From Candidatus Rokuibacteriota bacterium (GTDB taxonomy: Bacteria > Methylomirabilota > Methylomirabilia > Rokubacteriales > CSP1-6), in assembly GCA_003220685.1 (NCBI GenBank), contig QHTE01000057.1, positions 1 to 64,000 of the forward strand: 64,000 nt of DNA. Direction: 5' to 3'. A program made the position numbers and the translations under genes. Shown here in pieces: positions 1 through 64,000 of this stretch (the first letter of the stretch is position 1; every line of letters begins with the position of its first letter). Below the pieces are notes generated by a model that made no database searches, was not told the DNA's origin, and saw nothing but the letters and a program-made list of their open reading frames with translations.

Positions 1-433
1 AGACCGGCATGCTGGCCCCGAAGAGCGAGGCCACCGCGCTGAGCCGGTCGAGCAGCGAGTTCGGGCGGACGGCGGAGAGGATGCCGAGCGCCAGGCCGCC
101 CGCGGTCGAGAGCACGAGCGCCGCGCCCGTGAGCACGAGCGTCGCCTTGAAGCGTCCGAGCACTTCCGTCAGCACCGGCCGCTTCATCCAGATCGAGCGC
201 CCGAGATCCCCGCGCGCGACCAGGCCGAGCCAGTGGATGTACTGCACGTAGAGCGGCTCGGTCAGGCCGAGCTCGTCGCGCAGGCGATTCAGATCTGCCT
301 GCGTCGCTTGCGAGCCGAGCATGATCTCGGCCGGGTCGCCCGGCGCCAGGTGGAGGACCATGAAGATGATCACCGACACGCCGAGCAGGACGGGGACCAG
401 CAGCAGCAGACGGCGGACGACGTATCGTCTCAC
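1..433 (-). CDS. Dipeptide/oligopeptide-type ABC transporter permease (DppB-like), partial
   Basis: Inner-membrane permease of a peptide/nickel-type ABC importer. Only the first ~144 residues are in the window; the rest lies beyond base 1. It reads MRRYVVRRLLLLVPVLLGVS, the classic DppB start with a basic N-tail and first membrane helix, followed by the family hallmark HLAPGDPAE and a region with FMVLHL and LGLTEPLYVQY. The GTG start at 433 lies 13 bp after the stop of the binding-protein gene, so the two form an operon; downstream permease and ATPase genes are expected outside the window. Substrate cannot be told from sequence. The family is clear; the start is chosen because it gives the canonical N-terminus. 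Confidence 0.85.
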   Translation of the reverse strand, partial: MRRYVVRRLLLLVPVLLGVSVIIFMVLHLAPGDPAEIMLGSQATQADLNRLRDELGLTEPLYVQYIHWLGLVARGDLGRSIWMKRPVLTEVLGRFKATLVLTGAALVLSTAGGLALGILSAVRPNSLLDRLSAVASLFGASMPV

Positions 434-446
434 CGCCCGGAAAGTC

Positions 447-2009
447 TCACTTCAGCGAGATCGTCTCGACGCGGAGGTCGAAGCTCGGGTGGAGCTTGAG
501 CCCCTGGACCCGCTTGGCGTGGGCGGCGGTCTGGATCTCGTGGTCGATGAGGATCCACGGCGGATCGTCGACCAGGATGCGCTGGGCCTCGCGGTAGAGC
601 GCGGCACGCTTGCCCTGATCGGTCGTGAGCCGCGCCTGGTGCAAGAGCTCGTCGAAGCGCTCGTTCTTGTAGAGCGCGCGGTTCGGCCCGTTGGGCGTCC
701 ACTGGCTCGAGTGGAGCAGCGGGTACATCACCATGTCCGGATCCTCGTTGCCGGCCATCCAGGAAAGCGCGAAGAGCTCCTGCTCCTTCGTCCGGAGCTT
801 GGCGAGGTAGGCACCCCACTCCATCGTCTGCAAGGCCACCGGGATGCCGACGGCCTTGAGGTTCGACTGGATCACGGTCGACATCGGCACCGGCGACTGC
901 ATCCCCGAGCCCGACTCCGGCACCCAGAGCGTGGTCGAGAATCCGCTCGGGTAGCCGGCTTCGGCCAAGAGCTTGCGCGCGCGCTCGGGCTCGTAGGGGT
1001 AGGGCTTGAGCCCGGCGTCGGCGCCCCACGTGGCCGGGAGCACCGGCCCGCGCGACAGCGAGCCGGTGCCCTTGAGGACGTCGCGCACGATCGCCTCCTT
1101 GTTGACGGCGTAGTTCAGCGCCTGCCGCACGCGCTTGTCGTCGAACGGCTTCTTCTGGTTGTTGATGCCGAGGTACCACACGTGGGCGCCGACCTGCTTG
1201 AGCAAGGTCGCCTTGGGGCTCTGCTCGACCTGCGCGACGAAATCTGGCGGGACGTCGACGATGAGATCGAGCGATCCGGTGAGGAGCTCGGTCAGCCGGG
1301 CCTGGCCCTCGACGATCGGCCGGTAGACCACGCGATCCACCTTCACGGGATAGCGCCAATAGCTCGGGTTCTTCTCGAGCACGACGCGCTGGCCGCGGTC
1401 CCACGACGCGTACTTGAACGGGCCCGTGCCCACCGGCTGCAGCGCGTAGTCCGCGCCGAGCTTCTTCACGGCCGCCGGGCTCACGATCGACGCCGCCGCG
1501 GCTGTCAGGATGGTGAGGAACGACGCGCGCGGCTCCTTGAGCACGAACTCGACGGTGGCGGGGTCGACGGTCTCGACCGCCTTCACGTTGCCGAAGAAAT
1601 AGTTGGCGAAGGGATACTTGCCGAGCTTGTTGGCCGGATGCTCGGGATCGATCTGCCGCTCGATCGAGAACTTCACGGCGTCGGCGTTGAAGGGCGTGCC
1701 GTCGTGGAAGGTGATGCCTCTGCGCAGCTTGAAGGTGTAGCGTAACCCGTCCTTCGAGATCGTCCATGACTCCGCCAGACCCGGCACGACCTGCGTGCTC
1801 TCGTCCGGGAACGTGACGAGCGTCTCGGCGATGCGGCGACCGACCCGGTTCGAGTTGAGGTCGGTCACCTGCGCCGGGTCGAGGTTCACCGGCTCGGCGA
1901 CGAGGCCGACGACGAGCGTGCCGGCCGGCTGTGCGGAGACCGGGATCGCCGGGCCGAGGAGACCGACGATCGCGACCAAGAGCGCGCGCACCACGGCACC
2001 AGCTCTCAT
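447..2009 (-). CDS. ABC transporter substrate-binding protein, family 5 (DppA-like)
   Basis: Periplasmic solute receptor that delivers peptides or similar ligands to the adjacent DppB-type permease; 520 residues, normal for SBP_bac_5. Residues 1-26 form a Sec signal peptide (basic start, LLVAIVGLLG core, cleavage near VSAQ). The mature protein begins with TLVVGLVAEPVNLDP and carries the family signature region LRRGITFHDGTPFNADAVKFS, with WTPNGPNRALYKNERFD and the DDPPWILI motif near the C-terminus. The ATG at 2009 has GGAGG just upstream, which is why it was preferred over longer starts in the same frame. First gene of the operon that continues into the permease; the divergent gene is dapL. 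Ligand unknown. Confidence 0.9.
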   Translation of the reverse strand: MRAGAVVRALLVAIVGLLGPAIPVSAQPAGTLVVGLVAEPVNLDPAQVTDLNSNRVGRRIAETLVTFPDESTQVVPGLAESWTISKDGLRYTFKLRRGITFHDGTPFNADAVKFSIERQIDPEHPANKLGKYPFANYFFGNVKAVETVDPATVEFVLKEPRASFLTILTAAAASIVSPAAVKKLGADYALQPVGTGPFKYASWDRGQRVVLEKNPSYWRYPVKVDRVVYRPIVEGQARLTELLTGSLDLIVDVPPDFVAQVEQSPKATLLKQVGAHVWYLGINNQKKPFDDKRVRQALNYAVNKEAIVRDVLKGTGSLSRGPVLPATWGADAGLKPYPYEPERARKLLAEAGYPSGFSTTLWVPESGSGMQSPVPMSTVIQSNLKAVGIPVALQTMEWGAYLAKLRTKEQELFALSWMAGNEDPDMVMYPLLHSSQWTPNGPNRALYKNERFDELLHQARLTTDQGKRAALYREAQRILVDDPPWILIDHEIQTAAHAKRVQGLKLHPSFDLRVETISLK

Positions 2010-2132
2010 CGAGCGCCTCCGTTCGAGCGATTCGTGCGTCGTGTGCGCCGCCAACTTATACGATCGAGCCGGGCCGCGCAAGACGACCGACCCGGCCCCG
2101 GAGCTCTGCTAGAATCCGCGCGGGAGAGCCCG

Positions 2133-3362
2133 GTGGCCAGATTCAACGCGTTCTACCTGAATCTCAACCAGAGCTATCTCTTCGCCGAGATCCGGCGGCG
2201 GACCAAGGTGTTCACCGACGCCCACCCCGAGGTTCGACTGATCGATCTGGGCGTCGGCGACGTGACGCAGCCCCTGCCCGCGGCGGTCGTCCGCGCCATC
2301 CACGAGGCCGCGGACGACATGGCGCGGCGCGAGACCTTCAAGGGCTACGGGCCCTACGTCGGCTACGAGTTCCTGCGCGCCGAGATCGCGGCCCACGATT
2401 TCGGCTCGCGCGGCGTGAAGCTCGCCGTCGACGAGGTCTTCGTGAGCGACGGCGGCAAGAGCGACAGCGCGAACCTCCAGGAGATCTTCGCCCAGGACTG
2501 CGTGGTCGCGCTCATGGATCCCGTCTACCCGGTCTACGCCGACAGCAACGTGGTGGCCGGACGCAGCGGGCGCGCCGACGACAGCGGCCGGTATGCGGGC
2601 ATCGTCTACCTGCCATGCACCGCGGAGAACGACTTCCAGCCGGCGCTGCCCGACCGGCACGTCGACCTGATCTATCTCTGCTACCCGAACAATCCCACCG
2701 GCGCCGTCGCGACCCGCGAGGCGCTCACCCGCTGGGTCGAGTACGCGCGCGCCGAGGAGGCGGTCATCCTGTACGACGCGGCCTACGAGGCCTACATCGT
2801 CGGCCCGGAGGTCCCCCACTCGATCTACGAGATCGACGGCGCGCGCGAGGTGGCGATCGAGTGCCGGAGCTACTCCAAGAACGCGGGCTTCACCGGGATG
2901 CGTCTGGCCTACACGGTCGTGCCGACGGAGCTGCGGGGACGCGCCGCGGACGGTACGGCGATGAGCCTCAACACCCTCTGGACGCGCCGCACGGCGATGA
3001 AGTCCAACGGTCCGCCCTACATCATCCAGAAGGCCGCCGCCGCGGTGTACACGCCCGAAGGGCAGAAGCAGGTGCGGGCCCTGATCGATTTCTACCTCGA
3101 GAACGCGCGGATCATCGGCGCTGGCCTGGCGGCGGCCGGGTTCACGGTGTACGGCGGCCGGAACGCGCCCTACATCTGGGTCCGCACGCCGCGCGCGGTC
3201 TCTTCCTGGGATTTCTTCGACCGCGTCCTCGAGAAGGCGAACGTGGTCGGAGCACCGGGCGCGGGGTTCGGCCCGAGCGGCGAGGGCTACTTCCGGCTGA
3301 CCGCGTTCGGCTCGCGCGCGCAGACCGAAGAGGCGATCGAGCGCATCAAGACGCGGATGTGA
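2133..3362 (+). CDS. dapL: LL-diaminopimelate aminotransferase
   Basis: PLP enzyme that converts tetrahydrodipicolinate plus glutamate directly to LL-diaminopimelate, the short route to lysine and cell-wall DAP. At 409 residues it matches DapL length. The start VARFNAFYLNLNQSYLF aligns with the typical DapL N-terminus; the GTG at 2133 with GGGAGAG upstream was chosen over a longer ATG frame. Visible motifs: GVGDVTQPLP, GYGPYVGYEFLR, YPNNPTGAVA, and YSKNAGFTGMR, whose Lys is the PLP Schiff-base residue. Stand-alone gene, divergent from the peptide-transport operon; its 3' end overlaps the NERD gene tail by 17 bp in convergent orientation. Regular aminotransferases are less likely given the SKNAGFTG context. 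Confidence 0.93.
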   Translation: MARFNAFYLNLNQSYLFAEIRRRTKVFTDAHPEVRLIDLGVGDVTQPLPAAVVRAIHEAADDMARRETFKGYGPYVGYEFLRAEIAAHDFGSRGVKLAVDEVFVSDGGKSDSANLQEIFAQDCVVALMDPVYPVYADSNVVAGRSGRADDSGRYAGIVYLPCTAENDFQPALPDRHVDLIYLCYPNNPTGAVATREALTRWVEYARAEEAVILYDAAYEAYIVGPEVPHSIYEIDGAREVAIECRSYSKNAGFTGMRLAYTVVPTELRGRAADGTAMSLNTLWTRRTAMKSNGPPYIIQKAAAAVYTPEGQKQVRALIDFYLENARIIGAGLAAAGFTVYGGRNAPYIWVRTPRAVSSWDFFDRVLEKANVVGAPGAGFGPSGEGYFRLTAFGSRAQTEEAIERIKTRM

Positions 3363-4110
3363 CGGCGCCGCCCTCGACGGCGGCGGCACGCGGCCGCTGC
3401 GAAGTCGCCAGGGTCTGGGCGAGCTGGCTCGCCGTCGTCGGCGCCAGCCGGTGCTTGCGCGACAGCTCGACCACCACCTGGTAGAGCTGCGAGTAGCGGA
3501 CGACCGTCGCGGGCGCGTCGCTCGCCTCGACGTGGCAGAGCGGGTGGGTGAACACGACGATCGACTCCACCCAGCGCAGAACGGAGGCGGCCAGCTCCGG
3601 GTGCCGCTCGCTGAGGAAATACCGGATCGCGCACGCCGCGGAGTTGACGTGCTGGCTGATGTCCGCCCGGCGGGACCCGTTGACCGACCAGTTGTGCCCC
3701 CAGCACCGGATCTGCCCCGCGAGCCGCTTCGTCTCGATCACGACGACTCCACAGGGCCCGATCAACACGTGGTCGATCGCACCACGCGCCAATCCGAGCG
3801 TGACGTCGTTGACGAGCCAGTAATCGTCCCCCAGCCCGCCGAGCAGGTCGGCCACCAGACGCTCGCCGCGACGCCCGCGGCGCACGCGGCGCAGCAGCCG
3901 CGTCACGGGCCGGCCGAGCCAAAGCGCGATGACGATCGCGGCGAGCCCGACCGCCAGGCGCAGCAGGGTCGGATGACAGAGTCCGCCCCCCGCGTCGCAC
4001 ACGACGAGCGCGATCCCGGCGATGCCGAGCCCGATCAACCCGACGAGCGCCGCCCACAGCCGCTGCTCGCGGCGTTCTTCGTAGCTTTCGCCGACGCGTA
4101 CCAGGCGCAT
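3346..4110 (-). CDS. NERD-domain membrane protein
   Basis: 254 residues. Two hydrophobic segments (~20-40 and ~50-66) precede a nuclease-related domain at ~80-190: RRGRRGERLVADLL, WLVNDVTLG, AIDHVLIGPCGVVVIETKR and GQIRCWG. The DHV...VIETKR pattern is the NERD core, distantly related to restriction-endonuclease folds (D and E-x-K as possible metal ligands). Role unknown. It begins 1 bp after the roadblock gene stop and is the last gene of the chemosensory/Mgl operon, so it is co-transcribed, but whether it works in that pathway is not shown. The C-terminal tail (SQRPRAAAVEGG) is low complexity. Confidence 0.8.
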   Translation of the reverse strand: MRLVRVGESYEERREQRLWAALVGLIGLGIAGIALVVCDAGGGLCHPTLLRLAVGLAAIVIALWLGRPVTRLLRRVRRGRRGERLVADLLGGLGDDYWLVNDVTLGLARGAIDHVLIGPCGVVVIETKRLAGQIRCWGHNWSVNGSRRADISQHVNSAACAIRYFLSERHPELAASVLRWVESIVVFTHPLCHVEASDAPATVVRYSQLYQVVVELSRKHRLAPTTASQLAQTLATSQRPRAAAVEGGAVTSAS

Positions 4111-4111
4111 C

Positions 4112-4591
4112 TCAGCTGGGCGGCGTCCAGGCCGGACGCGATTCGGCGTCGCTCAGCGGCGCGGCGAACTCCGCCGGCTTCGGGCGCGAGCGGGCCTCGC
4201 CGAGCACCGAGCCGATCGCGCGGCTCGCCTCGCCGGCACAGAGCCGGACCATGCCCACCGTCGTCCGCTCGTCGAAGATCGCGAGCAAGATCGCCTCCTC
4301 GTCCACGGTCGACACGTGGATCGATCGCTTGGTGCCCTCGTGGAAGAGGACGGAGAACTCCGGCTCGCCGAGCAGCTGCGCCATCGCAGCGGTCGAGCTG
4401 AAGGCGGCGGCGGCGAGCGCCGAGATGGACACCGCATCGAGGGCCTGCGCGTCGCCGTCGCTTGCCAGGAGCTGCCCGCCGCGGTCGATCAGGAGCGCCT
4501 CGGCGGCGCCCGAGTCGCCGAGGAACTGCGTCAAGATCCCGTGGATGCGCGCCGCGTCCTCACGCTGGATGACGGTGTTACGAGACTTCAT
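4112..4591 (-). CDS. Roadblock/LC7-domain protein, likely MglA partner (MglB-like)
   Basis: 159 residues with one roadblock/LC7 fold: HGILTQFLGDSGAAEALLIDRGGQLLASDG, then helix ISALAAAAFSSTAAMAQLLG and strands FSVLFHEGTKRSIHVSTVDE, EAILLAIFDERTTVGMVRL. In Myxococcus and Thermus the roadblock protein next to mglA, MglB, is the GTPase-activating protein of MglA. Here it overlaps the 3' end of mglA by 14 bp, which suggests coupled expression and the same partnership; activity is inferred. Start ATG at 4591 has GGGAGAGG upstream. A short Pro-rich tail (AWTPPS) ends the protein. Confidence 0.85.
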   Translation of the reverse strand: MKSRNTVIQREDAARIHGILTQFLGDSGAAEALLIDRGGQLLASDGDAQALDAVSISALAAAAFSSTAAMAQLLGEPEFSVLFHEGTKRSIHVSTVDEEAILLAIFDERTTVGMVRLCAGEASRAIGSVLGEARSRPKPAEFAAPLSDAESRPAWTPPS

Positions 4592-5195
4592 GGCGCCTCT
4601 CCCGCCCGACACCGAACTCGCTCGCGAGCGCCATGCGCGAGACGGTGTTGAGCGTGTCGAACACCCCCTGGCCCTCGATGGCGGACGCCTCGAAGAACGG
4701 CACCCGCGTGGCCCGGCGATTCAGGACGAACTCGAGATAGGTCACCGGCGCCGGTTTCGCCAGATCGCGCTTGTTGTACTGCAGCACGTACGGGATCTCG
4801 TCGAGCGTCAACTCGTACTCGTGCAGGTTCGCCTCGAGATTGCGGAAGCTCTCCACGTTGTCCCGGAGACGCTCGAACTGCGAGTCGGCGACGAACACCA
4901 GGCCGTCGGCGCCCCGCAGCACCAGCCGCCGGGTCGCGTTGTACTGGACCTGCCCGGGAACCGTGTAGAGCTGAAAGCGTGTCTGGAAGCCGCGCACCGT
5001 GAGCGCCGACACCGGCAGGAAGTCGAAGTAGATGGTCCGGTCGTCGCCGGTCGCGAGCGAGATCATGTTCCCGCGATGCGAGTTCGGCAGACATCGATGG
5101 ATGTACTGGAGGTTGGCGGTCTTGCCGGCGAGCCCGGGCCCGTAGTAGACGATCTTGAAGTCGATGATCCGGTTCGCATAATTGATGACGGACAC
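4578..5195 (-). CDS. mglA: MglA-like Ras-superfamily GTPase
   Basis: Small cytoplasmic GTPase of the MglA family, which sets leading-pole identity and drives gliding or type IV pilus activity in Myxococcus. 205 residues, close to the usual ~195. G1 P-loop GPGLAGKT at 19-26; TVPGQ at 78-82, the MglA form of the G3 motif (TVPGQ rather than DxxG); G4 NKRD at 141-144; also DRTIYFDFLP and LVFVADSQ, both typical. GTG start at 5195, 3 bp after the upstream scaffold gene. Followed by an overlapping roadblock gene. All catalytic elements look intact, so it should bind GTP. Symbol given because the match to MglA extends along the whole length. Confidence 0.92.
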   Translation of the reverse strand: MSVINYANRIIDFKIVYYGPGLAGKTANLQYIHRCLPNSHRGNMISLATGDDRTIYFDFLPVSALTVRGFQTRFQLYTVPGQVQYNATRRLVLRGADGLVFVADSQFERLRDNVESFRNLEANLHEYELTLDEIPYVLQYNKRDLAKPAPVTYLEFVLNRRATRVPFFEASAIEGQGVFDTLNTVSRMALASEFGVGRERRHEVS

Positions 5196-5198
5196 GGC

Positions 5199-7361
5199 TC
5201 AGCCCCTCACCAGAGCCCCGAGCCGCGCCGCGGCGCGGTCGAGCTCGATCCGCGCGAGTCCCGGCCGATCGACGCGGCCGCCGCCGACCAGCATCGTGAC
5301 GCTGCCCGCCTCTCCGTCCAGCGCGCGCAGGATGACGCGACGCGTGCCGAGCTTGAGGATGACCGACGCCACCCGGCCGATCTCGGCGCTCGCGAGCGCG
5401 CCGAGCAGGTCGCGCGCGAACCGCGCCAGCGGCACCGCGTCGAGCGAGCTCGGGAGGAACAGGCACGCGCTGAGCGTCCCCGTGTGGTCGCGCAGCAGGG
5501 TCGGCGCCACCGGACCGAAGGCCGTCAACGAGCCGGCCAGCTCACGCACGGCGGCCGGCACACCGGCCGCTCGGAGCTCGATCCCCGCGGCAGTATCGTG
5601 CTCCGGGCGGGAGCGCCGGCCGTCGACGCCCTCGCCCTGCGCGTCGCGCGCCGCCGCTCGCGAGAGACGCTCGAGCCAGGCCAGCGACGCGCGCGAGGAC
5701 ACCGCAATCACGAGCAGGGCGCCATCGGCGTCGCGCGGCCCGAACGGAGTCAGAACGATCGTCGCGCCGGGTGCCGTCAAGGTGGCCTGGGTCACGCGCT
5801 CGGGCAGGCGGCTATCGGTCAGAAACGGCACGACGCGCACCGCGGTCCGCGCGACGGAGTCCTCGCTGAGGGTCGGCGCGACCACCGTCACGAGCGTCGT
5901 TCCTGCGCCGTCGCGCTGTCCGATCTCGAGCCCGTTCAACAGCGGCGCCAGCCGCGCGGCGATGCGTCGGGCTTGCCCGCTCCTGCCGTGCTCGGCGGAG
6001 ACGCCGGGGTGCGGCTCGGGCGCTGGCCGGGCTTCCTGGTCTTCGTCGGCCGAGTCGAACTCGGGCCCGTCCTCGATTTCGACGGCTCCGGCGACTTCGG
6101 CCACTTCGGCGACCGCCGGCGCGGATTCGGGAACGTCCTCACGAGCCTCTTCGACTTCGATCGGCGCCGGCGCAGCCGCTCGCTCCGTTTCGGCAGCGGC
6201 GGGCTCGGGCGGGGGCGTGTACGGCCGGAAGGGAGCCGGAAAATCGTCGAGCGCGTGGACGTCGGCCGGCGGCGTCGAGAGCGTCAGCAGCTCGGGCGGG
6301 ATCTGCGGCACCACCTCGTCGAGCGGGAGGCGCAGCGAGCCGTCAGGCAGGCGCTCCGCGATCTCCTCATGAGTCAGTGCGAGCTCGTCGAGCGGGAACT
6401 GATCGGCGACCACGTCCCACTTCACCGGAGCCAGTCCTTCACCGAGATGCGGCATGAGCAGCTTGCGCGGCACGAGGAGCGAGACGCCGGGACGCAGGGT
6501 GTCCTTCAGTCCCTCCCGTCCGCGAGCGAACATCTCGACCGGGAGCTGATCCGCGATCCGCGCGAACGGAACGCGGACCGTCGGCTCTGTCCGGTCGAGC
6601 GCCTGCTTCGCGGGGGGCGCGTCCGTCGACGTCGGAGCCTTCGGCGCCGGCCGGGTAGAGACGGAGGGCGACGGCGGCACGGTCGAGCGGCCCGCGACCG
6701 GCGCCGTGGGCGCCGCGGTCGTCGGGCTGCTGGACACCGCGGCCACGGCGGCGTGGCCGGCGCTGAAGCGGAAGGGCGTCGCGGGCGCCGGCGCGGGGAC
6801 GGGCGCGGGCGCCGCGGGAGGTCGGGACGGAGCCGGCAGCGTCAGCAGCGGCTTCGCGGCCACCGGCGCCGGGGCTAGCGGGAGGGCCTCGATTCGACGC
6901 TGCATCGCGACCGGTCGCGCTTCGTCGCGCGGCGCGCGGGGCGACGACAGCAGCGGACGCAGGCGGGCGAATACCAGCGGAGCTGCCGTCAGCTGGAGCA
7001 AGGTGACCGCGGGCGAGCCCCAGAGCGCGAAGGCGACCGCGGGGCCGTAATCGAGCAGGTCGGGGATCATGAAGAGGGCGCCCGTCGCCGCGACGAGCAG
7101 CCCGTGGAGCACGCACATCGCGGCCACCGCGACGCTCACGGCCCCGAGCGAGAGCGGGCGCACGCTGACCAGCGAGACGAGCACGTAGAACACGGGCGGA
7201 ATCACCAGCGCCGGCAGCACGAGCGCCGCCGAGGCTTCCAGCGGCGTCGCCCGGAGGCCGCGCACGTGGAGGGCCAGCACGGCGCAGGCGTAGAGCTCGA
7301 GCCCGAGCGCCAGCTCGAGCGCCCACACCACCCGCGCTCGCGAGCCGCGCGGCAGCGGCAT
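5199..7361 (-). CDS. Membrane-anchored scaffold with C-terminal roadblock-like region
   Basis: 720 residues; I do not recognise a named family. Order seen: about four membrane helices in 1-135; a long Pro/Ala linker (~140-240); a conserved-looking block at ~240-390 with short repeats of the type ADQLP.EMF, ADQFPLDEL, EIAERLPDGS and DEVVPQIPPELL; an acidic Pro-rich linker (EEAREDVPES); then two alpha/beta segments (~470-580 and ~600-720) with the strand-helix rhythm of roadblock/LC7 domains, e.g. LVTVVAPTLSEDSV and GTLSACLFLPSSLDAVPLARF. It sits between the receiver-roadblock protein (TGATG overlap at 7361) and mglA, so it may be a membrane platform for MglA/roadblock complexes. That role is inference; the roadblock assignment is by pattern only. 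Confidence 0.7.
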   Translation of the reverse strand: MPLPRGSRARVVWALELALGLELYACAVLALHVRGLRATPLEASAALVLPALVIPPVFYVLVSLVSVRPLSLGAVSVAVAAMCVLHGLLVAATGALFMIPDLLDYGPAVAFALWGSPAVTLLQLTAAPLVFARLRPLLSSPRAPRDEARPVAMQRRIEALPLAPAPVAAKPLLTLPAPSRPPAAPAPVPAPAPATPFRFSAGHAAVAAVSSSPTTAAPTAPVAGRSTVPPSPSVSTRPAPKAPTSTDAPPAKQALDRTEPTVRVPFARIADQLPVEMFARGREGLKDTLRPGVSLLVPRKLLMPHLGEGLAPVKWDVVADQFPLDELALTHEEIAERLPDGSLRLPLDEVVPQIPPELLTLSTPPADVHALDDFPAPFRPYTPPPEPAAAETERAAAPAPIEVEEAREDVPESAPAVAEVAEVAGAVEIEDGPEFDSADEDQEARPAPEPHPGVSAEHGRSGQARRIAARLAPLLNGLEIGQRDGAGTTLVTVVAPTLSEDSVARTAVRVVPFLTDSRLPERVTQATLTAPGATIVLTPFGPRDADGALLVIAVSSRASLAWLERLSRAAARDAQGEGVDGRRSRPEHDTAAGIELRAAGVPAAVRELAGSLTAFGPVAPTLLRDHTGTLSACLFLPSSLDAVPLARFARDLLGALASAEIGRVASVILKLGTRRVILRALDGEAGSVTMLVGGGRVDRPGLARIELDRAAARLGALVRG

Positions 7362-8233
7362 CAAAGAGCCCTCACGAGCTCCGGCACGGCCTTTCTCACG
7401 TAGTAGCGCACCTTGCCGAGCGCGCCCTGATCGCCGACAAGGACCGCCAGGAGTGCCGACGCGCCGACTCCGTGCAGCAGGAGCGTTCCGGCCTCGTATT
7501 CGAGGATCGTGCCGACCAGCGGCCCCTGGCCGAGCTCGCGGCCGATCCCGTCGGACGCTTCTGCGAGACAGGACGCGAGCGCTCCGGCCACCTCGTCGGC
7601 GTCGGGCGCAAGCTCCCCGGCCGTCTCAATGAGGAACCCTTCGCGATCCGCGAGCACGACGAAGCGAACGCCGGGGGTGTCGGCGAGTGCCTGCAGCCGC
7701 TGCTTGAGGCTCGGCTCGGATGGCGCGAGCGAGATCGGCGCGGGCGCGGACGCCGTCGCGAGTGGAGACTCCGCCATGGGTGTCGATGCCGCGACCGGCG
7801 CAGGCGCGACGGGCACGGGGGTGGTCGGGGCCGGCGCGGCGCTCGTCGGCTGCTTGCCTCCGTTCGGGCGCCCGGCGAGAAGCTTGTCGATCCTTCGCAC
7901 AAGGTCCTCGACGCCGAACGGCTTGAACATGACCTCGTTCGACCGCACCTCGGCGGCCCGCGCTTGGACCGTGCCGTTGTCGACTCCGGAGATGAGGAGG
8001 ACGGGGGTCGAGCCGAGCGCGGGATGGGTTCGCACGTACTGGCAGATCTGGTAGCCGTCCTTGTCGGGCAGGATGACGTCGCAGATCACGACGTCGGGCT
8101 GGTCGCGGTCGATCATCGCGATCGCCTCGGAGCCGGACGCGGCGGCGAGAACCTGGAGCCCGCGGCTCTCGAGCGCCTTCTCGACCACCTTCCTCACGCT
8201 CAGGCTGTCGTCCACCACGAGGACCTTCCCCAT
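7361..8233 (-). CDS. Response regulator with C-terminal roadblock/LC7 domain
   Basis: 290 residues. Receiver domain at 1-120 with intact acidic pocket (VLVVDDS), phospho-acceptor Asp52 in VVICDVILPDKDG and the conserved Lys in VMFKPFG. A Pro/Ala-rich linker (~125-175) leads to a roadblock domain (~178-290): LKQRLQALADTPGVRFVVLADREG, LASCLAEASDGIGRELG, GTILEYEAGTLLLHGV. No DNA-binding domain, so output is protein-protein: phosphorylation by the operon's CheA probably alters a roadblock interaction with MglA or another partner. ATG at 8233 preceded by AGGAGG. Receiver-roadblock fusions link two-component signalling straight to GTPase control. Confidence 0.85.
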   Translation of the reverse strand: MGKVLVVDDSLSVRKVVEKALESRGLQVLAAASGSEAIAMIDRDQPDVVICDVILPDKDGYQICQYVRTHPALGSTPVLLISGVDNGTVQARAAEVRSNEVMFKPFGVEDLVRRIDKLLAGRPNGGKQPTSAAPAPTTPVPVAPAPVAASTPMAESPLATASAPAPISLAPSEPSLKQRLQALADTPGVRFVVLADREGFLIETAGELAPDADEVAGALASCLAEASDGIGRELGQGPLVGTILEYEAGTLLLHGVGASALLAVLVGDQGALGKVRYYVRKAVPELVRAL

Positions 8234-8243
8234 CGACGTCCTC

Positions 8244-9029
8244 CTACAAAATTGGCGCGACGGTCGCGTCGGCGCGGCCCTCGTCGATTCCGGCGGCCGC
8301 GCTCAGCAAGAGCTGCTTGAGATCGCGATGGATCGTCTTCACGCCGTTGGCGGCCGCCGCCTCGAGCGGATTGAAGGCGAACGTCCCATTCGCCTCGCCG
8401 TACGCCGCTACCAGCAGGGCCGCGAACGCGGTCTCGCCGATCAGCCCGAAGAACTCCGCGTGCACGACCTGTCCGCGGTCGAAGAAGACGGAGCCGCGAC
8501 CCGACGACAGTGTGACGACCAGCTGCCCGGTCTTCGCGCCGAGCGCGATGGCCTGGGTGATGTCCGGCAGCTCCATTACCGCGAGCGAGCCGCGCAGGCC
8601 GTGAGCCCCGTCGTGCTGAAGGCCGGGCGCGGGCGGCTCCTTCGTGGCGACGGGCGCGGCCTTGCCGCGCCCGAGCAGGTTCGCCACCTCCGAGACGATG
8701 GCGGTCAGCGGCAGGTCGCCCGCCAGGGTCTGGTCCGGCTTGTCCTCGAGCATCGACGCGGCCGTCGCGTCGCCGGGGCTGGCCAGCAGGAGAAAGAGCA
8801 CACCCGTCATCAGGGGATCCTTGCGGACAATCGCGCAGAGCTCGTAGCCGTCGATGTCGGGCACGCCCACGCGGCTCACGATGAGATCGGGTCGGTTACG
8901 CTCGAGCATCGTCAGCGCGAAGGAGCCGCTGGTCACGGCGAGGACCTCGTCGATGCCGGCTTGGCCGAGCGCGGCCTGTAGCGCGGCGAGCGCCGTCCGG
9001 TCGGGATCGATCAGGATCACGCGCGGCAT
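8244..9029 (-). CDS. Degenerate receiver fused to DUF4388 (PatA-N-like) domain
   Basis: 261 residues. N-terminal receiver fold (~1-118) begins VILIDPDRTAL, but the phospho-acceptor Asp is replaced by Arg53 (DLIVSRVGVPDIDG) and no conserved Lys-Pro follows, so it cannot be phosphorylated in the usual way. After a linker, residues ~140-250 form a DUF4388 domain: GLRGSLAVMELPDITQAIALGAKTG, GSVFFDRGQVVHAEF, GETAFAALLV, GTFAFNP. DUF4388 occurs with receivers in gliding and chemosensory proteins. Myxococcus FrzS offers a precedent for a pseudo-receiver acting as a binding module near MglA. Lies 7 bp after cheA; function here is inferred. Confidence 0.82.
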   Translation of the reverse strand: MPRVILIDPDRTALAALQAALGQAGIDEVLAVTSGSFALTMLERNRPDLIVSRVGVPDIDGYELCAIVRKDPLMTGVLFLLLASPGDATAASMLEDKPDQTLAGDLPLTAIVSEVANLLGRGKAAPVATKEPPAPGLQHDGAHGLRGSLAVMELPDITQAIALGAKTGQLVVTLSSGRGSVFFDRGQVVHAEFFGLIGETAFAALLVAAYGEANGTFAFNPLEAAAANGVKTIHRDLKQLLLSAAAGIDEGRADATVAPIL

Positions 9030-9036
9030 CGGCGCC

Positions 9037-11952
9037 TCAGGCTCCCGCCCGGGCCGGCGTCGCGGCCGCGAGCGACTCGATCAGCTGGACGAAGCTCGCC
9101 TCGTCGACCGGCTTGGCGACGTAGTGCTCCACGCCCAGCTCGCGCGCGAGGTTCACGTGCTTGGCGCTGGTCCGCGTGGTGAGGACGACGACCGGCAGGT
9201 CGCACGTCGTCGGCTCGCGGTGGAGGTCGCGGATCAGCTCGTAGCCGTTGAGACGCGGCATCTCCAGATCCGTGACGATGACGTCGACCGGCTGCTCGGC
9301 CAGCTGCTGGAGCGCCTCGGCACCGTCCCGGGCGGCGACGACGTGGAACCCGGCGCGCTCGAGCATGCCGCCGACGAACTTCCGCACGCTGACCGAATCG
9401 TCGACGAGCAGGACGCGGCGCTTGGCCTCGGCGGCCGGCGCGACCACCGCCTCCGGCTCACGCCGGAGCGGCTCGGGCGCGGCGGCGCGCATCTCGAGGA
9501 GCTTCAGGGAGTCGAGCAAGAGGACGACCCGCCCCTGCCCCGTGACGGTGGCGCCGGAGAACGGTCCGATGCCCTGCAGGAACGCGCCGAGGTTCTTGAC
9601 GACGATCTCTTCCTTGCTCAGAAACTCCTCCACGACCACGGCCAGGGTCTTGCGCCCGGTCCGGAGGGCGACGATCGCGAGCGGGCCGTCGGCGTCGCAC
9701 GGCGGGAGCTGGAGCACGCGATCGAGCCGGACCAGGTCGACGCTCTCGCCCTCGATCTCGACCGATTCCACGCCGTCCACGCTGCGGACCTCCTCGGGCC
9801 GCACGTTGATCACGCCCTTCACGGCCGGGACGGGAATCGCCAGGGTCTGGGGACCCACGTGCACCATCAGCGCGTCGGAGATGGCGACGGTCAGCGGCAG
9901 ACGGATGCGGAAGCGAGTCCCGCGCCCGGGCTCGGTCTGCACCTCGATCTCGCCGCCGAGGCGACTGACGTTCGCGCGTACGACGTCCATGCCGACGCCG
10001 CGACCCGCGGCGGTCGTCACCGACGTCGCGGTGGTGAGGCCGGGGAGAAAGATCAGGTCGAGGATGTCGCGCTCGCCGAGCCGCGCGAGCGCCTCCGCGG
10101 TGACGAAGCCGCCGCGCCGCGCCGCCTCGCCGACCGCCTCCACGTCGATGCCGCGGCCGTCGTCCGCCACCTCGATGTAGATCGACCCGCCCTTGTGGGC
10201 GGCGCCGAGGTGGATCGTGCCCTGGGGCGGCTTGCCCTGTCGCCGGCGCTCTTCTTCGGGCTCGATGCCGTGCGCGATCGCGTTGCGCACCAGGTGGATC
10301 AGCGGATCGGCCATCAGCTCCACGATCGTGGTGTCCATCTCGACGGTCTCGCCCCGGACCTCGAGCACGACGCTCTTGCCGGCGGCGCGCGCGCCGTCCC
10401 GAACCATTCGCACGAACGGCGCGAAGAGCCGGCCGACCGGCACCATGCGGGCGCGGGTGATCTGGCCGCGCAGCTCGCCGCTCAGCCGCTGGACCCCGCC
10501 GGCGTCCTCGCGGACGACCCGCACCAGCCCGGTCAGCTCGTGCTGGATCTCCGTGAGGTCGCTCGAGATCTCGCCAACCCGGCGTGCGAGGAGGTTGAAG
10601 TCGTCGTAACGGTCGAATTCGAGCTCGTCGAAGAATCCCCCGAGCGGAGACGCGCCCGGCTCGTGCGAGCCGCCGCCGTGCGGACGGGCGGGCGGCACCA
10701 TGCGGTCGGCGTATTTCGACTCGAACTCGGCAACGGTCTGCGTCATGCGCGACTGCGTGAACGACAGGAGCTCGCCGGCCTGCTCGAGCTGGACCAGATG
10801 GCGCTCGAGGCGGCTCCGCGTGATCACGAGCTCGCCGACGAGATTCATCAGCGCGTCGAGCCGATCGAGGCTCACGCGAATGCTCGGCCGCACCCTCCGC
10901 GCCACGGCGTCCCGCGACGACCGGCTGCGGTCCCCGCGCGCGGCGCGCTCGGCGGCAGGTGCCGCGTGCTCGGCGGCGGGCACCACCGACTCGGCGGCGA
11001 CAACCGGCTCGAGAGGCGGCGGCGTCTCCGCCACCGCCGGTGGGCTCGGCACGGCGGCGCTCGCCGTCGCGGGCGCCTCGGCGGTCTCCGCCGCGACGTC
11101 TTCGGCGCTCGGCGACGACGCGACCGGTCCGATCGCCGGCAGCGCGTCGAGCAGCGCCATCGCCCGCTCGTAGGCGGCGGCGCGCGTGTCGGCGCGGTCC
11201 TCGCCGCTGCGCACCAGAAGGCGAAGGGCATCGAGTCCGGCGAAGACGGTCTCGATCGCGGCCCGATCCAGCGGCCGCTGTTGCTCGCGGATCTCGCCGA
11301 GCATGTCCTCGACCCGATGGGCGAGATCGCCGATCATCCCGCACCCGACGGTGTAGGCGGCGCCCTTGAGCGTGTGGACCGCCCGGAACAACGCCGCGAT
11401 CTCGGACTCGGTGGAGCCCTCGCCCTCGAGCGCGACCAGCGAGTGCGCCATCGCTTCGAGGTGCTCGATAGCCTCCGGGACGAAGTACTCGAGAACGTCC
11501 GACTGGTCGGCGAAGAAGTGATCCAGCTCGGCGAGCCGCCGTGCCGTCTCGTCGGCGGGCGCCTGGGGGGACGACGGGGCCAGCCCCGCGAGCGATTCAG
11601 CGATCGCCTCGGCGTCCTCGACCCCTGTTTCGCCGATGACGTCGAGCGCGGTCTTGAGCCAGAACACCATGTCGCCCAGCGCGCCGAACGACCGGCGATC
11701 CGCGCCGGGCGGCGCCGCGGCCACCCGCTCGACCGCCTCCTCCATCGCGGCGGCGAGGCCTGCCAGCCGGGGAAACCCGCTGAGCGCCGCGGAGCCGCGG
11801 AGGCGGTGGGTCACCACCGCCAGGTGCTCGGTCACCGCCTTGGTGTCCGGCGAGTGTCGGAGCGTGGCGAGGCCGTCCTCGACGGCGGCGAGGGTATCCC
11901 ACGCCTCCATCAGGAAGACACTCAGGAGAAACTGCCGGTCGCCGTCGGCCAC
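9037..11952 (-). CDS. cheA: CheA-type hybrid histidine kinase (two Hpt, catalytic core, CheW, receiver)
   Basis: 971 residues, central kinase of the pathway. Domains: Hpt1 (~1-115) with THRLRGSAALSGF, His49; Hpt2 (~150-260) with AVHTLKGAAYTVG, His193; Ala/Pro linker; dimerisation helices SLDRLDALMNLVGELVITRS; HATPase with LVRNAIAHGIEPEEE (N box), DDGRGID (G1) and GRGVGMDVV (G2); CheW-like domain (~675-810); C-terminal receiver RVLLVDDSVSVRK, IVTDLEMPRLNG, AKPVD. This multi-Hpt hybrid layout resembles PilL/ChpA of Pil-Chp systems and FrzE more than flagellar CheA. No cheR/cheB-type adaptation genes accompany it in this window. All catalytic motifs appear intact. Confidence 0.93.
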   Translation of the reverse strand: MADGDRQFLLSVFLMEAWDTLAAVEDGLATLRHSPDTKAVTEHLAVVTHRLRGSAALSGFPRLAGLAAAMEEAVERVAAAPPGADRRSFGALGDMVFWLKTALDVIGETGVEDAEAIAESLAGLAPSSPQAPADETARRLAELDHFFADQSDVLEYFVPEAIEHLEAMAHSLVALEGEGSTESEIAALFRAVHTLKGAAYTVGCGMIGDLAHRVEDMLGEIREQQRPLDRAAIETVFAGLDALRLLVRSGEDRADTRAAAYERAMALLDALPAIGPVASSPSAEDVAAETAEAPATASAAVPSPPAVAETPPPLEPVVAAESVVPAAEHAAPAAERAARGDRSRSSRDAVARRVRPSIRVSLDRLDALMNLVGELVITRSRLERHLVQLEQAGELLSFTQSRMTQTVAEFESKYADRMVPPARPHGGGSHEPGASPLGGFFDELEFDRYDDFNLLARRVGEISSDLTEIQHELTGLVRVVREDAGGVQRLSGELRGQITRARMVPVGRLFAPFVRMVRDGARAAGKSVVLEVRGETVEMDTTIVELMADPLIHLVRNAIAHGIEPEEERRRQGKPPQGTIHLGAAHKGGSIYIEVADDGRGIDVEAVGEAARRGGFVTAEALARLGERDILDLIFLPGLTTATSVTTAAGRGVGMDVVRANVSRLGGEIEVQTEPGRGTRFRIRLPLTVAISDALMVHVGPQTLAIPVPAVKGVINVRPEEVRSVDGVESVEIEGESVDLVRLDRVLQLPPCDADGPLAIVALRTGRKTLAVVVEEFLSKEEIVVKNLGAFLQGIGPFSGATVTGQGRVVLLLDSLKLLEMRAAAPEPLRREPEAVVAPAAEAKRRVLLVDDSVSVRKFVGGMLERAGFHVVAARDGAEALQQLAEQPVDVIVTDLEMPRLNGYELIRDLHREPTTCDLPVVVLTTRTSAKHVNLARELGVEHYVAKPVDEASFVQLIESLAAATPARAGA

Positions 11953-11974
11953 GCGCCGCCTCCCGTCACGGGAC

Positions 11975-13750
11975 CTAGGTGGCCAGCTTGAAGCGCGCGA
12001 GGCTCGAGCTGAGGGCCTCGGCCACTCGGACCACCTGGTCCATCGTCTTGCGCGTCTCGAGCACGGCCTTCTCCGTCTCGACCGCCACGCCCGCGATGGA
12101 CTGCACCGCGACCGCCCCGCCCTCGACCCCGCGCACCTGCTCCTGGGTCGCGTCCGAGATCTCCAGCGCCAGCGCCGCGGACTTCCGCGAGATCTCGCCG
12201 ATCTCGTGCAGCCGCTCGCCGGCCTCGACGGTGACCTTGAAGCCGGCCTCCACTTCGCGCGTACCTTCTTCCATGGCGACGACCGCCTGCTGCGTCTCGG
12301 CCTGCACCGACTTGATCAGCACGACGATGTCCTTGGCGGCCTTGCCGGAACGCTCGGCGAGCTTGCGGACCTCCTCGGCCACGACCGCGAAGCGCAAGCC
12401 CGACTCGCCGGCGCCCGCCGCCTCGATGGCGGCGTTGAGCGCCAACAAATTTGTCTGCGAGGCGATGTCCTCGATCGTGTTCACGATCTCGGAGATCTCC
12501 AGCGAGCGGTCCGCCAGGCTCTTGACCTTCTTCGAGATCCCCTGCACCTCGCCCCGGATGCGCTGCATGCCGGCGAGACTGGCGCGCACGGCGTGCTCGC
12601 CCTTCGTGGCGGAGTCGAGCGTCACCTTGGCGGCGGCCGCGGAGGCCTCCGCGTTCTCGGCGACTCGCCGCATCGAGCGGCTCAGCCCCACCATCGCGTC
12701 GCTCACGCCGACCGCGTCCCGCGACTGCGTCTGGGCGCCGCCGGCCGTGGCCTCCATCGCGCCGATCATCTCGGTGGCGCTCGTCAGGACTTGATGCGCG
12801 GCGTCGCGCACGTCGTTGATGATGATCGCCAGCTCGCCGACCATCACGTTGATGGCGTCGACGACGCTACCGAGGACGTCGGAGGTGACCTGGCCGCGCT
12901 TGGTCAGGTCGCCCTGCGCGATCTCGGTCGCGGTGTCGAGGAAGCGCGTGATGTTCCGCTGGAGCTCCTCGCGCTTGCGGCGCTCTTCGTCGCGCTCGGT
13001 CTCGGTCTGGACCAGCGACCGCAGGCGCACGACGGTGTCGTTGAACGTCGCGGCGAGCTGCCCGATCTCGTCGCGCGACTTCACGGTCACCAGTCGGGAC
13101 AGGTCGCCCTGCCCGACGCGCTCGGCGACGCGGACGACCTGAGTCACCGGCTTGGTGATCTGATGGGCGAAGACCGCGCCGGCCAGGATCGCCAGCAGCG
13201 CGACACCGCTGAAGACGAGCAGCAGGTTCTGCCCGGACCTGGCCGCCGCGGCGGTGATGATCGACCGGTCCATGCCGACGCGAACGGTTCCGAGCTGACC
13301 GGCCAGCACCGGCACGCCGATGTCGATGATCTGCTGGACCGCACCCGTGACCGGATCCTTGTAGGCGATCTCCCGGACCTGCTGCGCTGCCTCCCCGGGC
13401 ACCAGGTTGCGATCGACGATGCCGGCCGGGACCAGCGGCGAGAAGGTGTGGGCGACGAGCGTCTTCTGCGGGTCGTACACGATCACGTACTTGACGCCGT
13501 TGATGGCGGCGAACTGATCGACGGTCGCCTGCACGGTCGACGCGTCGCGCGTCAGCAGGAGATCGACGCCCGAGCTGGCCAGGCTCCTGGCAATGGCGGT
13601 TCCCTTGGAGGTGAACTCGTCCGTGAGGTTCGTGGTCAGCGCGCGCACCGAGATCCACCAGGTGATCGCCGCCAGCGGCATGAGCGTCACCGCCAGGAAC
13701 AGGATGATCTTGCCGAGGAGACCGAGTCGAAAAATCCGCTGCTTGCTCAT
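11975..13750 (-). CDS. Methyl-accepting chemotaxis protein (PilJ-like features)
   Basis: 591-residue transmembrane chemoreceptor. Helix 1 at ~10-32, periplasmic sensor of ~150 residues (single Cache-like; [18 protein letters not shown]), helix 2 at ~190-215, HAMP ([21 protein letters not shown]), a second HAMP-like segment ([21 protein letters not shown]) reminiscent of PilJ, then the signalling coiled coil with tip [20 protein letters not shown] and [15 protein letters not shown]. The tip reads [11 protein letters not shown] where most receptors have AARAGEHGRGF. ATGA overlap with the preceding periplasmic binding protein gene suggests the two work together. Signals to CheW/CheA in the same operon. 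Confidence 0.92.
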
Positions 13751-15048
13751 GCTTTCACCGCCGCCGCCCAGTCAGTGATGGGGGCCCATCGACCATTCAC
13801 CACTCTGGTGAAGTACACGTTGTCCAGTCCCTGATGCCGCTCCGGTCCGAACGTGAGGGGCGCGCCGATGCCGAGGTCGAAGCTCTTGAGCGATTCCAGC
13901 GCCTGCCGGAACGCCGCGCGGCTCGGGTTCGGCCCGGCGCGGCGCAGCCCTTCGACGATCACGCGGGCATTGACGAAGCCCTCGAGGCTCCGGAAGCTGA
14001 GCTGCTCGGGCGGATGCTTGGGGTCGCGCAGCGCCTCGGGCACCTGCGGGTTGTGCTTGTCCATCAGCGCCCGATACTCGACGACGCCGGGCAGGCTCAC
14101 GTCGTCGTAGCTCGGCACCACTTGCGAGTTGACGAGCGCCTGCGTGTAGTCGCGCCCCGTGGCCTGGCCGTGCTTGACGAGCAAGGCCAGCATTGCCTCG
14201 GAGCCGACGAACGACACGTTGGAGATCGGCACGGCCCAGCCCATGTCGCGCGCGGTCCTGACGAACGCGCCACAGCCCTGGTAGGCCCCGGTGCACAACA
14301 CCGCTTCGACGCCGGCCTGGCGGAGCGCCTGCACCGCCGGAGTCGTGTCGTCCTCGAACCGGGCGCCGCGGACGTAGGTGGCCTCGGCGGCGATCCTCGT
14401 GCCGTGCTGCGCGAGCCCGCGGGCGACGCCGTCGGTGCCGCTGCGACCGTAGGCGTCGATCTGGTAGTAGACGCCGAACCTCCGCACGCCCGTCTGCCAG
14501 AAGCGCTCGACCAGCGTCATCATCTCCTGACGGTACGAGGCGCGGACGTTGAAGACCTGGTCGAGGTACGGCTCCTCGCGCTGGGGCTGGGCGCCGGTGA
14601 AATTGCCCACCAGGATCACCTGGCGGTCGGCGTAGCGCTTGATCACCGGCAGGGCGCGCGTGAGCGTGGGCGTCCCGACGTAGTTCGAGAGGAAGAAGAC
14701 CTGCTCGCGCTCGATGAGCTCGATCGTGTTCTTGATGCACGGCGTCGGCTCGTAGCCGTCGTCGAGCGCGACGACCGAGATCGTGCGGCCGTGCACGCCA
14801 CCGCGCTGGTTGACCTCCGTGTAGTAGGCCATGGCGCCGCGGTAGAGCTCGCTCCCGAGACCGGCCGAGGGGCCCTTGAACGCGGCGCTCATCCCGATCC
14901 GGATGTCGTGGGTGTAGACACCGGCCGCGCCGCCGCGCGGATCCGCGAGGCTCCGGGCGGGCGCCTGACCCCAGGTCCGCCGGCTCAGGCCGAGAACACC
15001 GCCGGCCGCGGCCCCGGAAAGCACCTTGAGCATCGTCCGCCGCTTCAT
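13747..15048 (-). CDS. Periplasmic ligand-binding protein (LivJ-like, Peripla_BP_6)
   Basis: 433 residues, type I periplasmic binding fold of the branched-chain amino acid receptor family: [77 protein letters not shown]-terminus [21 protein letters not shown] is an export signal, Tat-like in its RRTML. Start ATG 15048 lies 7 nt after GGAGG; the ATG at 15054 is too close to it. No LivH/M/G/F transport genes are nearby and it is sandwiched between cheW and the receptor gene, so it probably senses a ligand and docks on the chemoreceptor instead of feeding an importer. Ligand unknown. Confidence 0.88.
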
Positions 15049-15050
15049 CG

Positions 15051-15518
15051 TCATTCCTCCTCCCGCTGCGCTTCTCTCAGCGCGCGCAGAAGCCGTCCGG
15101 GGTCGAGCAGCGGAACGAGCCGCTCGCCGTCGGGCAGGAACCCGAGCGCCCACCTCGCGTGGGGCTGCGGGCTCGACGCGGCGAGGGTCACGATTCCGCC
15201 GAACGCCTCGAGGCTGACGTCGCCGTCGATGACCAGCGCCACCTCGAATCCCTCGGCTTCCACGATCAAGGTCGCCACCTTGCGCGCGCCGCGGCGCGCG
15301 GCAAGCCCGAGGACCGCCCGTGCGTCCGCGATCGGCACGACGTCGCCGCGCAGGTTAGCCACGCCGACGAGATGCGCCGGCGCCAGCGGCACCGTGGTCC
15401 ACTCCTCGAAGATCGCCACCTCCCGCACCTGGGCGACGTCGATCGCGAACGGCTGGCCGGCGAGCGAGAAGACGCAGGCGCGAACCGCCGCGGAGGTGTC
15501 GAGGAGGCTGGTCGTCAT
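15051..15518 (-). CDS. CheW-like coupling protein
   Basis: 155 residues, one CheW domain: ACVFSLAGQPFAIDVAQVREV, PAHLVGVANLRGDVVPIADAR, then LIVEAEGFEVALVIDGD and RLVPLLDPGRLL. The NLRG.VVPI.D motif is diagnostic. Acts in the cytoplasm, linking the chemoreceptor to the CheA hybrid. Overlaps the preceding response-regulator gene by ATGA at 15515-15518 and its stop codon overlaps an upstream candidate ATG of the binding-protein gene. PilI-like by position in a Pil-Chp-type operon. Confidence 0.9.
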   Translation of the reverse strand: MTTSLLDTSAAVRACVFSLAGQPFAIDVAQVREVAIFEEWTTVPLAPAHLVGVANLRGDVVPIADARAVLGLAARRGARKVATLIVEAEGFEVALVIDGDVSLEAFGGIVTLAASSPQPHARWALGFLPDGERLVPLLDPGRLLRALREAQREEE

Positions 15519-15877
15519 CGCAGGAACCGCCGGACGAGCGCCAGGAGCTGATCGGCCGTGAAGGGCTTCGCCAGGTACTCGTCGGCGCCCTGCCGCATGC
15601 CCCAGATGCGGTCACTCTCCTGGTTTTTCGAGCTCACCACGATCACGCGCGCCTGCTTGATGCGATCGTCGCGACGTACGCCGCGGAGCGCCTCGAAGCC
15701 GTTGCGCTTGGGCATCACGATGTCGAGCAGCACAACGTCCGGCCGTTCCTTGGCGATCTTTTCCTCCAGCTGGTCCCCGTCCAGGTACGTCACCACGTCG
15801 TACCCGGCCGACCGGAGGATGGTTTCCATCACCTGGAGCTCGGAGTAGGCGTCGTCGACTACCATCACCTTGGGCAT
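15515..15877 (-). CDS. Single-domain response regulator (PilH/PilG/CheY-like)
   Basis: 120 residues, receiver only. Acidic pair Asp8/Asp9 (MVVDDAYS), phospho-acceptor Asp52 (VVLLDIVMPKRNG), Ser pair at 82-83 (VVSSK) and Lys104 (LAKPF) are all present, so it should accept phosphate from the operon's CheA. The MPKRNGFEAL context resembles PilH/PilG regulators of twitching motility. First gene of the 11-gene operon. ATG at 15877 chosen: GGGAGG stands 10 nt upstream, whereas an alternative TTG at 15886 abuts it. Confidence 0.9.
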   Translation of the reverse strand: MPKVMVVDDAYSELQVMETILRSAGYDVVTYLDGDQLEEKIAKERPDVVLLDIVMPKRNGFEALRGVRRDDRIKQARVIVVSSKNQESDRIWGMRQGADEYLAKPFTADQLLALVRRFLR

Positions 15878-16175
15878 CGAGCGCAAGCCTCCCGTGGCGT
15901 TCTGCCGTCGTGTCCGCCATATGTGCCTCGGTGCAACCCATCTGCCAGCGCGAGCGTCGGTAGGGCGCGGCTTTGCGCTCGAACAAACGCGCTAGTAAGG
16001 CGACTCAAATCGCTCCTGGGTTGTCGCGGTGACAATTCGTCCCCCTTCCATGACAAGTTCTGTCAGAACCGTGCCGTGCCAACGTGGCGCCACATCCTCA
16101 ACCGTGCGACAGGTCAGGGGCCGATGGGCGCTGATCGCAGGTGGCGAAGATCTTGAAGAGCAACGAAAACGCACC
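15878..16175. promoter_or_regulatory. Divergent intergenic control region of the chemosensory operon
   Basis: About 300 bp without a convincing gene, separating the 11-gene minus operon from the plus-strand TPR/roadblock pair; promoters for both must lie here. A short inverted repeat TGACA-N5-TGTCA sits at 16051-16065, and another TGACAA half-site at 16030-16035. This segment is a little less GC-rich than its surroundings. No clear -35/-10 pair was found. A regulator binding here is only a suggestion. Confidence 0.4.
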
Positions 16176-16955
16176 ATGCTGTTCGCACAAATCTGGCGCT
16201 GGGTCCGAGGCAAGCAGCGACAGCCGACGAGCGCACTGGTGTTCCGGCGGGCGCAACGCCTTCGAGAGCAGGGACGCTACCGGCGCGCGGCCGCACTCGT
16301 GGACGAAGCGCTCATCCACGATCCAAGGAACGTAGTGGGCCATCTGCTGGCGGCCTCGCTCCACATGGTCCTGCGCGAGAGCGGGCGCGCCAGGACCTCG
16401 TTCGAGAGGGTGCTCGCGCTGGAGCCGACGCAGCCTCGAGCACTGCTCGGCCTCGCGCGAATCGAGCTCGAGGATGGCGAGACCGCGGCGTGCTGTGCGC
16501 TACTCAGCCGAGCCCTCGCACGCTATCCGGACTTCCCAGAGGCGCGCGCCGTGCTCGAGGTCGCCCGCGGACTCCTAGCCACCAGCGACGCGAAACGCTA
16601 CGCCACCTCCGACGGGGCGGTCGAGGCCGACCGTCTGCGGCTACCCACCGAGAGCCGCGAAGCGCTGTTCGTGCGAGCCGACGCGACCGTGATCGTCGCC
16701 GTACCGCGTGAACCGCGGACCGACGCAGTCGCCGCCCGCGCCGTGAAGCTTTCGAAAGTCGCAACGGCGATGCTCGGGCGTGCCGGGCTGGGTCCGTTGC
16801 GTCACGCCGTCATCGAGGCCGCGGCCGAGACGACGTACCTTCGCTCGGACGACACGGCGCTCCTGACTCTGTCTTTCGACCGCAACATGAAGAGCGCGAC
16901 GGCTCTCCAGCACCTCGAGAGGGTGTGGCGCAGGTTCTGCTCGGAGTTCGCATGA
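16176..16955 (+). CDS. TPR protein with C-terminal roadblock-like domain
   Basis: 259 residues. N-terminal half holds TPR-type helices: ALVFRRAQRLREQGRYRRAAALVDEAL, HLLAASLHMVLRESGRARTSFERVL, ALLGLARIELEDGETAACCALLSRAL. The C-terminal ~100 residues (ALFVRADATVIVAVPREPRTDAV, then TYLRSDDTALLTLSFDRNMKSATAL) have a roadblock-like strand/helix order. Start ATG 16176 has a weak ribosome site; longer in-frame starts exist but would run through the likely promoter. Its stop overlaps the next roadblock gene (ATGA). TPR proteins such as SgmX recruit MglA in Myxococcus; a similar adaptor role is a reasonable guess, not shown. Confidence 0.72.
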   Translation: MLFAQIWRWVRGKQRQPTSALVFRRAQRLREQGRYRRAAALVDEALIHDPRNVVGHLLAASLHMVLRESGRARTSFERVLALEPTQPRALLGLARIELEDGETAACCALLSRALARYPDFPEARAVLEVARGLLATSDAKRYATSDGAVEADRLRLPTESREALFVRADATVIVAVPREPRTDAVAARAVKLSKVATAMLGRAGLGPLRHAVIEAAAETTYLRSDDTALLTLSFDRNMKSATALQHLERVWRRFCSEFA

Positions 16956-17344
16956 GCACCGCCGCCGTCGTCACGCACCCCGCCGACGGGCGCGACCTCC
17001 GCGGCGTACTCGCCGAGCTTCTGAAGCTCGACCACATCATCGGCGGGCTCGTCGTCGCTCCCGACGGGCTCCTCATCGCCGCCAACCTTCCGCGCGAGGT
17101 CGAGGCCGAGCCGCTGTCAGCGGTGGCGGCCGCGCTAGGGCGCGAGCTCGAACTGCAGGGCCCACGCCTCCGGCGTGGAACGTTCCCGACGGCGCACTTC
17201 GCGAGCGTGAGCGGCTCCGCATTTCTCGGCAGCACACCCGTGGGCTACATCGTGCTGCTCGGCGAACCGCGCGCGGACTGGGAAGCGGTCCGCTCGGAAC
17301 TGCGCGGCGCGCTCGGAAGGGTTTATCGCGCCTGGGCGGGGTGA
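16952..17344 (+). CDS. Roadblock/LC7-domain protein
   Basis: 130 residues, single roadblock domain: DLRGVLAELLKLDHIIGGLVVAPDGLLIAANLP, LSAVAAALGRELELQG, TAHFASVSGSAFLGSTPVGYIVLLGEP. Start ATG at 16952 overlaps the TPR gene stop as ATGA, replacing a longer possible start at 16925. Probably pairs with the upstream TPR protein and, by family precedent, with MglA-type GTPases. Lacks the N-terminal features of the MglB-like protein at 4112-4591 and is likely a diverged copy. A short GC hairpin (CCCC-TTC-GGGG) at 17407-17417 follows the gene but has no U-run. Confidence 0.82.
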   Translation: MSTAAVVTHPADGRDLRGVLAELLKLDHIIGGLVVAPDGLLIAANLPREVEAEPLSAVAAALGRELELQGPRLRRGTFPTAHFASVSGSAFLGSTPVGYIVLLGEPRADWEAVRSELRGALGRVYRAWAG

Positions 17345-17449
17345 CCTGTCGACAACTGCGCGTATTTGCTCCGAAAAATCCCGAATAGTTCTTGCTGGTT
17401 TCTGGGCCCCTTCGGGGTACTCTTTGTGCTCACCTAGGAGAGTCAGGCC

Positions 17450-17980
17450 ATGCAAAACGGTGAGCGCTCGATACTGATCGTGGTCCCGAGAACTGGACAG
17501 GATGCGCGTCGGTCGCTGAGCCACACCTTCGCGGGTGACTCGACGGTCGAGGTGGTCGCCGACCGGCGGCTCGGGGATCGGCGCGCCGGCGACGGCCACT
17601 ACCGACCCGACCGGCGCCGCAGCGACCGTCGCATACGGCTCGACGGCGACGCCGAGCTGAAGGTCGACCGGTGGATCGCGGTTCCGCGCGCGACGGAGAA
17701 GATCGACTTCGACGACCCGGACTCGAAGGCGATCCTGTTCTTGTGCTGCAGCCAGCACATCGTGCCCTGCCAGAGATGTCAAAACACCTACCGGCTGGGA
17801 TGGATCTCGCGCTCGGAGCCCGGCGCCTTCCCGTGTCCGCTGTGCGGCAGCGATCTCACCCCGGTCGTCGCAGCCCACGCTCAGGTGTGCGCGTACTGGA
17901 TCAATCGCCGCGGGGGCGTCAGGAGGCCGCTGACGCGTGTGGGCGCTGGCGAGCCGCCCGCGCAGGCCGCGACGAGCTAG
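17450..17980 (+). CDS. DRR-module protein with zinc-ribbon-like tail
   Basis: 176 residues, family not recognised. Residues ~7-80 carry the module shared with the proteins at 21299-22081 and 22089-23366: ILIVVPRTGQDARRSLSHTF, VEVVADRRLGDRR, DRRRSDRR and WIAVP. The C-terminal half has paired cysteines, VPCQRCQNTY and FPCPLCGSDL, spaced like a zinc ribbon, preceded by FLCCSQHI. Soluble, no signal peptide. ATG preceded by TAGGAGAG. It follows the roadblock pair by 105 bp in the same direction and ends 22 bp from the convergent amidohydrolase. The short gap (GC hairpin) may terminate both. Confidence 0.7.
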   Translation: MQNGERSILIVVPRTGQDARRSLSHTFAGDSTVEVVADRRLGDRRAGDGHYRPDRRRSDRRIRLDGDAELKVDRWIAVPRATEKIDFDDPDSKAILFLCCSQHIVPCQRCQNTYRLGWISRSEPGAFPCPLCGSDLTPVVAAHAQVCAYWINRRGGVRRPLTRVGAGEPPAQAATS

Positions 17981-18002
17981 GGGGCGCGGGCGCCCGGCGC
18001 GC

Positions 18003-19379
18003 CTAGCCGCGGCGCAGTCCACCGAGCAATTTCTCCGGCTCGTGGACCACGCCGCGGCAGATCACGCGCTCGATCCGGCCGACGTTTCGGATGTCGGCGA
18101 GCGGATCAGCCGCCAGCAGAAGCAGATCGGCCGAGCGACCGGCCGCGATCGTCCCGAAGACGTCGCTCCGTCCCAACCGCTCGGCGGGCCGCCGGGTCGC
18201 CGCCATGATCGCCTCCATCGGCGAGAGCCCCGCGCGCACCAGGAGCTCGAGCTCTCGATGCAGCGAGAAACCCGAGACGATCGCGACGTTCGGACAATCG
18301 GTTCCCGCCATGACTGTCCCACCCGCGCGATGGAAGCCGCCCACGAGCGCGAGGATGTTGTCCCACGCGTGCCGCATCCGATGCTTGGCCGCCTCCGACG
18401 CGATGTGAGCGGCGGCGCGGCGCTCGGCCCATCGGCCGACGAGCTCCTTACCGACCGCCGGGGGCAAGAGCGGAAGTAGCTTCGTCCGCTCCGGATCGTC
18501 CATCGACGTGTCGCCGACGTCGTCACCGAGCGCGCCGGGCCGCGCTGCGTAGAGCACCAGGGTCGGATCGAGCACCGTGCCGGCGGCGATCAAACTGTCG
18601 TAGAGATGACGAACCGCGTCGGCGCGCGGATCGAGATCGCTGAGCCACCGCCAGAGCCAGCCGCCGTACTCGAACGGGTTCAGCTTCGCGGGCTCCGCCA
18701 GCCAGAAGCCCGGCGGCGCCAGCTGGCCGAAGACGTTGACGTGCTCGACCGAATCGACGCCGGCCATCGCGGCCTCCGCCCCCCAGGTCGCGTGCTGATG
18801 CATGAAGACCGGCAAGCCTCGGGCGTGAGCGCGTGCGCAAGCTCGGCGGGCGGTGTCGGGTCTCACCGTGACGTAGAGCTTGATACCGTCCACGCCCGCG
18901 TCTGCCAGCGCGTCCACCTCCGCCTCGGTGCGGGCCGAATCGAAGCGCCGACAGAAGCCGGCGAAACCCGCGTACATCTCGCCTTCCTCGAGCATCGGTC
19001 CGGTGAAGAGAATTCGCGGGCCGGGCCTGACTCCGGACTCGACCGCGGCGCGATACGCCGCGACGTCGTGAAGCTGGCCGCCGAGGTCCAGCACGGTCGT
19101 CACGCCCGCCGCGAGGAAGAGCTCCGGGTGCCATTTCTCCGGCGTGTAGACATGGACGTGCATGTCCACGAGCCCGGGGATCACGAACTTGCCCCATCCG
19201 TCGATGAGGGTGGCGTCGGCGGAAACCCCTGTCGTCGGCGAAGGTCCGAGCCCGACGATTCTGTCCCCTTCGATCAAGACCGTCGCGGGTTCGACGGGGG
19301 CCCGGCCGGTGCCGTCGACCACCCTGGCGCCGACCACGGCGAGTCTGTGGATTTCTCTCGAGCCCGAAATATCAGTCAT
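18003..19379 (-). CDS. Metal-dependent amidohydrolase (imidazolonepropionase/prolidase-like)
   Basis: 458 residues. Urease-superfamily TIM barrel enzyme: N-terminal beta-sandwich (VVGARVVDGTGRAPVEPATVLIEGDRIV), first metal motif GLVDMHVHVY (HxH), GIKLYVTVRPDTA with the bridging Lys, later ligands in VFMHQHATWG and VDSVEHVNVF, and AGTDCPNVA with the catalytic Asp. C-terminal tail RSADLLLLAADPLADI is standard. Substrate cannot be assigned (often dipeptides or N-acyl compounds). Cytoplasmic. A hairpin lies immediately 5' of the start codon. Convergent with the DRR/zinc-ribbon gene. Confidence 0.88.
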   Translation of the reverse strand: MTDISGSREIHRLAVVGARVVDGTGRAPVEPATVLIEGDRIVGLGPSPTTGVSADATLIDGWGKFVIPGLVDMHVHVYTPEKWHPELFLAAGVTTVLDLGGQLHDVAAYRAAVESGVRPGPRILFTGPMLEEGEMYAGFAGFCRRFDSARTEAEVDALADAGVDGIKLYVTVRPDTARRACARAHARGLPVFMHQHATWGAEAAMAGVDSVEHVNVFGQLAPPGFWLAEPAKLNPFEYGGWLWRWLSDLDPRADAVRHLYDSLIAAGTVLDPTLVLYAARPGALGDDVGDTSMDDPERTKLLPLLPPAVGKELVGRWAERRAAAHIASEAAKHRMRHAWDNILALVGGFHRAGGTVMAGTDCPNVAIVSGFSLHRELELLVRAGLSPMEAIMAATRRPAERLGRSDVFGTIAAGRSADLLLLAADPLADIRNVGRIERVICRGVVHEPEKLLGGLRRG

Positions 19380-19380
19380 G

Positions 19381-19399
19381 TCGAGGGGTTGTCCCTCGA
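19381..19399 (-). promoter_or_regulatory. Perfect 7-bp hairpin abutting the amidohydrolase start codon
   Basis: TCGAGGG-N5-CCCTCGA ends one base before the ATG (19379). The purine run GAGGG, the only candidate ribosome site, is inside one arm, so folding could limit translation initiation. Seen directly; control function is inference. Confidence 0.4.
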
Positions 19400-19481
19400 A
19401 TCCGTGATCTTGCCAACAGGTTTATCCACAGCCGTGCATAACTTACATGCAGTCCAGGGTGGTCCGCGTCGGAGGCTCGGG

Positions 19482-21173
19482 TCAGTAACTGACCGAGGCG
19501 ACCTTCCCGATCACCCGGAGGACTGACTGCGACTCGGCCTGCTCTACCGGCTCGATGCGGGGGAGCCGGACGACGAACTCGCTTCCATGGCCCGGACCTT
19601 CGCTGTAGGCCTCCACCTGGCCACCGTGAAGCTCCACGAGCCGGCGTACCAGCGTGAGGCCGACGCCGAGCCCGCCCTGAGCGTGATGGAGCCGCCGGTC
19701 GCTTTGCGGGGACAGGTCGAACATGTGCGGAAGCAGCCTGGCCGGAATCCCGATGCCGGTATCGGAGACGCCGATGAGGGCCAGCCCTTCTTCGCCGACC
19801 ACCCGGACTCGAATCGTGCCGCCCGGCGAGGTGTACTTGATCGCGTTCAGCAAGAGATTCGAGACGATCTGGTTGAGCCGCATCGGGTCCGCGTTGGCCC
19901 AGACGGGCTCGGCCCGCACATCGACGACGTGACGCTCCAGCCGGCCGGTGCTCGCCAGGTCGCCGACCGACCGCTGCACGCTGGTCGCGAGATTCAGCGG
20001 CTCGCGCGACAGGACGATCTCGCCGGTGGTGACGTGGACGATGTCGAGGAGATCGTCGACCAGCCGACCGAGCTGTGTGATCTGATGGCGGATCGCCTCG
20101 CGGGCGCGAACGGCGACGTCGTCCTGGCCGCCGATCCGATCGAGAACGCTGACCGCGCTGATGATCGCCGCGAGCGGGTTGCGGAGCTCGTGCCCCAGCA
20201 TCGCCAGGAACTCGTCCTTCGCGCGATTGGCCGCCTCGGCTTCGGCGTGGGCCGCCTGCGCCCTGACGAGCAGAAACTCGCGCTCGTGCTCGACGCGCCG
20301 GCGCTCCTCGACGACGGCTCCGGCCGAGATGACCATCACCGACACGGTGGCCATGAAGACTTGCAGCAGCAGGAGCGACTCGTTCGTCGGCACGTTGGCC
20401 AGCGGCCCGAAGCCGTGGAGCGTCTCCCAGATCGCGATGCCCGACAGCACGGCGACGAGCATCGCGGCCTCGCGCTGCCGAAAGCGCACGGCGGCCCAGA
20501 CGAGCGGGGGCGTGCACAGGAACGTGAGCGGCAGCGTCATGAACCCGAGGTGAGCCAGCCCCTCGCCGAACACGGCCAGCCCGACGAGGGTCGTCGTGAA
20601 CCAGAGGGCCGCGGCCTCGAGCAGGCGACCGCGTGACGGCCTCGCTCCCGAGTCACGGACGAGCAGGACTAGGAGAGGCGCGAAGACCAGGGCGCCAGTC
20701 GCGGCGCCGAGCCACCACGTGAGCCAGATGCCGTCGAAGTCGGCCCAGTCCGCGTACCCGCCGAGTGAAAGGCTCCCGACACCGATCGTCGCGCTGACGA
20801 GGCTCGACAAGAGCCCGGCGAGCGCGGCGAACTTGAACACGTCCTGGGCGTGGTCGAAGGCATGCGCGCCGTTGGCGTAGCGAATCACGAGATACGCGCC
20901 AAGCAGTCCCTCGAGCGTGTTGCCCAGCGCGATGGCGAGCGACGTGGCGACCGATCCGGCAGTAGTGATATTGACGACGAACGCGCCCGCAAAGATCGCC
21001 GGCCAGACCCGATAGCCGAGCGTCAGGAATGCGGCGAGGGCGATTCCCGTCGGCGGCCAGACCGGCGAAGCGCTCGCGTGCACGGACGCGAGGGAAAGTC
21101 CGAGCTTTCCGCCGACGACGTAGAGGCCAAAGAGCCCGGCCAGGCTGAGCGGATATGTGCGATCGGCGAGCAT
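19482..21173 (-). CDS. MASE1-domain sensor histidine kinase
   Basis: 563 residues. An integral membrane MASE1 sensor (about eight helices, ~1-300) opens with GLYVVGGKLGLSLASVHASA and WPPTGIALAAFLTLG, both typical. After a coiled linker come HisKA with the H-box FLAMLGHELRNPLAA and HATPase_c with NLLLNAIKYTSPGG (N), GVSDTGIGIP (G1), GGLGVGLTLVRRLVELHGG (G2). No receiver, so a separate response regulator is needed; none is adjacent. Start ATG 21173. A palindrome GGTCAG-TAA-CTGACC overlaps its stop codon. Confidence 0.9.
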   Translation of the reverse strand: MLADRTYPLSLAGLFGLYVVGGKLGLSLASVHASASPVWPPTGIALAAFLTLGYRVWPAIFAGAFVVNITTAGSVATSLAIALGNTLEGLLGAYLVIRYANGAHAFDHAQDVFKFAALAGLLSSLVSATIGVGSLSLGGYADWADFDGIWLTWWLGAATGALVFAPLLVLLVRDSGARPSRGRLLEAAALWFTTTLVGLAVFGEGLAHLGFMTLPLTFLCTPPLVWAAVRFRQREAAMLVAVLSGIAIWETLHGFGPLANVPTNESLLLLQVFMATVSVMVISAGAVVEERRRVEHEREFLLVRAQAAHAEAEAANRAKDEFLAMLGHELRNPLAAIISAVSVLDRIGGQDDVAVRAREAIRHQITQLGRLVDDLLDIVHVTTGEIVLSREPLNLATSVQRSVGDLASTGRLERHVVDVRAEPVWANADPMRLNQIVSNLLLNAIKYTSPGGTIRVRVVGEEGLALIGVSDTGIGIPARLLPHMFDLSPQSDRRLHHAQGGLGVGLTLVRRLVELHGGQVEAYSEGPGHGSEFVVRLPRIEPVEQAESQSVLRVIGKVASVSY

Positions 21174-21298
21174 ATGAGAGTGCGCGCCCTCGTTCCGGGT
21201 GGATCCGTTGGCACAGCAGGAACCTGTCGCTAGAGGTCGCTACTCTGGCTCCACTCCGCGACGAACGCAACCGCAAAGTGAAGGGCGACCCGGCTTCG

Positions 21299-22081
21299 CT
21301 AGAGAGAATCGGCGGGGCGACGCTTGGTGCCGACCGGAGCCTCGTCGGCCGGAGGCTCGGGGCCGGTGAGCATCGGAGTGTTCCCGATCACTTCGCTCTT
21401 GAGGCGGTCGATCAATCCCCTGGCCTTCGAGACGGCACGACCAGTCGCCACTCCGACGCGCGCCGCGTACCCCTCGATCGCGCCGTGTTTGCTCGACGGA
21501 CGCGGCGCGCGTGGCTTTTGCGCCGCGGTGGCTCGCGTCTCGAAGGGATTCGACGCCCGCGCGGGCGCCGATCCGGACGGCTCGCCACGGCCGATCCGCG
21601 GCGCTGGCCCGGAAGGCTCGTGCTTGGCGAATTCCTCCGTCGGCGCCGCGCCGGGGATGCGATCCGGAAGCACGCTCAGGGGCGGCGCCAGGATGAGCGC
21701 CGCCATCACCGTGCTCGCGGCGCCGACCGCCCGTCCCGGCCGCGGCTCGCGCCGGCGCCTGAAGCTCAGGATGTTCTCGAATCGGGCGCGGTCCTCGGCG
21801 TCGGGCTCCTCGCGCGGGCGGGGCGTCATCGCCGCGCCCGGCACGATGGCAAAGCCTTTCGTCCTCACCTCGAGGTCGAGATCCGTGTTGCACCGGCGAT
21901 CGGCCGGCAGCCGCTCCTGCCCCCGGGATTCGCTCTCGAACAGGTCCCCCGTGCGCCGACGGTCCATGATGATCTCGACCTCGTCGTCCGGCTCCAGCGA
22001 CGCCTGCAGGCTCAGCACGAGCTCGCTGCATTGCAGCGGATCGCGCGACACGATGCAGAGGCTTCGGCGCGAAGGCTTCAC
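21299..22081 (-). CDS. DRR-module membrane protein (short paralogue)
   Basis: 260 residues, not recognised. Residues ~1-80 match the DRR module of the gene just upstream: LCIVSRDPLQCSELVLSLQA, VEIIMDRRRTGD, LEVRTKGFAIVP, then ARFENILSFRRRRE and a single membrane helix (~117-135, VGAASTVMAALILA). The C-terminal half is Pro/Arg/Ala-rich and likely disordered, with one possible helix (AARVGVATGRAVSKARGLIDRLKSEV). GTG start 7 bp after the upstream DRR gene, so co-transcribed. The N-terminal module is probably cytoplasmic and the tail outside, but topology is unproven. Confidence 0.65.
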   Translation of the reverse strand: MKPSRRSLCIVSRDPLQCSELVLSLQASLEPDDEVEIIMDRRRTGDLFESESRGQERLPADRRCNTDLDLEVRTKGFAIVPGAAMTPRPREEPDAEDRARFENILSFRRRREPRPGRAVGAASTVMAALILAPPLSVLPDRIPGAAPTEEFAKHEPSGPAPRIGRGEPSGSAPARASNPFETRATAAQKPRAPRPSSKHGAIEGYAARVGVATGRAVSKARGLIDRLKSEVIGNTPMLTGPEPPADEAPVGTKRRPADSL

Positions 22082-22088
22082 GTCGTCG

Positions 22089-23366
22089 CTACGGTCCGAG
22101 AGGAATCTCGACCCGTTTGTCGCCTGTGATCACGCGGACCCGCAGATCGACGGGAGACGAGCGGGTTGGCGGCAACGCGCCGCGGTAGGTCCCGTGATCC
22201 GGGTAGAAGTCCATCCGAATGTTCTCGACGGTCCCGTCCGGCATGCGCGCGAGGAGCAGGACTTCGGCGTCCCCGAGCGGCTTGCCCCCCGGATCGACGA
22301 TTCTGACGGTATACGTCCCGTTCGGCGTGCCCGGCTCGCGACTGAGCTCGACACGCGGCAGCCCGGCAAATCGCGGTGAGACCAATCTCGCCCTGGGTTC
22401 CGCGGGCGCAGGGACCGCAGCGGCTCGTCTCGGCGCCGGTTCGTTCACGCTCGGCCGAGGCACTTCCATCGGTCGGGGCCGTCCTGCCGTAGCTTCCTCA
22501 ATCGCCACCCGCGGCGCAGCGCGACTCTCGTCGAGTGGTGTGCGCGTGTCGCGCGGCGACGCGTCAGTCGCGGCGTCACGTGAGGGCAAAGACGACCGCT
22601 CGCTTGCGGACGAAATCGGCCCGAGAGTCGATCGCTCCGCCAGGGCGACCTCGTTCGCCGGCGCGCGCGACGGCGCTTCGGCCACGGCGGGCTTTTCGCT
22701 GACCCCGTGTCTTTCGGCAGTCGCGGGCCTTTCGGCGGTGGCCACTCCCCGTGGCGTGGGCGAAGCGTCCGGAGTCTGCGCCGGCGGCTGGCTCGACCGG
22801 CCGGGCGCCTCCGGCGAGGCCCGATGCGCGAGGCTCTGCTTGATGGTCCGAACCGTCGGCGACAAGACGGACGCGGCCGCGACCACGACCGCCAGCGCCG
22901 CGATGAGCCACGGGACGGACACGCGGGCGCGCCCGCGCTTGAAGCTCAGGATCGCCTCGAGCCGCTCCTCGTCATCGTCACCGGCGTAAGCTTCGGCGTC
23001 GTCCCGAGCCGCCGGCGCGAGGCGCGATGTCGGCGGCGAAGGAACCAGCAGCGAGAGCGGGGACCTCTCTCCCCTCGGGGCCCGCGCATCTCTCGGAATG
23101 CGCTCCTCTCGCATGCTCCGCTCCTCCCGGGGACGAGGTGCCGGCACGACGGCAAAGCCGTTTGCTCTCAGCGCGAGGTCCACCTGGGGTCGCCGGCGCC
23201 GATCCTGGGCACGATCCCAGTCATCCGAGGGCTCACCGCTACGCCGGTCCACGATGATCTCGAGCTGGTCGTCCGGACCGAGCGATGCCCCGAGGGCCGC
23301 GATGAAGTCGCGACCGCGGAGCCGATCGCGAGCGACGATGCACAGGATCTTGGGCTGGTCGGCCAC
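22089..23366 (-). CDS. DRR-module membrane protein with YtkA-like C-terminal domain
   Basis: 425 residues. N-terminal DRR module (ILCIVARDRLRGRDFIAALG, LEIIVDRRSGE, DRRRRPQVDLALRANGFAVVP), then ERLEAILSFKRGR and one membrane helix (~150-172, VPWLIAALAVVVAAASVLS). A long Ala/Pro/Ser/Glu linker leads to a C-terminal beta domain of ~80 residues (GTYTVRIVDPGGKPLGDAEVLLLARM, MDFYPDHGTYRGALPP, VDLRVRVITG) resembling YtkA/FixH-type immunoglobulin folds. The GTG at 23366 with AGGAGA upstream is preferred over a TTG at 23387. First of a two-gene operon with its short paralogue. Function unknown. Confidence 0.68.
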   Translation of the reverse strand: MADQPKILCIVARDRLRGRDFIAALGASLGPDDQLEIIVDRRSGEPSDDWDRAQDRRRRPQVDLALRANGFAVVPAPRPREERSMREERIPRDARAPRGERSPLSLLVPSPPTSRLAPAARDDAEAYAGDDDEERLEAILSFKRGRARVSVPWLIAALAVVVAAASVLSPTVRTIKQSLAHRASPEAPGRSSQPPAQTPDASPTPRGVATAERPATAERHGVSEKPAVAEAPSRAPANEVALAERSTLGPISSASERSSLPSRDAATDASPRDTRTPLDESRAAPRVAIEEATAGRPRPMEVPRPSVNEPAPRRAAAVPAPAEPRARLVSPRFAGLPRVELSREPGTPNGTYTVRIVDPGGKPLGDAEVLLLARMPDGTVENIRMDFYPDHGTYRGALPPTRSSPVDLRVRVITGDKRVEIPLGP

Positions 23367-23516
23367 GAGCCATTCTCCTGTAAGCAACGCTGATGCCGAG
23401 CGGGGGGCCGGGAGCCCGGCAGCTCGTCCCCGTGATCGAGCGCCAAAAGCTCGCGTCCGGTCAAACGCTGATCACCCGGTGCAGGCGCGGATGACGCCTG
23501 GCGACGGGGAGAATGG

Positions 23517-23548
23517 GTAGAAGTTACTCGCGACTACGTAACTTCTAC
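23517..23548. promoter_or_regulatory. 11-bp perfect inverted repeat between divergent genes
   Basis: GTAGAAGTTAC, 10-nt spacer, GTAACTTCTAC, within the 258-bp gap between the DRR operon and the MetE-like gene. AT-rich against a GC-rich background, no U-run after it, so more like an operator than a terminator. The rest of the gap shows no gene and no clear promoter. Confidence 0.55.
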
Positions 23549-23624
23549 ATCGTCTGACCGAACGTCCGAGCCGCGGATCGAGTACACTGCCGACCACCCA
23601 GGCTCGTTTTGCGGAGGAATCACC

Positions 23625-24839
23625 ATGAGGCAGAGCCGCGATCAGATCCTGACGAGCCACGCCGGAAGCCTGCCACGCCCCGGGGTCCTGATCGACGCCA
23701 ATCGCGCGCGGGAGTCGGGGGTGACGACCGACGAGCGCCGCTTCCAGGACCAGCTGCGGTCGAGCGTCGCCGAGGTCGTGCATCTCCAGACACAAGCGGG
23801 CATCACCGTTCCAGGCGACGGCGAGTTCGGGAAATCGATGGGGCACAGGGTGAACTACCGCGCGTGGTGGAGCTATTCGTTCCAGCGCCTGGGCGGGCTC
23901 GAGCTCGGCACCACCGGGCTCTACGACATGCCGGCGCGGCGTTCTGGCCCGGGCGAAGTCGTGCTGACGAGCTTCGCCGATCGAAGGGATCGTCTGAAAT
24001 TCGGCGCGGCCTATGCCGATCCGGATTCGGGCATCACGACCGGGCCCCGGCCCGCGCTCTGGCCCGTGTGCGTGAGCCAGCTGACCTACACGGGCCACGC
24101 AGCCATCCAGTCCGACATCGCCAACTTCAAGGCGGCGCTCCAGGCCGCTCGTGTCGAGGAAGGCTTCATGACCTCGATCGCGCCGGGCAGCGCCTCGCGC
24201 ATCGCGAACCGGTACTACAAGACCGACGAGGAGTTTCTGTGGGCGTGCGCCGACGCGATGCGCGAGGAATACAAGGCCATCGTCGACGCCGGGCTCGTCC
24301 TGCAGCTCGACGATCCGGCGATCGCCGAGAACTGGGACATGGTGAACCCCGAGCCCAGCGTCGCCGACTACAAGAAGTTCTCCATGGTTCGCGTCGAGGC
24401 GCTCAACCACGCCATCCGGGGACTCGCGGAAGATCGGATCCGCTTCCATCTCTGCTGGGGCAGCTGGCACGGCCCGCACACGACCGACGTGCCCATGCGG
24501 GACATCGTCGACGTCATGCTGGCCGTCAAGTGCGGCGCCTACTCGTTTGAGGCCGCCAACGTGCGCCACGAGCACGAGTGGAAAGTGTGGCAGGACGTGA
24601 AGCTCCCCGACGGCAAGCTGATCCTGCCCGGCATCGTGAGCCACGCGACCAACGTGGTCGAGCATCCGGAGCTCGTGGCCGAGCGCATCACGCGCTTCGC
24701 GAACCTGGTCGGGAAGGAGCGCGTGATCGCCTCCACCGACTGCGGTCTCGGCGGCCGCGTCCACGCGCAAATCGCCTGGGCGAAGCTAGAAGCGCTCGCG
24801 CAGGGAGCCGCGCTGGCGACCCGACAGCTCTGGCGCTGA
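23625..24839 (+). CDS. MetE-like (cobalamin-independent methionine synthase superfamily) protein
   Basis: 404 residues, a stand-alone UROD/MetE-type TIM barrel as in MetE C-terminal halves and epoxyalkane:CoM transferases. Seen: ILTSHAGSLPRP near the N-terminus, VPGDGEFGKSMGHRVNYRAW, and likely zinc ligands in FHLCWGSWHGPH (His/Cys) and ASTDCGLGGRVH (Cys). Zinc activates a thiol substrate. It lacks the N-terminal MetE domain, so true methionine synthesis from folate is uncertain; alkyl-thiol transfer is a fair alternative. ATG preceded by GGAGG. Converges on the FecR/DUF6600 gene with a 7-bp gap. Confidence 0.82.
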   Translation: MRQSRDQILTSHAGSLPRPGVLIDANRARESGVTTDERRFQDQLRSSVAEVVHLQTQAGITVPGDGEFGKSMGHRVNYRAWWSYSFQRLGGLELGTTGLYDMPARRSGPGEVVLTSFADRRDRLKFGAAYADPDSGITTGPRPALWPVCVSQLTYTGHAAIQSDIANFKAALQAARVEEGFMTSIAPGSASRIANRYYKTDEEFLWACADAMREEYKAIVDAGLVLQLDDPAIAENWDMVNPEPSVADYKKFSMVRVEALNHAIRGLAEDRIRFHLCWGSWHGPHTTDVPMRDIVDVMLAVKCGAYSFEAANVRHEHEWKVWQDVKLPDGKLILPGIVSHATNVVEHPELVAERITRFANLVGKERVIASTDCGLGGRVHAQIAWAKLEALAQGAALATRQLWR

Positions 24840-24846
24840 CGTCGTC

Positions 24847-26997
24847 TCAGCGACCGGGCTGTTGCTGTGGCTGCGACGGCTCCTCCCGCCCGCCGCCGCG
24901 TCTGTCTTGGGGCGCGTCCGGCTGCTGGCGGCGCTCGGCCCGCTGGGGAGAAATGCGGTTGGCGGGTTCCCCGGGGAGCCGCTGCGGCTGTTGTGGTCCC
25001 CGTCCCGCTTCGCCGCGATCGGGCCGAGGCGACGGCTGTTGCGCTTGTGGTGGCGCCGGCCTCGCGACTTCGCGCGGCGCCGAGGGCGCGGGGCCAGGAC
25101 GCGGCATGCTGTCGGGGCGCTGGGCATTGGCGTCGGGGCGCCGTGTACTGTTGTCGGGCCGCTGCGCGTTGTTGTCGGGACGCCGCGTGCCGCCGTCGGA
25201 CCGCTGCGCGTTGTCCTCGGCGCGTCGCGCGCGGTTGTCGGGGCGTTGCGCGCTTTCGTCGGGGCGCTGCGCATCGCGCTGGGGCCGCGGCGTGCTGCCG
25301 TCCGGGCGCTGCGCATGGCTCTCGCGTGGAGCCGGCGTCGCGTCCGGCGGCTGCGGGGCTCCGAATTGCCGAGGCTGGGGCGGACGCTGCCGCTCGACCT
25401 CGCTGTTCCCGAACGTGGGCCTCGCGGGCACCGATCCCGTGGACGCCGGCTTCGGCGCGGGCACGATCCGGGGCGGCGGCGCCGCGACAGCATTGGCCGG
25501 CCGCGGTCCCTCGTCGCGCGAAGCCTCGTTGCGCCCTCGCTCGGCTCGCGCCGCGTCCGGCGGGCCCGGACCCTCTCGACGCGGGGCGCGCGTGGCGACC
25601 ACGGAGCGGGTGATCGTGTGCTCGGGCGGCCGCGAGGCGCGCCCGCTCGCGGCGACGTAGCTCGCCGCGTCGGGCGTGACCCGCAGCGGAGCGCGTGCGG
25701 GCTCGAGTCGTCGCGCGTCGATCTGCGCGACGCGCGCCTGGTGGACCGAGCCCCGGCCGAAGTGCTCCTCGCGAACCGCCACCACGGCGTGCTCGACGCT
25801 GGTGTTCCTGTAGACGTTGATGTTCGTGACGTTCACGACCGTCGTGCGATTGACGACGACGTTGTTGACCACGCGCGGCCCGCCCCAGCCGGCCCACGTC
25901 GGTCGGCCGATGAAGTGAGGTCTCCCCCACCATGGCACCAGGGGCTCGCCCCAGCTCAGCGCCACCCAGCTGACTCCCGGGACGCCGATCGCGACGCGGA
26001 CGCTCGGTCCTCCAAAGAACGCGACCAGCGCCGGCGCATAGACCGGCCTGACGACCACGGGCCCCGGCGCCCACGCCCAGTAGCCGCTCACGAAGACCCA
26101 GCGGCCATAGTGATACGGGGCCCAGCCCCACGGCGCGGTGTCGACCCACGTCCAGCCGTAGTACGGATCGAGCACCCATCGCCCCGTGCTGTAGGGTGCC
26201 CAGCCGGAGGAAGCCCCCTGAGGCACCCACACTGAGCCGTACGTCGGGACGACGCGCCAGTCGCCGTAGTGATCGAGGTCGTCGACGCCATACACGCCGG
26301 TGGAGACGTACCGAGAGCTGATCGCGTCGAGCAGGTCGTCGGTGCGCGCGTAGTTCCAGCGATCCCAGACGTCGAGCTCGGGCGCGACGTAGCTGCGCAC
26401 GGTCGGCGCGGGCGTGCCCTCGAGCACCACCTCTTCGCTCGCCGCGACGGCCACCGCCTGCCCGCCGGCCGGCGTCATCGTCGCCTGTCCGGAGCGCCGC
26501 GTGACGAAGGAAGTTCCTGTTTCCGTCACGTCGACGCGGTAGTAGCCGGCGCGCTCGATCGTGAAGGCCGCGTGCGGCGTGTCGAGCTCGACCGTGCGGC
26601 CCGCGTCGACGCTGCGCAAGTCGAGCGAGACGTGGCCGCCGGTGACCTTGATCTGGAGAAAATCGGGCTCGTGGTTGACGAGCCCGAGCTGCGAGTCGCC
26701 CCAGGCCCGCACGAATGCCCGCGCGCCCACCTGAAGCTCGAGATTGCCGCGATTGCCCGTGTAGAGCTCGTCTCCTGGGGCCAGCGCGGTGTTGACCTGC
26801 GCGGGGGCCCAGTCCTGAGCGCCGGGCCGGAAATACGAGACGTCCCCGTCCGCGTAGCTCAATCGGGGCCGGGTGATGACGATCGCGCCGTCTTCATTCT
26901 CGGCCGCCCCGGCGGCTCCCGCGCCGAGCGCGATCTGCAAGCCGAGCGTCAAAGCCAGAACCGCCGAGATTGCAACCCGTGCCTCGCGCCAGCGCAT
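24847..26997 (-). CDS. Exported FecR-domain/DUF6600 protein with repetitive tail
   Basis: 716 residues. Signal peptide 1-32 (MRWREARVAISAVLALTLGL... AGAAE). Residues ~40-215 resemble a FecR-like beta domain (ALAPGDELYTGNRGNLELQVG, VKVTGGHVSLDLRS-type strands). Residues ~230-330 form an aromatic DUF6600 region: YGDWRVVPTYGSVWVPQG, GWAPYSTGRWVLDPYYGWTW, HYGRWVFVSGYWAWAPG. The last ~300 residues are Pro/Arg/Gln-rich, including RPDN-type repeats. Probably an envelope or periplasmic structural protein; no enzyme motif. ATG at 26997 has an AGGGGG ribosome site, preferred over upstream in-frame starts. Convergent with the MetE-like gene, divergent from the DUF4124 gene. Confidence 0.8.
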   Translation of the reverse strand: MRWREARVAISAVLALTLGLQIALGAGAAGAAENEDGAIVITRPRLSYADGDVSYFRPGAQDWAPAQVNTALAPGDELYTGNRGNLELQVGARAFVRAWGDSQLGLVNHEPDFLQIKVTGGHVSLDLRSVDAGRTVELDTPHAAFTIERAGYYRVDVTETGTSFVTRRSGQATMTPAGGQAVAVAASEEVVLEGTPAPTVRSYVAPELDVWDRWNYARTDDLLDAISSRYVSTGVYGVDDLDHYGDWRVVPTYGSVWVPQGASSGWAPYSTGRWVLDPYYGWTWVDTAPWGWAPYHYGRWVFVSGYWAWAPGPVVVRPVYAPALVAFFGGPSVRVAIGVPGVSWVALSWGEPLVPWWGRPHFIGRPTWAGWGGPRVVNNVVVNRTTVVNVTNINVYRNTSVEHAVVAVREEHFGRGSVHQARVAQIDARRLEPARAPLRVTPDAASYVAASGRASRPPEHTITRSVVATRAPRREGPGPPDAARAERGRNEASRDEGPRPANAVAAPPPRIVPAPKPASTGSVPARPTFGNSEVERQRPPQPRQFGAPQPPDATPAPRESHAQRPDGSTPRPQRDAQRPDESAQRPDNRARRAEDNAQRSDGGTRRPDNNAQRPDNSTRRPDANAQRPDSMPRPGPAPSAPREVARPAPPQAQQPSPRPDRGEAGRGPQQPQRLPGEPANRISPQRAERRQQPDAPQDRRGGGREEPSQPQQQPGR
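25101..25320 (-). repeat. In-frame imperfect repeats encoding RPDN/AQRPD units
   Basis: About ten degenerate units of 7-9 residues such as NAQRPDN, STRRPDA, GTRRPDN inside the FecR/DUF6600 gene. At DNA level the cores read GTTGTCGGG-CGCTGCGC on the plus strand. Coding repeat, not CRISPR: units have no unique spacers and stay in frame. Confidence 0.75.
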
Positions 26998-27161
26998 GAG
27001 ACGCCCCCTTTCCCCCCGGCACTTCATCGAATTGGACGGGCCAGCAGGCTCCCGCATTTCATATTGAACCAGATCGCGACGCCGAGCCGGATCATCGCTT
27101 GACGTTGCCAGGTACACGCGCGCACACTCGGTGCGTCCATACAGGGCGGGGAGGAGCGACG

Positions 27162-27875
27162 GTGAACAAGGGCCCGATCGTCATCGGGGTCGTGCTGGCC
27201 CTCGCCGCGGGTGTCGCGATCGCGCCGGGCTCCGCGCTGGCCCAGCGATCCCGGGGGGCCGTCGCCGGCGGCGGGTCCCGCGCCGTGGTCAACGGGGGTG
27301 GGCGCGGGTTCGTGGGGCAGCCCGGCTTCGCTCACCGTCCGGGATTCGCCCATCACCATCATCCATTCTTCCGGCCGTTCTTCCCGTTCGGAATAGTAGC
27401 GGCCGCTCCGGCCGTCGTGTACGCGGCGCCGTACTACTATCCGCCTCCGGTGTACTATCCGCCGCCCTACTACGATCCGCCGGCCTACAGCGCGCCCGTG
27501 GTCTACAGCCCGCCGGTGAATTACGCTCCGCCTCCAAGCCAGACGATCTCGGTCGCACCGGCGCCGCCACCGTCGCCGAACGTCGTACAGTTCGCGACCG
27601 GACGGTACGAGCTTCGCGGCGACGGCGTGTCGACGCCGTACACGTGGGTCTGGATCCCGAATCCGCCGACGGCACCGCCGCCGGCGGCTCCCACCGCGCC
27701 GCCTGCGTCGGAACCGGGCCCGAACGGCGCGAACGGCAGCGGCGGCCGTGCTCCGGCGCGCGTGGGCCAGCTCTATCGCTGGACCGACGCGCAGGGCGTC
27801 GTGTACTGGACCGATCGCTTGGACGCGGTGCCCGAGCAGTACCGGTCGAAAATGAAGTCGTCCCCGGCGTCCTGA
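27162..27875 (+). CDS. Exported Pro/Tyr-rich protein with C-terminal DUF4124
   Basis: 237 residues. GTG start with GGGGAGGAG upstream gives a signal peptide ending at SALAQ (~28). Gly/His-rich stretch (FAHHHHPFFRPFFPF), then a Pro/Tyr segment (YYYPPPVYYPPPYYDPPAY) and a C-terminal DUF4124 motif: LYRWTDAQGVVYWTDRLDAVPEQYR. DUF4124 occurs in many periplasmic proteins of unknown role. Divergent from the FecR/DUF6600 gene across 164 bp; both are exported and repetitive, so a common envelope role is possible. A longer ATG frame at 27099 lacks a signal peptide at its start and was rejected. Confidence 0.78.
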   Translation: MNKGPIVIGVVLALAAGVAIAPGSALAQRSRGAVAGGGSRAVVNGGGRGFVGQPGFAHRPGFAHHHHPFFRPFFPFGIVAAAPAVVYAAPYYYPPPVYYPPPYYDPPAYSAPVVYSPPVNYAPPPSQTISVAPAPPPSPNVVQFATGRYELRGDGVSTPYTWVWIPNPPTAPPPAAPTAPPASEPGPNGANGSGGRAPARVGQLYRWTDAQGVVYWTDRLDAVPEQYRSKMKSSPAS

Positions 27876-27926
27876 GCGCGCGCAGCGGATCGCCGGGACT
27901 GCGCGCGCGATCGTACGCCCCGGAGC

Positions 27927-28751
27927 TTAGGTCAGGAACTCTCGCAGGACGCGGACCACCGACGCGGTTTGCTCGAGATGCGGCACGTGGCCGGCCGCCT
28001 CAACGATCTGGACGCGAGAGCCGGGCAAGCGCCGGGTGAACTCATCGGCGTACGCGACCGGCACCAGGCGATCCTCGCGGCCCCACACGAGCAGGGCCGG
28101 TGCCTTGACGCGGTGAATGCGCTTCTTGAGGCCCTTGTCGGGGATCGGCCAGATGAACTTGCCGGTCGTGCCCATCGCCCACACGAGTCGCACGCGCGCC
28201 GACGTCGCCTCCGCGTCCTGCGCGTCCGACCTCGGGAACATGCGGCGCGCCGCCTCGCCGTCGGGATCGCGGAAGACGTGCGCGCGGAGCGCCCCGGGCT
28301 CGAGCATCATCCAGTTGACGATGTGATCCGGATCGCGCCAGAAACCGAGCGGGGCGACCATCGCCAGGCGCCGCACCCGGTCGGGATACGCGGCCGCCAC
28401 CTCGCACGCGATCATGCCGCCGAACGAGTGGCCGACGAAGGCGGCGTTGCGGATTCCAAGGGTCTCCAGCAGCTCGTCGTAGCACAGCACGAGGTCCCAG
28501 AGCCCGTCGAGGTGATAGATGTCGTCGTGCGCCTCGGGTGTCGTCCCCGGGTGCTCGGGCGCCACGACGGTGAAGCTCTCGGCCAGCGCGTCGAGGAACG
28601 GATCCCACGTGAGCCCCCACGGCCCGTGGAAGAAAACCAGCGCGGGCCCGCGCCCTTTCGAGACGACGCGCACGCGGACGCGCCCCTGCCAGACGGCGAT
28701 CGTGCGCGCCTCCGCGCCGGCCACGATGGGCGCTTCGACGCGGACGCTCAT
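27927..28751 (-). CDS. Alpha/beta-hydrolase
   Basis: 274 residues, canonical fold: oxyanion segment VFFHGPWGLTWDPF, nucleophile elbow GHSFGG (Ser), acid residue in VWGREDRLVP and catalytic His in AAGHVPHLEQ. ATG 28751 overlaps the stop of the upstream flavin monooxygenase (ATGA), making it the third gene of the amidase-monooxygenase-hydrolase operon. Probably hydrolyses an ester or ring product of that pathway; substrate unknown. The C-terminal VVRVLREFLT is typical. Confidence 0.9.
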   Translation of the reverse strand: MSVRVEAPIVAGAEARTIAVWQGRVRVRVVSKGRGPALVFFHGPWGLTWDPFLDALAESFTVVAPEHPGTTPEAHDDIYHLDGLWDLVLCYDELLETLGIRNAAFVGHSFGGMIACEVAAAYPDRVRRLAMVAPLGFWRDPDHIVNWMMLEPGALRAHVFRDPDGEAARRMFPRSDAQDAEATSARVRLVWAMGTTGKFIWPIPDKGLKKRIHRVKAPALLVWGREDRLVPVAYADEFTRRLPGSRVQIVEAAGHVPHLEQTASVVRVLREFLT

Positions 28752-30001
28752 GCCCCGCCCGCCGCGATGCCGGCCGGCAAGGCCCCCGTGCGCTGACGGA
28801 GCCGCTCGGGCCACCAGTGGTTCACCCAGCCCTCGTCCTCCCAGACGTCGCGGAGGTCCGGCAGCACCTCGCGGCCAAAGAGCTCGATGTTCTCGAGGGC
28901 CAGCTCGTGCGGCATCGAGCCGATCTGGAGGAGGACCATCAAGTTCCCGACGCGCAGGCTCTTGATCACTTCCTCCTTCAGGCGATCGCGGACGGTGGCG
29001 GGGCTTCCCGCGATGACGAAGCCCTTCTCGACGAAGTCGCGGTAGCGGAGGCTCTTGGGGTTCTCGGCCCGGCGCACGGGATTGTTCAGCGTCGCGACGA
29101 GGCTTCGATAATCCTGGTTGCCGGGCGGCGAGAACCACATCGCCGGCACGTGCAGGCACTTGTGGTAGAAGTACTCGACGTGCCGTGCGTACTTCTCCTC
29201 GGCGCGCGCGTCGTTCTCGGCCACGACCACGAGCTGCAGGAAGCCCGCGCGGTACGGATTGCGGTCGCGACCCTTGTCGGTCACCACGCGCCAGTAGCCG
29301 TCCATCATCGTCTTCGCCGATTTGGCGCCGGAGTAGCTCAGGAAGCAGTAGCAGACATCGTGCTCGACCGCGAAGTCGAACGTGCTGATGCTGCCGGATC
29401 CGGGGATCCACACCGGCGGATGCGGCTCTTGGATCGGGCGCGGCCACAGGTTCACCGTCGCGAGCTGGAAGTAGCGGCCGTTCCACGAGAAGATCTCGCG
29501 CGCCTGCCAGGCCTTGAGCGTCAGCTCGACCGCCTCGCGGTAGCGCTCGCGGTGCTCCATCGGCGTGATGCCGTAGCAGAGGTTCACGTCCATCGGGCTG
29601 CCGAGCGGCAGGCCGGCCACCAGGCGCCCGCCGCTGATGCAGTCGAGCATCGCGTACTCCTCCGCGACGCGGAGCGGCGGGTTTGAGGTGGGCAGAGTCG
29701 CGCCCATCTGCACGATCGCGACGTTCGTGCCGTTCGTGGCCCGCGCGAGGACGCTGCCCATGAGATTCGGGCTCGGCATGAAGCCGTAGGCGTTCTGGTG
29801 ATGCTCGTTCGTGCACACGCCGTCGAATCCGCACTTCGCCGCGTACTGAAGCTCGTCGAGTGTCCAGTTGTAGTACTGACCGACCCGACGCGCGTCGGCG
29901 AGCTCCCACCAGGGCGGCGTCACCCAGACGGACTCGTAGCGCTGCTCGAAGTCGGCGGGCAGCTCTCGGTAGGGCATCAGATGGAACGCGCTGATCTTCA
30001 T
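28748..30001 (-). CDS. LLM-class flavin-dependent monooxygenase
   Basis: 417 residues, luciferase-like TIM barrel using reduced FMN/F420 and O2. Motifs: GFDGVCTNEHHQNAYG, LRVAEEYAMLDCISGGRL, GSPMDVNLCYGITP, PHPPVWIPGSGS, and FVIAGSPATVRDRLKEE near the C-terminus. A flavin reductase is not adjacent. Starts 7 bp after the amidase stop and overlaps the hydrolase start. The gene trio suggests breakdown of an amide-containing or cyclic compound. A second, shorter family member lies at 59691-60773. Confidence 0.9.
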   Translation of the reverse strand: MKISAFHLMPYRELPADFEQRYESVWVTPPWWELADARRVGQYYNWTLDELQYAAKCGFDGVCTNEHHQNAYGFMPSPNLMGSVLARATNGTNVAIVQMGATLPTSNPPLRVAEEYAMLDCISGGRLVAGLPLGSPMDVNLCYGITPMEHRERYREAVELTLKAWQAREIFSWNGRYFQLATVNLWPRPIQEPHPPVWIPGSGSISTFDFAVEHDVCYCFLSYSGAKSAKTMMDGYWRVVTDKGRDRNPYRAGFLQLVVVAENDARAEEKYARHVEYFYHKCLHVPAMWFSPPGNQDYRSLVATLNNPVRRAENPKSLRYRDFVEKGFVIAGSPATVRDRLKEEVIKSLRVGNLMVLLQIGSMPHELALENIELFGREVLPDLRDVWEDEGWVNHWWPERLRQRTGALPAGIAAGGA

Positions 30002-30008
30002 AGAGCCC

Positions 30009-31487
30009 TCAATCTCCCTGGTAGCGCGGCGGGCGGACGAAGCCGCCGAGCTCGCGCCCGACCAGCGACGCGAAGCGGATCGGCGTGCGATCCTCGAGAT
30101 ACGGCCCGATCGCCTGCAGCCCGATCGGCAGGCCGCCGCGGCTGCGCCCGGCCGGAAACGCCGTCGACGGCTGGCCGGCGAGCGTCGCGACCGAGGCGCA
30201 GAACAGCCCCATCTCTTCGAGCACCGGCTCGCCGTTGACGTCCAGCGTCTTCCTGATCGACTCCGGCGTGCCGGGAAACGGCTTGTCCCAGTGTGGGTAC
30301 GCCGGGGTCGGGAACGCGGGCATCAGGAGCACGTCCCACTCGCGGAAGAACGCGCGCCACGCCGCGCGATACTGCTCGCGCTGACCAAACCACGCGACGT
30401 AGTCGGGCGCGCCGCTCTCGATCCCGCGCTGGGACGCCCGGCTCCATTCGTCGTTGCGCGTGCGCATGACCTCGAGCCGCGCCTGGCGGTCGGCCACGGG
30501 GACGCGCGCCGAGGTGACCGCGGCGAGCAGCGAGAGATAGAGCGCGTAGTGCTGGCGATGATCGCCGAGGGCGTCGGGCTGGACGGCCTTCACCTGACAA
30601 CCGAGGCGGCCGAGGCTCGACGCGAGACCGTCCAGCGCCGCCGCCACCTCGGCGTCGACAGGCACCCAGTCGAGCGCCGGCAGCACCGCGACCCGGAAGC
30701 CCGCCAGCCGATCGCGACGCGCGGCAGGAATCGCGATCTTCCACGCGACGTCCTCGCCCACCTCGGGCCCCGCCGCGACGTCGAGCGCCAGCTCGAGATC
30801 CTCGCCTGAGCGCGCCATCGGCCCCTGCACGCCCATCACGACCGCGGCGTTCGGCAGCGGCGGCATCGGGAACTGCCCGCTGCGCGGCATCGCCGTCTCG
30901 CTTGGCCGGTGGCCGTAGACACCGCAGAACGCGGCGGGCACCCGGATCGAGCCGCCGATGTCGCTGCCGAACTCGAGCGGCGTGAACCCGGCGGCGAGCG
31001 CCGCGGCGCCTCCGCCGGTCGAGCCGCCGGGGGTCCGACCGAGATCCCACGGATTGTTGGTCCGCCCGTAGACCGGATTGACCGACTGCCAGTCGGCGAG
31101 CATCTGCGGCACGTTCGTCTTCGCCATGACCGCGGCGCCCGCGCCCTTCACGCGCGTCGTGACCGGCGCGTCGTGCTCCGAGCGGAACTCCTTCCACTGG
31201 GACATGCCGGCCGTGGTGCGCAGGCCGCGCACGTTGATCGATTCCTTCAGGGTCATCGGCAAGCCGAGCAGGGGCGCGTCCTCACCCCGCGCCCGACGCG
31301 CGTCGGCGGCCTCGGCGTCGCGTCGCGCGCGCTCGAAGTCGAGCTCGACGATGGCGTTCAGCTCGGCATTGTGTCGCTCGATCCGCCGACGGTGCAGGTC
31401 GAGGAGCTCGACGGCGGACACGCGCCGCGCGCGCAGCGCCGCGAGCAGGTCGGTGGCAGTCGCGAAGGCATCTATGCGGTCACTCAT
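30009..31487 (-). CDS. Amidase (amidase-signature family)
   Basis: 492 residues. Ser-cisSer-Lys amidase: catalytic Lys in LPMTLKESINV, Gly/Ser-rich signature GRTPGGSTGGGAAALAAG with the cis-Ser, and nucleophile Ser in FGSDIGGSIRVPA. Cytoplasmic. First gene of the operon running into the monooxygenase and hydrolase; downstream of the LysR regulator by 52 bp with a candidate promoter in that gap. Likely cleaves a xenobiotic or natural amide; GatA is unlikely since GatB/C are absent and the flanking genes are catabolic. Confidence 0.92.
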   Translation of the reverse strand: MSDRIDAFATATDLLAALRARRVSAVELLDLHRRRIERHNAELNAIVELDFERARRDAEAADARRARGEDAPLLGLPMTLKESINVRGLRTTAGMSQWKEFRSEHDAPVTTRVKGAGAAVMAKTNVPQMLADWQSVNPVYGRTNNPWDLGRTPGGSTGGGAAALAAGFTPLEFGSDIGGSIRVPAAFCGVYGHRPSETAMPRSGQFPMPPLPNAAVVMGVQGPMARSGEDLELALDVAAGPEVGEDVAWKIAIPAARRDRLAGFRVAVLPALDWVPVDAEVAAALDGLASSLGRLGCQVKAVQPDALGDHRQHYALYLSLLAAVTSARVPVADRQARLEVMRTRNDEWSRASQRGIESGAPDYVAWFGQREQYRAAWRAFFREWDVLLMPAFPTPAYPHWDKPFPGTPESIRKTLDVNGEPVLEEMGLFCASVATLAGQPSTAFPAGRSRGGLPIGLQAIGPYLEDRTPIRFASLVGRELGGFVRPPRYQGD

Positions 31488-31514
31488 ATCGCCAACCCTC
31501 CCGAATTTCAGCCG

Positions 31515-31543
31515 ACATTACCGCCCCCATCCGACAGGGTCAA
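31515..31543 (-). promoter_or_regulatory. Candidate sigma-70 promoter of the amidase operon
   Basis: Minus strand TTGACC (31543-31538), 17-bp spacer, TAATGT (31520-31515), about 27 bp before the amidase ATG. The -35 match is good, the -10 weak. It overlaps the LysR stop codon. Confidence 0.35.
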
Positions 31544-32454
31544 GGATTGGCCGCGCCGCGCGCCCGTTTCGCGGCGCCCTCGAGCGCGGTCAGGAAGGCG
31601 AGGAGCGCCGGGCGCGGCGCGCGATCGCGCCGCCGGACGATCCCGATCTTCCGGTGGAGCGCCGGGCGCAGCGGGATCAGGTTGAGCGCGCCGGCTCTCA
31701 CGTCGGCCTTCACCGCGATCTGCGAGACGACCGAGAGCCCGAGCCCGGCGCCGACCAGCTTCTTGGTGGCCTCGGCGTTGCCCAGCTCCATCGCAACGCG
31801 CGGCGTGGCGCGGCCGCGCCGGAACCAGTCGTCCACGACGCGGCGGATCGTGCCGCCGCGCTCGTAGAGGATCACGGGCTCGCGGGCGAGCTCGGCGGCC
31901 GTCATCGGCGCTCGGCTTCTCCACCGGCTCGCGGGCGGCGCGATCGCCACGAGCCGGTCGACGTAGAAGAGCGAGACCGCGAGCCCCCGTCCAGCCGGCA
32001 CGGGCAGGGTGACCACGCCGACGTCGAGCTCGCCGCGCGACACGGCCGAGGCGATCTCGCCCGCGTTGCCCGTCACGACGACGAGGTCGAGCTCGGGATA
32101 TCGCGCGCGCAGCCGGCGCAGGAGCGCCGGCAAGAGGTAGATGCTCGCGGTCGCGCCGGTGCCGACGGTCACGCGGCCGGCCACGCGGCCCCGAAGGCGC
32201 TGGATCGCCTCGCGCGCCTCGTCGAGCACCCGGAAGGCGCGGCCCGCGTGCTCGAGGAGCACTGCGCCGGCCTCGGTCGGCACCGCGCGCCGGCCGCGGC
32301 GGACCAGGAGCGGGACCCCCAGCTCCCGTTCGAGGTGGCGCACGTGGTGGCTGATCGCCGGCTGGCTCAGGTGAAGCGCCTCGCCGGCCCGCGAGAAGCT
32401 GCCCGAGCGGGCGATCGCCTGGAGCGTCCTGACGTGCACCGGATTGATGTCCAT
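31540..32454 (-). CDS. LysR-family transcriptional regulator
   Basis: 304 residues. N-terminal winged helix-turn-helix: VRTLQAIARSGSFSRAGEALHLSQPAISHHVRHLERELGV in two parts, followed by LysR_substrate domain (TVGTGATASIYLLPALLRRL... ELDVGVVTLPV). ATG 32454 gives the typical MDINPVHVR start. Same strand as and just upstream of the amidase operon, and divergent from the GNAT gene across a 98-bp gap holding an inverted repeat. It probably controls one or both. Inducer unknown. Confidence 0.92.
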   Translation of the reverse strand: MDINPVHVRTLQAIARSGSFSRAGEALHLSQPAISHHVRHLERELGVPLLVRRGRRAVPTEAGAVLLEHAGRAFRVLDEAREAIQRLRGRVAGRVTVGTGATASIYLLPALLRRLRARYPELDLVVVTGNAGEIASAVSRGELDVGVVTLPVPAGRGLAVSLFYVDRLVAIAPPASRWRSRAPMTAAELAREPVILYERGGTIRRVVDDWFRRGRATPRVAMELGNAEATKKLVGAGLGLSVVSQIAVKADVRAGALNLIPLRPALHRKIGIVRRRDRAPRPALLAFLTALEGAAKRARGAANP

Positions 32455-32502
32455 CGTCTCAGCGGCCGCGCTCGGCCGGGCCAAGTATCTCGAATCAGGT
32501 CA

Positions 32503-32526
32503 ATTCGTACAATTCATTTTACGAAT
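32503..32526. promoter_or_regulatory. Candidate LysR-type operator
   Basis: ATTCGTA, 10-nt spacer, TACGAAT, in the LysR/GNAT divergent gap. It contains the T-N11-A form of LysR boxes and lies in a local AT-rich patch, so autoregulation plus control of the divergent gene is plausible. Confidence 0.5.
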
Positions 32527-32552
32527 CGAACCACCGGCCGGACACTCGGCGT

Positions 32553-33047
32553 ATGCCCGACGTGGCCATCCGCCCCGCCGAGCCGGCCGACGCCGACTCG
32601 ATCGCCGTGATCTACAACCAGGGCATCGAGGACCGCCTGGCGACGCTCGAGACGGAAACGCGCTCGGCCGAGGAGCGGGGGCGCTGGCTCGCCGCGCGCG
32701 GCCCCCGCCACCCGGTGATCGTCGGCGAGGCGGCCGGCCGAATCGTCGGCTGGGCCAGCCTGAACGCGTTCAACCCGCGCCCGGCCTACGACCATGTCGC
32801 GGACTTGTCGGTCTACGTCGGCCGCGACTGGCGCGGGCGCGGTGTCGGCCATCGGCTGCTGGCGGCGCTCATCGCGCGCGGCCGCGAGCTCGGCTATCAC
32901 AAGCTGGTGCTGGCCACGTTCCCCTTCAACGTGGCGGGCATCAGCCTCTACCGGCGGCTCGGATTCGCCGAGGTCGGGGTGTACCGCGAGCAGGGCCGGC
33001 TGGACGGCAAGTGGGTCGACGTCGTCGTGATGGAGCGGATTCTGTGA
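32553..33047 (+). CDS. GNAT N-acetyltransferase (ArsN/phosphinothricin acetyltransferase-like)
   Basis: 164 residues. Starts VAIRPAEPADADSIAVIYNQGI, with the ArsN/PAT marker segment LATLETETRSAEER and acetyl-CoA loop YVGRDWRGRGVGHRLLAALI (R/Q-x-x-G-x-G/A). Ends LGFAEVGVYREQGRLDGKWVDVVVMER, again as in phosphinothricin or arsinothricin acetyltransferases. Acts in the cytoplasm. Divergent from LysR. Exact substrate cannot be fixed by sequence. Confidence 0.88.
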   Translation: MPDVAIRPAEPADADSIAVIYNQGIEDRLATLETETRSAEERGRWLAARGPRHPVIVGEAAGRIVGWASLNAFNPRPAYDHVADLSVYVGRDWRGRGVGHRLLAALIARGRELGYHKLVLATFPFNVAGISLYRRLGFAEVGVYREQGRLDGKWVDVVVMERIL

Positions 33048-33244
33048 CCCGCGCCGGCAGGTCGGCCGAGTGGCTGAACGAGCTTCACGCCGATTTTCTC
33101 GTCCGCGACCGCCTCGAGGAGGCCCGGCGGGCGGCGGCCCATCGGCATCTGCTCGAGACCTTGCCGCGGCGTCCGCGACCCGGCCGGCGCCGCGTCGCGG
33201 CGGCGATCGCGAGCCTCGGTCGGTGGCTCCGATCGCTCCTCTGA
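33044..33244 (+). CDS. Small hypothetical protein, translationally coupled to GNAT
   Basis: 66 residues from a GTG that overlaps the GNAT stop (GTGA). Begins TRAGRSAEWLNELHADFLVR, helical and charged, with a basic Arg-rich C-terminal half (LPRRPRPGRRRVAA) and a hydrophobic end SLGRWLRSLL. No family recognised. Supported by the tight overlap and the lack of other reading in the gap before the convergent gene; may still be spurious. Confidence 0.45.
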   Translation: MTRAGRSAEWLNELHADFLVRDRLEEARRAAAHRHLLETLPRRPRPGRRRVAAAIASLGRWLRSLL

Positions 33245-33247
33245 GCG

Positions 33248-34162
33248 CTACGACACCTCCAGGGGACGGGCCACCATGATGCCGCTGTGCGTCCGCACGC
33301 TCGCCACGTAGGTGGCCACGTCCTGGTCGAGAACGACCGCGTTCCGCGTGGTCGACGCGTGCAGAAGCCGGGGGACGCCGGCCTGGTCCCGGTAGCACAC
33401 GCCGGAGTGCGCGCAGTCGAGGCCCTCGAGCGTGGTGGTGACGCCGACGATGTCGCCGGTCGTCAGGAGCCGCTGGCCGGCCGCGACCTTCTCCTTCGGC
33501 AGATAGTAGGTCGTGCGTGCGTTGATCTCCGCCTCGCGCAGCGCGATCTTCGCGAGCTGGTCCGGGCTCGCCTTGAGCTGTCGATAGGCGCCGGGATGAG
33601 TGGTCATGAAGCTGACGCGCCGGGTGAAGCGCTCGGCGCCGGGGAGCTCTTGGGTGATGAGGCGGGCGACGCCCTTGGTCTGGTTGTCGGCAAACCAGTC
33701 GCTCAGGTAGTGCAGCCGGGAGGCATAGTCGGTCGGCTGGCCGCCGCGATACCGGAGAAACGCGACCTCCGCCAGCAGCGCGTCGGGGGTCCGCTCGCCG
33801 CGCCGGAGCATCCGCGCGAAGGCGAGCGCCAGCTCGAAGAACGTGACGCAGTCCAGCCCCCGAAAATCGACCGAGCACACCTCGCGGTCGTCGTAGAGCT
33901 CGAGGGTCGAGGCCACGTACGGTGTCCGGCGAAGCGCCATGCCGACGGCGCCGATCCGCTCGCCGATCGGCAGCTCGCTCCACCGGCGCTCGCGCGCCTG
34001 GGTCACCAGTCGGTCGAAGACGTCTTGCCCCTCGAAGACCTTCGGGTCCGGGCTGCCGGCCGACGCGCGCCCGGGGCGCAGAACGGCCGGCAGCCCGGCG
34101 CTCGCGAGGGCTTTGCCCGCGAGGGCGAGGAACGCGCGTCGGTTCGGCCCCGGCTCATCCAT
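33248..34162 (-). CDS. DUF1460 (NlpC/P60-like amidase) exported protein
   Basis: 304 residues. Tat-like signal (NRRAFLALAGKALASAGLPAV). Residues ~45-300 match DUF1460, N-acetylmuramoyl-L-alanine-amidase-like enzymes of the NlpC/P60 fold: RTPYVASTLELYDDREVCSVDFRGLDCVTFFE holds the candidate nucleophile Cys (LDCVTF), split here over two strands, and LDCAHSGVCYRD holds the likely catalytic His. Envelope peptidoglycan turnover is the probable role. Followed 22 bp on by the GH3 gene's end region in the same direction, suggesting a shared cell-wall recycling unit. Confidence 0.85.
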   Translation of the reverse strand: MDEPGPNRRAFLALAGKALASAGLPAVLRPGRASAGSPDPKVFEGQDVFDRLVTQARERRWSELPIGERIGAVGMALRRTPYVASTLELYDDREVCSVDFRGLDCVTFFELALAFARMLRRGERTPDALLAEVAFLRYRGGQPTDYASRLHYLSDWFADNQTKGVARLITQELPGAERFTRRVSFMTTHPGAYRQLKASPDQLAKIALREAEINARTTYYLPKEKVAAGQRLLTTGDIVGVTTTLEGLDCAHSGVCYRDQAGVPRLLHASTTRNAVVLDQDVATYVASVRTHSGIMVARPLEVS

Positions 34163-34184
34163 CGCTTCCCTCAGGATCGCACGC

Positions 34185-35240
34185 TCAGCCCCGCTCGGCC
34201 GAGCGCCGCGCCACCTCGTCGGCGAGGGCTCGATGCTCCGCGCAGCCGATCACCGAGAGGTCGGGACGCGGCCCGGCGGCGGTGACGAGTGCCAGAACCG
34301 CCCGCCGGCGGCGGCGAGCCGGGGCCGGGTCGAGGGCGCCGAGCTCGAGGTCGCGCTCGATCGCCGCGACGGCTGCGTCCCGCGCTTCGGCGCTCCGACA
34401 GATCAGCGCGAGGTCGCCGCCCGCTCCGAGAAACCGCCGCGCCGCGGCGGCGACGCCCCAGGTGTCGGCGACCGCCGACATCTCGAGGTCGTCGCTCAGG
34501 ACGAGGCCGTCGAAGCCGAGACGCCGTCGCAGCAAGCCGGAGACGATCGCGGGTGAGAGCGACCCGGGCAGCTCCGCGTCGAGCGCGCGGTAGCGCACGT
34601 GCGCGACCAGGACGGCCGGGCAGCCGGCGGCGAGGGCCGCGCGGAACGGCACGAGCTCGCCGCGCTCGAGTTCGCCGAGGGTCGCCGAGGTGTCGGGCAA
34701 GGCGTGATGCGAGTCGACGGCGGTGAGCCCGTGCCCGGGAAAGTGCTTCGCGACCGGCACCAGCCCAGTGGAGAGCATCGCCTCGACGCACGCCACGCCG
34801 AGCGCGGCGACCGCGTCCGGCGCCGATCCGAACGCGCGGTCGCCGATCACCGTGTTGCCCGGATCGAGCAGGCAATCGAGCACCGGCGAGAGGCCGGAAT
34901 CGAATCCGGCGGCGCGCAGCTCGCGCCCCATCGCGCTCGCCACCGCCGCCGCGAGCCGAGGCTCGCCGGCGCGGCCGACCGCGGCTGCGGGTGGAAATCG
35001 GGTGAACGGCGGGGGCAAGCGATGCACGCGTCCGCCTTCGTGGTCGACCAGCACGAGGACGTCGGGGTCGAGCCGCCGCGCGTGGGCCGTGAGCGAGAGG
35101 ACCGCGTCGAGGCTCGGGCAATTGCGGGTGAAGAGGACGACGCCACCCAGCCCGGACCGCTCCGCCAGCGCGACGAGCGCGTCCGGGATCCTCGTGCCGT
35201 CGAAGCCGGCGGCCAGGAGCTGGCCGGCGCCGCGCGTCAC
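34185..35240 (-). CDS. Glycoside hydrolase family 3, beta-N-acetylhexosaminidase (NagZ-like)
   Basis: 351 residues, NagZ size. Motifs: LVDHEGGRVHRLPPPFTRFP, PVLDCLLDPGNTVIGDRAFG, KHFPGHGLTAVDSHHALP with the His-Asp dyad, and FDGLVLSDDLEMSAV with the nucleophile Asp. Removes N-acetylglucosamine from muropeptides in recycling. GTG start at 35240 overlaps the stop of the upstream hybrid kinase (GTGA); the much longer frame upstream is a shadow of the kinase. Next gene downstream is the DUF1460 cell-wall protein, which supports the assignment. Confidence 0.9.
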   Translation of the reverse strand: MTRGAGQLLAAGFDGTRIPDALVALAERSGLGGVVLFTRNCPSLDAVLSLTAHARRLDPDVLVLVDHEGGRVHRLPPPFTRFPPAAAVGRAGEPRLAAAVASAMGRELRAAGFDSGLSPVLDCLLDPGNTVIGDRAFGSAPDAVAALGVACVEAMLSTGLVPVAKHFPGHGLTAVDSHHALPDTSATLGELERGELVPFRAALAAGCPAVLVAHVRYRALDAELPGSLSPAIVSGLLRRRLGFDGLVLSDDLEMSAVADTWGVAAAARRFLGAGGDLALICRSAEARDAAVAAIERDLELGALDPAPARRRRRAVLALVTAAGPRPDLSVIGCAEHRALADEVARRSAERG

Positions 35241-37390
35241 CCGGAGAGCGACCGGCCGGCGAGGTTCGCGACGATCACGCCGAGCTCTACCGGATCGACC
35301 GGCTTCGCGACGTGCATGCTGTAGCCGGCCGAGAGCGAGCGCACCCGATCCTCGGGCCGTCCGTAGGCGGTCAGCGCCACCGCCGGGATCTGGCCGCCTT
35401 GGGAGCCGGCCAGCTCGCGGATCTTGCGGATGAGCGAGTAGCCGTCCTCGCCGGGCATCTCGATGTCGGAAACGAGGACGTGCGGTTTCCAAGATTGGAC
35501 CGCCGCAAGCGCTTCCGGGGGCGACGAGCAGAGCATGGGCTCCGCGTCCGCGCGGCGCAGGATCGTCGCGATCAGATCCAGCGCGTCCGGATCGTCGTCG
35601 ACGACGAGGACGCGGAGCCCTCGCAGCGAGGGACCGTGATAGGCGGGCACCGGCTGTCGCGCAGTCGGGTGCGCGCGGTCGTCCCCCAAGGGGACCAGCG
35701 CGTCCACGAGCGGCAGCTTCACCCGGAAGGTCGCGCCCTTGCCCTCGCCCTCGCTCTCGGCGGCGACGGATCCTCCGTGCAGCTCGACCAGGTGGCGGAC
35801 GAGGGCGAGCCCGATGCCGAGACCGCTCTGGTTGCGCGTGCTCCCGCTCTCGCCCTGCTTGAAGCGGTCGAAGATGACCGGCAGCAGCTCGCTCCGGATG
35901 CCGGCGCCGCTGTCGCTGACCACGATCTCGAGATGCGAGCTGACGCGCTGGAGCGTCACCTGGATACGTCCGTCCCGCGGCGTGAACTTGACCGCGTTCA
36001 TCAGGAGATTCCAGACGACTTGCTGCAGGCGGTCCGGATCGCCGTTGATCGGTCCGGCGCTCGGGTCGAAGAGCGTCTGGAGCCTGAGCTCCTTGGCTTC
36101 GGCCGCCAGCCGCACCGCGTCGAGCGCCGCTTCGATCACGCGGTGGATCTCGACGGGCCTGATGTCGAGCCGCATCTTGCCGCTGATGATGCGGGACACG
36201 TCGAGCAGGTCGTCGATCAGCTGGAGCTGCGAGGCGCTGAGCGCGGCGCTCGACTCGGACAGGAGGGTCGCGCGGCGCTCGTCCGACTCGGCGCGCGCCC
36301 GGGCCGCTTGCTCGGCGGTGAGGAGCCGGGCCAGCTCGACCTCGGCGCGAAGCCGCGCGCCGATGTCGCGGGCGATCTTCGAGGCGCCGATGACGCGGCC
36401 GTCGGCATCGCGAATCGGCGACACCGTCAGCGCGATGTTGATCGGCGTCCCGTCCTTCCGGATACGCACCGTCTCCAGGTGCTCGATCGCTTCCCCGCGA
36501 CGCAGGCGGCTCAGCACCTCGTCCTCTTCCGTCTGACGGTCCGCGGGCACGATCATCCGGATGGATCGGCCGATCGCCTCTCGCGCAGTGAAGCCGAACA
36601 GGCGCTCGGCGGCCGGATTCCACGCGGTGATGATCCCGTCGAGGTCCTTGCCGACGATCGCTTCCTCGGACGAGCGCACGATGGCCGCGAGCCGCAGCGA
36701 GGCTTCCTGGGATTGCTTGCGCTCCGTGACGTCCTCGAGCAGGGCGGAGAAGCCTTCCGGAGTCGAGAATACGCGCGTCCTGAACCACCGTCCGACCGGC
36801 CGGTGGAAGGCCTCGAGCTCGACGGGCTCGCTCGCGGCCGACGCGCGCCGCAGCCGGGTCTCGGTCTCGGTCCCGGCGACGCCGGGGAACAGATCCCAGA
36901 GCGTCGTGCCGACGATCGATGCGGCGGGTTGCCGGAGCAGCTCCGCGGCGCGGCCGTTCATGTAGCGAACGCGCCAGCTCACGTCGAGCACGAGGAAGCC
37001 CTCGTCGAGGCTGTGGAGCAGACCTTCGAGACGGCGCCGGCCGCGGACCATCGATTCGCTGAGCGCGCTGATCAGCGCGCCGATCACGGCGAAGGAGACG
37101 AGCCCGACCGCGTCGGCGACGGTCGTGACCCGCAGGCTGTGGTACGGAGGCAGCCAGAGATAATTGGCGAGCGCCGCGCCGAGGACCGTCGTCACCATGC
37201 CCGGCCAGAATCCGCCCGCCCACGCGCCCAGCACGATGGCCGGGACGAACATCAGGAACGGAAGGTCGTCGACCCAGAGCCCTGACAGCGCGGCCCGGAG
37301 CCCCGCCGCCCCCAGCGCGGCGGCGACCGCGACGCCGTAGCGGACCGGCGCGGGCCAGTCCGGAGCTCGAACGTAGCCGGCTCTCGTCAT
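35237..37390 (-). CDS. Hybrid PAS sensor kinase lacking the HisKA H-box
   Basis: 717 residues. Membrane DUF4118-like region at ~15-110 (RAALSGLWVDDLPFLMFVPAIVLGAW split over helices), PAS1 (~120-230), PAS2 (~240-355, IVGKDLDGIITAWNPAAERLFGFT), then a short coiled linker that jumps from SESSAALSAS straight to QLQLIDDLLDVSRIISGK. The FL.MLSHELRTPL block with the phospho-acceptor His, which should lie between them, is absent. HATPase is intact (NLLMNAVKFTPRDG, VSDSGAGI, LGIGLALVRHLVELHGG) and a C-terminal receiver is normal (VLVVDDDPDALD, VLVSDIEMPGEDG, VAKPVD). Either an in-frame deletion or assembly loss. Start ATG 37390 chosen to begin before the membrane helices. Confidence 0.85.
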   Translation of the reverse strand: MTRAGYVRAPDWPAPVRYGVAVAAALGAAGLRAALSGLWVDDLPFLMFVPAIVLGAWAGGFWPGMVTTVLGAALANYLWLPPYHSLRVTTVADAVGLVSFAVIGALISALSESMVRGRRRLEGLLHSLDEGFLVLDVSWRVRYMNGRAAELLRQPAASIVGTTLWDLFPGVAGTETETRLRRASAASEPVELEAFHRPVGRWFRTRVFSTPEGFSALLEDVTERKQSQEASLRLAAIVRSSEEAIVGKDLDGIITAWNPAAERLFGFTAREAIGRSIRMIVPADRQTEEDEVLSRLRRGEAIEHLETVRIRKDGTPINIALTVSPIRDADGRVIGASKIARDIGARLRAEVELARLLTAEQAARARAESDERRATLLSESSAALSASQLQLIDDLLDVSRIISGKMRLDIRPVEIHRVIEAALDAVRLAAEAKELRLQTLFDPSAGPINGDPDRLQQVVWNLLMNAVKFTPRDGRIQVTLQRVSSHLEIVVSDSGAGIRSELLPVIFDRFKQGESGSTRNQSGLGIGLALVRHLVELHGGSVAAESEGEGKGATFRVKLPLVDALVPLGDDRAHPTARQPVPAYHGPSLRGLRVLVVDDDPDALDLIATILRRADAEPMLCSSPPEALAAVQSWKPHVLVSDIEMPGEDGYSLIRKIRELAGSQGGQIPAVALTAYGRPEDRVRSLSAGYSMHVAKPVDPVELGVIVANLAGRSLSG

Positions 37391-37506
37391 CACTCTCGGG
37401 GTCGGCACTTGAAGGAATACCACAGGAATAGGGCGTAGGGTAATTGAGCGGTCCCACGGGCGCCCGGTTCTGCGATAGTGTGTGCCTCGCCCCAAGGAGG
37501 CCCGGG

Positions 37507-38478
37507 ATGAAAGCGATCGTTTTCGCGCAAACAGGTGGCCCCGACGTGCTGGCCCTGGCCGACGTTCCCAAGCCCGAGCCGCGCGCCGGCTGGGTGCTGA
37601 TCAAGAACCACGCGATCGGCGTGAACTTCGCCGACACGCGCTTTCGCCAGGGCACGTACACCGTGAAGCCGAAGCCCCCCGACACGCCCGGCATGGAAGT
37701 CGCGGGCGTGGTCGAGGCGGTGGGCGACGGTGTGACCGATGTGCGGCCCGGCATGCGGGTGGCCGCGTTCACGAGCCGGGCGTACGCCGAGTACTGCGTG
37801 TCGCCCGCATTCATGGCGATCCCGCTGCCCGAGTCGGTGAGCTTCGTCGACGGCGCCGCGTTCCTGATCCAGGTGCTGACCGCCTATCACGCGCTCCACA
37901 CGATGGATACGACCGGTCCCGGCAAGAGCGTCCTCGTTCACGCCGCCGCCGGCGGCGTCGGCCTCGCGGCCGTTCAGCTCGCCAAGGCGGCCGGCGCCCG
38001 GGTGTTCGGCACGGTCTCGAGCGACGCCAAGGCGGGCCTCGCGAAGGAGGCCGGCGCCGACGCGGTCATCAACTACGCGAAGGACAAGTTCGCCGACGAG
38101 GTGCTGCGGCTGACCGGGGACCGCGGCGTCGACCTGATTCTCGACGCGGTCGGCAAGCCGACGTTCGAGGAGGGGCTCCGCTGTCTGGCGCCCTTCGGAC
38201 ACATCGTCACCTACGGACGCGCGGGCGGCGCACCCGATCCCCTGACCATCTCGGCGCTCTCTCCGAAGTCGCAGAAGGTGAGCGCGTTCTCGCTACCGAC
38301 CCTGACGAGGGGCTTCCCCGACAAGACCCGGGAGAGCGCCGAGCGATGCTTCGCGCTGATGCGCGAGGGCCGCCTCAAGCTCCACATCAGCAAGACGTAC
38401 CCCCTGGCCCAGGCGGCCGAGGCACATCGCCATCTCGAGTCGCGGGAATCGACGGGCAAGCTGATCCTGCTCCCCTGA
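37507..38478 (+). CDS. Zinc-free NADPH:quinone oxidoreductase (MDR family)
   Basis: 323 residues. MKAIVFAQTGGPDVLALADVP start; GroES-like half, then Rossmann half with SVLVHAAAGGVGLAAVQLAKAAGA (AxxGGVG motif binds NADPH) and DAVINYAKDKFADEV. No zinc-ligand cysteines, as expected for QOR. ATG 37507 follows AAGGAGG. First gene of an operon with MmgE/PrpD (3-bp gap), SDR and a broken cyclase gene, so it may reduce an enone or quinone intermediate of a degradation path. Confidence 0.9.
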   Translation: MKAIVFAQTGGPDVLALADVPKPEPRAGWVLIKNHAIGVNFADTRFRQGTYTVKPKPPDTPGMEVAGVVEAVGDGVTDVRPGMRVAAFTSRAYAEYCVSPAFMAIPLPESVSFVDGAAFLIQVLTAYHALHTMDTTGPGKSVLVHAAAGGVGLAAVQLAKAAGARVFGTVSSDAKAGLAKEAGADAVINYAKDKFADEVLRLTGDRGVDLILDAVGKPTFEEGLRCLAPFGHIVTYGRAGGAPDPLTISALSPKSQKVSAFSLPTLTRGFPDKTRESAERCFALMREGRLKLHISKTYPLAQAAEAHRHLESRESTGKLILLP

Positions 38479-38481
38479 CCG

Positions 38482-39843
38482 ATGGACCGAACGACCGAGA
38501 CGTTCTCGCGCTACGCCACCTCGCTCCGCTACGGCGATCTGTCGCCGAGCGCGGTGAAGGAGGCCAAGCGTCACATCATCGACTCGCTCGGCTGCGCCAT
38601 GGGCGGCGCGACGAGCGAGCCGGCCGCCATCGCCCGCCGGCTCGCGCCGGCCTGGGCCGGCGCCCCGTCGGCCCGGCTCCTGGGCGACGGGCGCGCGACC
38701 ACGCCGGAAGCGGCGGCCTTCGCCAACACCGCGATGATCCGGTTCCTCGACGCCAACGACACGTACATCTCGCGCGGCTCCGGCCATCCGAGCGACATGC
38801 TCGGGGCGATCCTGGCGGCGGCGGAGCTCGCGGGCGCATCCGGCACCGATTTCTTGCTGGCGACCGTGCTCGGCTACGAGGTCTTCGGCGCCCTGGCGGA
38901 CCGCGTGTCGCTGCGCGAGCGCGGCTGGGATCAAGGGGTCTTCGTCGCGCCGGCGTCGGCGGCCGGCGCCGGACGGCTGCTCGGGCTCTCGGTGCGGGAG
39001 ATGGCCGACGCGATCGCGCTCGCGGTGACCGCGAACGTGGCGACGCGCCAGACGCGGGCCGGCGAGCTCGCGATGTGGAAGGGCTGCGCGACCGCGGCGG
39101 CCGCGAAGGCCGGGCTCTTCGCCGCCCAGCTCGCCAGCGGGGGAATGACGGGACCGACGGAGGCCTTCGAGGGCCGTCACGGGCTCTGCGAGCAGGTGAC
39201 GGGCCCGTTCGAGCTCGGCACGCTCGGCGGCGCCGGCCGACCCTTCGCGATCGTGCGCACGAACTTCAAGTTCTTCGCCGCCGAGTATCACGCGCAGGCG
39301 CCGCTGGCCGTGGTCCTCGCCCTCCGGAACAAGGTGCGCGCCGAGGAGATCGAGACGCTCGACGTGCAGATCTACGCGATGGCCCACAGCGAGATCGCGA
39401 GCGAGCCGGCCAAGTGGGATCCGCAGACGCGAGAGACGGCCGACCACAGTCTTCCCTACATGCTGGCCGTCGCGCTGGTGGACGGCCGCATCACGCCGGC
39501 CAGCTTCGAGCCCAAGCGCTATCTGGATCCGACCCTGCGTCCGCTCATGAATCGCATCCGCGTCGCCGAGAACCCGGAGCTCACGCGACGCTTCCCGGGC
39601 GAGCTGCCCTCGCAGATCGACGTGACCACCCGGTCAGGTCAGCGCTACACCGAGCGAGCCGAGTTCCCGAAAGGGCACGCGGAGAACCCGATGACCGACG
39701 CCGACGTCGAGGCGAAGTTCCGCGATCTCTCGGAGGACGTCCTCGGCCGGATCCCGGCGGCCGGCGCGCTGGAGGCGCTCTGGCGCCTGGACGAGGTGTC
39801 GCGGATCGGCGCGGTCGTCGATCTGTTCACATTCAAACGCTGA
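38482..39843 (+). CDS. MmgE/PrpD family protein
   Basis: 453 residues, a full-length member of the family containing 2-methylcitrate dehydratase and cis-aconitate decarboxylase. Seen: VKEAKRHIIDSLGCAMGGA, FANTAMIRFLDANDTYISRGSGHPSDMLGAILAAAE in parts, and LAMWKGCATAAAAKAGLFAAQLA. The D-N/A-D-T motif (DANDTY) and HPSD are diagnostic. prpB/prpC are absent nearby, so a role in the propionate cycle is not supported. Sits 3 bp after the quinone reductase. Confidence 0.9.
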   Translation: MDRTTETFSRYATSLRYGDLSPSAVKEAKRHIIDSLGCAMGGATSEPAAIARRLAPAWAGAPSARLLGDGRATTPEAAAFANTAMIRFLDANDTYISRGSGHPSDMLGAILAAAELAGASGTDFLLATVLGYEVFGALADRVSLRERGWDQGVFVAPASAAGAGRLLGLSVREMADAIALAVTANVATRQTRAGELAMWKGCATAAAAKAGLFAAQLASGGMTGPTEAFEGRHGLCEQVTGPFELGTLGGAGRPFAIVRTNFKFFAAEYHAQAPLAVVLALRNKVRAEEIETLDVQIYAMAHSEIASEPAKWDPQTRETADHSLPYMLAVALVDGRITPASFEPKRYLDPTLRPLMNRIRVAENPELTRRFPGELPSQIDVTTRSGQRYTERAEFPKGHAENPMTDADVEAKFRDLSEDVLGRIPAAGALEALWRLDEVSRIGAVVDLFTFKR

Positions 39844-39855
39844 CGAGGTGAGGCG

Positions 39856-40674
39856 ATGGATCTCGGACTGAACGGCAAACGTGCGCTCGTGACCGGCGGC
39901 AGCCTCGGCATCGGCAAGGCGATCGCGCTCGAGCTCGCCCGCGAGGGCGTCGACGTGGCGATCGTCGCCCGCACGAAGGACCGGCTCGAGGCCGCGGCGA
40001 GCGAGCTGGCGAGCCAGACGGGCCGCACGGTCGTCCCGCTGGTCGCCGACGTGACCAGCCGAGAGCAGGTCGATCGCGCGGTGGCCCAGGCCGCGGAGCG
40101 CCTCGGCGGCCTGCACATCCTGGTCAACAGCGGCTCGGCGCCCGGAGGCTCGGCGAGCGCGACCGGCCCGATCGAGACCGTCGTCGACGAGGACCTGCTG
40201 CAGGACTTCAACGTGAAGTACGTGGGCGCGCTGCGCTGCGCGCGCGCCGCCATCCCCTACCTGACGCAGCAGGGGTGGGGGCGGATCATCAACATCAGCG
40301 GCACCAACGCCCGCAACGCCGGCAACCTGAGCGGCGGCGCGCGCAACGGCTCGCTCGTGCACCTGACCAAGACCCTGGCCGTGCAGCTCGGGCGGTACGG
40401 CATCACCGTCAACTGCATCCATCCCGGGACGACGCGCACCGAGCGCACCCCGCGGCTCCTGGCGGCGCGCGCCGCCGAGCTCCGCATTCCTCTCGACGAG
40501 GTCGAGAAACGCGACTTCGCCTACGAGTCGCCACGAGGCAACTCCATCTGCCGGATGGTCGACGCCGCCGAGATCGCCTATCTCGCGGTCTTTCTCGCCT
40601 CGGACAGGGCGTGGGCGGTCAGCGGCGAGCTGGTCGTGGCGACCGGCGGCGCCGGCCGCGCGGTGTACTACTAG
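39856..40674 (+). CDS. SDR-family protein lacking the Tyr-Lys catalytic pair
   Basis: 272 residues. Rossmann fold with TGGSLGIG at 13-20 and HILVNSGSA (NNAG position). IINISGTNARNAG keeps the Ser region, but where SDRs have YxxxK this protein reads GGARNGSLVHLTKTLA: Gly replaces Tyr and Asn replaces Lys by alignment to the HLTK anchor. NAD(P) binding is likely; ordinary alcohol/ketone catalysis is doubtful unless other residues serve. Such R-N forms are known to me among atypical SDRs. AGGTGAGGC upstream of ATG 39856; 12 bp after MmgE/PrpD. Confidence 0.85.
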   Translation: MDLGLNGKRALVTGGSLGIGKAIALELAREGVDVAIVARTKDRLEAAASELASQTGRTVVPLVADVTSREQVDRAVAQAAERLGGLHILVNSGSAPGGSASATGPIETVVDEDLLQDFNVKYVGALRCARAAIPYLTQQGWGRIINISGTNARNAGNLSGGARNGSLVHLTKTLAVQLGRYGITVNCIHPGTTRTERTPRLLAARAAELRIPLDEVEKRDFAYESPRGNSICRMVDAAEIAYLAVFLASDRAWAVSGELVVATGGAGRAVYY

Positions 40675-40763
40675 ATGCCGGGCGCGCTGCAGGCCGTCGC
40701 GGGGCTGGGGCTCCGCCGGCCGCGGCGCGCCGGCTACTCAGGATCTCATCGAAAGGAGCGGCG

Positions 40764-41008
40764 ATGGCCGACTGGAAGCCGCCCACGCAGGATCGCGTCG
40801 AAGGGTACTTCAAGGAGCTATCCGGGCTTCGCGATGAGCACGCACCTGGCCATCCCGTTCCTCGGACTGGTGCTCGTGGACAACACGAATCCGGAGCGGC
40901 TGGCCCGGGCGTGCGCGGAGGAAGCGCTACGAGTTCCTCTTCACCGCCACGCCGATCCGGCTGGTCGGCTCGACGGGCGCTCCCGCGCACCCGCTCGCGA
41001 TCTTCTAG
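40764..41008 (+). pseudogene. Remnant of a cyclase-family (kynurenine-formamidase-like) gene
   Basis: Starts well: AAAGGAG site, ATG 40764, MADWKPPTQDRVEGYFKELS as in the N-terminus of cyclase-family proteins (PF04199). It then jumps to the family's C-terminal end in another frame, THLAIPFLGLVLVDNTNPER and LARACAEE, and after a further shift near 40925 to RYEFLFTATPIRLVGSTGAP with AHPLAIF-stop at 41006-41008. The whole catalytic middle (HxGTHxDxPxH motif) is missing and three frames are used. Last member of the quinone reductase/MmgE/SDR operon. Real decay or assembly loss. Confidence 0.7.
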
Positions 41009-41060
41009 ACGGCGACGCGTCGCGCGGCGAGGCCGCCACGCGCGATGCCGCAGACGCGCG

Positions 41061-42785
41061 TCAGCCCCGCCGCGCGCCGGGCCCGCGCAGCAAGACGCCC
41101 GGCGTGCGGCCGGTGGTCTCGCCGTTCTCCAGGGTCACCTGCCCGTTGACGACGGTGACGGCGATCCCTTCGGCCTTCTGAACGAGACGGCGAGCCCCGC
41201 CGGGTAGGTCGGTTTGCACGGTCGGCATCGCCGGCCGCACGCGTCCCTCGTCGAAGATCACGACGTCTGCCCGGTAGCCCGTGCGCACGAGCCCGCGGTC
41301 GTGGAGCTCCCACGCCGAGGCGTTGTCGAAGGTGAGCTTGCGTACTGCTTCCTCGAGCGTGAACGCCTGGCGCTGACGCACCCAGTAGCTCAGCAGGTGC
41401 GTCTGGAGCGACGAGCCCATCTCCTGGCAGACGTGAGCCCCCGAATCGGAGAAGGTCGCGAGCGTGCGCGGGTGCCGCAGCATGCCGAGCACGTGCTCGG
41501 GGTCCTCGTTGACCAGCGGCTGCACGAACACCTGATCGTCGTTCTCGAGCACCAGATCGATCATCACCTCGACCGGATGGCGGCGCAGCTCGGCCGAGAG
41601 CTGGGCGACCGTCGGGTCGTTCCAGTCCACGCCCTTCATGACGAAGAGGTTGGCGTAGTCGGGCTTGCGCGGATCGGTGGTGGCCGCGCCGCCGCCCTGG
41701 AAGACGTCGTCGCGCGGCTTCATGCCCGCCTCGTCGGCGACCAGCTGGCGCCGCGTCGCAGGGTCGGCGAGACGCCGCTTCTGCTCGGCCAGCGGCAAGC
41801 GGCGGATCTGTCGCCACGCCGGGAGCACGTCGAACGGCAAGTAGGACTTGAGCGAGAAGATCGCGTTGATCGAGCGCGTCGTGGTCTGCCCCCACATCCG
41901 GGCTCCGGCGGCCGCGCACTCGTCGAGGTACTCGAGCTGATAGGTCCACGGATTCGGCCGGTGGCCCTGGCGGCTCGAGATGGTGCCAAACATCACGGGA
42001 CGTCCGGTCTCGACCGCTACCTGCTTGAGCCGCGCGAGGAATTTCCGCTGCGCCTCACCGCCCGATGTGTCCGGACCGATCTGGAACACGCCGGCGTTCA
42101 GCTCGGCCATCGCGCCGACCAGGCGATCGAGCTCCGACCAGACGGCGATGCGGCTGGCCACCGGCGTGTCGTCGGGCGTGACGTGCGTCGTCGCGCGAGA
42201 GCTCGAGAAGCCCATGGCGCCCACACGGATCGCCTCCTGCACGGCGGCAACCATCCGCGCCAGGTCGTCCTCGGCCGCGGGCTCACTGAGCGCGCGCTTG
42301 CCCATGACGTACATGCGCAGGGCCGAGTGGCCGATGTAGGCGCCGTAGTTGATGGCCTTGGGCAAGCGATCGACGGTCGCCAGATACTCCGGGAAGGTCT
42401 CCCAGGTCCAATCGATCCCCGCCATCATCGCTTCGGTCGGAATGTCCTCGACCGCGGTTAGGCAGCGGGCGAACCATTCGCGCTCCGCGGGCGGGCACGG
42501 CGCCAGCGCGAATCCGCAGTTGCCCATGATCACGGTGGTCACGCCGTGCCAGCACGAGCAGCTGCCCATCCGGTCCCACGCCACCTGAGCGTCCATGTGG
42601 GTGTGGCCGTCGATGAAACCCGGCGCGACGATCAGGCCGTCGGCGTCGATGGTGCGCTCGGCCGCCGATCGACTGCGTCCGATCTCGACGATCCGGCCGT
42701 CCTTGATGCCCACATCGCCGCGATAGCGCGCGGCGCCCGAGCCGTCCACGATGCTGCCACCGCGAATCAAGAGATCGAGTGCCAT
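41061..42785 (-). CDS. N-acyl-D-amino-acid deacylase family amidohydrolase
   Basis: 574 residues. Urease-superfamily enzyme: LLIRGGSIVDGSGAARYRGDV, metal motif FIDGHTHMDAQ, GVTTVIMGNCGFALAPC with the D-aminoacylase Cys, GHSALRMYVMG with a metal His, and ATFSDSGAHVC with the catalytic Asp. C-terminal YRADVVIFDEGRVRPA. Hydrolyses N-acyl-D-amino acids or similar amides; exact substrate uncertain. Convergent with the pseudogene. Downstream of ctaG by 45 bp in the same direction. Confidence 0.9.
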   Translation of the reverse strand: MALDLLIRGGSIVDGSGAARYRGDVGIKDGRIVEIGRSRSAAERTIDADGLIVAPGFIDGHTHMDAQVAWDRMGSCSCWHGVTTVIMGNCGFALAPCPPAEREWFARCLTAVEDIPTEAMMAGIDWTWETFPEYLATVDRLPKAINYGAYIGHSALRMYVMGKRALSEPAAEDDLARMVAAVQEAIRVGAMGFSSSRATTHVTPDDTPVASRIAVWSELDRLVGAMAELNAGVFQIGPDTSGGEAQRKFLARLKQVAVETGRPVMFGTISSRQGHRPNPWTYQLEYLDECAAAGARMWGQTTTRSINAIFSLKSYLPFDVLPAWRQIRRLPLAEQKRRLADPATRRQLVADEAGMKPRDDVFQGGGAATTDPRKPDYANLFVMKGVDWNDPTVAQLSAELRRHPVEVMIDLVLENDDQVFVQPLVNEDPEHVLGMLRHPRTLATFSDSGAHVCQEMGSSLQTHLLSYWVRQRQAFTLEEAVRKLTFDNASAWELHDRGLVRTGYRADVVIFDEGRVRPAMPTVQTDLPGGARRLVQKAEGIAVTVVNGQVTLENGETTGRTPGVLLRGPGARRG

Positions 42786-42830
42786 GAGCCCTCTCTCCTC
42801 AGTCTGTCGACCACATGGCGCCGCGCCGGG

Positions 42831-43646
42831 CTACGCCGCTGCGTCGTCGCGCTCGCGCGCGGCATCGCGAGCAACACCATAGAGGATCAGGAGAATCGGC
42901 AGCAAGTACATGTGCGCGCCGCTCCACATGAGCCCGCCGCCGACCATCTGATCGTCGACGGCGCTGATCCCGAGGGTGGCCGCCGTCCGCGCGTAGTGAG
43001 GATAGAACGCGCGCTCTGGCACCGCCAGCAGCATGCCGAGCGCGGTGCTCTGCGCGGTCGCGGCGAGCAGATAGACGATCTGGAGGCCGGGATGCAGGCG
43101 CGGCGCCAGTCGCGGCGCCGGGCGGATGATCGGCCACCAGAACAAGAGCGCCGTCCCGAAGAAGGTCACGTGCTCGATGGCGTGCACGAGCTCGTGCTCG
43201 GCCGCGGCGTCGTAGAGCACTGGGAGGTGCCAGACCCAGATGGCCGCGACGTGAAGGAGGCCGGCCGCCGGCCAGAACGTCATCGCCGACAGCGCGACGC
43301 GCACTCGCGCCGTGCGTCGAAAAGGGGCGGCGAGCCAGCGCCGCGCGCCGGGCGGCAGGCCCCAGAGCACGAGCGGCAGCGGATTACCGAGCAGCAGGAG
43401 CGGCGCCGCCATCATCGTCAGCAGGAGATGCTGCGCCATGTGCGCCGAAAACCGCTCGGTCGCCAGCTCGTCGAGCGGCGACAGCAGCGCACCCGCGACG
43501 AAGAGGAGCCCCAGCACGTAGGAGGCGGGCCGCCAGACGGGCGGCGCGTGCCCGGCGGCGCAAAGCCGGCGCCAGCCGCGCACGTAGGCGGTCGCGGAGG
43601 CGACGAGAGCGAGCGCCAGGAGAGTCTTGAGAGCCGCCTCAACCAT
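42831..43646 (-). CDS. CtaG-type (Caa3_CtaG) cytochrome c oxidase assembly membrane protein
   Basis: 271 residues, about seven membrane helices. Family landmarks: RFSAHMAQHLLLTMMAAPLLLLGNPL (His pair), AAIWVWHLPVLYDAA, ELVHAIEHVTFFGTALLFWWP and DDQMVGGGLMW. Helps insert copper into cytochrome oxidase in Bacillus relatives. No oxidase subunit gene is in the window. Divergent from the aldehyde oxidoreductase gene. Confidence 0.9.
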   Translation of the reverse strand: MVEAALKTLLALALVASATAYVRGWRRLCAAGHAPPVWRPASYVLGLLFVAGALLSPLDELATERFSAHMAQHLLLTMMAAPLLLLGNPLPLVLWGLPPGARRWLAAPFRRTARVRVALSAMTFWPAAGLLHVAAIWVWHLPVLYDAAAEHELVHAIEHVTFFGTALLFWWPIIRPAPRLAPRLHPGLQIVYLLAATAQSTALGMLLAVPERAFYPHYARTAATLGISAVDDQMVGGGLMWSGAHMYLLPILLILYGVARDAARERDDAAA

Positions 43647-43683
43647 CGGCCGGCATCACCACGAGGGTAGTTTACGGCCAGAT

Positions 43684-43712
43684 TTGACACGACCGAGCCA
43701 GCGGCTTACTTT
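43684..43712 (+). promoter_or_regulatory. Candidate promoter of the aldehyde oxidoreductase gene
   Basis: Perfect -35 TTGACA (43684-43689), 17-bp spacer and weak -10 TACTTT (43707-43712), 45 bp before the ATG in the ctaG divergent gap. Confidence 0.4.
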
Positions 43713-43757
43713 GACGCAACAGGACGAAACGATAGCGTCGGATATCAGGAGCGTGCC

Positions 43758-45488
43758 ATGCGGACCTACTACGACATCGATCTGACGAGCCGCAAGATCA
43801 CCAAGCGCGAGCTGCACGGCGAGGAGATCGTCAGGGCGGGCCGTTACTGGATCGCCAAGACGCTGCTCGAGCTCGGCGCGGCGACGGTCGACGCGCTGTC
43901 ACCCGCCAACCCGCTCATCTTCTCGGCCGGCCCGTTCGCCGGCACGAGCTTCTCCAACGCGAATCGCACGAGCGTGGGCTGCAAGAGCCCGCTCACGGGC
44001 GGCATCAAGGAAGCCAACGGCGGCGGCAGCTTCAGCTACGGGCTCGGGCAGCTGAAGGTCGCGGGCTTCACCCTGCACGGCGCCTCGCCGAGCTGGGTCG
44101 TGATCCACTTCAAGAAGGACGGCACCATCGACTTCGACGACGCCGCGCCGTATCTGGCCAAGGGGAACTTCGAGGCGCAGGAGATGCTGCACAAGAAGCA
44201 CGGCCGGAAGGTCACGATCGCGCTCTGCGGGCCGGTCGGCGAGTATCAGGGGCTGCTGGCGGGCATCGCGTTCAGCGACAAGGACGGCCGGCCGGCCCGG
44301 CTGTCGGCGCGCGGCGGCGTGGGCGCGGTGATGGGGTCGAAGAAGGTCAAGGCCGTCGTGGTCGACCTGGACAAGATCCCGCCGTTCACCGACGGAAAGA
44401 AGGTCAACGCGGCCATCAAGGACTACGCCAAGATGCTGCTGGCCGACTCGATGGTGACGAACTTCTACCAGAAGATCGGCACCATGGGCATGGCGGACCT
44501 CCAGAATGCGCTCGGCGGCCTCCCCGTGCGCAACTTCAGCGCCGGCCAGCAGGTCGACGTGGCGAGCGGCGAGAAGTTCAAGATGGGCGGCGACTACATC
44601 AGTCAGCTCAACGTCTCGCGCGGCGGCGAGCACACGCACGCGTGCATGCCCGGCTGCGTGATCCAGTGCAGCAATGTCTACGCCGACGCGAGCGGCCAGG
44701 AGGTCGTCTCGCCCGTCGAGTACGAGACGCTCGGTCTGCTCGGCACCAACTGCGGTCTGAGCGATCCCGACGAGCTCGCCCAGATGAACTTCCTGGCCAA
44801 CGACCTCGGCGTGGACACGATCGAGCTCGGCGCGACGCTCGCCGTGCTGATGGAAGCCGGGCTCGGCGCCTTCGGCGACGTGAAGTTCATGGCCGCCTGC
44901 ATGGCCGAGATGCGCCGGGGCACCGAGAACGGGCGGCTCTGGGCGCAGGGCACCGCGCGGGTCGGGGCGCACTACAAGGTGCGCCGGGTCCCCGTCATCA
45001 AGAAGCAGGCGATCAGCGCCTACGATCCCCGCGTGGTCGAGGCCACCGGCGTCACCATGATGGCGACCGCGCAGGGCGCCGACCACACCGCGGGCAACCT
45101 GCCGCGGCTCAAGACGCGCGAGATGAACGCCGAGCAGATCGTCGAGCAGAGCCTCGCCCACCAGGCGCGCGTGGCGGCCAACGATTCGCTCGGGCTCTGC
45201 ATCTTCGGCATGAGCGTCACCAATCCCAACACGGAGTTTCTCGTCAACGCCATCAACGCCGCCCACGGGACCAGCCTGACCAAGGATTTCTTCGAGCCGC
45301 TGGGCCGGGACGCGCTCCGGATGGAGTACGAGTTCAACCGCCGCGCCGGGTTCACCGAGAAGGACGACGAGCTCCCCGAGTTCTTCTACACGGAGCCGCT
45401 GCCGCCCACCAATCACGTGGCGCGCTTCCACGGGGACGACGTCCACCGGATGTACGAGCGGCTGCCGGCGCCGGCGATGCCGGCCTGA
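43758..45488 (+). CDS. Aldehyde:ferredoxin oxidoreductase (tungsten/molybdenum pterin)
   Basis: 576 residues, slightly shorter than the ~600 usual. N-terminal domain binds the bis-pterin cofactor: LIFSAGPFAGTSFSNANRTSVGCKSP in parts, GGIKEANGGG, SARGGVGAVMGSKKVKAVVV. Iron-sulphur ligands CMPGCVIQCSN (C-x3-C-x3-C rather than the common C-x2-C-x3-C) plus the distal Cys in LGLCIFG. TAQGADHTAGNLPR is also typical. Oxidises aldehydes to acids with ferredoxin. No ferredoxin or tungstate-uptake gene is next to it. ATG with GGAG upstream. Subfamily is not the archaeal AOR itself. Confidence 0.9.
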   Translation: MRTYYDIDLTSRKITKRELHGEEIVRAGRYWIAKTLLELGAATVDALSPANPLIFSAGPFAGTSFSNANRTSVGCKSPLTGGIKEANGGGSFSYGLGQLKVAGFTLHGASPSWVVIHFKKDGTIDFDDAAPYLAKGNFEAQEMLHKKHGRKVTIALCGPVGEYQGLLAGIAFSDKDGRPARLSARGGVGAVMGSKKVKAVVVDLDKIPPFTDGKKVNAAIKDYAKMLLADSMVTNFYQKIGTMGMADLQNALGGLPVRNFSAGQQVDVASGEKFKMGGDYISQLNVSRGGEHTHACMPGCVIQCSNVYADASGQEVVSPVEYETLGLLGTNCGLSDPDELAQMNFLANDLGVDTIELGATLAVLMEAGLGAFGDVKFMAACMAEMRRGTENGRLWAQGTARVGAHYKVRRVPVIKKQAISAYDPRVVEATGVTMMATAQGADHTAGNLPRLKTREMNAEQIVEQSLAHQARVAANDSLGLCIFGMSVTNPNTEFLVNAINAAHGTSLTKDFFEPLGRDALRMEYEFNRRAGFTEKDDELPEFFYTEPLPPTNHVARFHGDDVHRMYERLPAPAMPA

Positions 45489-45502
45489 AGCGGCCTGCCG
45501 CG

Positions 45503-46981
45503 TCAGCCCGGAAGCTGCTCGGGCGGGGCGAGCGGCAGCAGCACGGTGAATATGCTGCCCCGGCCCTTGACGCCTTCGCTCTCGACGCTGATGCGACCGC
45601 CGTGCAGCTCGACGAGCTTGCGCGTCAGGGCGAGGCCGAGTCCCGTTCCTTCCTGCTCGCGGGCTGAGGAGGAGTCGCCCCGCTCGAACTTGCCGAAGAT
45701 CCGGGCCTGGTCCTCCGCCTTGATCCCGATCCCGGTGTCGGCGACGCGGATCCGCAGCCAGCACGAGCCGTTGGGACCGACCGTGGAGATCGTGTCGGCC
45801 GTCGCGGTGACGTGTCCGCCCGCCTCGGTGAACTTGATCGCGTTGCTCAACAGGTTGTAGATCATCTGCTGGACCCGCATCCGGTCCGCGGTGATCGCCG
45901 GCAGCGGCTCCTTCACTTCGACCGTCACCGTGATGTTCTTCTGGTGCGCGAGCGCCTGGACGACGGCGACGACCTCCGGGATGTCCTCGGCGGCGGAAAC
46001 TTTCGTGAGATCGAGCGTCAGGTGTCCGGAGTCGACCTTGGCCACGTCGAGCACGTCGTCGACCAGCTCGCGGAGGTGGCGGCCACCCGCGAGGATCGAG
46101 GTCAGATATTCGAGCTGGCGCTCGTTCAGCGCACCGTACGTCTGGTTCGCGAGAACCTGGGAGAAGCCGATGACCGCGTTCAGGGGCGTACGGAGCTCGT
46201 GGCTCATCGAGGCCAGGAACTCGCTCTTGGCCCGGCTGGCCTGCTCGGCGGCCACCTTGGACTCGAGCAGCTGCCGCGACTGGTTCACGAGCTGCTGGAT
46301 ATTGCGCTGCGCGGCGGCGTGCAGGCGCGCGTTCTCCAGCGCGACGATCAGCGCCAGCGCGACGGCCGCGCCGAGCGCGATCAGCACACCCGTCCACGTC
46401 CTGGCCTCCAGCCGCGCGGCCTCGGCCTGCGCCGCGAGGACCCGCTCGTGGATGGCGGCCATCAACCCGTCCAGGTTCTCTTGCACTTCCTCGGCGCGCG
46501 TACGCGCCTCGCTATAGGGCACGGCGAGCGCATGCGCGCGGGCCCCGCGCCGCACGAGTTCTTGCTCCGTCGCGACGAGGCTCTGATAGTGCTCGAACGC
46601 GCCCCGCGCGGCGGCGAGCTTCTGGGCCTCCCGCGCGCTCTTCACGGATCCGGCGAGCCGCTCGAGATCCTCGGCCACCCGCACCGCCCGCTCGGTCCAG
46701 GCCGTCGCGTAGCCGGGGTCGGCCAGCACCAGCGCGCGCATCTCGAGCCGGACGAGCGGCGTGATCGCCTCGCGGGTGGACGCGGCCAGGCGGACCGCGG
46801 GAATGGTGTGGGTCGCGATCTCTCGATTGACGGCCACGAGGTTTCCGACGGCGTGGAAGCTCAAGAACCCGACGACTGCCAGCACCGTGATGACGAGCAG
46901 CGACACGAGGAAGGGCTTCGCCGCCAGCGGCGTGCCGATGAGCCGCGCTCCGATCACGCGCGCCCCATACCGATAGAGCAT
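45503..46981 (-). CDS. Sensor histidine kinase with periplasmic four-helix sensor
   Basis: 492 residues. Helix 1 at ~20-42 (PFLVSLLVITVLAVVGFLSF), a ~150-residue extracytoplasmic helical domain, helix 2 (WTGVLIALGAAVALALIVAL), coiled linker, HisKA (FLASMSHELRTPLNAVIGFS) and HATPase (NLLSNAIKFTEAGG, VADTGIGI, GTGLGLALTRKLVELHGG). All kinase motifs intact. No receiver and no adjacent regulator. The start ATG 46981 gives a normal short N-tail; no strong ribosome site. Tail-to-tail with the aldehyde oxidoreductase gene. Confidence 0.88.
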   Translation of the reverse strand: MLYRYGARVIGARLIGTPLAAKPFLVSLLVITVLAVVGFLSFHAVGNLVAVNREIATHTIPAVRLAASTREAITPLVRLEMRALVLADPGYATAWTERAVRVAEDLERLAGSVKSAREAQKLAAARGAFEHYQSLVATEQELVRRGARAHALAVPYSEARTRAEEVQENLDGLMAAIHERVLAAQAEAARLEARTWTGVLIALGAAVALALIVALENARLHAAAQRNIQQLVNQSRQLLESKVAAEQASRAKSEFLASMSHELRTPLNAVIGFSQVLANQTYGALNERQLEYLTSILAGGRHLRELVDDVLDVAKVDSGHLTLDLTKVSAAEDIPEVVAVVQALAHQKNITVTVEVKEPLPAITADRMRVQQMIYNLLSNAIKFTEAGGHVTATADTISTVGPNGSCWLRIRVADTGIGIKAEDQARIFGKFERGDSSSAREQEGTGLGLALTRKLVELHGGRISVESEGVKGRGSIFTVLLPLAPPEQLPG

Positions 46982-47122
46982 GGAAAGCCCATGGTCAGCA
47001 CCATTGTGGGGTTCGTGGCCCGAAAAACACGCAAAACATGGGCCATTTCCGGACATTCTACCGATGCCTGAGTTCGCGGGCATTTAGTCGGCCAGGGTGC
47101 CGGCGAGGGCCGGCGCGGTCGG

Positions 47123-47137
47123 CCGGTTTCTAACCGG
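47123..47137. repeat. Short hairpin CCGGTT-TCT-AACCGG
   Basis: A 6-bp perfect stem in the 289-bp gap between the histidine kinase and the DinB-like gene. Position suits a promoter-region element; function unknown. Confidence 0.35.
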
Positions 47138-47186
47138 GGGGCGGCTCGAGATGGACCGACTGTGACCAGGCCACGGCCCGCGAGCC

Positions 47187-47234
47187 GACCCCGGCTTCGC
47201 CGGCCGTCTTTCACGGCAGGCCCCGGCCGGGGTC
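47187..47234. promoter_or_regulatory. Nested GC-rich inverted repeat upstream of dinB-like/ogt
   Basis: Outer arms GACCCCGGC (47187-47195) and GCCGGGGTC (47226-47234) are perfectly complementary over 9 bp, and the first arm can instead pair with the adjacent TTCG-capped CCGGC. It lies 36 bp before the ATG at 47271, within the likely 5' leader, so alternative folding could affect expression. Inference only. Confidence 0.35.
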
Positions 47235-47270
47235 TCAGAAGCGTAGCGACAACCCCGTCGGGAGGGACCG

Positions 47271-47726
47271 ATGAGCGACAAGGAAACGATGCTGCGCCAG
47301 GCGGAAGAGGCTTTCGCCGAGCTTCGTCGAGCGGTCGATGGGCTGACCGACGAGGAGACGCGACGGGTGTGGCTCGGGAGCTGGGGCGTGCGCGAGATCC
47401 TGATCCACATATCCGGCTGGCACGAGGCGATGATCTCGGCGTTCGGGAACATCGCGAAGGGTGAGGCGCCCTACCCGCCCGGCACGTACGACGACTTCGA
47501 TGCGTGGAACGCGCGCTTCGTCGACCGGAAGTCGGGCGTGAAATCGGCCGACGTCCTGGCCGAGCTCGACCTGACCCACCGCCTCTTCGTGGGCGCCGCC
47601 GCGGCGCTGCCCGAGGCGCACTTCGCGCCGGGCGGCGGTGCGCGCGATCCGTTCGACGGCGCGGGCGCCGGGCATTACCGCGAGCACGCCGCCCAGATCC
47701 GCGCCTGGCGGCAGCGATCGTCGTGA
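47271..47726 (+). CDS. DinB/ClbS-like four-helix-bundle protein
   Basis: 151 residues. DinB-superfamily helical bundle of the ClbS/DfsB type: MLRQAEEAFAELRRAVDGLTDEE, then REILIHISGWHEAMI and HYREHAAQIRAW, whose histidines are the probable metal triad. Family members handle thiols, small electrophiles or DNA-damaging compounds. ATG follows GGAGGG. Its stop overlaps the ogt GTG start (GTGA), so the two are co-translated, which supports a role in damage defence. Confidence 0.82.
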   Translation: MSDKETMLRQAEEAFAELRRAVDGLTDEETRRVWLGSWGVREILIHISGWHEAMISAFGNIAKGEAPYPPGTYDDFDAWNARFVDRKSGVKSADVLAELDLTHRLFVGAAAALPEAHFAPGGGARDPFDGAGAGHYREHAAQIRAWRQRSS

Positions 47727-48283
47727 CCGAGCGCGGATTCCTCGTATTCGGCACGCCGATCGGCGCCTGCGGCATCGTCTGGGGCGACCGAGGCGTGGTC
47801 GGTGTGCAGCTGCCCGAGTCGAGCGAGGCGGCGGTCCGGGCCCGAGTGCGGCGCGAGTTTCCCGGCGCGCGCGAGGTGCCACCTCCGCCGGAGGTCCGGC
47901 GCGCGGTCGACGGCATCGGCGCGCTCCTCGGCGGCGAGGCGCGGGACCTCGCGTTCGTGGAGCTCGACATGCGGCACGTGCCGCCGTTCCACCGGCGCGT
48001 CTTCGAGGTCGCGCGCACGATCCCGCCGGGCTCGACGCTCTCGTACGGCGAGATCGCCGCGCGCCTCGGCGAGCCCGGCGCGGCGCGGGACGTCGGGTCG
48101 GCGCTCGGCCAGAATCCGTTCGCGATCGTCGTGCCGTGCCATCGTGTGCTCGCCGCGAACGGCAAGCTCGGCGGCTTTTCGGCCCACGGCGGCGTCAAGA
48201 CGAAGCGCCGACTGCTCTCGATCGAGGGCGTGCAGGCGCCCGGCACGGTTCCGCTCTTCGAGCGCGGTCCGCTCGCCCGCTAG
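47723..48283 (+). CDS. ogt: Methylated-DNA--protein-cysteine methyltransferase
   Basis: 186 residues. Suicide repair protein that removes O6-alkyl groups from guanine. C-terminal domain with FHRRVFEVARTIPPGSTLSYGE, helix-turn-helix ARDVGSALGQNPFAIVVPCHRVLAANGKLGGFSAHGG in parts; the acceptor is Cys139 in PCHRV and the Asn/Arg hinge is present. GTG start overlaps the DinB-like stop. Ends 4 bp into the convergent MFS gene. AdaB/Ogt size, no AdaA domain. Confidence 0.93.
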   Translation: MTERGFLVFGTPIGACGIVWGDRGVVGVQLPESSEAAVRARVRREFPGAREVPPPPEVRRAVDGIGALLGGEARDLAFVELDMRHVPPFHRRVFEVARTIPPGSTLSYGEIAARLGEPGAARDVGSALGQNPFAIVVPCHRVLAANGKLGGFSAHGGVKTKRRLLSIEGVQAPGTVPLFERGPLAR

Positions 48284-49587
48284 GACACGCCGAGGGCCTG
48301 ACTGGTCGCGACCTCGAGCCGCGCGGGGCGCGTGGGCTGGGGAATCAGCCACAGGACGAACGCGGCGACGCCGTAGCAGACGATGAACACGATCAGCGCC
48401 TGCGTGTAGCTCTGCGTCCGGTCGTAGACCCAGCCGGTGTAGACGGCGGCCGGCATCGACGCGAAGCTCTGGAACATGCTGATCCAGCCACGGATCGTGG
48501 CGAAGTGGGCGCGGCCGAACACGTCGCCGACCAGGGCCCACGTCACCGAGTTCACGGCGTCGCCGAACGAGAACAAGACGGCGAACAGCGCGAGCGCCCA
48601 CCACGCGCCGTCGCCGTACGCCAGCACGATGAGACCGGCGGCGCCCAGCAAGACCCCGATGGCCCCGACGGCTTGCTTCGACTGCCGGTCGCCGAGCCAC
48701 CCGGTTAGCGGCCGGATGACGACGGTGGCCAGCGCGGTGAGCCCGACGTAGAACGCGGCCGCCGGCTCGTCGAGCCCCTTCCAGATCAGGAGCGGCACCA
48801 GGTGCACGGTCACTCCAGCGTAGGGGACGTTGCGCAGGCCGTGGAACGCGGCGAGCAGCCAGAACGTCGGCGTCCGCAGCGCTTGGCGAGTGGTGAACTC
48901 GCGTGCGTCGCCGACCGCGGGCGCGGCGCCGCGCGCGGCTCGATCGGGCTCGTGCGAGCCCGGACGCTCGCCGTCGGGGAGCAATCCCATGCTCTCCGGC
49001 GAGCGCCGGATGAGCAGGACGAGCGGGAGCAGCATGAATACGACGAGACCCGACAGGACCGCGGCGGTCCGCCACCCCAGGTTCAACACCGCTAGCGCGA
49101 CCAGGGGAAAGATCACCACCCCGCCGATCGCCTGGCCGGTCTGGACGACGGCCATGGCGAGCCCGCGCTTGCGTCGAAACCAGCTGTTGACCGCGGCCAG
49201 GGTCGCCTGATTGAAGCCGGCCTGGAACCCGAAGCTCAGCGGGCCGATGAAGACGAGGAGAAAGAGCAGGTAGCTGTGCGTGAGGGAGAGCAGGATCAGG
49301 CCCAGCCCCGCGAGCAACGTTCCCACGACCAGCATCACCCGGACGTCGAATCGGTCGATGAGAAATCCGACGAGCGGCGCTCCGAGCGCGGCTTCGAGCC
49401 TGGAGAGCGAGAACGGCAGCGAGGTCGCGGCGCGGCTGAGGTTCAGCTCGGTGAGGACGGGCAGGAAGTAGAGGGTGAACCCCGTGTTGAACAGGCCGCC
49501 CTTCACCGCGTCCTGGACGCAGCCGATCGTCACGATCCACCAGCCGTAGAAGACGCGCCCCGGGCTCTGGGAGAGCGAACGCCTCAT
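48280..49587 (-). CDS. MFS transporter (monocarboxylate/oxalate-type)
   Basis: 435 residues, twelve predicted helices. GWWIVTIGCVQDAVKGGLFNTG start and LPVLTELNLSRAATSLPFSL resemble MCT-type MFS carriers; FLIDRFDVRVM is the loop 2-3 motif and WFRRKRGLAMAVVQTGQAIGG matches this subfamily. A central loop (~200-235) separates the halves. Located 37 bp after the NitT/TauT binding-protein gene on the same strand, so it may share the operon. Substrate likely a small carboxylate; unproven. Confidence 0.88.
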   Translation of the reverse strand: MRRSLSQSPGRVFYGWWIVTIGCVQDAVKGGLFNTGFTLYFLPVLTELNLSRAATSLPFSLSRLEAALGAPLVGFLIDRFDVRVMLVVGTLLAGLGLILLSLTHSYLLFLLVFIGPLSFGFQAGFNQATLAAVNSWFRRKRGLAMAVVQTGQAIGGVVIFPLVALAVLNLGWRTAAVLSGLVVFMLLPLVLLIRRSPESMGLLPDGERPGSHEPDRAARGAAPAVGDAREFTTRQALRTPTFWLLAAFHGLRNVPYAGVTVHLVPLLIWKGLDEPAAAFYVGLTALATVVIRPLTGWLGDRQSKQAVGAIGVLLGAAGLIVLAYGDGAWWALALFAVLFSFGDAVNSVTWALVGDVFGRAHFATIRGWISMFQSFASMPAAVYTGWVYDRTQSYTQALIVFIVCYGVAAFVLWLIPQPTRPARLEVATSQALGVS

Positions 49588-49624
49588 CGCCGGCGGCCGG
49601 CCTCGAGCGCTGCGCCGCGCGGGC

Positions 49625-50587
49625 TCACGGCTTGTAGTTGACGCTCTTGGGCTGGACCTTTTTCAGGAGATCCGGATAGACGAACGCGCCCAGGTCGAGC
49701 GGCTTGGTGAGCTTGCCCTGCTGCTTGAGCTGGTTTTCGGCCAGCCGGAACAGGCTGATGGTGAAGTCGTCCAGGACCATCTCGAAGCGGAGCTTGGTCA
49801 TGAGCTGCTCGACCAGCGGCGGGTCGAGGCTCTTGAGGAAGTCGGAGACGTCCTTGGCGGCGCGCTTGCGGTCGCGGTTGATGAGGTCGGTCGCCTCCAC
49901 GAGCGCGCGCATGAACCCCTCGGCCTGCTCCGGGTTCTTCTTGATCCAGCCGAGGTTCATGTAGATGTAGACGCCCTGCTCGAGGATGTTTTCCTGGTCC
50001 TTGAGGACCTTGGTGTTCTTGACGGCCGCCAGGCCGCGGGTGACCCACGGCTCCCACACGGCGTAGGCGTCGATGTTGCCGCGCTCGAGCGCCGCGACCA
50101 TCTCCGGCGCCTCCACGTTGACCACCGTGTAGTCGGCCGCGTTCAGCTTGAGCTTGTCGATCAGCGCGAGCCAGAACACCTCGCCGCCCGAGCCGCGCGC
50201 CACGCCGACCTTCTTGCCCTTCAGCTGGTCCAGGGTGTCGATGTTGCGGCCCACGATCGCGATCCACCGCACGAGGCGCGTGGCCTGGGCGACCACCACC
50301 ACGTTCGGATCCAGGTTGTGATTGCTGACCCCGGCGATCTCGGAGCCGAAGGCCGACTCGATCTGGCCGTTGATCAGGAAGGACACCATGGCCGAGCCGG
50401 AGGGCCCCGTGTTGATCCGCACGTCGAGGCCGTGCTTCTTGAAGAGCCCCTCCTGCTGGGCCACGTAGTAGGCGGAGAACACCGGATCCACTCCGGTCGC
50501 GATCGTCATCTTGGTCTGCGCCCATGCCGCGCCGGTCCACAGCAGGAGACTCAGCACGAGCAGGCCGTGCGCGCCGCGTGTCATCAT
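49625..50587 (-). CDS. NitT/TauT-type ABC substrate-binding protein
   Basis: 320 residues. Signal peptide 1-23 (LLVLSLLLWTGAAWAQ). NMT1/SsuA-like fold: IATGVDPVFSAYYVAQQEGLFKKHGLDV in parts, SAMVSFLINGQIESAFGSE, IVGRNIDTLDQLKGKKVGVARGSGG, VAALERGNIDAYAVWEPW. Binds an unknown organic anion (sulfonate, pyrimidine precursor or similar). Third gene after ATPase and permease. Confidence 0.9.
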   Translation of the reverse strand: MMTRGAHGLLVLSLLLWTGAAWAQTKMTIATGVDPVFSAYYVAQQEGLFKKHGLDVRINTGPSGSAMVSFLINGQIESAFGSEIAGVSNHNLDPNVVVVAQATRLVRWIAIVGRNIDTLDQLKGKKVGVARGSGGEVFWLALIDKLKLNAADYTVVNVEAPEMVAALERGNIDAYAVWEPWVTRGLAAVKNTKVLKDQENILEQGVYIYMNLGWIKKNPEQAEGFMRALVEATDLINRDRKRAAKDVSDFLKSLDPPLVEQLMTKLRFEMVLDDFTISLFRLAENQLKQQGKLTKPLDLGAFVYPDLLKKVQPKSVNYKP

Positions 50588-50611
50588 GAAGGCTCCCTCT
50601 TGCCCTGCCGG

Positions 50612-51382
50612 TCAGGTCGCCGGCGAGTATTTGCCCGCGAAAGTATAGATGCTCCAGCGGAACAGGCGGTCGGTGGCGAAGCCGAGGAGCCCCAGGGTGA
50701 CTAGGGACACGAAGATCTCGTCGACCAGCATGAACAGCCGCCCGTCCCACAGCATCTTGCCCAGCCCGTCGTTGGCGGCGATCAGTTCGGCCGCCACGAT
50801 CGTGGTGAACGAGTTCGCCATCGCCAGGCGCATCCCCGTGAGGATGTACGGCACCGTGGCCGGTAGCGCCACGTGAACGAAGATCTGCCCACGCGTCGCG
50901 CCCAGCGACTCCGCCGCGCGGATCTTGTTGGGCGCGATGGCCGAGACGCCGGCCGCGGTGTTCAGGATGACGATGAAGATCGTCGTGTAGACGATGAGGA
51001 AGACCTTGGACGCCTCGCCGATGCCGAACCAGATCACCGCGACCGTGATCATGGCGACCGACGGGATGAAGCGCAAGAACTCCGTGTACGGCTCGAGCAG
51101 CTTTCGCACCGGGCGGAACGAGCCCATGGCCAGCCCGATCGGGACGCCCAGGAGCGAGCCGGCGACGAATCCGGCCAGGATGCGCTTGAGGCTGGCCGCG
51201 AGGTGCTCGAGCAGCACGCCGTTCCTCGCGAGCAAGAGCCCCTTGGCGAAGACGACGGTCGGCGGCGGGAACAGCACCGAGCTGACCAGGTAGAGCGAGG
51301 CCAGCTGCCAGAACGCGAACAGGCTGGCGAATCCCAGCGCGTACGCTCCGTACGTCCTCCACAGCCGTCGCGCCAGGCGCAT
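50612..51382 (-). CDS. NitT/TauT-type ABC transporter permease
   Basis: 256 residues, about six helices. EAA loop VSAIAPNKIRAAESLGATRGQIFVHVALPATVPYILTG in segments (EAA...G........LP form). FASLFAFWQLASLYLVSSVLFPPP is the SsuC-type N-terminus. ATG 51382 is 4 bp past the ATPase stop; a GTG at 51397 is an alternative. Pairs with the neighbouring ATPase and binding protein. Confidence 0.9.
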   Translation of the reverse strand: MRLARRLWRTYGAYALGFASLFAFWQLASLYLVSSVLFPPPTVVFAKGLLLARNGVLLEHLAASLKRILAGFVAGSLLGVPIGLAMGSFRPVRKLLEPYTEFLRFIPSVAMITVAVIWFGIGEASKVFLIVYTTIFIVILNTAAGVSAIAPNKIRAAESLGATRGQIFVHVALPATVPYILTGMRLAMANSFTTIVAAELIAANDGLGKMLWDGRLFMLVDEIFVSLVTLGLLGFATDRLFRWSIYTFAGKYSPAT

Positions 51383-51386
51383 TCGA

Positions 51387-52169
51387 CTAGTCCGCACGCG
51401 ACAGAGATTTGGCGACTTCGTCGCGGATCATCTCATACACGAGCTTGTAGTAGCGCAGGAACGTGTCGTCGGTGCGGCTGCGCGCCCCGTCGAGCGACAC
51501 GTCGACGACGCCCTTGACCTGCGAGCACGGTCCGGCGCGCATCACGCCGATGCGCCGGCCCAGGGTGACCGCCTCGTCGATGTCGTGGGTGATGAACAGC
51601 ACTGTCGTGCGCGCGGCCTGCCAGATGGAGGCCAGCTCCGCCTGCATCAGGGTGCGGGTCTGGGCGTCGAGCGCGGCGAAGGGCTCGTCCATGAGGAGCA
51701 TCTTCGGCTCGTTCGCCAGCACGCGCGCGATCTGGATCCGCTGCTTCATGCCGCCGGAAAGCTCGGCGGGATACTTCTGCTCCTGCCCGCGCAGCCCGAC
51801 CAGCTCCAGGTAGCGCATGGCGCGCTCGCTCCGCTCGGCCTTCGGCACGCGCCGCATGCGCAGCCCGAACTCGACGTTCTCGACCGCCGTGAGCCAGCCG
51901 TAGAGCGAGTCGTCGCCCTGGAACACGACGCCGCGGTCGCGGCTGGCGCCGGCGACCGGGCGGCCTTCCATCAGGATCTGGCCGGCGGTGGGGTGCTCGA
52001 AGCCCGCGAGCATCTTGAGCACCGTCGTCTTGCCGCAGCCGCTCGGACCGAGCAGGCAGAAGAACTCGCCGACCTCGATGTCGAGGCTGAAGTGCTCTAG
52101 CGCCGGGTAGTCAGCTCCCTGCAGCGATCGGTAGGTCTTCTGGACGTCGCGGAACGAGACGAGCGGCAC
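51387..52169 (-). CDS. NitT/TauT-type ABC transporter ATPase
   Basis: 260 residues. Walker A GPSGCGKTT, Q-loop VVFQGDDSLYGWLTAVENV, signature LSGGMKQRIQIARVL, Walker B KMLLMDEPFAALD, switch His in LFITHDIDEAV. The FQGDDSLYGW Q-loop is characteristic of SsuB/TauB relatives. GTG start 9 bp after the topoisomerase VI subunit A gene on the same strand, an unexpected neighbour that suggests read-through or shared transcription. Confidence 0.93.
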   Translation of the reverse strand: MPLVSFRDVQKTYRSLQGADYPALEHFSLDIEVGEFFCLLGPSGCGKTTVLKMLAGFEHPTAGQILMEGRPVAGASRDRGVVFQGDDSLYGWLTAVENVEFGLRMRRVPKAERSERAMRYLELVGLRGQEQKYPAELSGGMKQRIQIARVLANEPKMLLMDEPFAALDAQTRTLMQAELASIWQAARTTVLFITHDIDEAVTLGRRIGVMRAGPCSQVKGVVDVSLDGARSRTDDTFLRYYKLVYEMIRDEVAKSLSRAD

Positions 52170-52178
52170 CGCATCAGT

Positions 52179-53282
52179 CTAGTCCAACCAGTCCTTCTCT
52201 TTCAGCTTGTGGGGCAGGTACTTCTTCGTGAGGTACTGGAAGTCCTTGTTGGCGAGCGCGTCGAGCTCGTACTTGAGCCCGCTCGAGAGCATGCGCTTGA
52301 TCTCGGTCTGCCAGTCCTTCTTCTGGAACCACGTGTAGCCCAGGAGCTCCTTGGCGCGGGCGACGTCCTTGTCGTTCAGCTTGATGCCGACGTTGCGGGG
52401 CAGCTCGTAGGCTTCCGGGTCCGCGCTCGAAAGCCCCATGAACTTGGCCTTCGGGATCGCCATGCGCTCGCTCTCGAAGGCCAGGTTGATGGAGCCCTGC
52501 TTGATGACCGAATAGATGTAGTAGCCCCAGGGGTCGTTGTCGACGAGCACGTAGACCGGCAGCTTCTTCTCGTCGTGCAGCCGCCGCGCCAGCCGGCGCA
52601 CGCCGCGCGGCGGCTGGCCGTTGCCGGTCAGCAGCACGCAGTTGTGGGTCCGCCAGAACTTGTCTTCGGAGAGGCGATTCCACTGGGTGCCCTTCTCGAC
52701 GAGCAGGACGAAATCGGCGGTGCAGCGCCGGATGTCGAGATACTCCGGCTCGACGATGGACGGCACGGAATAGCCGCCCTTGCCGAGCCGCGCGCAGTCG
52801 ACCGTGTCGCCGTCGTCCACCAGCACCAGCGGGCCCACGACGGAGCCCGCGTTCTCGGCGCGCACGTGGAGCTCCTCGCGCAGCGCCGCCAGGGTCACCT
52901 CGAGATCCTCGATCAGCGGGTCGGACTCGTCCTGCGTGTCGAGCGTGTTCTCGTGCGAGTTCTTGATCGTGTGCTTGCTGCGGTAGTAGATCTCGCGGAG
53001 CGAGGTCGTGAGATTCGCCCGCTGCAGCTCGCAGAGGGCGTCGGCCACCAGGACCGTCTGCATGAACTTCTTGGCCATGCCGACGTTGAAGAACGACCGG
53101 GCCTGTTTGCGACGGCCGAGCTCGATCAGGCCCTTTTTCTCGTCGAACGTCACGTTCGAGAGCGAGCGGACCGGGATCGCGAACGTCGGATCGCGGCGTC
53201 GCTGCGCGGCGTCGATGACGATGTCGGCCACGCCGATGAGCTTCTTCTCGACCGTGGTGATCTTGCGCGCCTTCGCGGCCAT
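52179..53282 (-). CDS. top6A: DNA topoisomerase VI subunit A (Spo11-like)
   Basis: 367 residues, the usual archaeal size. Cleaves both DNA strands through a tyrosine: TSLREIYYRSKHT with Tyr99/Tyr100 in the winged-helix (5Y-CAP) domain. Toprim metal residues: Glu196 in VLLVEKG and Asp248/Asp250 in VYVLVDNDPWGYYIY. DPWG and GLSSADPEAYELP are Topo VI hallmarks. Works with subunit B encoded 9 bp upstream. Topo VI is mainly archaeal and plant, with patchy occurrence in bacteria, so lateral origin at some stage is likely. All catalytic residues are intact. Confidence 0.95.
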   Translation of the reverse strand: MAAKARKITTVEKKLIGVADIVIDAAQRRRDPTFAIPVRSLSNVTFDEKKGLIELGRRKQARSFFNVGMAKKFMQTVLVADALCELQRANLTTSLREIYYRSKHTIKNSHENTLDTQDESDPLIEDLEVTLAALREELHVRAENAGSVVGPLVLVDDGDTVDCARLGKGGYSVPSIVEPEYLDIRRCTADFVLLVEKGTQWNRLSEDKFWRTHNCVLLTGNGQPPRGVRRLARRLHDEKKLPVYVLVDNDPWGYYIYSVIKQGSINLAFESERMAIPKAKFMGLSSADPEAYELPRNVGIKLNDKDVARAKELLGYTWFQKKDWQTEIKRMLSSGLKYELDALANKDFQYLTKKYLPHKLKEKDWLD

Positions 53283-53291
53283 CGGCGCCTC

Positions 53292-55379
53292 CTATCCCTT
53301 CCCGCGCCGGGCGCGCGCTTTCGATCTGGCGGTCGGATGGGCGCTGCGCGGGCGGCGATCGGTCTTGCGCCCCTGCGCCACGCGGCCGGCGTGCTCGCGA
53401 CGGGCCTTGCCGTGGCCGCGCGCTTTCGCCTCCGCCCTCGGCGCCGCCTTCGCGCTCTCGGCGCCCTTCGCGGCCTCGGCGCCCTTGTCGTCTGCGGCGG
53501 GATGCCCGTTGCCGTTCGCGGCCACCGTCGTCGACGGCTCCGCGATGATCTTCGGCACCTCGCCCTCGACGCCGTCGGGCGTGACGATGATCGAGTGCGG
53601 CAGCCCTTCCGGGCCGCTCCCGTTCTTGCCGAGCACCTGATCGGTCTTCTCGCCGCCGGTCCGCTTCAGGGCCATCTTGTGGAGCTGCTCCTTCAGCTTC
53701 GCGACCGGGAGCCGGCCGCCCTTGAGCCGGTTGCACGACTCGACGACCTCCTCGATGTAGAGCGCGAAGATGTCGCGTCGGCTCTGCTCGCTGTAGGCGC
53801 GCTCCCGCCGCCTGAGAAATGCGCCGAGGCGGCGGCCGCACTCGCGCAGCGCCAGCGTGATTTCTTTGTGGATCTCGTCGTACTCGGCGATAGCTTCCTT
53901 GGACTCGCTGGTGAACGGAACCCAGACCGAGGCCATGTGGACGAAGATCACCATGGGCCCGGCCGGCAAGGCACCCCGCGACTGCGTCACGCCGTAGTTG
54001 CGCCACGTCGTGTCGAGCACCGCCTTGAAGATGGCGCAGGCGGACTGCTGATAGAGGAGCGGCACGCGGTTCGCGTAGCGGATGACGCGTGCGAGCTCGT
54101 GCTCGTTTCCGTCCGCCTCCTCGCCCTCGGCGAGCGGGACCGCCTGCTTCTGCTGGTCCTCCTGCGCCTGCTCCGGCCCTCGCCCGTAGGCCAGCCCCGC
54201 CTCGATCACGAAGGGGTTGCCGCGGTACACGGCGGGCGGGCGGCTGACGGCCGTGTAGAACTCGCCCTTGATCTGCTGGTAGAGGCCCGAGAGGATCGCC
54301 TGCTCGCCGATCGGCGAGAGGCAGTTCGTCGGCGGCGCCATGATCTTCGTCGACTGGATCGTCTTGTAGAGGTTCTCCGCGGTCTGGCCGAGCACGTCCC
54401 GGGGACGCGCGCGCGGCGACAGGCCCGCGGTCTTGCAGATCTCCTCGGCCAGGTGCGGCGACACCCGGCTGAAGTCGCCGGCCAGGAACCCCGAGAGCCA
54501 GTGGCTCTTCGTGTCCTGCAGCATCTTGAGCAGCATGCCGAGCTCGATGCCGTAGGGATGCGGCTTGATCTCGCGCGGCGATTCCGGGACCTGGTCGTAC
54601 GTCCGGGGCAGGACCTTCGTCTCGCCCTCGGGCGTCAGGTACGTCAGCTTGACATGCGGATTCGCGATGATCGTCTGCTCGAGATACTCATCGACCGACG
54701 CGCGGCCCTTCTGATAGCGGCCCTCGACCTCGATGGTCACCTGGGTGCCGCGCGGCGCCTCCCACTCGATCTGCTTCTTTTCGAGGATCAGCGGCTCGTT
54801 CTTCTTGGTGTCGATCTGGACCTCGAAGAAGTGCGCGGGCGACCTCGCGCCGGTGCGCGAGATGATCTGCACGGGCTTGCCGGTCGTGAGCTGGCCGTAC
54901 ATGCCGGCGGCCGAGATGCCGATCCCCTGCTGGCCGCGGCTCATGCGGAGCCGGTGGAACTTCGATCCGTACAGGAGCTTCGCGAAGATCGGGGGGATCT
55001 GCTGCCTGACGATACCCGGGCCGTTGTCGGTGACGGTGATGCGGAAGCGGCTGGCCTGACTCGCCGGCGGCGGCGGACCGCCGTTGGCGGCGACCTCCAG
55101 CTTGACGACGACGTCCGGGAGGATCCCGGCCTCCTCGCAGGCGTCGAGCGCGTTGTCGACGGCCTCCTTGACGCAGGTCAGCAGGGCCTTGCGCGGATTG
55201 TCGAAGCCGAGGAGATGCCGGTTCTTGGTGAAAAACTCCGAGACGGAAATCTCGCGCTGGCGGGCCCCCATCTCGACGGCCGAGACGGGGGGCTTGGGCG
55301 CGGCCGAGACGGCGGGCTTGGGCGTCGCGGGCTGGGCGGCGGGCTCGGGGCGACCCTTCTTACGACTGGACTTTGCCAA
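53292..55379 (-). CDS. top6B: DNA topoisomerase VI subunit B (GHKL ATPase)
   Basis: About 695 residues. GHKL domain: CVKEAVDNALDACEEAG (Bergerat N box), TVTDNGPGIV, LRMSRGQQGIGISAAGMYG lid; H2TH-like segment (HLAEEICKTAGLSPRARPRDV); transducer (APPTNCLSPIGEQAILSGLY and MVIFVHMASVWVPFTSESKE). The last ~95 residues (after SIIVTPDGVEGEVPK) are an unusual low-complexity Ala/Lys/Arg tail. The TTG start 55379 gives LAKSSRKKGRPEP; ATG 55412 or an ATG further on (EMGARQREIS) are alternatives. ATP-driven strand passage with subunit A. First gene of a run into the ABC importer. Confidence 0.92.
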   Translation of the reverse strand: MAKSSRKKGRPEPAAQPATPKPAVSAAPKPPVSAVEMGARQREISVSEFFTKNRHLLGFDNPRKALLTCVKEAVDNALDACEEAGILPDVVVKLEVAANGGPPPPASQASRFRITVTDNGPGIVRQQIPPIFAKLLYGSKFHRLRMSRGQQGIGISAAGMYGQLTTGKPVQIISRTGARSPAHFFEVQIDTKKNEPLILEKKQIEWEAPRGTQVTIEVEGRYQKGRASVDEYLEQTIIANPHVKLTYLTPEGETKVLPRTYDQVPESPREIKPHPYGIELGMLLKMLQDTKSHWLSGFLAGDFSRVSPHLAEEICKTAGLSPRARPRDVLGQTAENLYKTIQSTKIMAPPTNCLSPIGEQAILSGLYQQIKGEFYTAVSRPPAVYRGNPFVIEAGLAYGRGPEQAQEDQQKQAVPLAEGEEADGNEHELARVIRYANRVPLLYQQSACAIFKAVLDTTWRNYGVTQSRGALPAGPMVIFVHMASVWVPFTSESKEAIAEYDEIHKEITLALRECGRRLGAFLRRRERAYSEQSRRDIFALYIEEVVESCNRLKGGRLPVAKLKEQLHKMALKRTGGEKTDQVLGKNGSGPEGLPHSIIVTPDGVEGEVPKIIAEPSTTVAANGNGHPAADDKGAEAAKGAESAKAAPRAEAKARGHGKARREHAGRVAQGRKTDRRPRSAHPTARSKARARRGKG

Positions 55380-55907
55380 TGGCGCTCTCGCAGGTTCCCA
55401 TATACCCAACATATAAGCACACGCGCCGTAATTGGGCGTTATGACGTGGAAACCCATCCGTTCGGTTTTGCGCGCGCAACAGGACGCAACAAGTTTGTCA
55501 TGACAACCGTCGAGAAGGGGAGCGGGCGGAGCAGACCGGCTCTGCGCTACGATGCTCGGACTCAGGGAGGCGAAGCGGGGGTCCGCGAGGCCTCACGAAG
55601 GCCGGGCACCGGGAAGGGCCGTTCGCCATCCCTCCGAGATCCCGGGGCCCGAAGACAGCCGAGCGAGGCGTCGAGTTCGACGTCGCAGTCTCCACGTCTT
55701 CCGCGGTCGAGGCCGCGGGGCGTTGAGGCGCCTCGAATACGCATCCGGCCCGGCATGGGGCAACTGGCGCAACAGCGCTGCGACCTGGTAGCCAAATTAT
55801 CCTGATGTGGCAAGTACTTACCGGACATGATCCTCACACACCCTATGCATTGGACATTGGACACATGGCCGAGCCCGCCGGTACCGTGGCGAGCGAGGAG
55901 GTGCCCC
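55380..55907. other. 528-bp gap with no convincing gene
   Basis: Divergent region between top6B and the chlorite-dismutase-like gene. It holds a perfect palindrome TTGTCATGACAA at 55495-55506, a self-complementary CCGCGG-N5/6-CCGCGG motif near 55700, and a short direct repeat TTGGACA around 55850. Open frames here lack ribosome sites and recognisable products. An AT-rich spot (TATATG...GGTATATGG, minus strand, near 55400-55415) may be the top6B promoter -10 area. Confidence 0.4.
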
Positions 55908-56729
55908 ATGCTCGACAATTCGGTCCTGCCCCGCGAGATCCTGCGCCACGGGGCCTACATCTGTCTGCGGCTCGCCGACGGCGCCGACCGGCGCGCGGTC
56001 GCTGCCGCCGCGATCCCCGCCCTCGCCGAGAAGCTCGGCCTCGTGAACGAGTTCGAGCCGCCCGGCGGCCCGCCGGCTCAGTCGATCGCGTTCCTGCGCC
56101 GCCAGGACGCGACTGGCGGCGCCATCGCCGATGACGGCGTCGCGCTCGCCGATGCGGTCGTCCACGTCGCGGCGCCGACCGCGCAGCCGGTCCGCGACTT
56201 CTGTGCCGAAGCCACTCGCCTGCTCGGGCCGATGGCCCGCCTGCGCGTGCTCGGCGGCGTCGTCCGTCCGCGGACGTACACCGGCGCGGCCATGAACAAC
56301 TTCGCCTACGCGCATCAGGTGGTGCAGCAGCCCGGGCGCGTCATGCCGAACGCGTATCTGCTCCCGATGAGCAAGACGTCGGAGTGGTGGACGAAGGACT
56401 GGATGGAGCGCCACACGTATTTCCTGCCCCGCTACGACGACGAGGGGCGGATGAAAAGCGAAGGGCACGCGCTCGCGTCCGCCGCCGGCATCTCGTGCCT
56501 GCTCCGGCGCACCTACAAGGCGCCGGCCGAGCCGGCGCCCGAGGGCGCCTACGATTTCGTGACGTACTTCGAGTGCGCCGACGCGGACGTGCCGACGTTC
56601 CACCAGGTCTGCGCCGCCCTGCGCGACGTCGCCAGGAACCCGGAGTGGAAGTTCGTCCGCGAGGGGCCGATGTGGCACGGCCGCCGCGTCGCGGAGTGGG
56701 CCGATCTCTTCGCCGAGCGCCCGCGATGA
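55908..56729 (+). CDS. Chlorite-dismutase-like (dimeric alpha/beta barrel) protein, tentative
   Basis: 273 residues. Start ATG 55908 preceded by GAGGAGG; a longer frame from 55827 was rejected. The second half resembles Cld/HemQ barrels: NAYLLPMSKTSEWWTKD, ERHTYFLPRYDDEGRMKSEG, HALASAAGISCLLRRTYK, DFVTYFECADADVPTFHQV, LRDVARNPEWKFVREGPMW, HGRRVAEW. A His in SEGHALA could be the proximal heme ligand. The first ~100 residues are less typical. Could be heme-binding or a non-heme relative. Convergent with the cyclase/TPR gene (7-bp gap). Confidence 0.6.
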   Translation: MLDNSVLPREILRHGAYICLRLADGADRRAVAAAAIPALAEKLGLVNEFEPPGGPPAQSIAFLRRQDATGGAIADDGVALADAVVHVAAPTAQPVRDFCAEATRLLGPMARLRVLGGVVRPRTYTGAAMNNFAYAHQVVQQPGRVMPNAYLLPMSKTSEWWTKDWMERHTYFLPRYDDEGRMKSEGHALASAAGISCLLRRTYKAPAEPAPEGAYDFVTYFECADADVPTFHQVCAALRDVARNPEWKFVREGPMWHGRRVAEWADLFAERPR

Positions 56730-56736
56730 GCGCGGC

Positions 56737-58596
56737 CTACGGCATGCCGGCGCGGTGCGCCGCGCTGAGCAGCCGATCCAGGTCGGCCGCACGTTTGTAG
56801 GGGATCCGGTCGCGGAGGCTCACCATCGACGCGCCCGGGCTCAGCGCGCCCGCCTTGGCCCACGCCTCGCGCGCTTCGCGCGTGCGGCCAAGCTCGTCGA
56901 GCAGCACGGCGGAGAAGGCGTGCGCGCCGGAGAAGTTGGGATTCTCCTTCAGGACCCTGGCGAACGTGTCGAGCGCTTCCTGCCGGCGTCCCGTCAGGTA
57001 GTAGGCGTGGCCGAGCGTCCATAGATAGAAGAAGGGACAGTGCGGGTTGAGACGGATCGCGTGGCGAATCCGGCTCAGGCTCTCCTCGGGTCTGCCCGAC
57101 CAGCCGAGGATCTCGGCCAGGGTCTCGTAGCCGTCGGCGTCGTTCGGCGCGAGCCCCACGGCGCGCTCGGCCACCGCAATCGCGCTGTCGTGCTCCTTCA
57201 TCCACAGATGGACCTGCGCGATCACGTGGTAGGCGCCCACCAGGGTGTCGTTGAGCGCCATCGCCTTCTCGGCGAGCTCACGGGCGCGCGCGAGGCTCTC
57301 GCGATCGGCGGCCCACAGAAACTGCCAGCTCTGCAGATGCGTCCAGGCCAGTCCCAGGTAGGCCCGAGCGTAGTTGGGATCGAGATCGAGCGCCCTCACG
57401 AACAGGCGTCGCGCCTCGGCGTTGCTTTCGCGTGTCGTCCGGTAGCGCTCCTCGGCTCCGCGAAGCACGAGATCGTACGCCTCGAGCACTTCGGTCGACG
57501 CCCGGCCGAGGCGGACCTTCTCGGCCTCGGTGAGCTTCACCGCCATGGCGCGAACGATCTGCTGGGTGACCTCGTCCTGGAGGGTGAAGATGTCGCTGAC
57601 CTCGCGGTCGTAGCGCTCGGCCCAGAGGTGATAGCCGGTGGTCGCGTCCACGAGCTGCGCCGTGATGCGCACGCGGTTGCCCGAACGCTGCACGCCGCCC
57701 TCCAGGACGTAGCGCACGCCGAGGTCGCGGCCCACCTCGCGGATCTTCACCGCCCTGCTCTTGTAGGTGAAGACCGAGTTGCGCGCGATGACGAAGAGCC
57801 CGGACACCTTCGAGAGCCCGGTGATCAGGTCCTCGGTGACACCGTCGCTGAAGTAGTCCTGCGTCGGGTCCTGGCTCAAGTTCGTGAAGGGCAGCACGGC
57901 GACCGACGGCCGGTCCGGCAGCGGAAGGCCCGCGGACTCGGGGGCGAGCCAGCGCCGGCCGGCCCAGGCGGCGGCTCCCAGGAGCAGCAGGACCGCGACG
58001 GCCGCGGCGACTGCCCTGACCAACCGCCCAGGGACGCGGCGCTTTGATGCCGGTCGAGCCGGCGCCCCCGGCTCGGGATGCAGGCGGTACACGCGCACGG
58101 GTCTCGCGATGTTCTTGACGGTGTGCTCGCCGATCGACTCGCAGCGGAACGGCAGCTTGCCCGCGATCTGATCGTACGCCGTGCCCGAGATGCAGATGCC
58201 GCCGCCCTCGGCCAGACCTTCCAGACGGGCCGCAATGTTGACGCCGTCGCCGTAGAGCCGCTCGCCCTCGACGATCACGTCGCCCAGATTGATGCCGATG
58301 CGGAAGCGCATCCGCCGGAAAGGCGGGAGCTCGGCATTGCGCGACTCGAGCTCGCGCTGGATGTCGACGGCGCATTGCACGGCGTCGACGACGCTCGCGA
58401 ACTCCGCCAGCACGTTGTCGCCCGGGGCGTCCACGACGCGCCCGCCCTGGCCGGCCACGCTGGACGCGATCAGGGCGCGGTATGCGGTGATGGTGCGAAC
58501 GGTCGCCACCTCGTCGTCGCCCATGAGGCGGCTGTAGCCTTCGACGTCCGCGCTCAGGATGGCGGCGAGCTTTCGCTCGACGGAGCGTCCGCCCAT
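56737..58596 (-). CDS. Class III adenylate/guanylate cyclase with TolB-like and TPR regions
   Basis: 619 residues. N-terminal cyclase (~8-170): AAILSADVEGYSRLMGDDE with the first metal Asp, GINLGDVIVEGERLYGDGVNIAARLE with the second Asp and the transition-state Asn/Arg. One membrane helix (~195-215, AVAAAVAVLLLLGAAAWAG). TolB-like domain (SVAVLPFTNLSQDPTQDYFSDG, RYVLEGGVQRSGNRVRITAQL in parts). C-terminal TPRs (ARRLFVRALDLDPNYARAYLGLAW in parts). Architecture is common in soil bacteria. ATG 58596 after GGGAG; downstream of the BNR gene by 23 bp. Confidence 0.9.
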   Translation of the reverse strand: MGGRSVERKLAAILSADVEGYSRLMGDDEVATVRTITAYRALIASSVAGQGGRVVDAPGDNVLAEFASVVDAVQCAVDIQRELESRNAELPPFRRMRFRIGINLGDVIVEGERLYGDGVNIAARLEGLAEGGGICISGTAYDQIAGKLPFRCESIGEHTVKNIARPVRVYRLHPEPGAPARPASKRRVPGRLVRAVAAAVAVLLLLGAAAWAGRRWLAPESAGLPLPDRPSVAVLPFTNLSQDPTQDYFSDGVTEDLITGLSKVSGLFVIARNSVFTYKSRAVKIREVGRDLGVRYVLEGGVQRSGNRVRITAQLVDATTGYHLWAERYDREVSDIFTLQDEVTQQIVRAMAVKLTEAEKVRLGRASTEVLEAYDLVLRGAEERYRTTRESNAEARRLFVRALDLDPNYARAYLGLAWTHLQSWQFLWAADRESLARARELAEKAMALNDTLVGAYHVIAQVHLWMKEHDSAIAVAERAVGLAPNDADGYETLAEILGWSGRPEESLSRIRHAIRLNPHCPFFYLWTLGHAYYLTGRRQEALDTFARVLKENPNFSGAHAFSAVLLDELGRTREAREAWAKAGALSPGASMVSLRDRIPYKRAADLDRLLSAAHRAGMP

Positions 58597-58619
58597 GCTC
58601 CCGATGGGGGGACGATCGG

Positions 58620-59657
58620 CTACGCGCAGCCCATCGCGTAGACCTGAGTGGCGCCTTCCGGCAAGGGACGCGCGGTCCAGCGCTGGCCGCCGTCCTCGCT
58701 GCCAAACACCTCGCCGCCGCTGGTCGCGCAGTACATGAGCCCGGGCTGCCGGCTGTCGAAAGCGAGCGCGAACACCGTGGTGCGCGGCTTCACGCCCATG
58801 TCGATTTTGGTCCAGCTGGCGCCGCCGTCCTTGCTGCGGAACAGCACGCCGACCTCGCTCTGGAAATTCGCGCCCGCGGCCACCCAGATCGTCTTCGAAT
58901 CGCCGGGAGTCTCGCGGATGTCGCGGCAATAGGTCTGCCCGTTGGGGTTCAGGGGCTCGAGCCGCGCGCTGGCCCAGTGCTCGCCGCGGTCGGCGCTACT
59001 GAACAGGCCCGCGCGGCCGATCGCGAAGACTTGACCGGGCCGCCAGCGCCCGACCAGCACGCCGTGCATGTCGACGGTGTCATCGTTGACGTACTGGCCG
59101 TGGCTCATGTTCTCCCAGTGCTCGCCGCCGTCGAGGCTTCGGATGACGCCGCCGACCTCGACCGCGCCGTAGAGCTCGTCGGGATTCGCCGGGTTCGCGG
59201 CCAGCTTCAGGACGCGCTTGGCCGGATTGGACCCCGGGGCCACCGTGACCTCGGGAAAGCGTACGGTGACCGGTAGCTGCCGCCAGCGCTCGCCGCCGTC
59301 CTCGCTGCGATAGATCTCGCAGTTCTCGTAGCCGGCGTACACGACCCGCGCGTTGCGCGGATCGAACGCGAGCGACCAGACCGGCAACCCGTGGTCCGGC
59401 ACATCGAGCTTCTCCCAGTGCTCGCCGTGGTCGGTGCTGCGGTAGGGACCGTCCTGCGTCCCCACGAAGACGGTCTCCGGATTCTCGGGATGCGTGGCGA
59501 TCGCCCGGATCGCGGGCGCCGCGGGAAGGCCGCGGGTCGCGAGCTCCCACCGATCGTCGCCGGCAGCCATCCGATAGAGGCCGGACTTGACCGGCCGTCC
59601 CGGAGCGGTTTCGCCCGCCAGGCCCACGTACACGTAGGATCGACGATTGTTCGTCAT
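58620..59657 (-). CDS. BNR/Asp-box beta-propeller protein
   Basis: 345 residues, no signal peptide. Six Asp-box motifs (S-x-D-x-G-x-x-W): STDHGEHW, SEDGGERW, SLDGGEHW, SSADRGEHW, SKDGGASW, SEDGGQRW. These mark a sialidase-type or sortilin-like propeller, but catalytic Arg triad residues of sialidase are not evident, so probably a binding or structural protein. Between the second flavin monooxygenase and the cyclase/TPR gene on the same strand. Confidence 0.85.
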   Translation of the reverse strand: MTNNRRSYVYVGLAGETAPGRPVKSGLYRMAAGDDRWELATRGLPAAPAIRAIATHPENPETVFVGTQDGPYRSTDHGEHWEKLDVPDHGLPVWSLAFDPRNARVVYAGYENCEIYRSEDGGERWRQLPVTVRFPEVTVAPGSNPAKRVLKLAANPANPDELYGAVEVGGVIRSLDGGEHWENMSHGQYVNDDTVDMHGVLVGRWRPGQVFAIGRAGLFSSADRGEHWASARLEPLNPNGQTYCRDIRETPGDSKTIWVAAGANFQSEVGVLFRSKDGGASWTKIDMGVKPRTTVFALAFDSRQPGLMYCATSGGEVFGSEDGGQRWTARPLPEGATQVYAMGCA

Positions 59658-59690
59658 GACGCCCTCCTCGGTCGCCCTCGTCGCCGCGGA

Positions 59691-60773
59691 TCAGCGCAGG
59701 CGCGGGGCGACCTCTCGCGCGTAGAGGCGGATCGAGTGGAGCACGCGCTCGAGCGGGGTCCGCCCGCCGACGTTCGGCTCGATAATGACGCCGCTCAGGC
59801 CGAGCTGGTCGCGCAGCTGCGAGAGCCGGGCGACGACCATGTCCGGCGTGCCATACGCGACCCGATCACGCAGCACGTCGTCGTAGGTCAGGCTCGACAG
59901 GCGCTCGGCGCGCTCGGCGCGCTCCTCGGAGGTCGTCGTCCCGGTCGCGCCGACCGACGAGGCGAAGTTCTCGGCCAGCCGGCGATACGACCGCATCGTG
60001 CTCTCTTCCGGCTCGGAGCGCGACTGGGCGGCGGTGTCGGCGACGTACACGGGAATGCGCAGGTAGACGTTGCCGTCTCCGGAGTGGCCGTGCTCTCGCC
60101 GCGCGGCACGGTACGCGGCGAGATGACCCACGGCCTCGGGGACGTCGAAGCCGCGCAAGCCGGTGACCAGCGAGAAGCCCATGCGCCCGACCATCGGGAA
60201 CGTGTCGGGTGTCGTCGCCGCCACCCAGATCGGCGGATGCGGCTTCTGGTACGGGCGCGGGACGACGGTCAGAGTGTCAGTCGAGAAGTACTTCCCGGTG
60301 TGCGTGAAGCCTTCCTGGGTCCAGGCCTTCAGGATGAGGTCGAGCGACTCCTGAAATCGCTCGCGGCTCTCGTCGTAGCGCACGCCGTAGCCCGAGTAGG
60401 CGCGCGGAAAGCCACTGCGCCCGACACCGAAGTCGAGACGGCCCTTGCTGATCTGATCGACGGTGGCGGCCTCTTCGGCGGTGCGAATGGGATGGCAGAG
60501 GGGGAGCACGCTGACGCCGGTGCCGATCCGCACGCGGCTCGTGCGCGCGGCGATCGCGGCGCCCAGCACCAGCGGCACCGCGGCGATCGACGGGATGCCC
60601 GCGCCCATCGGATCGGTCGGCCTCCGGTGCATGGCGAAGTGCCGCTCGGCCAGCCAGACGCCGTCGAGCCCCTCGGTCTCCGCGATCTCGGCGATGTCCA
60701 TCGCCTCGGCGAACGCTTCTTCCTGCGTCCTGCCCTCACGATAGTCACATTCCATCACGAGGCCGACGTGCAT
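59691..60773 (-). CDS. LLM-class flavin-dependent oxidoreductase
   Basis: 360 residues, luciferase-like. MHVGLVMECDYREGRTQEEAF start, GVWLAERHFAMHRRPTDPMG, RIGTGVSVLPLCHPIRTAEEAATVDQISKGRLDFGVGRSGFPRAYSGYG in segments, PHPPIWVAATTPDTF. Uses reduced flavin and O2 or a deazaflavin. Different subfamily from the one at 28748-30001. Followed 33 bp on by the BNR gene. Substrate unknown. Confidence 0.9.
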   Translation of the reverse strand: MHVGLVMECDYREGRTQEEAFAEAMDIAEIAETEGLDGVWLAERHFAMHRRPTDPMGAGIPSIAAVPLVLGAAIAARTSRVRIGTGVSVLPLCHPIRTAEEAATVDQISKGRLDFGVGRSGFPRAYSGYGVRYDESRERFQESLDLILKAWTQEGFTHTGKYFSTDTLTVVPRPYQKPHPPIWVAATTPDTFPMVGRMGFSLVTGLRGFDVPEAVGHLAAYRAARREHGHSGDGNVYLRIPVYVADTAAQSRSEPEESTMRSYRRLAENFASSVGATGTTTSEERAERAERLSSLTYDDVLRDRVAYGTPDMVVARLSQLRDQLGLSGVIIEPNVGGRTPLERVLHSIRLYAREVAPRLR

Positions 60774-60888
60774 GTGGCTCTCCTCCGTGCGCGCTCGACA
60801 TTTCGATCGGCCGCCCGATTATACTGCGCGCTCGCGTCGCGCGCCGGACGACGAGCCCGACCGAATTTCCGGACGTGGAGATCCGCGC

Positions 60889-62003
60889 TCAAAGAGTGCG
60901 TCGGAAGAGCAGGGTTGCAAGGGCCATCGCCACCGTCGCGAAGACGAAGAGGTATGCCAGGTCGAGCGAGATCGCGCCGAATCCGGTGTTCTTCAGCAAG
61001 AGACTCTTTAGGGCGTGGACGGCATAGGTGAACGGGTCCACGACCGCGATCGCCCGCAGCCAGGCGGGGAACCCTTCCTGCGGGTACACGGCCCCGCTGG
61101 GAAAGTAGAGCACGGTGTTCAGGACGCCGAAGATGGCACGCGGAACGAGCGGATCGTTCACCCGCACCATCAGGAGGAACATCAGGCCGACCAGGGCCAG
61201 CGCCGTCACCGTGATCACGACCAGGAGCTTGAGCAGCCGCAGCGGTGCCAACGGGTCCGGGATGCCGGCGATCAACGAGCCGACCAGCATCAGGACCGTG
61301 CCAGCCAGGACCGCCTTGATCGCGCCCGACAGGTTGAAGCCGGCGATGAGCTCGAGCTTGGTGACCGGCGTCACCAAGTAGCCCTCGTGCAGGCCGCGCG
61401 CCTTGTCGTCGTAGATGATGCCGCCGCCGATCATCACCATCATGAACACGGCCATGACGATCGAGCCGGGCAGCAAGTACTGGATGTACGGCACGTAGGG
61501 ATAGATCTCGATCACGTCGAGGGAGGCTTGCCGCGGCAGCCGGCGGGCGTCCAGGGACGGCTCGTTGAACGCCTGCACGAGGCTGCCCGCCGTCGCAACG
61601 AGCGTGGAGGCGACCACGTTGTCGGTGTTGTCCTCGATCAACGCCAGGCGCGGATCGGTGCTCTCCAGCGTCTTTCGCGAGAACTCGGGAGGGATCAACA
61701 GGACGCCGTTGAGGCGGCCGTCGCGGAGCTCACGCAGCGCGTGGCCGGAGTCCGCGTACGCGATCACGTCGAAGGTCTTGGCGCCTCCGGCGACCGCCCG
61801 CGTGAGCTCGCGCACCTTGACGGCCGAGAGCCCGTGGTCCTGATCGACCACCCCGACGCGCTCAGGTGCTTCACGTTGCCGCCGAACGCGTAGCCGAGCA
61901 CGACCAGCTGGACCACCGGGAACACGAGCGAGATGACCATCAGGGTCGGACTGCGCCTGAATCGGCGCAACTCGCGCTCGACGAGGGCCCACACGCGATG
62001 CAC
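60889..62003 (-). pseudogene. ABC-2 type exporter permease, frameshifted
   Basis: Good homology in two frames. The N-terminal part (MHRVWALVERELRRFRRSPT, FPVVQLVVLGYAFGGNVKHL) is in the frame starting at ATG 62003; the rest (VGVVDQDHGLSAVKVRELTR, ... SIVMAVFMMVMIGGGIIYDD, LLKNTGFGAISLDLAYLF) continues in another. The break is near 61862-61868 and is explained by loss of one G (CTG-GAG read as CTG-AG). About 373 residues if corrected, with one N-terminal helix, a periplasmic domain and five C-terminal helices. Membrane part of a HlyD-ABC exporter. Confidence 0.82.
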
Positions 62004-62008
62004 GCCAC

Positions 62009-62515
62009 CTACCCCCGCGGCAGCACGAACGGGCTCTCTCGCGGCGCGGCGTCGTGCACGGCGTCGCGCAGCGCTCGCCCGGTGTAGTGGACGAAGACGT
62101 CGTCGAGCGACGTGCTCTGCACGGAGAGCGACTGCACCGCCACACCCGCCCGCTCGGCGGCCTCCATGAGAGCCAGGGTCGTCGCCGGTCCGTTGGTCGA
62201 CGCCAGCCGGACGACGTGGTCGCGTGCGAGCACGTTCTCCGCGCCTGGCAGCGCGCGGAGGTGCTGCTCCCAGTCGGCGGGCGTCGGGCCGAAGCTGACC
62301 TCCAGCACGTTCTTGCCCGGGATCGACGCCTTGAGCGTCATGGGCGCGTCGAGCGCCACGAGCTCTCCGTGATCGACGATGGCGATGCGGTTGCAGAGCT
62401 TGTCGGCCTCGTCCATATAGTGCGTCGTCAACAGGACGGTCAGATCACGCTGCGCCTTGATCCGCGCGAGCATCTCCCAGACCGCGACGCGCGACACCGG
62501 ATCGAGGCCAGTCGT
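62009..62515 (-). pseudogene. ABC exporter ATPase, C-terminal fragment
   Basis: Only the last ~168 residues remain: [20 protein letters not shown] (just after Walker B), [20 protein letters not shown] with the switch His, and the C-terminal regulatory part ending [10 protein letters not shown]. Walker A and the LSGGQ signature, which should precede it, are absent because the sequence joins directly to the HlyD gene at ~62515. Cannot hydrolyse ATP as written. Normal members are ~310 residues. It lies 5 bp before the permease start. Confidence 0.82.
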
Positions 62516-63491
62516 CGCACCTCGAACGTCTTGATGTCGCGCTTCGTGCGCTCACGTCGCGCTGCGTGGCGAACGCGGCGTCCGCACCGCGGAAGAACAC
62601 GACGCCCGGCCGCTCGACGCCCGACGGCAGCCGCACCGTCAGCCGGTCGCCCAGACGCACCCGATCGATGTAGGTCTCCTCCACGTCGACCCGCACCCAC
62701 AGATCGTCGGGGTTGATCAACGACACGATCGGCTGGCCGGCGCTCACCACCTCGCCCGGACGGACGGCGCGGACGTCCACGATCCCGTCGATCGGCGCCC
62801 GGATCTCGGTGTAGCCTAGCCGCACCTCGGCCTTCGTCCGCTGCGCCGTCGCCGCCGCCTCCTGGCGCTGGTTGGCCTCGAGCTGGTGGCGCTTCATCGC
62901 GATCTGCTCGGCCGTCGAGCGCGCGAGCGCCACCGCCGCGCGCTGCGCGTCCGCCTGCTTCTTCAGCGAGTCGACCTTCGCGACGGCACCCTGATAGCTC
63001 GTCCGGGCCTGATCGAACTGCTCCACGGAGATGAGCTGCTCCTTGACGAGCCGCTGGTTGCGCTCGAAACTCAGCCGAGCGATCTCGAGATCGGCCTCGG
63101 CCGCCGCGCGCTGCGCCTCGATGGAGGCCAGCGTGGCCTCGGCCTGACGGATCTGATCGCGCGTCTGCTGCTCCTGATACCGGAGCGCCGCCTCGCTCTC
63201 CTTCACCTGCGACGTGGCGCCCTCGGCGCTCTGCGCGTAGTACGTCCGGTCGGCAGCGAGCTCGTCCGGAGTGATGACGGCAAGCAACTGCTCGCGCACG
63301 ACCGTGTCACCCTCTTTCACGAGGAGTCGGCCGATTTGGCCGCCGACCTGAGGACTGACGACGACGTCGTCGGTGGTCACGATGCCGGTGAGGACCAGGA
63401 CGGCCGGCCGCGAGGCGATCACGTAGTAGGCGCCCGAGCCCAGCAGCGCGACGACGAGGACGAGTGCCAGGACGATCCGCCGGCGTGTCAT
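62516..63491 (-). pseudogene. HlyD-family membrane fusion protein, truncated and frameshifted at the C-terminus
   Basis: Begins normally: membrane anchor IVLALVLVVALLGSGAYYVI, biotinyl-lipoyl-like halves (TDDVVVSPQVGGQIGRLLV and EIRAPIDGIVDVRAVRPGEVV in parts), long coiled coil (~90-215), beta-barrel region (VRVDVEETYIDRVRLGDRLT). After [10 protein letters not shown] the frame shifts by one lost base ([12 protein letters not shown] continues in the next frame) and then breaks off into the ATPase fragment. ATG 63491 overlaps the TetR stop (ATGA). Periplasmic adaptor of the exporter; now probably non-functional or mis-assembled. Confidence 0.82.
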
Positions 63492-64000
63492 GCGCCGTCC
63501 ACCGCCAGCCCGCGGGCGATCAGCTCCTGGATGTGCCGGACGTACGCGTCGGGCGGAGTCTTCGCGAACGGCATCGACGCCTCGGCCGCCATCCGGCGCC
63601 GGAAGTCGGCGGTCGCGAAGAAGAAGACGAGGCTCCCGAGCAGGCTCATGTGCGTCATGATGGGATCGACTGGCCGGAACACCCGTTCTCGGACCCCGCG
63701 CTCGATGATCTCGCGCACCACGGAAAACACCCGCATCGGATAGACGAGCACCTCGTGGTCGAGATGCGGCCCGCCGGCGATGACCTCCCGGAGCATCATC
63801 CGCGACAGCTGCGGGCGACGGCGGTTGGCGGAGTCGCCCACGATGGCGATGAGCTCGCGCAGCAGCTGGTCCGGCGGGCGTGGATCGGAGCGCATCGGCT
63901 CGAGCCGGCTCAGCAGCTCGGCGAACATCTCGCGCACGATGGTGCGGTAGAGCTGGAGCTTGCCGCCGAAGTGGTAGTTGATGAGGGCCTTGTTGGCGCC
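63488..64000 (-). CDS. TetR-family regulator, partial
   Basis: C-terminal ~170 residues; the start lies beyond base 64000. The remaining part of the helix-turn-helix reads NKALINYHFGGKLQLYRTIV, the classic TetR recognition-helix end (YHFG.K..LY). The ligand-binding domain follows (REMFAELLSRLEPM ... MMLREVIAGGPHLDHEVL), matching CecR/YbiH-like regulators that sit upstream of HlyD-ABC exporters. Likely represses the exporter operon that it leads. Confidence 0.9.
   Translation of the reverse strand, partial: GANKALINYHFGGKLQLYRTIVREMFAELLSRLEPMRSDPRPPDQLLRELIAIVGDSANRRRPQLSRMMLREVIAGGPHLDHEVLVYPMRVFSVVREIIERGVRERVFRPVDPIMTHMSLLGSLVFFFATADFRRRMAAEASMPFAKTPPDAYVRHIQELIARGLAVDGA

Follow-up and report, generated by a model that had tools for sequence, protein, structure and literature searches.

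A chemosensory gene block encoding MglA and MglB in Rokubacteria, with a candidate role in steering type IV pili

RESULTS AND DISCUSSION

Eleven tightly packed genes and a divergent pair

The window analyzed here (the whole stretch of 64,000 nucleotides, from a rokubacterium) carries eleven open reading frames on the minus strand, located where an earlier note made from the letters alone had predicted them. With the listed starts, the spacing between neighbors runs from -103 to +22 bp, which bears out the tight packing that the note described. From position 3346 upward, Pfam assigned NERD, Robl_LC7, Ras, no domain (g04), Response_reg plus Robl_LC7, and Response_reg plus DUF4388 (PATAN) to the first six genes, and Hpt (two stretches) plus H-kinase_dim, HATPase, CheW and Response_reg, then sCache_3_2 plus HAMP and MCPsignal, Peripla_BP_6, CheW, and Response_reg to the other five. 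The block is adjoined by a divergent pair on the plus strand, also as predicted: a TPR protein (g12, 16029..16955) with a Pfam TPR match and a roadblock protein (g13, 16925..17344) whose Robl_LC7 match (E 6.8e-4) lies under the curated cut-off. The start codon of g12 is uncertain, with later starts in many orthologues. The C-terminus of g12 may hold a further, weak roadblock-like region; domain E-values from the roadblock HMM range from 6e-5 to >1 among its orthologues (0.0018 in the window).

At the upper end of the block, cheY (g11, 15515..15886) encodes a single-domain receiver (Response_reg E 7.8e-27) whose phospho-Asp is present in 25 of 25 aligned sequences. It is followed by cheW (g10, 15051..15518; CheW E 1.5e-20) and the gene for a periplasmic binding protein of the Leu/Ile/Val type (g09, 13747..15153; Peripla_BP_6 E 2.2e-48; PDB 4kv7 E 4e-47). 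The likelier start of g09 is an ATG at about 15054, with which most of the cheW overlap would vanish. The next gene (g08, 11975..13750) encodes an MCP made of an sCache_3_2 sensor, HAMP and a signaling domain; it had been described as a PilJ-like receptor, which is right as to the MCP receptor but not as to PilJ, no PilJ domain being matched. Across loci, the presence of g09 tracks the MCP sensor domain: the sensor is 64-97% identical to that of the window in 24/24 loci with the binding protein, whereas two of the three loci lacking the protein have a sensor that cannot be aligned (22-23%).

The hybrid CheA (g07, 9037..11952) has two Hpt stretches by Pfam, in agreement with the multi-Hpt kinase that had been proposed, along with dimerization, ATPase and CheW-like domains and a C-terminal receiver. 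Among 27 CheA sequences of at least 600 aa, the second Hpt His, the ATPase Asn and the receiver Asp are each kept in all 27, and the first Hpt His in 23 of the 24 that have a residue there; residue counts here omit sequences under a set length, such as two split ones, CheA of the MglA carrier G067 and g05 of G005. A CheA with dimerization, ATPase and CheW domains thus stands with a CheW and an MCP at one locus, which marks the block as Che type. The lack of cheR and cheB that the earlier note reported is true of the window's operon, where no protein matched either, but fails as a defining trait, as three relatives (G054, G055 and G014) do have cheR within it. One CheR gene is found outside the operon in the host genome. 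Some chemosensory systems lack both genes, so their absence is not decisive for membership in the Che type. A strict MCP methylation motif was not found in the window's receptor, a result on which we do not rely.

Two receiver fusions lie beyond cheA, as expected from the earlier reading, but only one retains an intact receiver. The product of g05 (7361..8233) joins a receiver (Response_reg E 3.5e-23) to a roadblock domain (Robl_LC7 E 1.5e-11), and its phospho-Asp is kept in 27/27 sequences. In g06 (8244..9029), Pfam places a pseudo-receiver next to a PATAN domain (DUF4388); the phospho-Asp position holds an Asp in none of the 22 sequences that have a residue there (27 aligned), so phosphate transfer from CheA to the PATAN arm cannot follow the ordinary route.

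MglA, MglB and their neighbors

The Ras-like GTPase encoded by mglA (g03, 4578..5195) matches the MglA structures 3t12 (E 2.3e-69, spanning residues 1-193 of 205) and 5ymx (E 2.3e-63), with the best non-MglA structure at E 1.2e-5. The adjacent roadblock protein (g02, 4112..4612) matches Myxococcus xanthus MglB (PDB 6hjm, E 6.2e-22), which refines to MglB what had been noted as a roadblock protein beside MglA. The eight best of its ten matches to solved structures are MglB, and its score against the NCBIfam MglB model is 68.4 bits, below the cut-off of 200 bits. Judged by sequence, g03 and g02 are true members of the MglA and MglB families. We take Arg53 and Gln82 of MglA to have catalytic roles. 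Thr78 of MglA replaces the usual residue, as described in PMC3000849. All three residues are kept in 21/21 intact MglA sequences, and the 22nd (L112, G058), frame-disrupted before about residue 63, keeps Thr78 and Gln82. The receiver-roadblock fusion g05 is the candidate link from CheA to MglA; in profile comparison it matched MglB at a probability of 85.5%, and the g13 profile matched the g05 roadblock at 94.9%.

Between g05 and mglA lies a gene for a membrane protein (g04, 5199..7364), recognized from alignment and hydropathy and lacking a Pfam match. Its layout comprises N-terminal hydrophobic segments, a Pro-rich linker, a conserved QLP/QFP domain and two C-terminal domains (C1 and C2) that resemble each other weakly (53.8% in profile comparison), the fold of both being unproven. 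Profile comparison of the C-terminus with MglB and the remaining roadblock domains gave nothing above the reporting limit of 15%, and the best match of the g04 profile to sequences of solved structures had an E of only 0.65. The roadblock HMM produced weak matches in a few g04 orthologues, with bystander MCP sequences reaching E 0.002.

The last gene (g01, 3346..4110) encodes a NERD protein (NERD E 4.6e-15) with two hydrophobic segments by hydropathy. It had been counted as part of the signaling chain, but it is found solely in the window's genus (7 of 9 genomes, and none of the loci read outside the genus). We therefore reject it as a core part; it is a genus-level passenger.

Conservation and gene loss in Methylomirabilota

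We favor, with moderate confidence, the reading that the block is a chemosensory pathway with the MglA/MglB polarity GTPase as its dedicated output, steering type IV pilus-driven surface movement. This MglA is present in 22 of 95 Methylomirabilota genomes spanning 10 genera; 20 of the 22 have CheA on the same contig at 5-8 kb, and in the remaining two the locus is interrupted by a contig end. The genetic joining of the che system to an MglA/roadblock module is thus retained in relatives. With exceptions, the block recurs in the 10 genera, so the earlier note's own counter-case, an order limited to this contig, fails. The TPR gene g12 is present in 20/22 MglA carriers versus 1/73 of the remaining genomes, and in that one (G060) the contig ends before mglA. 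The operons of G068 and G014 likewise end before mglA at a contig cut and are uninformative on it. A g12 match in G004 (E 0.008) was taken as noise, and a CheA-like match at L067 (E 2e-4) was not counted, as the CheA family search found none in that genome (G099). One locus (L029), on the same contig as L124 of G048, was omitted from the protein alignments.

The mglAB pair and g12-g13 flank the che genes on opposite sides, and on at least two branches they were lost together, with a g12 remnant remaining in G008. Such joint loss of unlinked pairs argues against a chance neighborhood, in which mglAB would have been inserted behind a che operon and hitchhiked there with no functional tie. The retention of MglA in 10 genera, the overlap of mglA with mglB and its 3 bp spacing from g04 in the window, and the separate joining of such genes in Gemmatimonadota (below) also speak against chance. 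The operon does survive the loss of mglAB, and NERD sets a precedent for passengers within it, but we already disfavor such hitchhiking and regard it as very improbable.

Loss of the GTPase genes bears differently on the target of the che genes. Four congeners (G002, G004, G005 and G008) have lost mglAB and g12-g13 but still carry the che genes along with g06 and g04, their CheA, MCP and PATAN frames being intact. No MglA match was found at E<=1e-3 in G002, G004 or G008. The sole match in G005, which stands outside the 22 carriers, sits on a stray Gemmatimonadota-like contig (C472, L014), and its score of 338.5 bits is inflated by the presence of its own sequence in alignment A1. Its neighbors are TPR, PATAN and MglB genes of the Gemmatimonadota type and it groups with Gemmatimonadota MglA in the tree; we therefore reject it as a relocated copy and treat the contig as contamination or transfer. 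In two of the four genomes (G002 and G005) g05 is split over two frames, versus 0/21 carrier loci; these splits may be draft errors, given that CheA is split in G067 although this genome carries the MglA. It is intact in G004 and G008, with the roadblock domain at 82-83% to the window, versus 82-85% in the carriers G001 and G007. The che genes, and in G004 and G008 a conserved g05, thus outlive this MglA, which argues for an output partly independent of it.

These genomes lend weight to an alternative in which che signaling bypasses MglA and mainly reaches the pilus motor, by way of the PATAN protein, the receiver-roadblock fusion and the membrane protein in a Pix/Pil-like manner, and in which mglAB and g12-g13 form an accessory module for polarity that adjusts this machinery and is dispensable. 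PATAN regulators of Synechocystis contact PilB directly, as described in PMC10519157, which would suit such a route. However, g06 has lost its phosphorylation site, g05 is split in half of the MglA-less genomes, mglA is retained in or beside the block in nine genera besides that of the window, and MglA also lies within the Gemmatimonadota che block. On balance, we consider a mainly MglA-independent output rather unlikely and retain MglA/MglB as the dedicated output of the pathway.

A second block in Gemmatimonadota

At 63 of 81 Gemmatimonadota CheA loci, genes were read in the order CheY-CheA-CheC-TPR-PATAN-(MglB)-MglA. Of the 18 loci without this block, 12 are truncated, and in the six uninterrupted che loci MglA was undetected. 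Like its rokubacterial counterpart, the block carries MglA on one strand with CheA, CheY, PATAN, TPR and, in many cases, MglB; MglA and CheA lie about 4.0-8.2 kb apart. It differs in having CheC, a CheA with one Hpt and no receiver, a large TPR protein, and MglB preceding MglA, and no periplasmic binding protein was seen among the genes scanned. The MglA tree covers 156 of the 169 loci tried plus the window, the excluded sequences being those with stops or shorter than 150 aa; 20 further loci postdate the tree and fall outside it. By these comparisons of sequence and gene content, Gemmatimonadota joined MglA to che genes separately, with a differing che type. The block is also found in single-contig genomes (L184-L187), a hint that some carriers may be in culture and open to genetics.

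We put forward tentatively, as a serious possibility, that the two blocks represent a general class of chemosensory system, not described before, that acts primarily on a Ras-like GTPase and not through a CheY that binds the motor. It would have been assembled independently at least two times: in Rokubacteria with an MCP, a periplasmic binding protein and a receiver-roadblock transmitter, and in much of Gemmatimonadota with CheC, PATAN proteins and a large TPR protein.

Comparison with known systems

The Pil-Chp system of Pseudomonas and the Pix/Pil/Tax systems of Synechocystis include CheY, CheW, an MCP and a hybrid multi-Hpt CheA, all of which they share with the block along with a PATAN-receiver and a type IV pilus output, the latter being the likely one here. 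To our knowledge, their operons lack a GTPase module. The PATAN domain is described in PixG, PilG and TaxP2 (PMC10519157); these proteins are termed response regulators, whereas the PATAN receiver g06 lacks the phospho-Asp. In M. xanthus, Frz with MglA/MglB/RomR shares with the block a che-type kinase, MglA, MglB, a pseudo-receiver (FrzS, as g06) and a TPR protein (SgmX, as g12). Frz and mglA are described there as encoded apart and linked genetically via RomR (PMC4316618, PMC3441718), whereas here the che and mglA genes adjoin, the candidate link is the fusion g05, and a periplasmic binding protein with an sCache receptor and a two-Hpt CheA are present. The actinobacterial conservon (CvnA-D) also encodes a kinase, a roadblock protein and an MglA-family GTPase together, but in the account of PMC4316618 it has an ordinary histidine kinase, no response regulator and an MglA Group 2 GTPase. 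The block, with CheA as its kinase and with MCP, CheW and receivers, is therefore not a conservon. No description of such an operon was among the matches listed by full-text searching of the literature; the earlier note had named the block as a candidate for an undescribed system.

Putative output and mechanism

Control of type IV pili, which the earlier note had raised as a possibility, is the likely output on the evidence of gene content: FliM occurs in 7/95 genomes and 0/22 MglA carriers; it is missing from the host, whose genome does contain a T2SSE(MshEN)-T2SSE-T2SSF cluster of the pilB-pilT-pilC type. PilT-family ATPases are found in 95/95 genomes, so the presence of type IV pili does not discriminate and PilT was rejected as a marker. 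Both this ubiquity and the fact that we know of no motility phenotype for any host examined here leave some room for a block that works as proposed but drives gliding, exopolysaccharide or another polarized process. We find such an output improbable given the host's pilus cluster and the routes described in known systems, where PilB is reached from PATAN as well as from MglA (PMC10519157, PMC11580455).

We therefore keep pilus-driven movement as the end point of a proposed mechanism, all of whose protein contacts and directions of effect we infer. The amino-acid/amide-type binding protein (g09) would deliver its ligand to the MCP (g08) at the sCache sensor, and CheW and CheA (g10 and g07) would be tuned, probably without methylation in this lineage. 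CheA would then phosphorylate CheY (g11) and the receiver of g05. The roadblock half of phosphorylated g05 could pair with MglB (g02) or bind MglA (g03), shifting MglA-GTP locally, with the complex anchored by the membrane protein g04. MglA-GTP would work through the TPR-roadblock pair g12-g13 to decide the sites of pilus extension, and the PATAN pseudo-receiver g06 would be an arm to the pilus motor PilB. In M. xanthus, the TPR protein SgmX and the pseudo-receiver FrzS are described as serving MglA (PMC11580455).

If this is true, the receiver-roadblock fusion would be a direct phospho-switch on MglA/MglB, which Myxococcus manages via separate, unlinked genes only. The chain comes with a candidate transmitter, a phosphorylatable receiver joined to an MglB-type roadblock, so a handful of purified proteins could suffice to reconstitute this step. 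MglA is encoded beside chemosensing genes well outside the myxobacteria. Rokubacteria, uncultured bacteria of soil, hold complete chemical sensing and a Ras-like polarity switch in one gene block, and a second phylum built its own version, which suggests a recurring bacterial way to steer surface movement.

Architecture of the block

The block at 3346-17344 of the window comprises eleven open reading frames on the minus strand, spaced by -103 to +22 bp, and a divergent TPR and roadblock gene pair lying beyond a 142-bp gap (15887-16028) next to cheY. Read from cheY, the eleven encode a receiver; CheW; a Peripla_BP_6 binding protein; an MCP receptor (sCache_3_2-HAMP-MCPsignal); a hybrid CheA (Hpt-Hpt-H-kinase_dim-HATPase-CheW-receiver); a receiver-DUF4388 (PATAN) protein; a receiver-roadblock protein; an unassigned membrane protein; a Ras-like GTPase (MglA); a roadblock protein (MglB); and a NERD protein. 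The host draft genome (6.09 Mb, 137 contigs, 87.6% complete) has only two CheW-domain matches, both inside the block, so this is the only recognizable chemosensory system of the draft. The membrane protein gene (5199-7364) includes a strongly conserved domain (motifs QLP, LLVP, QFP, and LPLDEV) without a Pfam match, which is matched twice in three relatives (L013, L114, and L118). At 19482-21173, about 2 kb past the TPR-roadblock pair, is a gene for a MASE1 histidine kinase. Farther along, on the minus strand at 52179-55457, are adjacent genes for subunits A and B of DNA topoisomerase VI, an enzyme best known from archaea.

The GTPase matched solved MglA proteins at E values of 7e-63 to 2e-69, with other GTPases far behind, and the roadblock protein matched MglB of Myxococcus xanthus (E = 6e-22), with MglB accounting for the best eight of ten solved-structure hits. 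Judged by sequence, the MglA and MglB of the block are genuine. Arg53, Thr78, and Gln82 are present in 21/21 intact MglA sequences of this type; a 22nd, from genome G058, has a disrupted N-terminal frame (L112, about 7373-7863), and another carrier of this MglA, G067, has a cheA broken into two frames (L120, about 7832-9575). Each of these is either an assembly error or decay. Gene order in the block is mglA-mglB; MglB comes first in the 11 sister-family loci of the class that were read.

Conservation within the phylum

The earlier note had proposed that a single operon joins chemosensory genes to mglA, and the order holds across relatives: CheA lies 5-8 kb from MglA on the same contig in 20 of the 22 carriers found among 95 genomes of Methylomirabilota. 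These MglA sequences score 325-427 bits, apart from the broken copy in G058 (233 bits), which is included; a stray match in G005 is excluded. The window's genus accounts for five carriers, the window counted, and eight other genera of the same family for 16; the remaining carrier, G048 (a metagenome-assembled genome [MAG] with 8% contamination), belongs to another family. CheA is cut by a contig end in G048 (L029), and in G063 the block spans two contigs (L115 and L116) whose ends match in gene order. The binding-protein gene was not found in G053 or G083, and the G048 contig stops short of its place; mglB was not found beside mglA in G083, and the membrane protein gene was undetected in G057 despite room for it.

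In other families of the class, 11 of 16 MglA places have MglA and MglB without a CheA kinase match (4-20 kb read), four of them with receiver domains nearby. As a control, CheA loci elsewhere in the phylum (L022, L023, and L026; 12-18 kb read) were inspected, and no MglA was found near any of the three. In a WOR-3 locus (L082), an MCP-type signaling domain lies beside mglBA on the opposite strand (10715); there is no CheA match within that stretch, and the sole CheA match of that genome (G098) is on contig C13.

Loss of mglA-mglB and the TPR-roadblock pair

Four genomes of the window's genus (G002, G004, G005, and G008) keep cheY through the membrane protein gene and lack mglA-mglB between the latter and the next neighbor, in unbroken stretches. 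Also missing from all four is the TPR-roadblock pair, which flanks the che genes at the opposite end; a TPR remnant is left in G008. A tree of six che proteins places G002 and G004 (support 100) apart from G005 and G008 (support 67); therefore, assuming no regain of genes, both pairs were lost at least twice. The TPR gene was detected (E ≤ 1e-15) in 20/22 carriers versus 1/73 other genomes (Fisher P = 3e-17, which ignores kinship); it was undetected in carriers G066 and G083, and the single positive noncarrier, G060, has a contig cut before mglA. In nine carriers (G010, G048, G056, G058, G061, G063, G064, G065, and G067), the pair sits at the mglB end instead. Because of this alternative place, the joint loss, and the co-occurrence, the TPR-roadblock pair most likely belongs with MglA.

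The four MglA-less genomes all have unbroken frames for CheA, MCP, and PATAN. The receiver-roadblock gene is broken into two frames in G002 (L016, 10168-11032) and G005 (L018, 6160-6914), that is, in 2/4 of these genomes versus 0/21 carrier loci, and the membrane protein gene is likewise split in G005. The split receiver-roadblock frames may reflect decay or, since cheA is also split in carrier G067, draft error.

Input and output of the putative pathway

Among receptors of at least 400 amino acids, identity to the window is 64 to 97% in the sensor versus 61 to 94% in the signaling half at all 24 loci with a binding-protein gene. Three loci lack that gene: in L107 and L127 the sensor is unalignable (22 to 23%) while the signaling half is still 57 to 74% identical, and in L121 the sensor is 55% identical. 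The che tree pairs L107 with L127 (support 73), so the sensor change may be one event. The pattern is consistent with the binding protein serving the MCP receptor; the closest solved relatives of the binding protein are of the Leu/Ile/Val type. A cheR gene lies between MCP and CheA in G054 (C146:21091-21648), G055 (C70:16686-17240), and G014 (C110:4709-5254), and because it sits inside these operons, cheR may have been lost in the lineage of the window.

The phosphorylation Asp is present in 27/27 receiver-roadblock proteins and missing from the PATAN protein's receiver in each of the 22 sequences that have a residue at that position (5/27 gapped). Phosphate could therefore reach CheY, CheA's own receiver, and the receiver-roadblock protein, and not the PATAN protein in the usual way. 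In profile comparisons, the roadblock domain of the receiver-roadblock protein scored 94.9% against the divergent roadblock protein versus 85.5% against MglB, and the C terminus of the TPR protein has weak roadblock similarity. FliM occurs in 7/95 genomes and 0/22 carriers. A host cluster (L139) has MshEN-T2SSE, T2SSE, and T2SSF genes, the second also matching the PilT family (495 bits), and appears to be of pilB-pilT-pilC type. PilB of Synechocystis is a binding partner of PATAN regulators (PMC10519157), and MglA of M. xanthus acts via the TPR protein SgmX with help from the pseudo-receiver FrzS (PMC11580455). Taken together, these components suggest pilus placement as the putative output.

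A second che-mglA arrangement in Gemmatimonadota

In a scan of named genomes, at least 585 MglA relatives were matched and the best 80 were covered; 77 of these come from outside Rokubacteria, and one of the 77 had a clear CheA in range (≤10 kb per side, often less). This locus, L085 (Gemmatimonadetes), runs REC-CheY-CheA-CheC-TPR-PATAN/TPR-roadblock-MglB-MglA, and relatives of its CheA (E ≤ 1e-60) occur in 169/298 genomes sampled from Gemmatimonadota. We read 81 CheA regions: L085, the 40 best after genome G095, 20 partly picked for large contigs, and 20 more (19 from lower in the list and G096). MglA lies downstream on the same strand, at about 4.0-8.2 kb, in 63/81; CheY, CheC, TPR, and PATAN accompany it every time, and MglB was detected in 49 of these loci. 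The conserved order is CheY-CheA-CheC-TPR-PATAN-(MglB)-MglA (L085 and L144-L223). Twelve of the 18 loci without MglA reach a contig end, and six uninterrupted ones (L210-L213, L218, and L223) have no detectable MglA. L187, from a single-contig genome, reads cheY-cheA(with P2)-cheC-TPR-PATAN-mglA, followed by a gene for a DnaA-like AAA ATPase and then a PATAN/TPR gene.

All 21 Rokubacteria sequences form one clade of the MglA tree (support 0.994) apart from Gemmatimonadota, whose 50 sequences group with the stray L014 at a weak support of 0.115. The separate clades and different che makeup suggest that che genes and MglA were joined independently in the two lineages. L014 (G005:C472), a 4.3-kb contig in a Rokubacteria MAG with a Gemmatimonadota-type TPR-PATAN-MglB-MglA run, represents either contamination or gene transfer.

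A survey of MglA genome context in 1,611 genomes (PMC4316618) reports Group 1 members in Gemmatimonadetes, PATAN neighbors, and widely varied Group 1 neighborhoods; its main text has no word beginning with CheA. The accessible text of PMC3441718 describes co-occurrence of MglA, MglB, RomR, and Frz and does not mention a joint operon. No description of a che-mglA operon was found in searches of the open-license PMC literature.

The main evidence against chemosensory control of MglA-dependent pili is that the che half persists in four congeners after loss of this MglA, two of which have an intact and well-conserved receiver-roadblock protein. The system is real and conserved, with known components newly arranged, and we lean toward the view that it provides chemosensory control of MglA-dependent pili.
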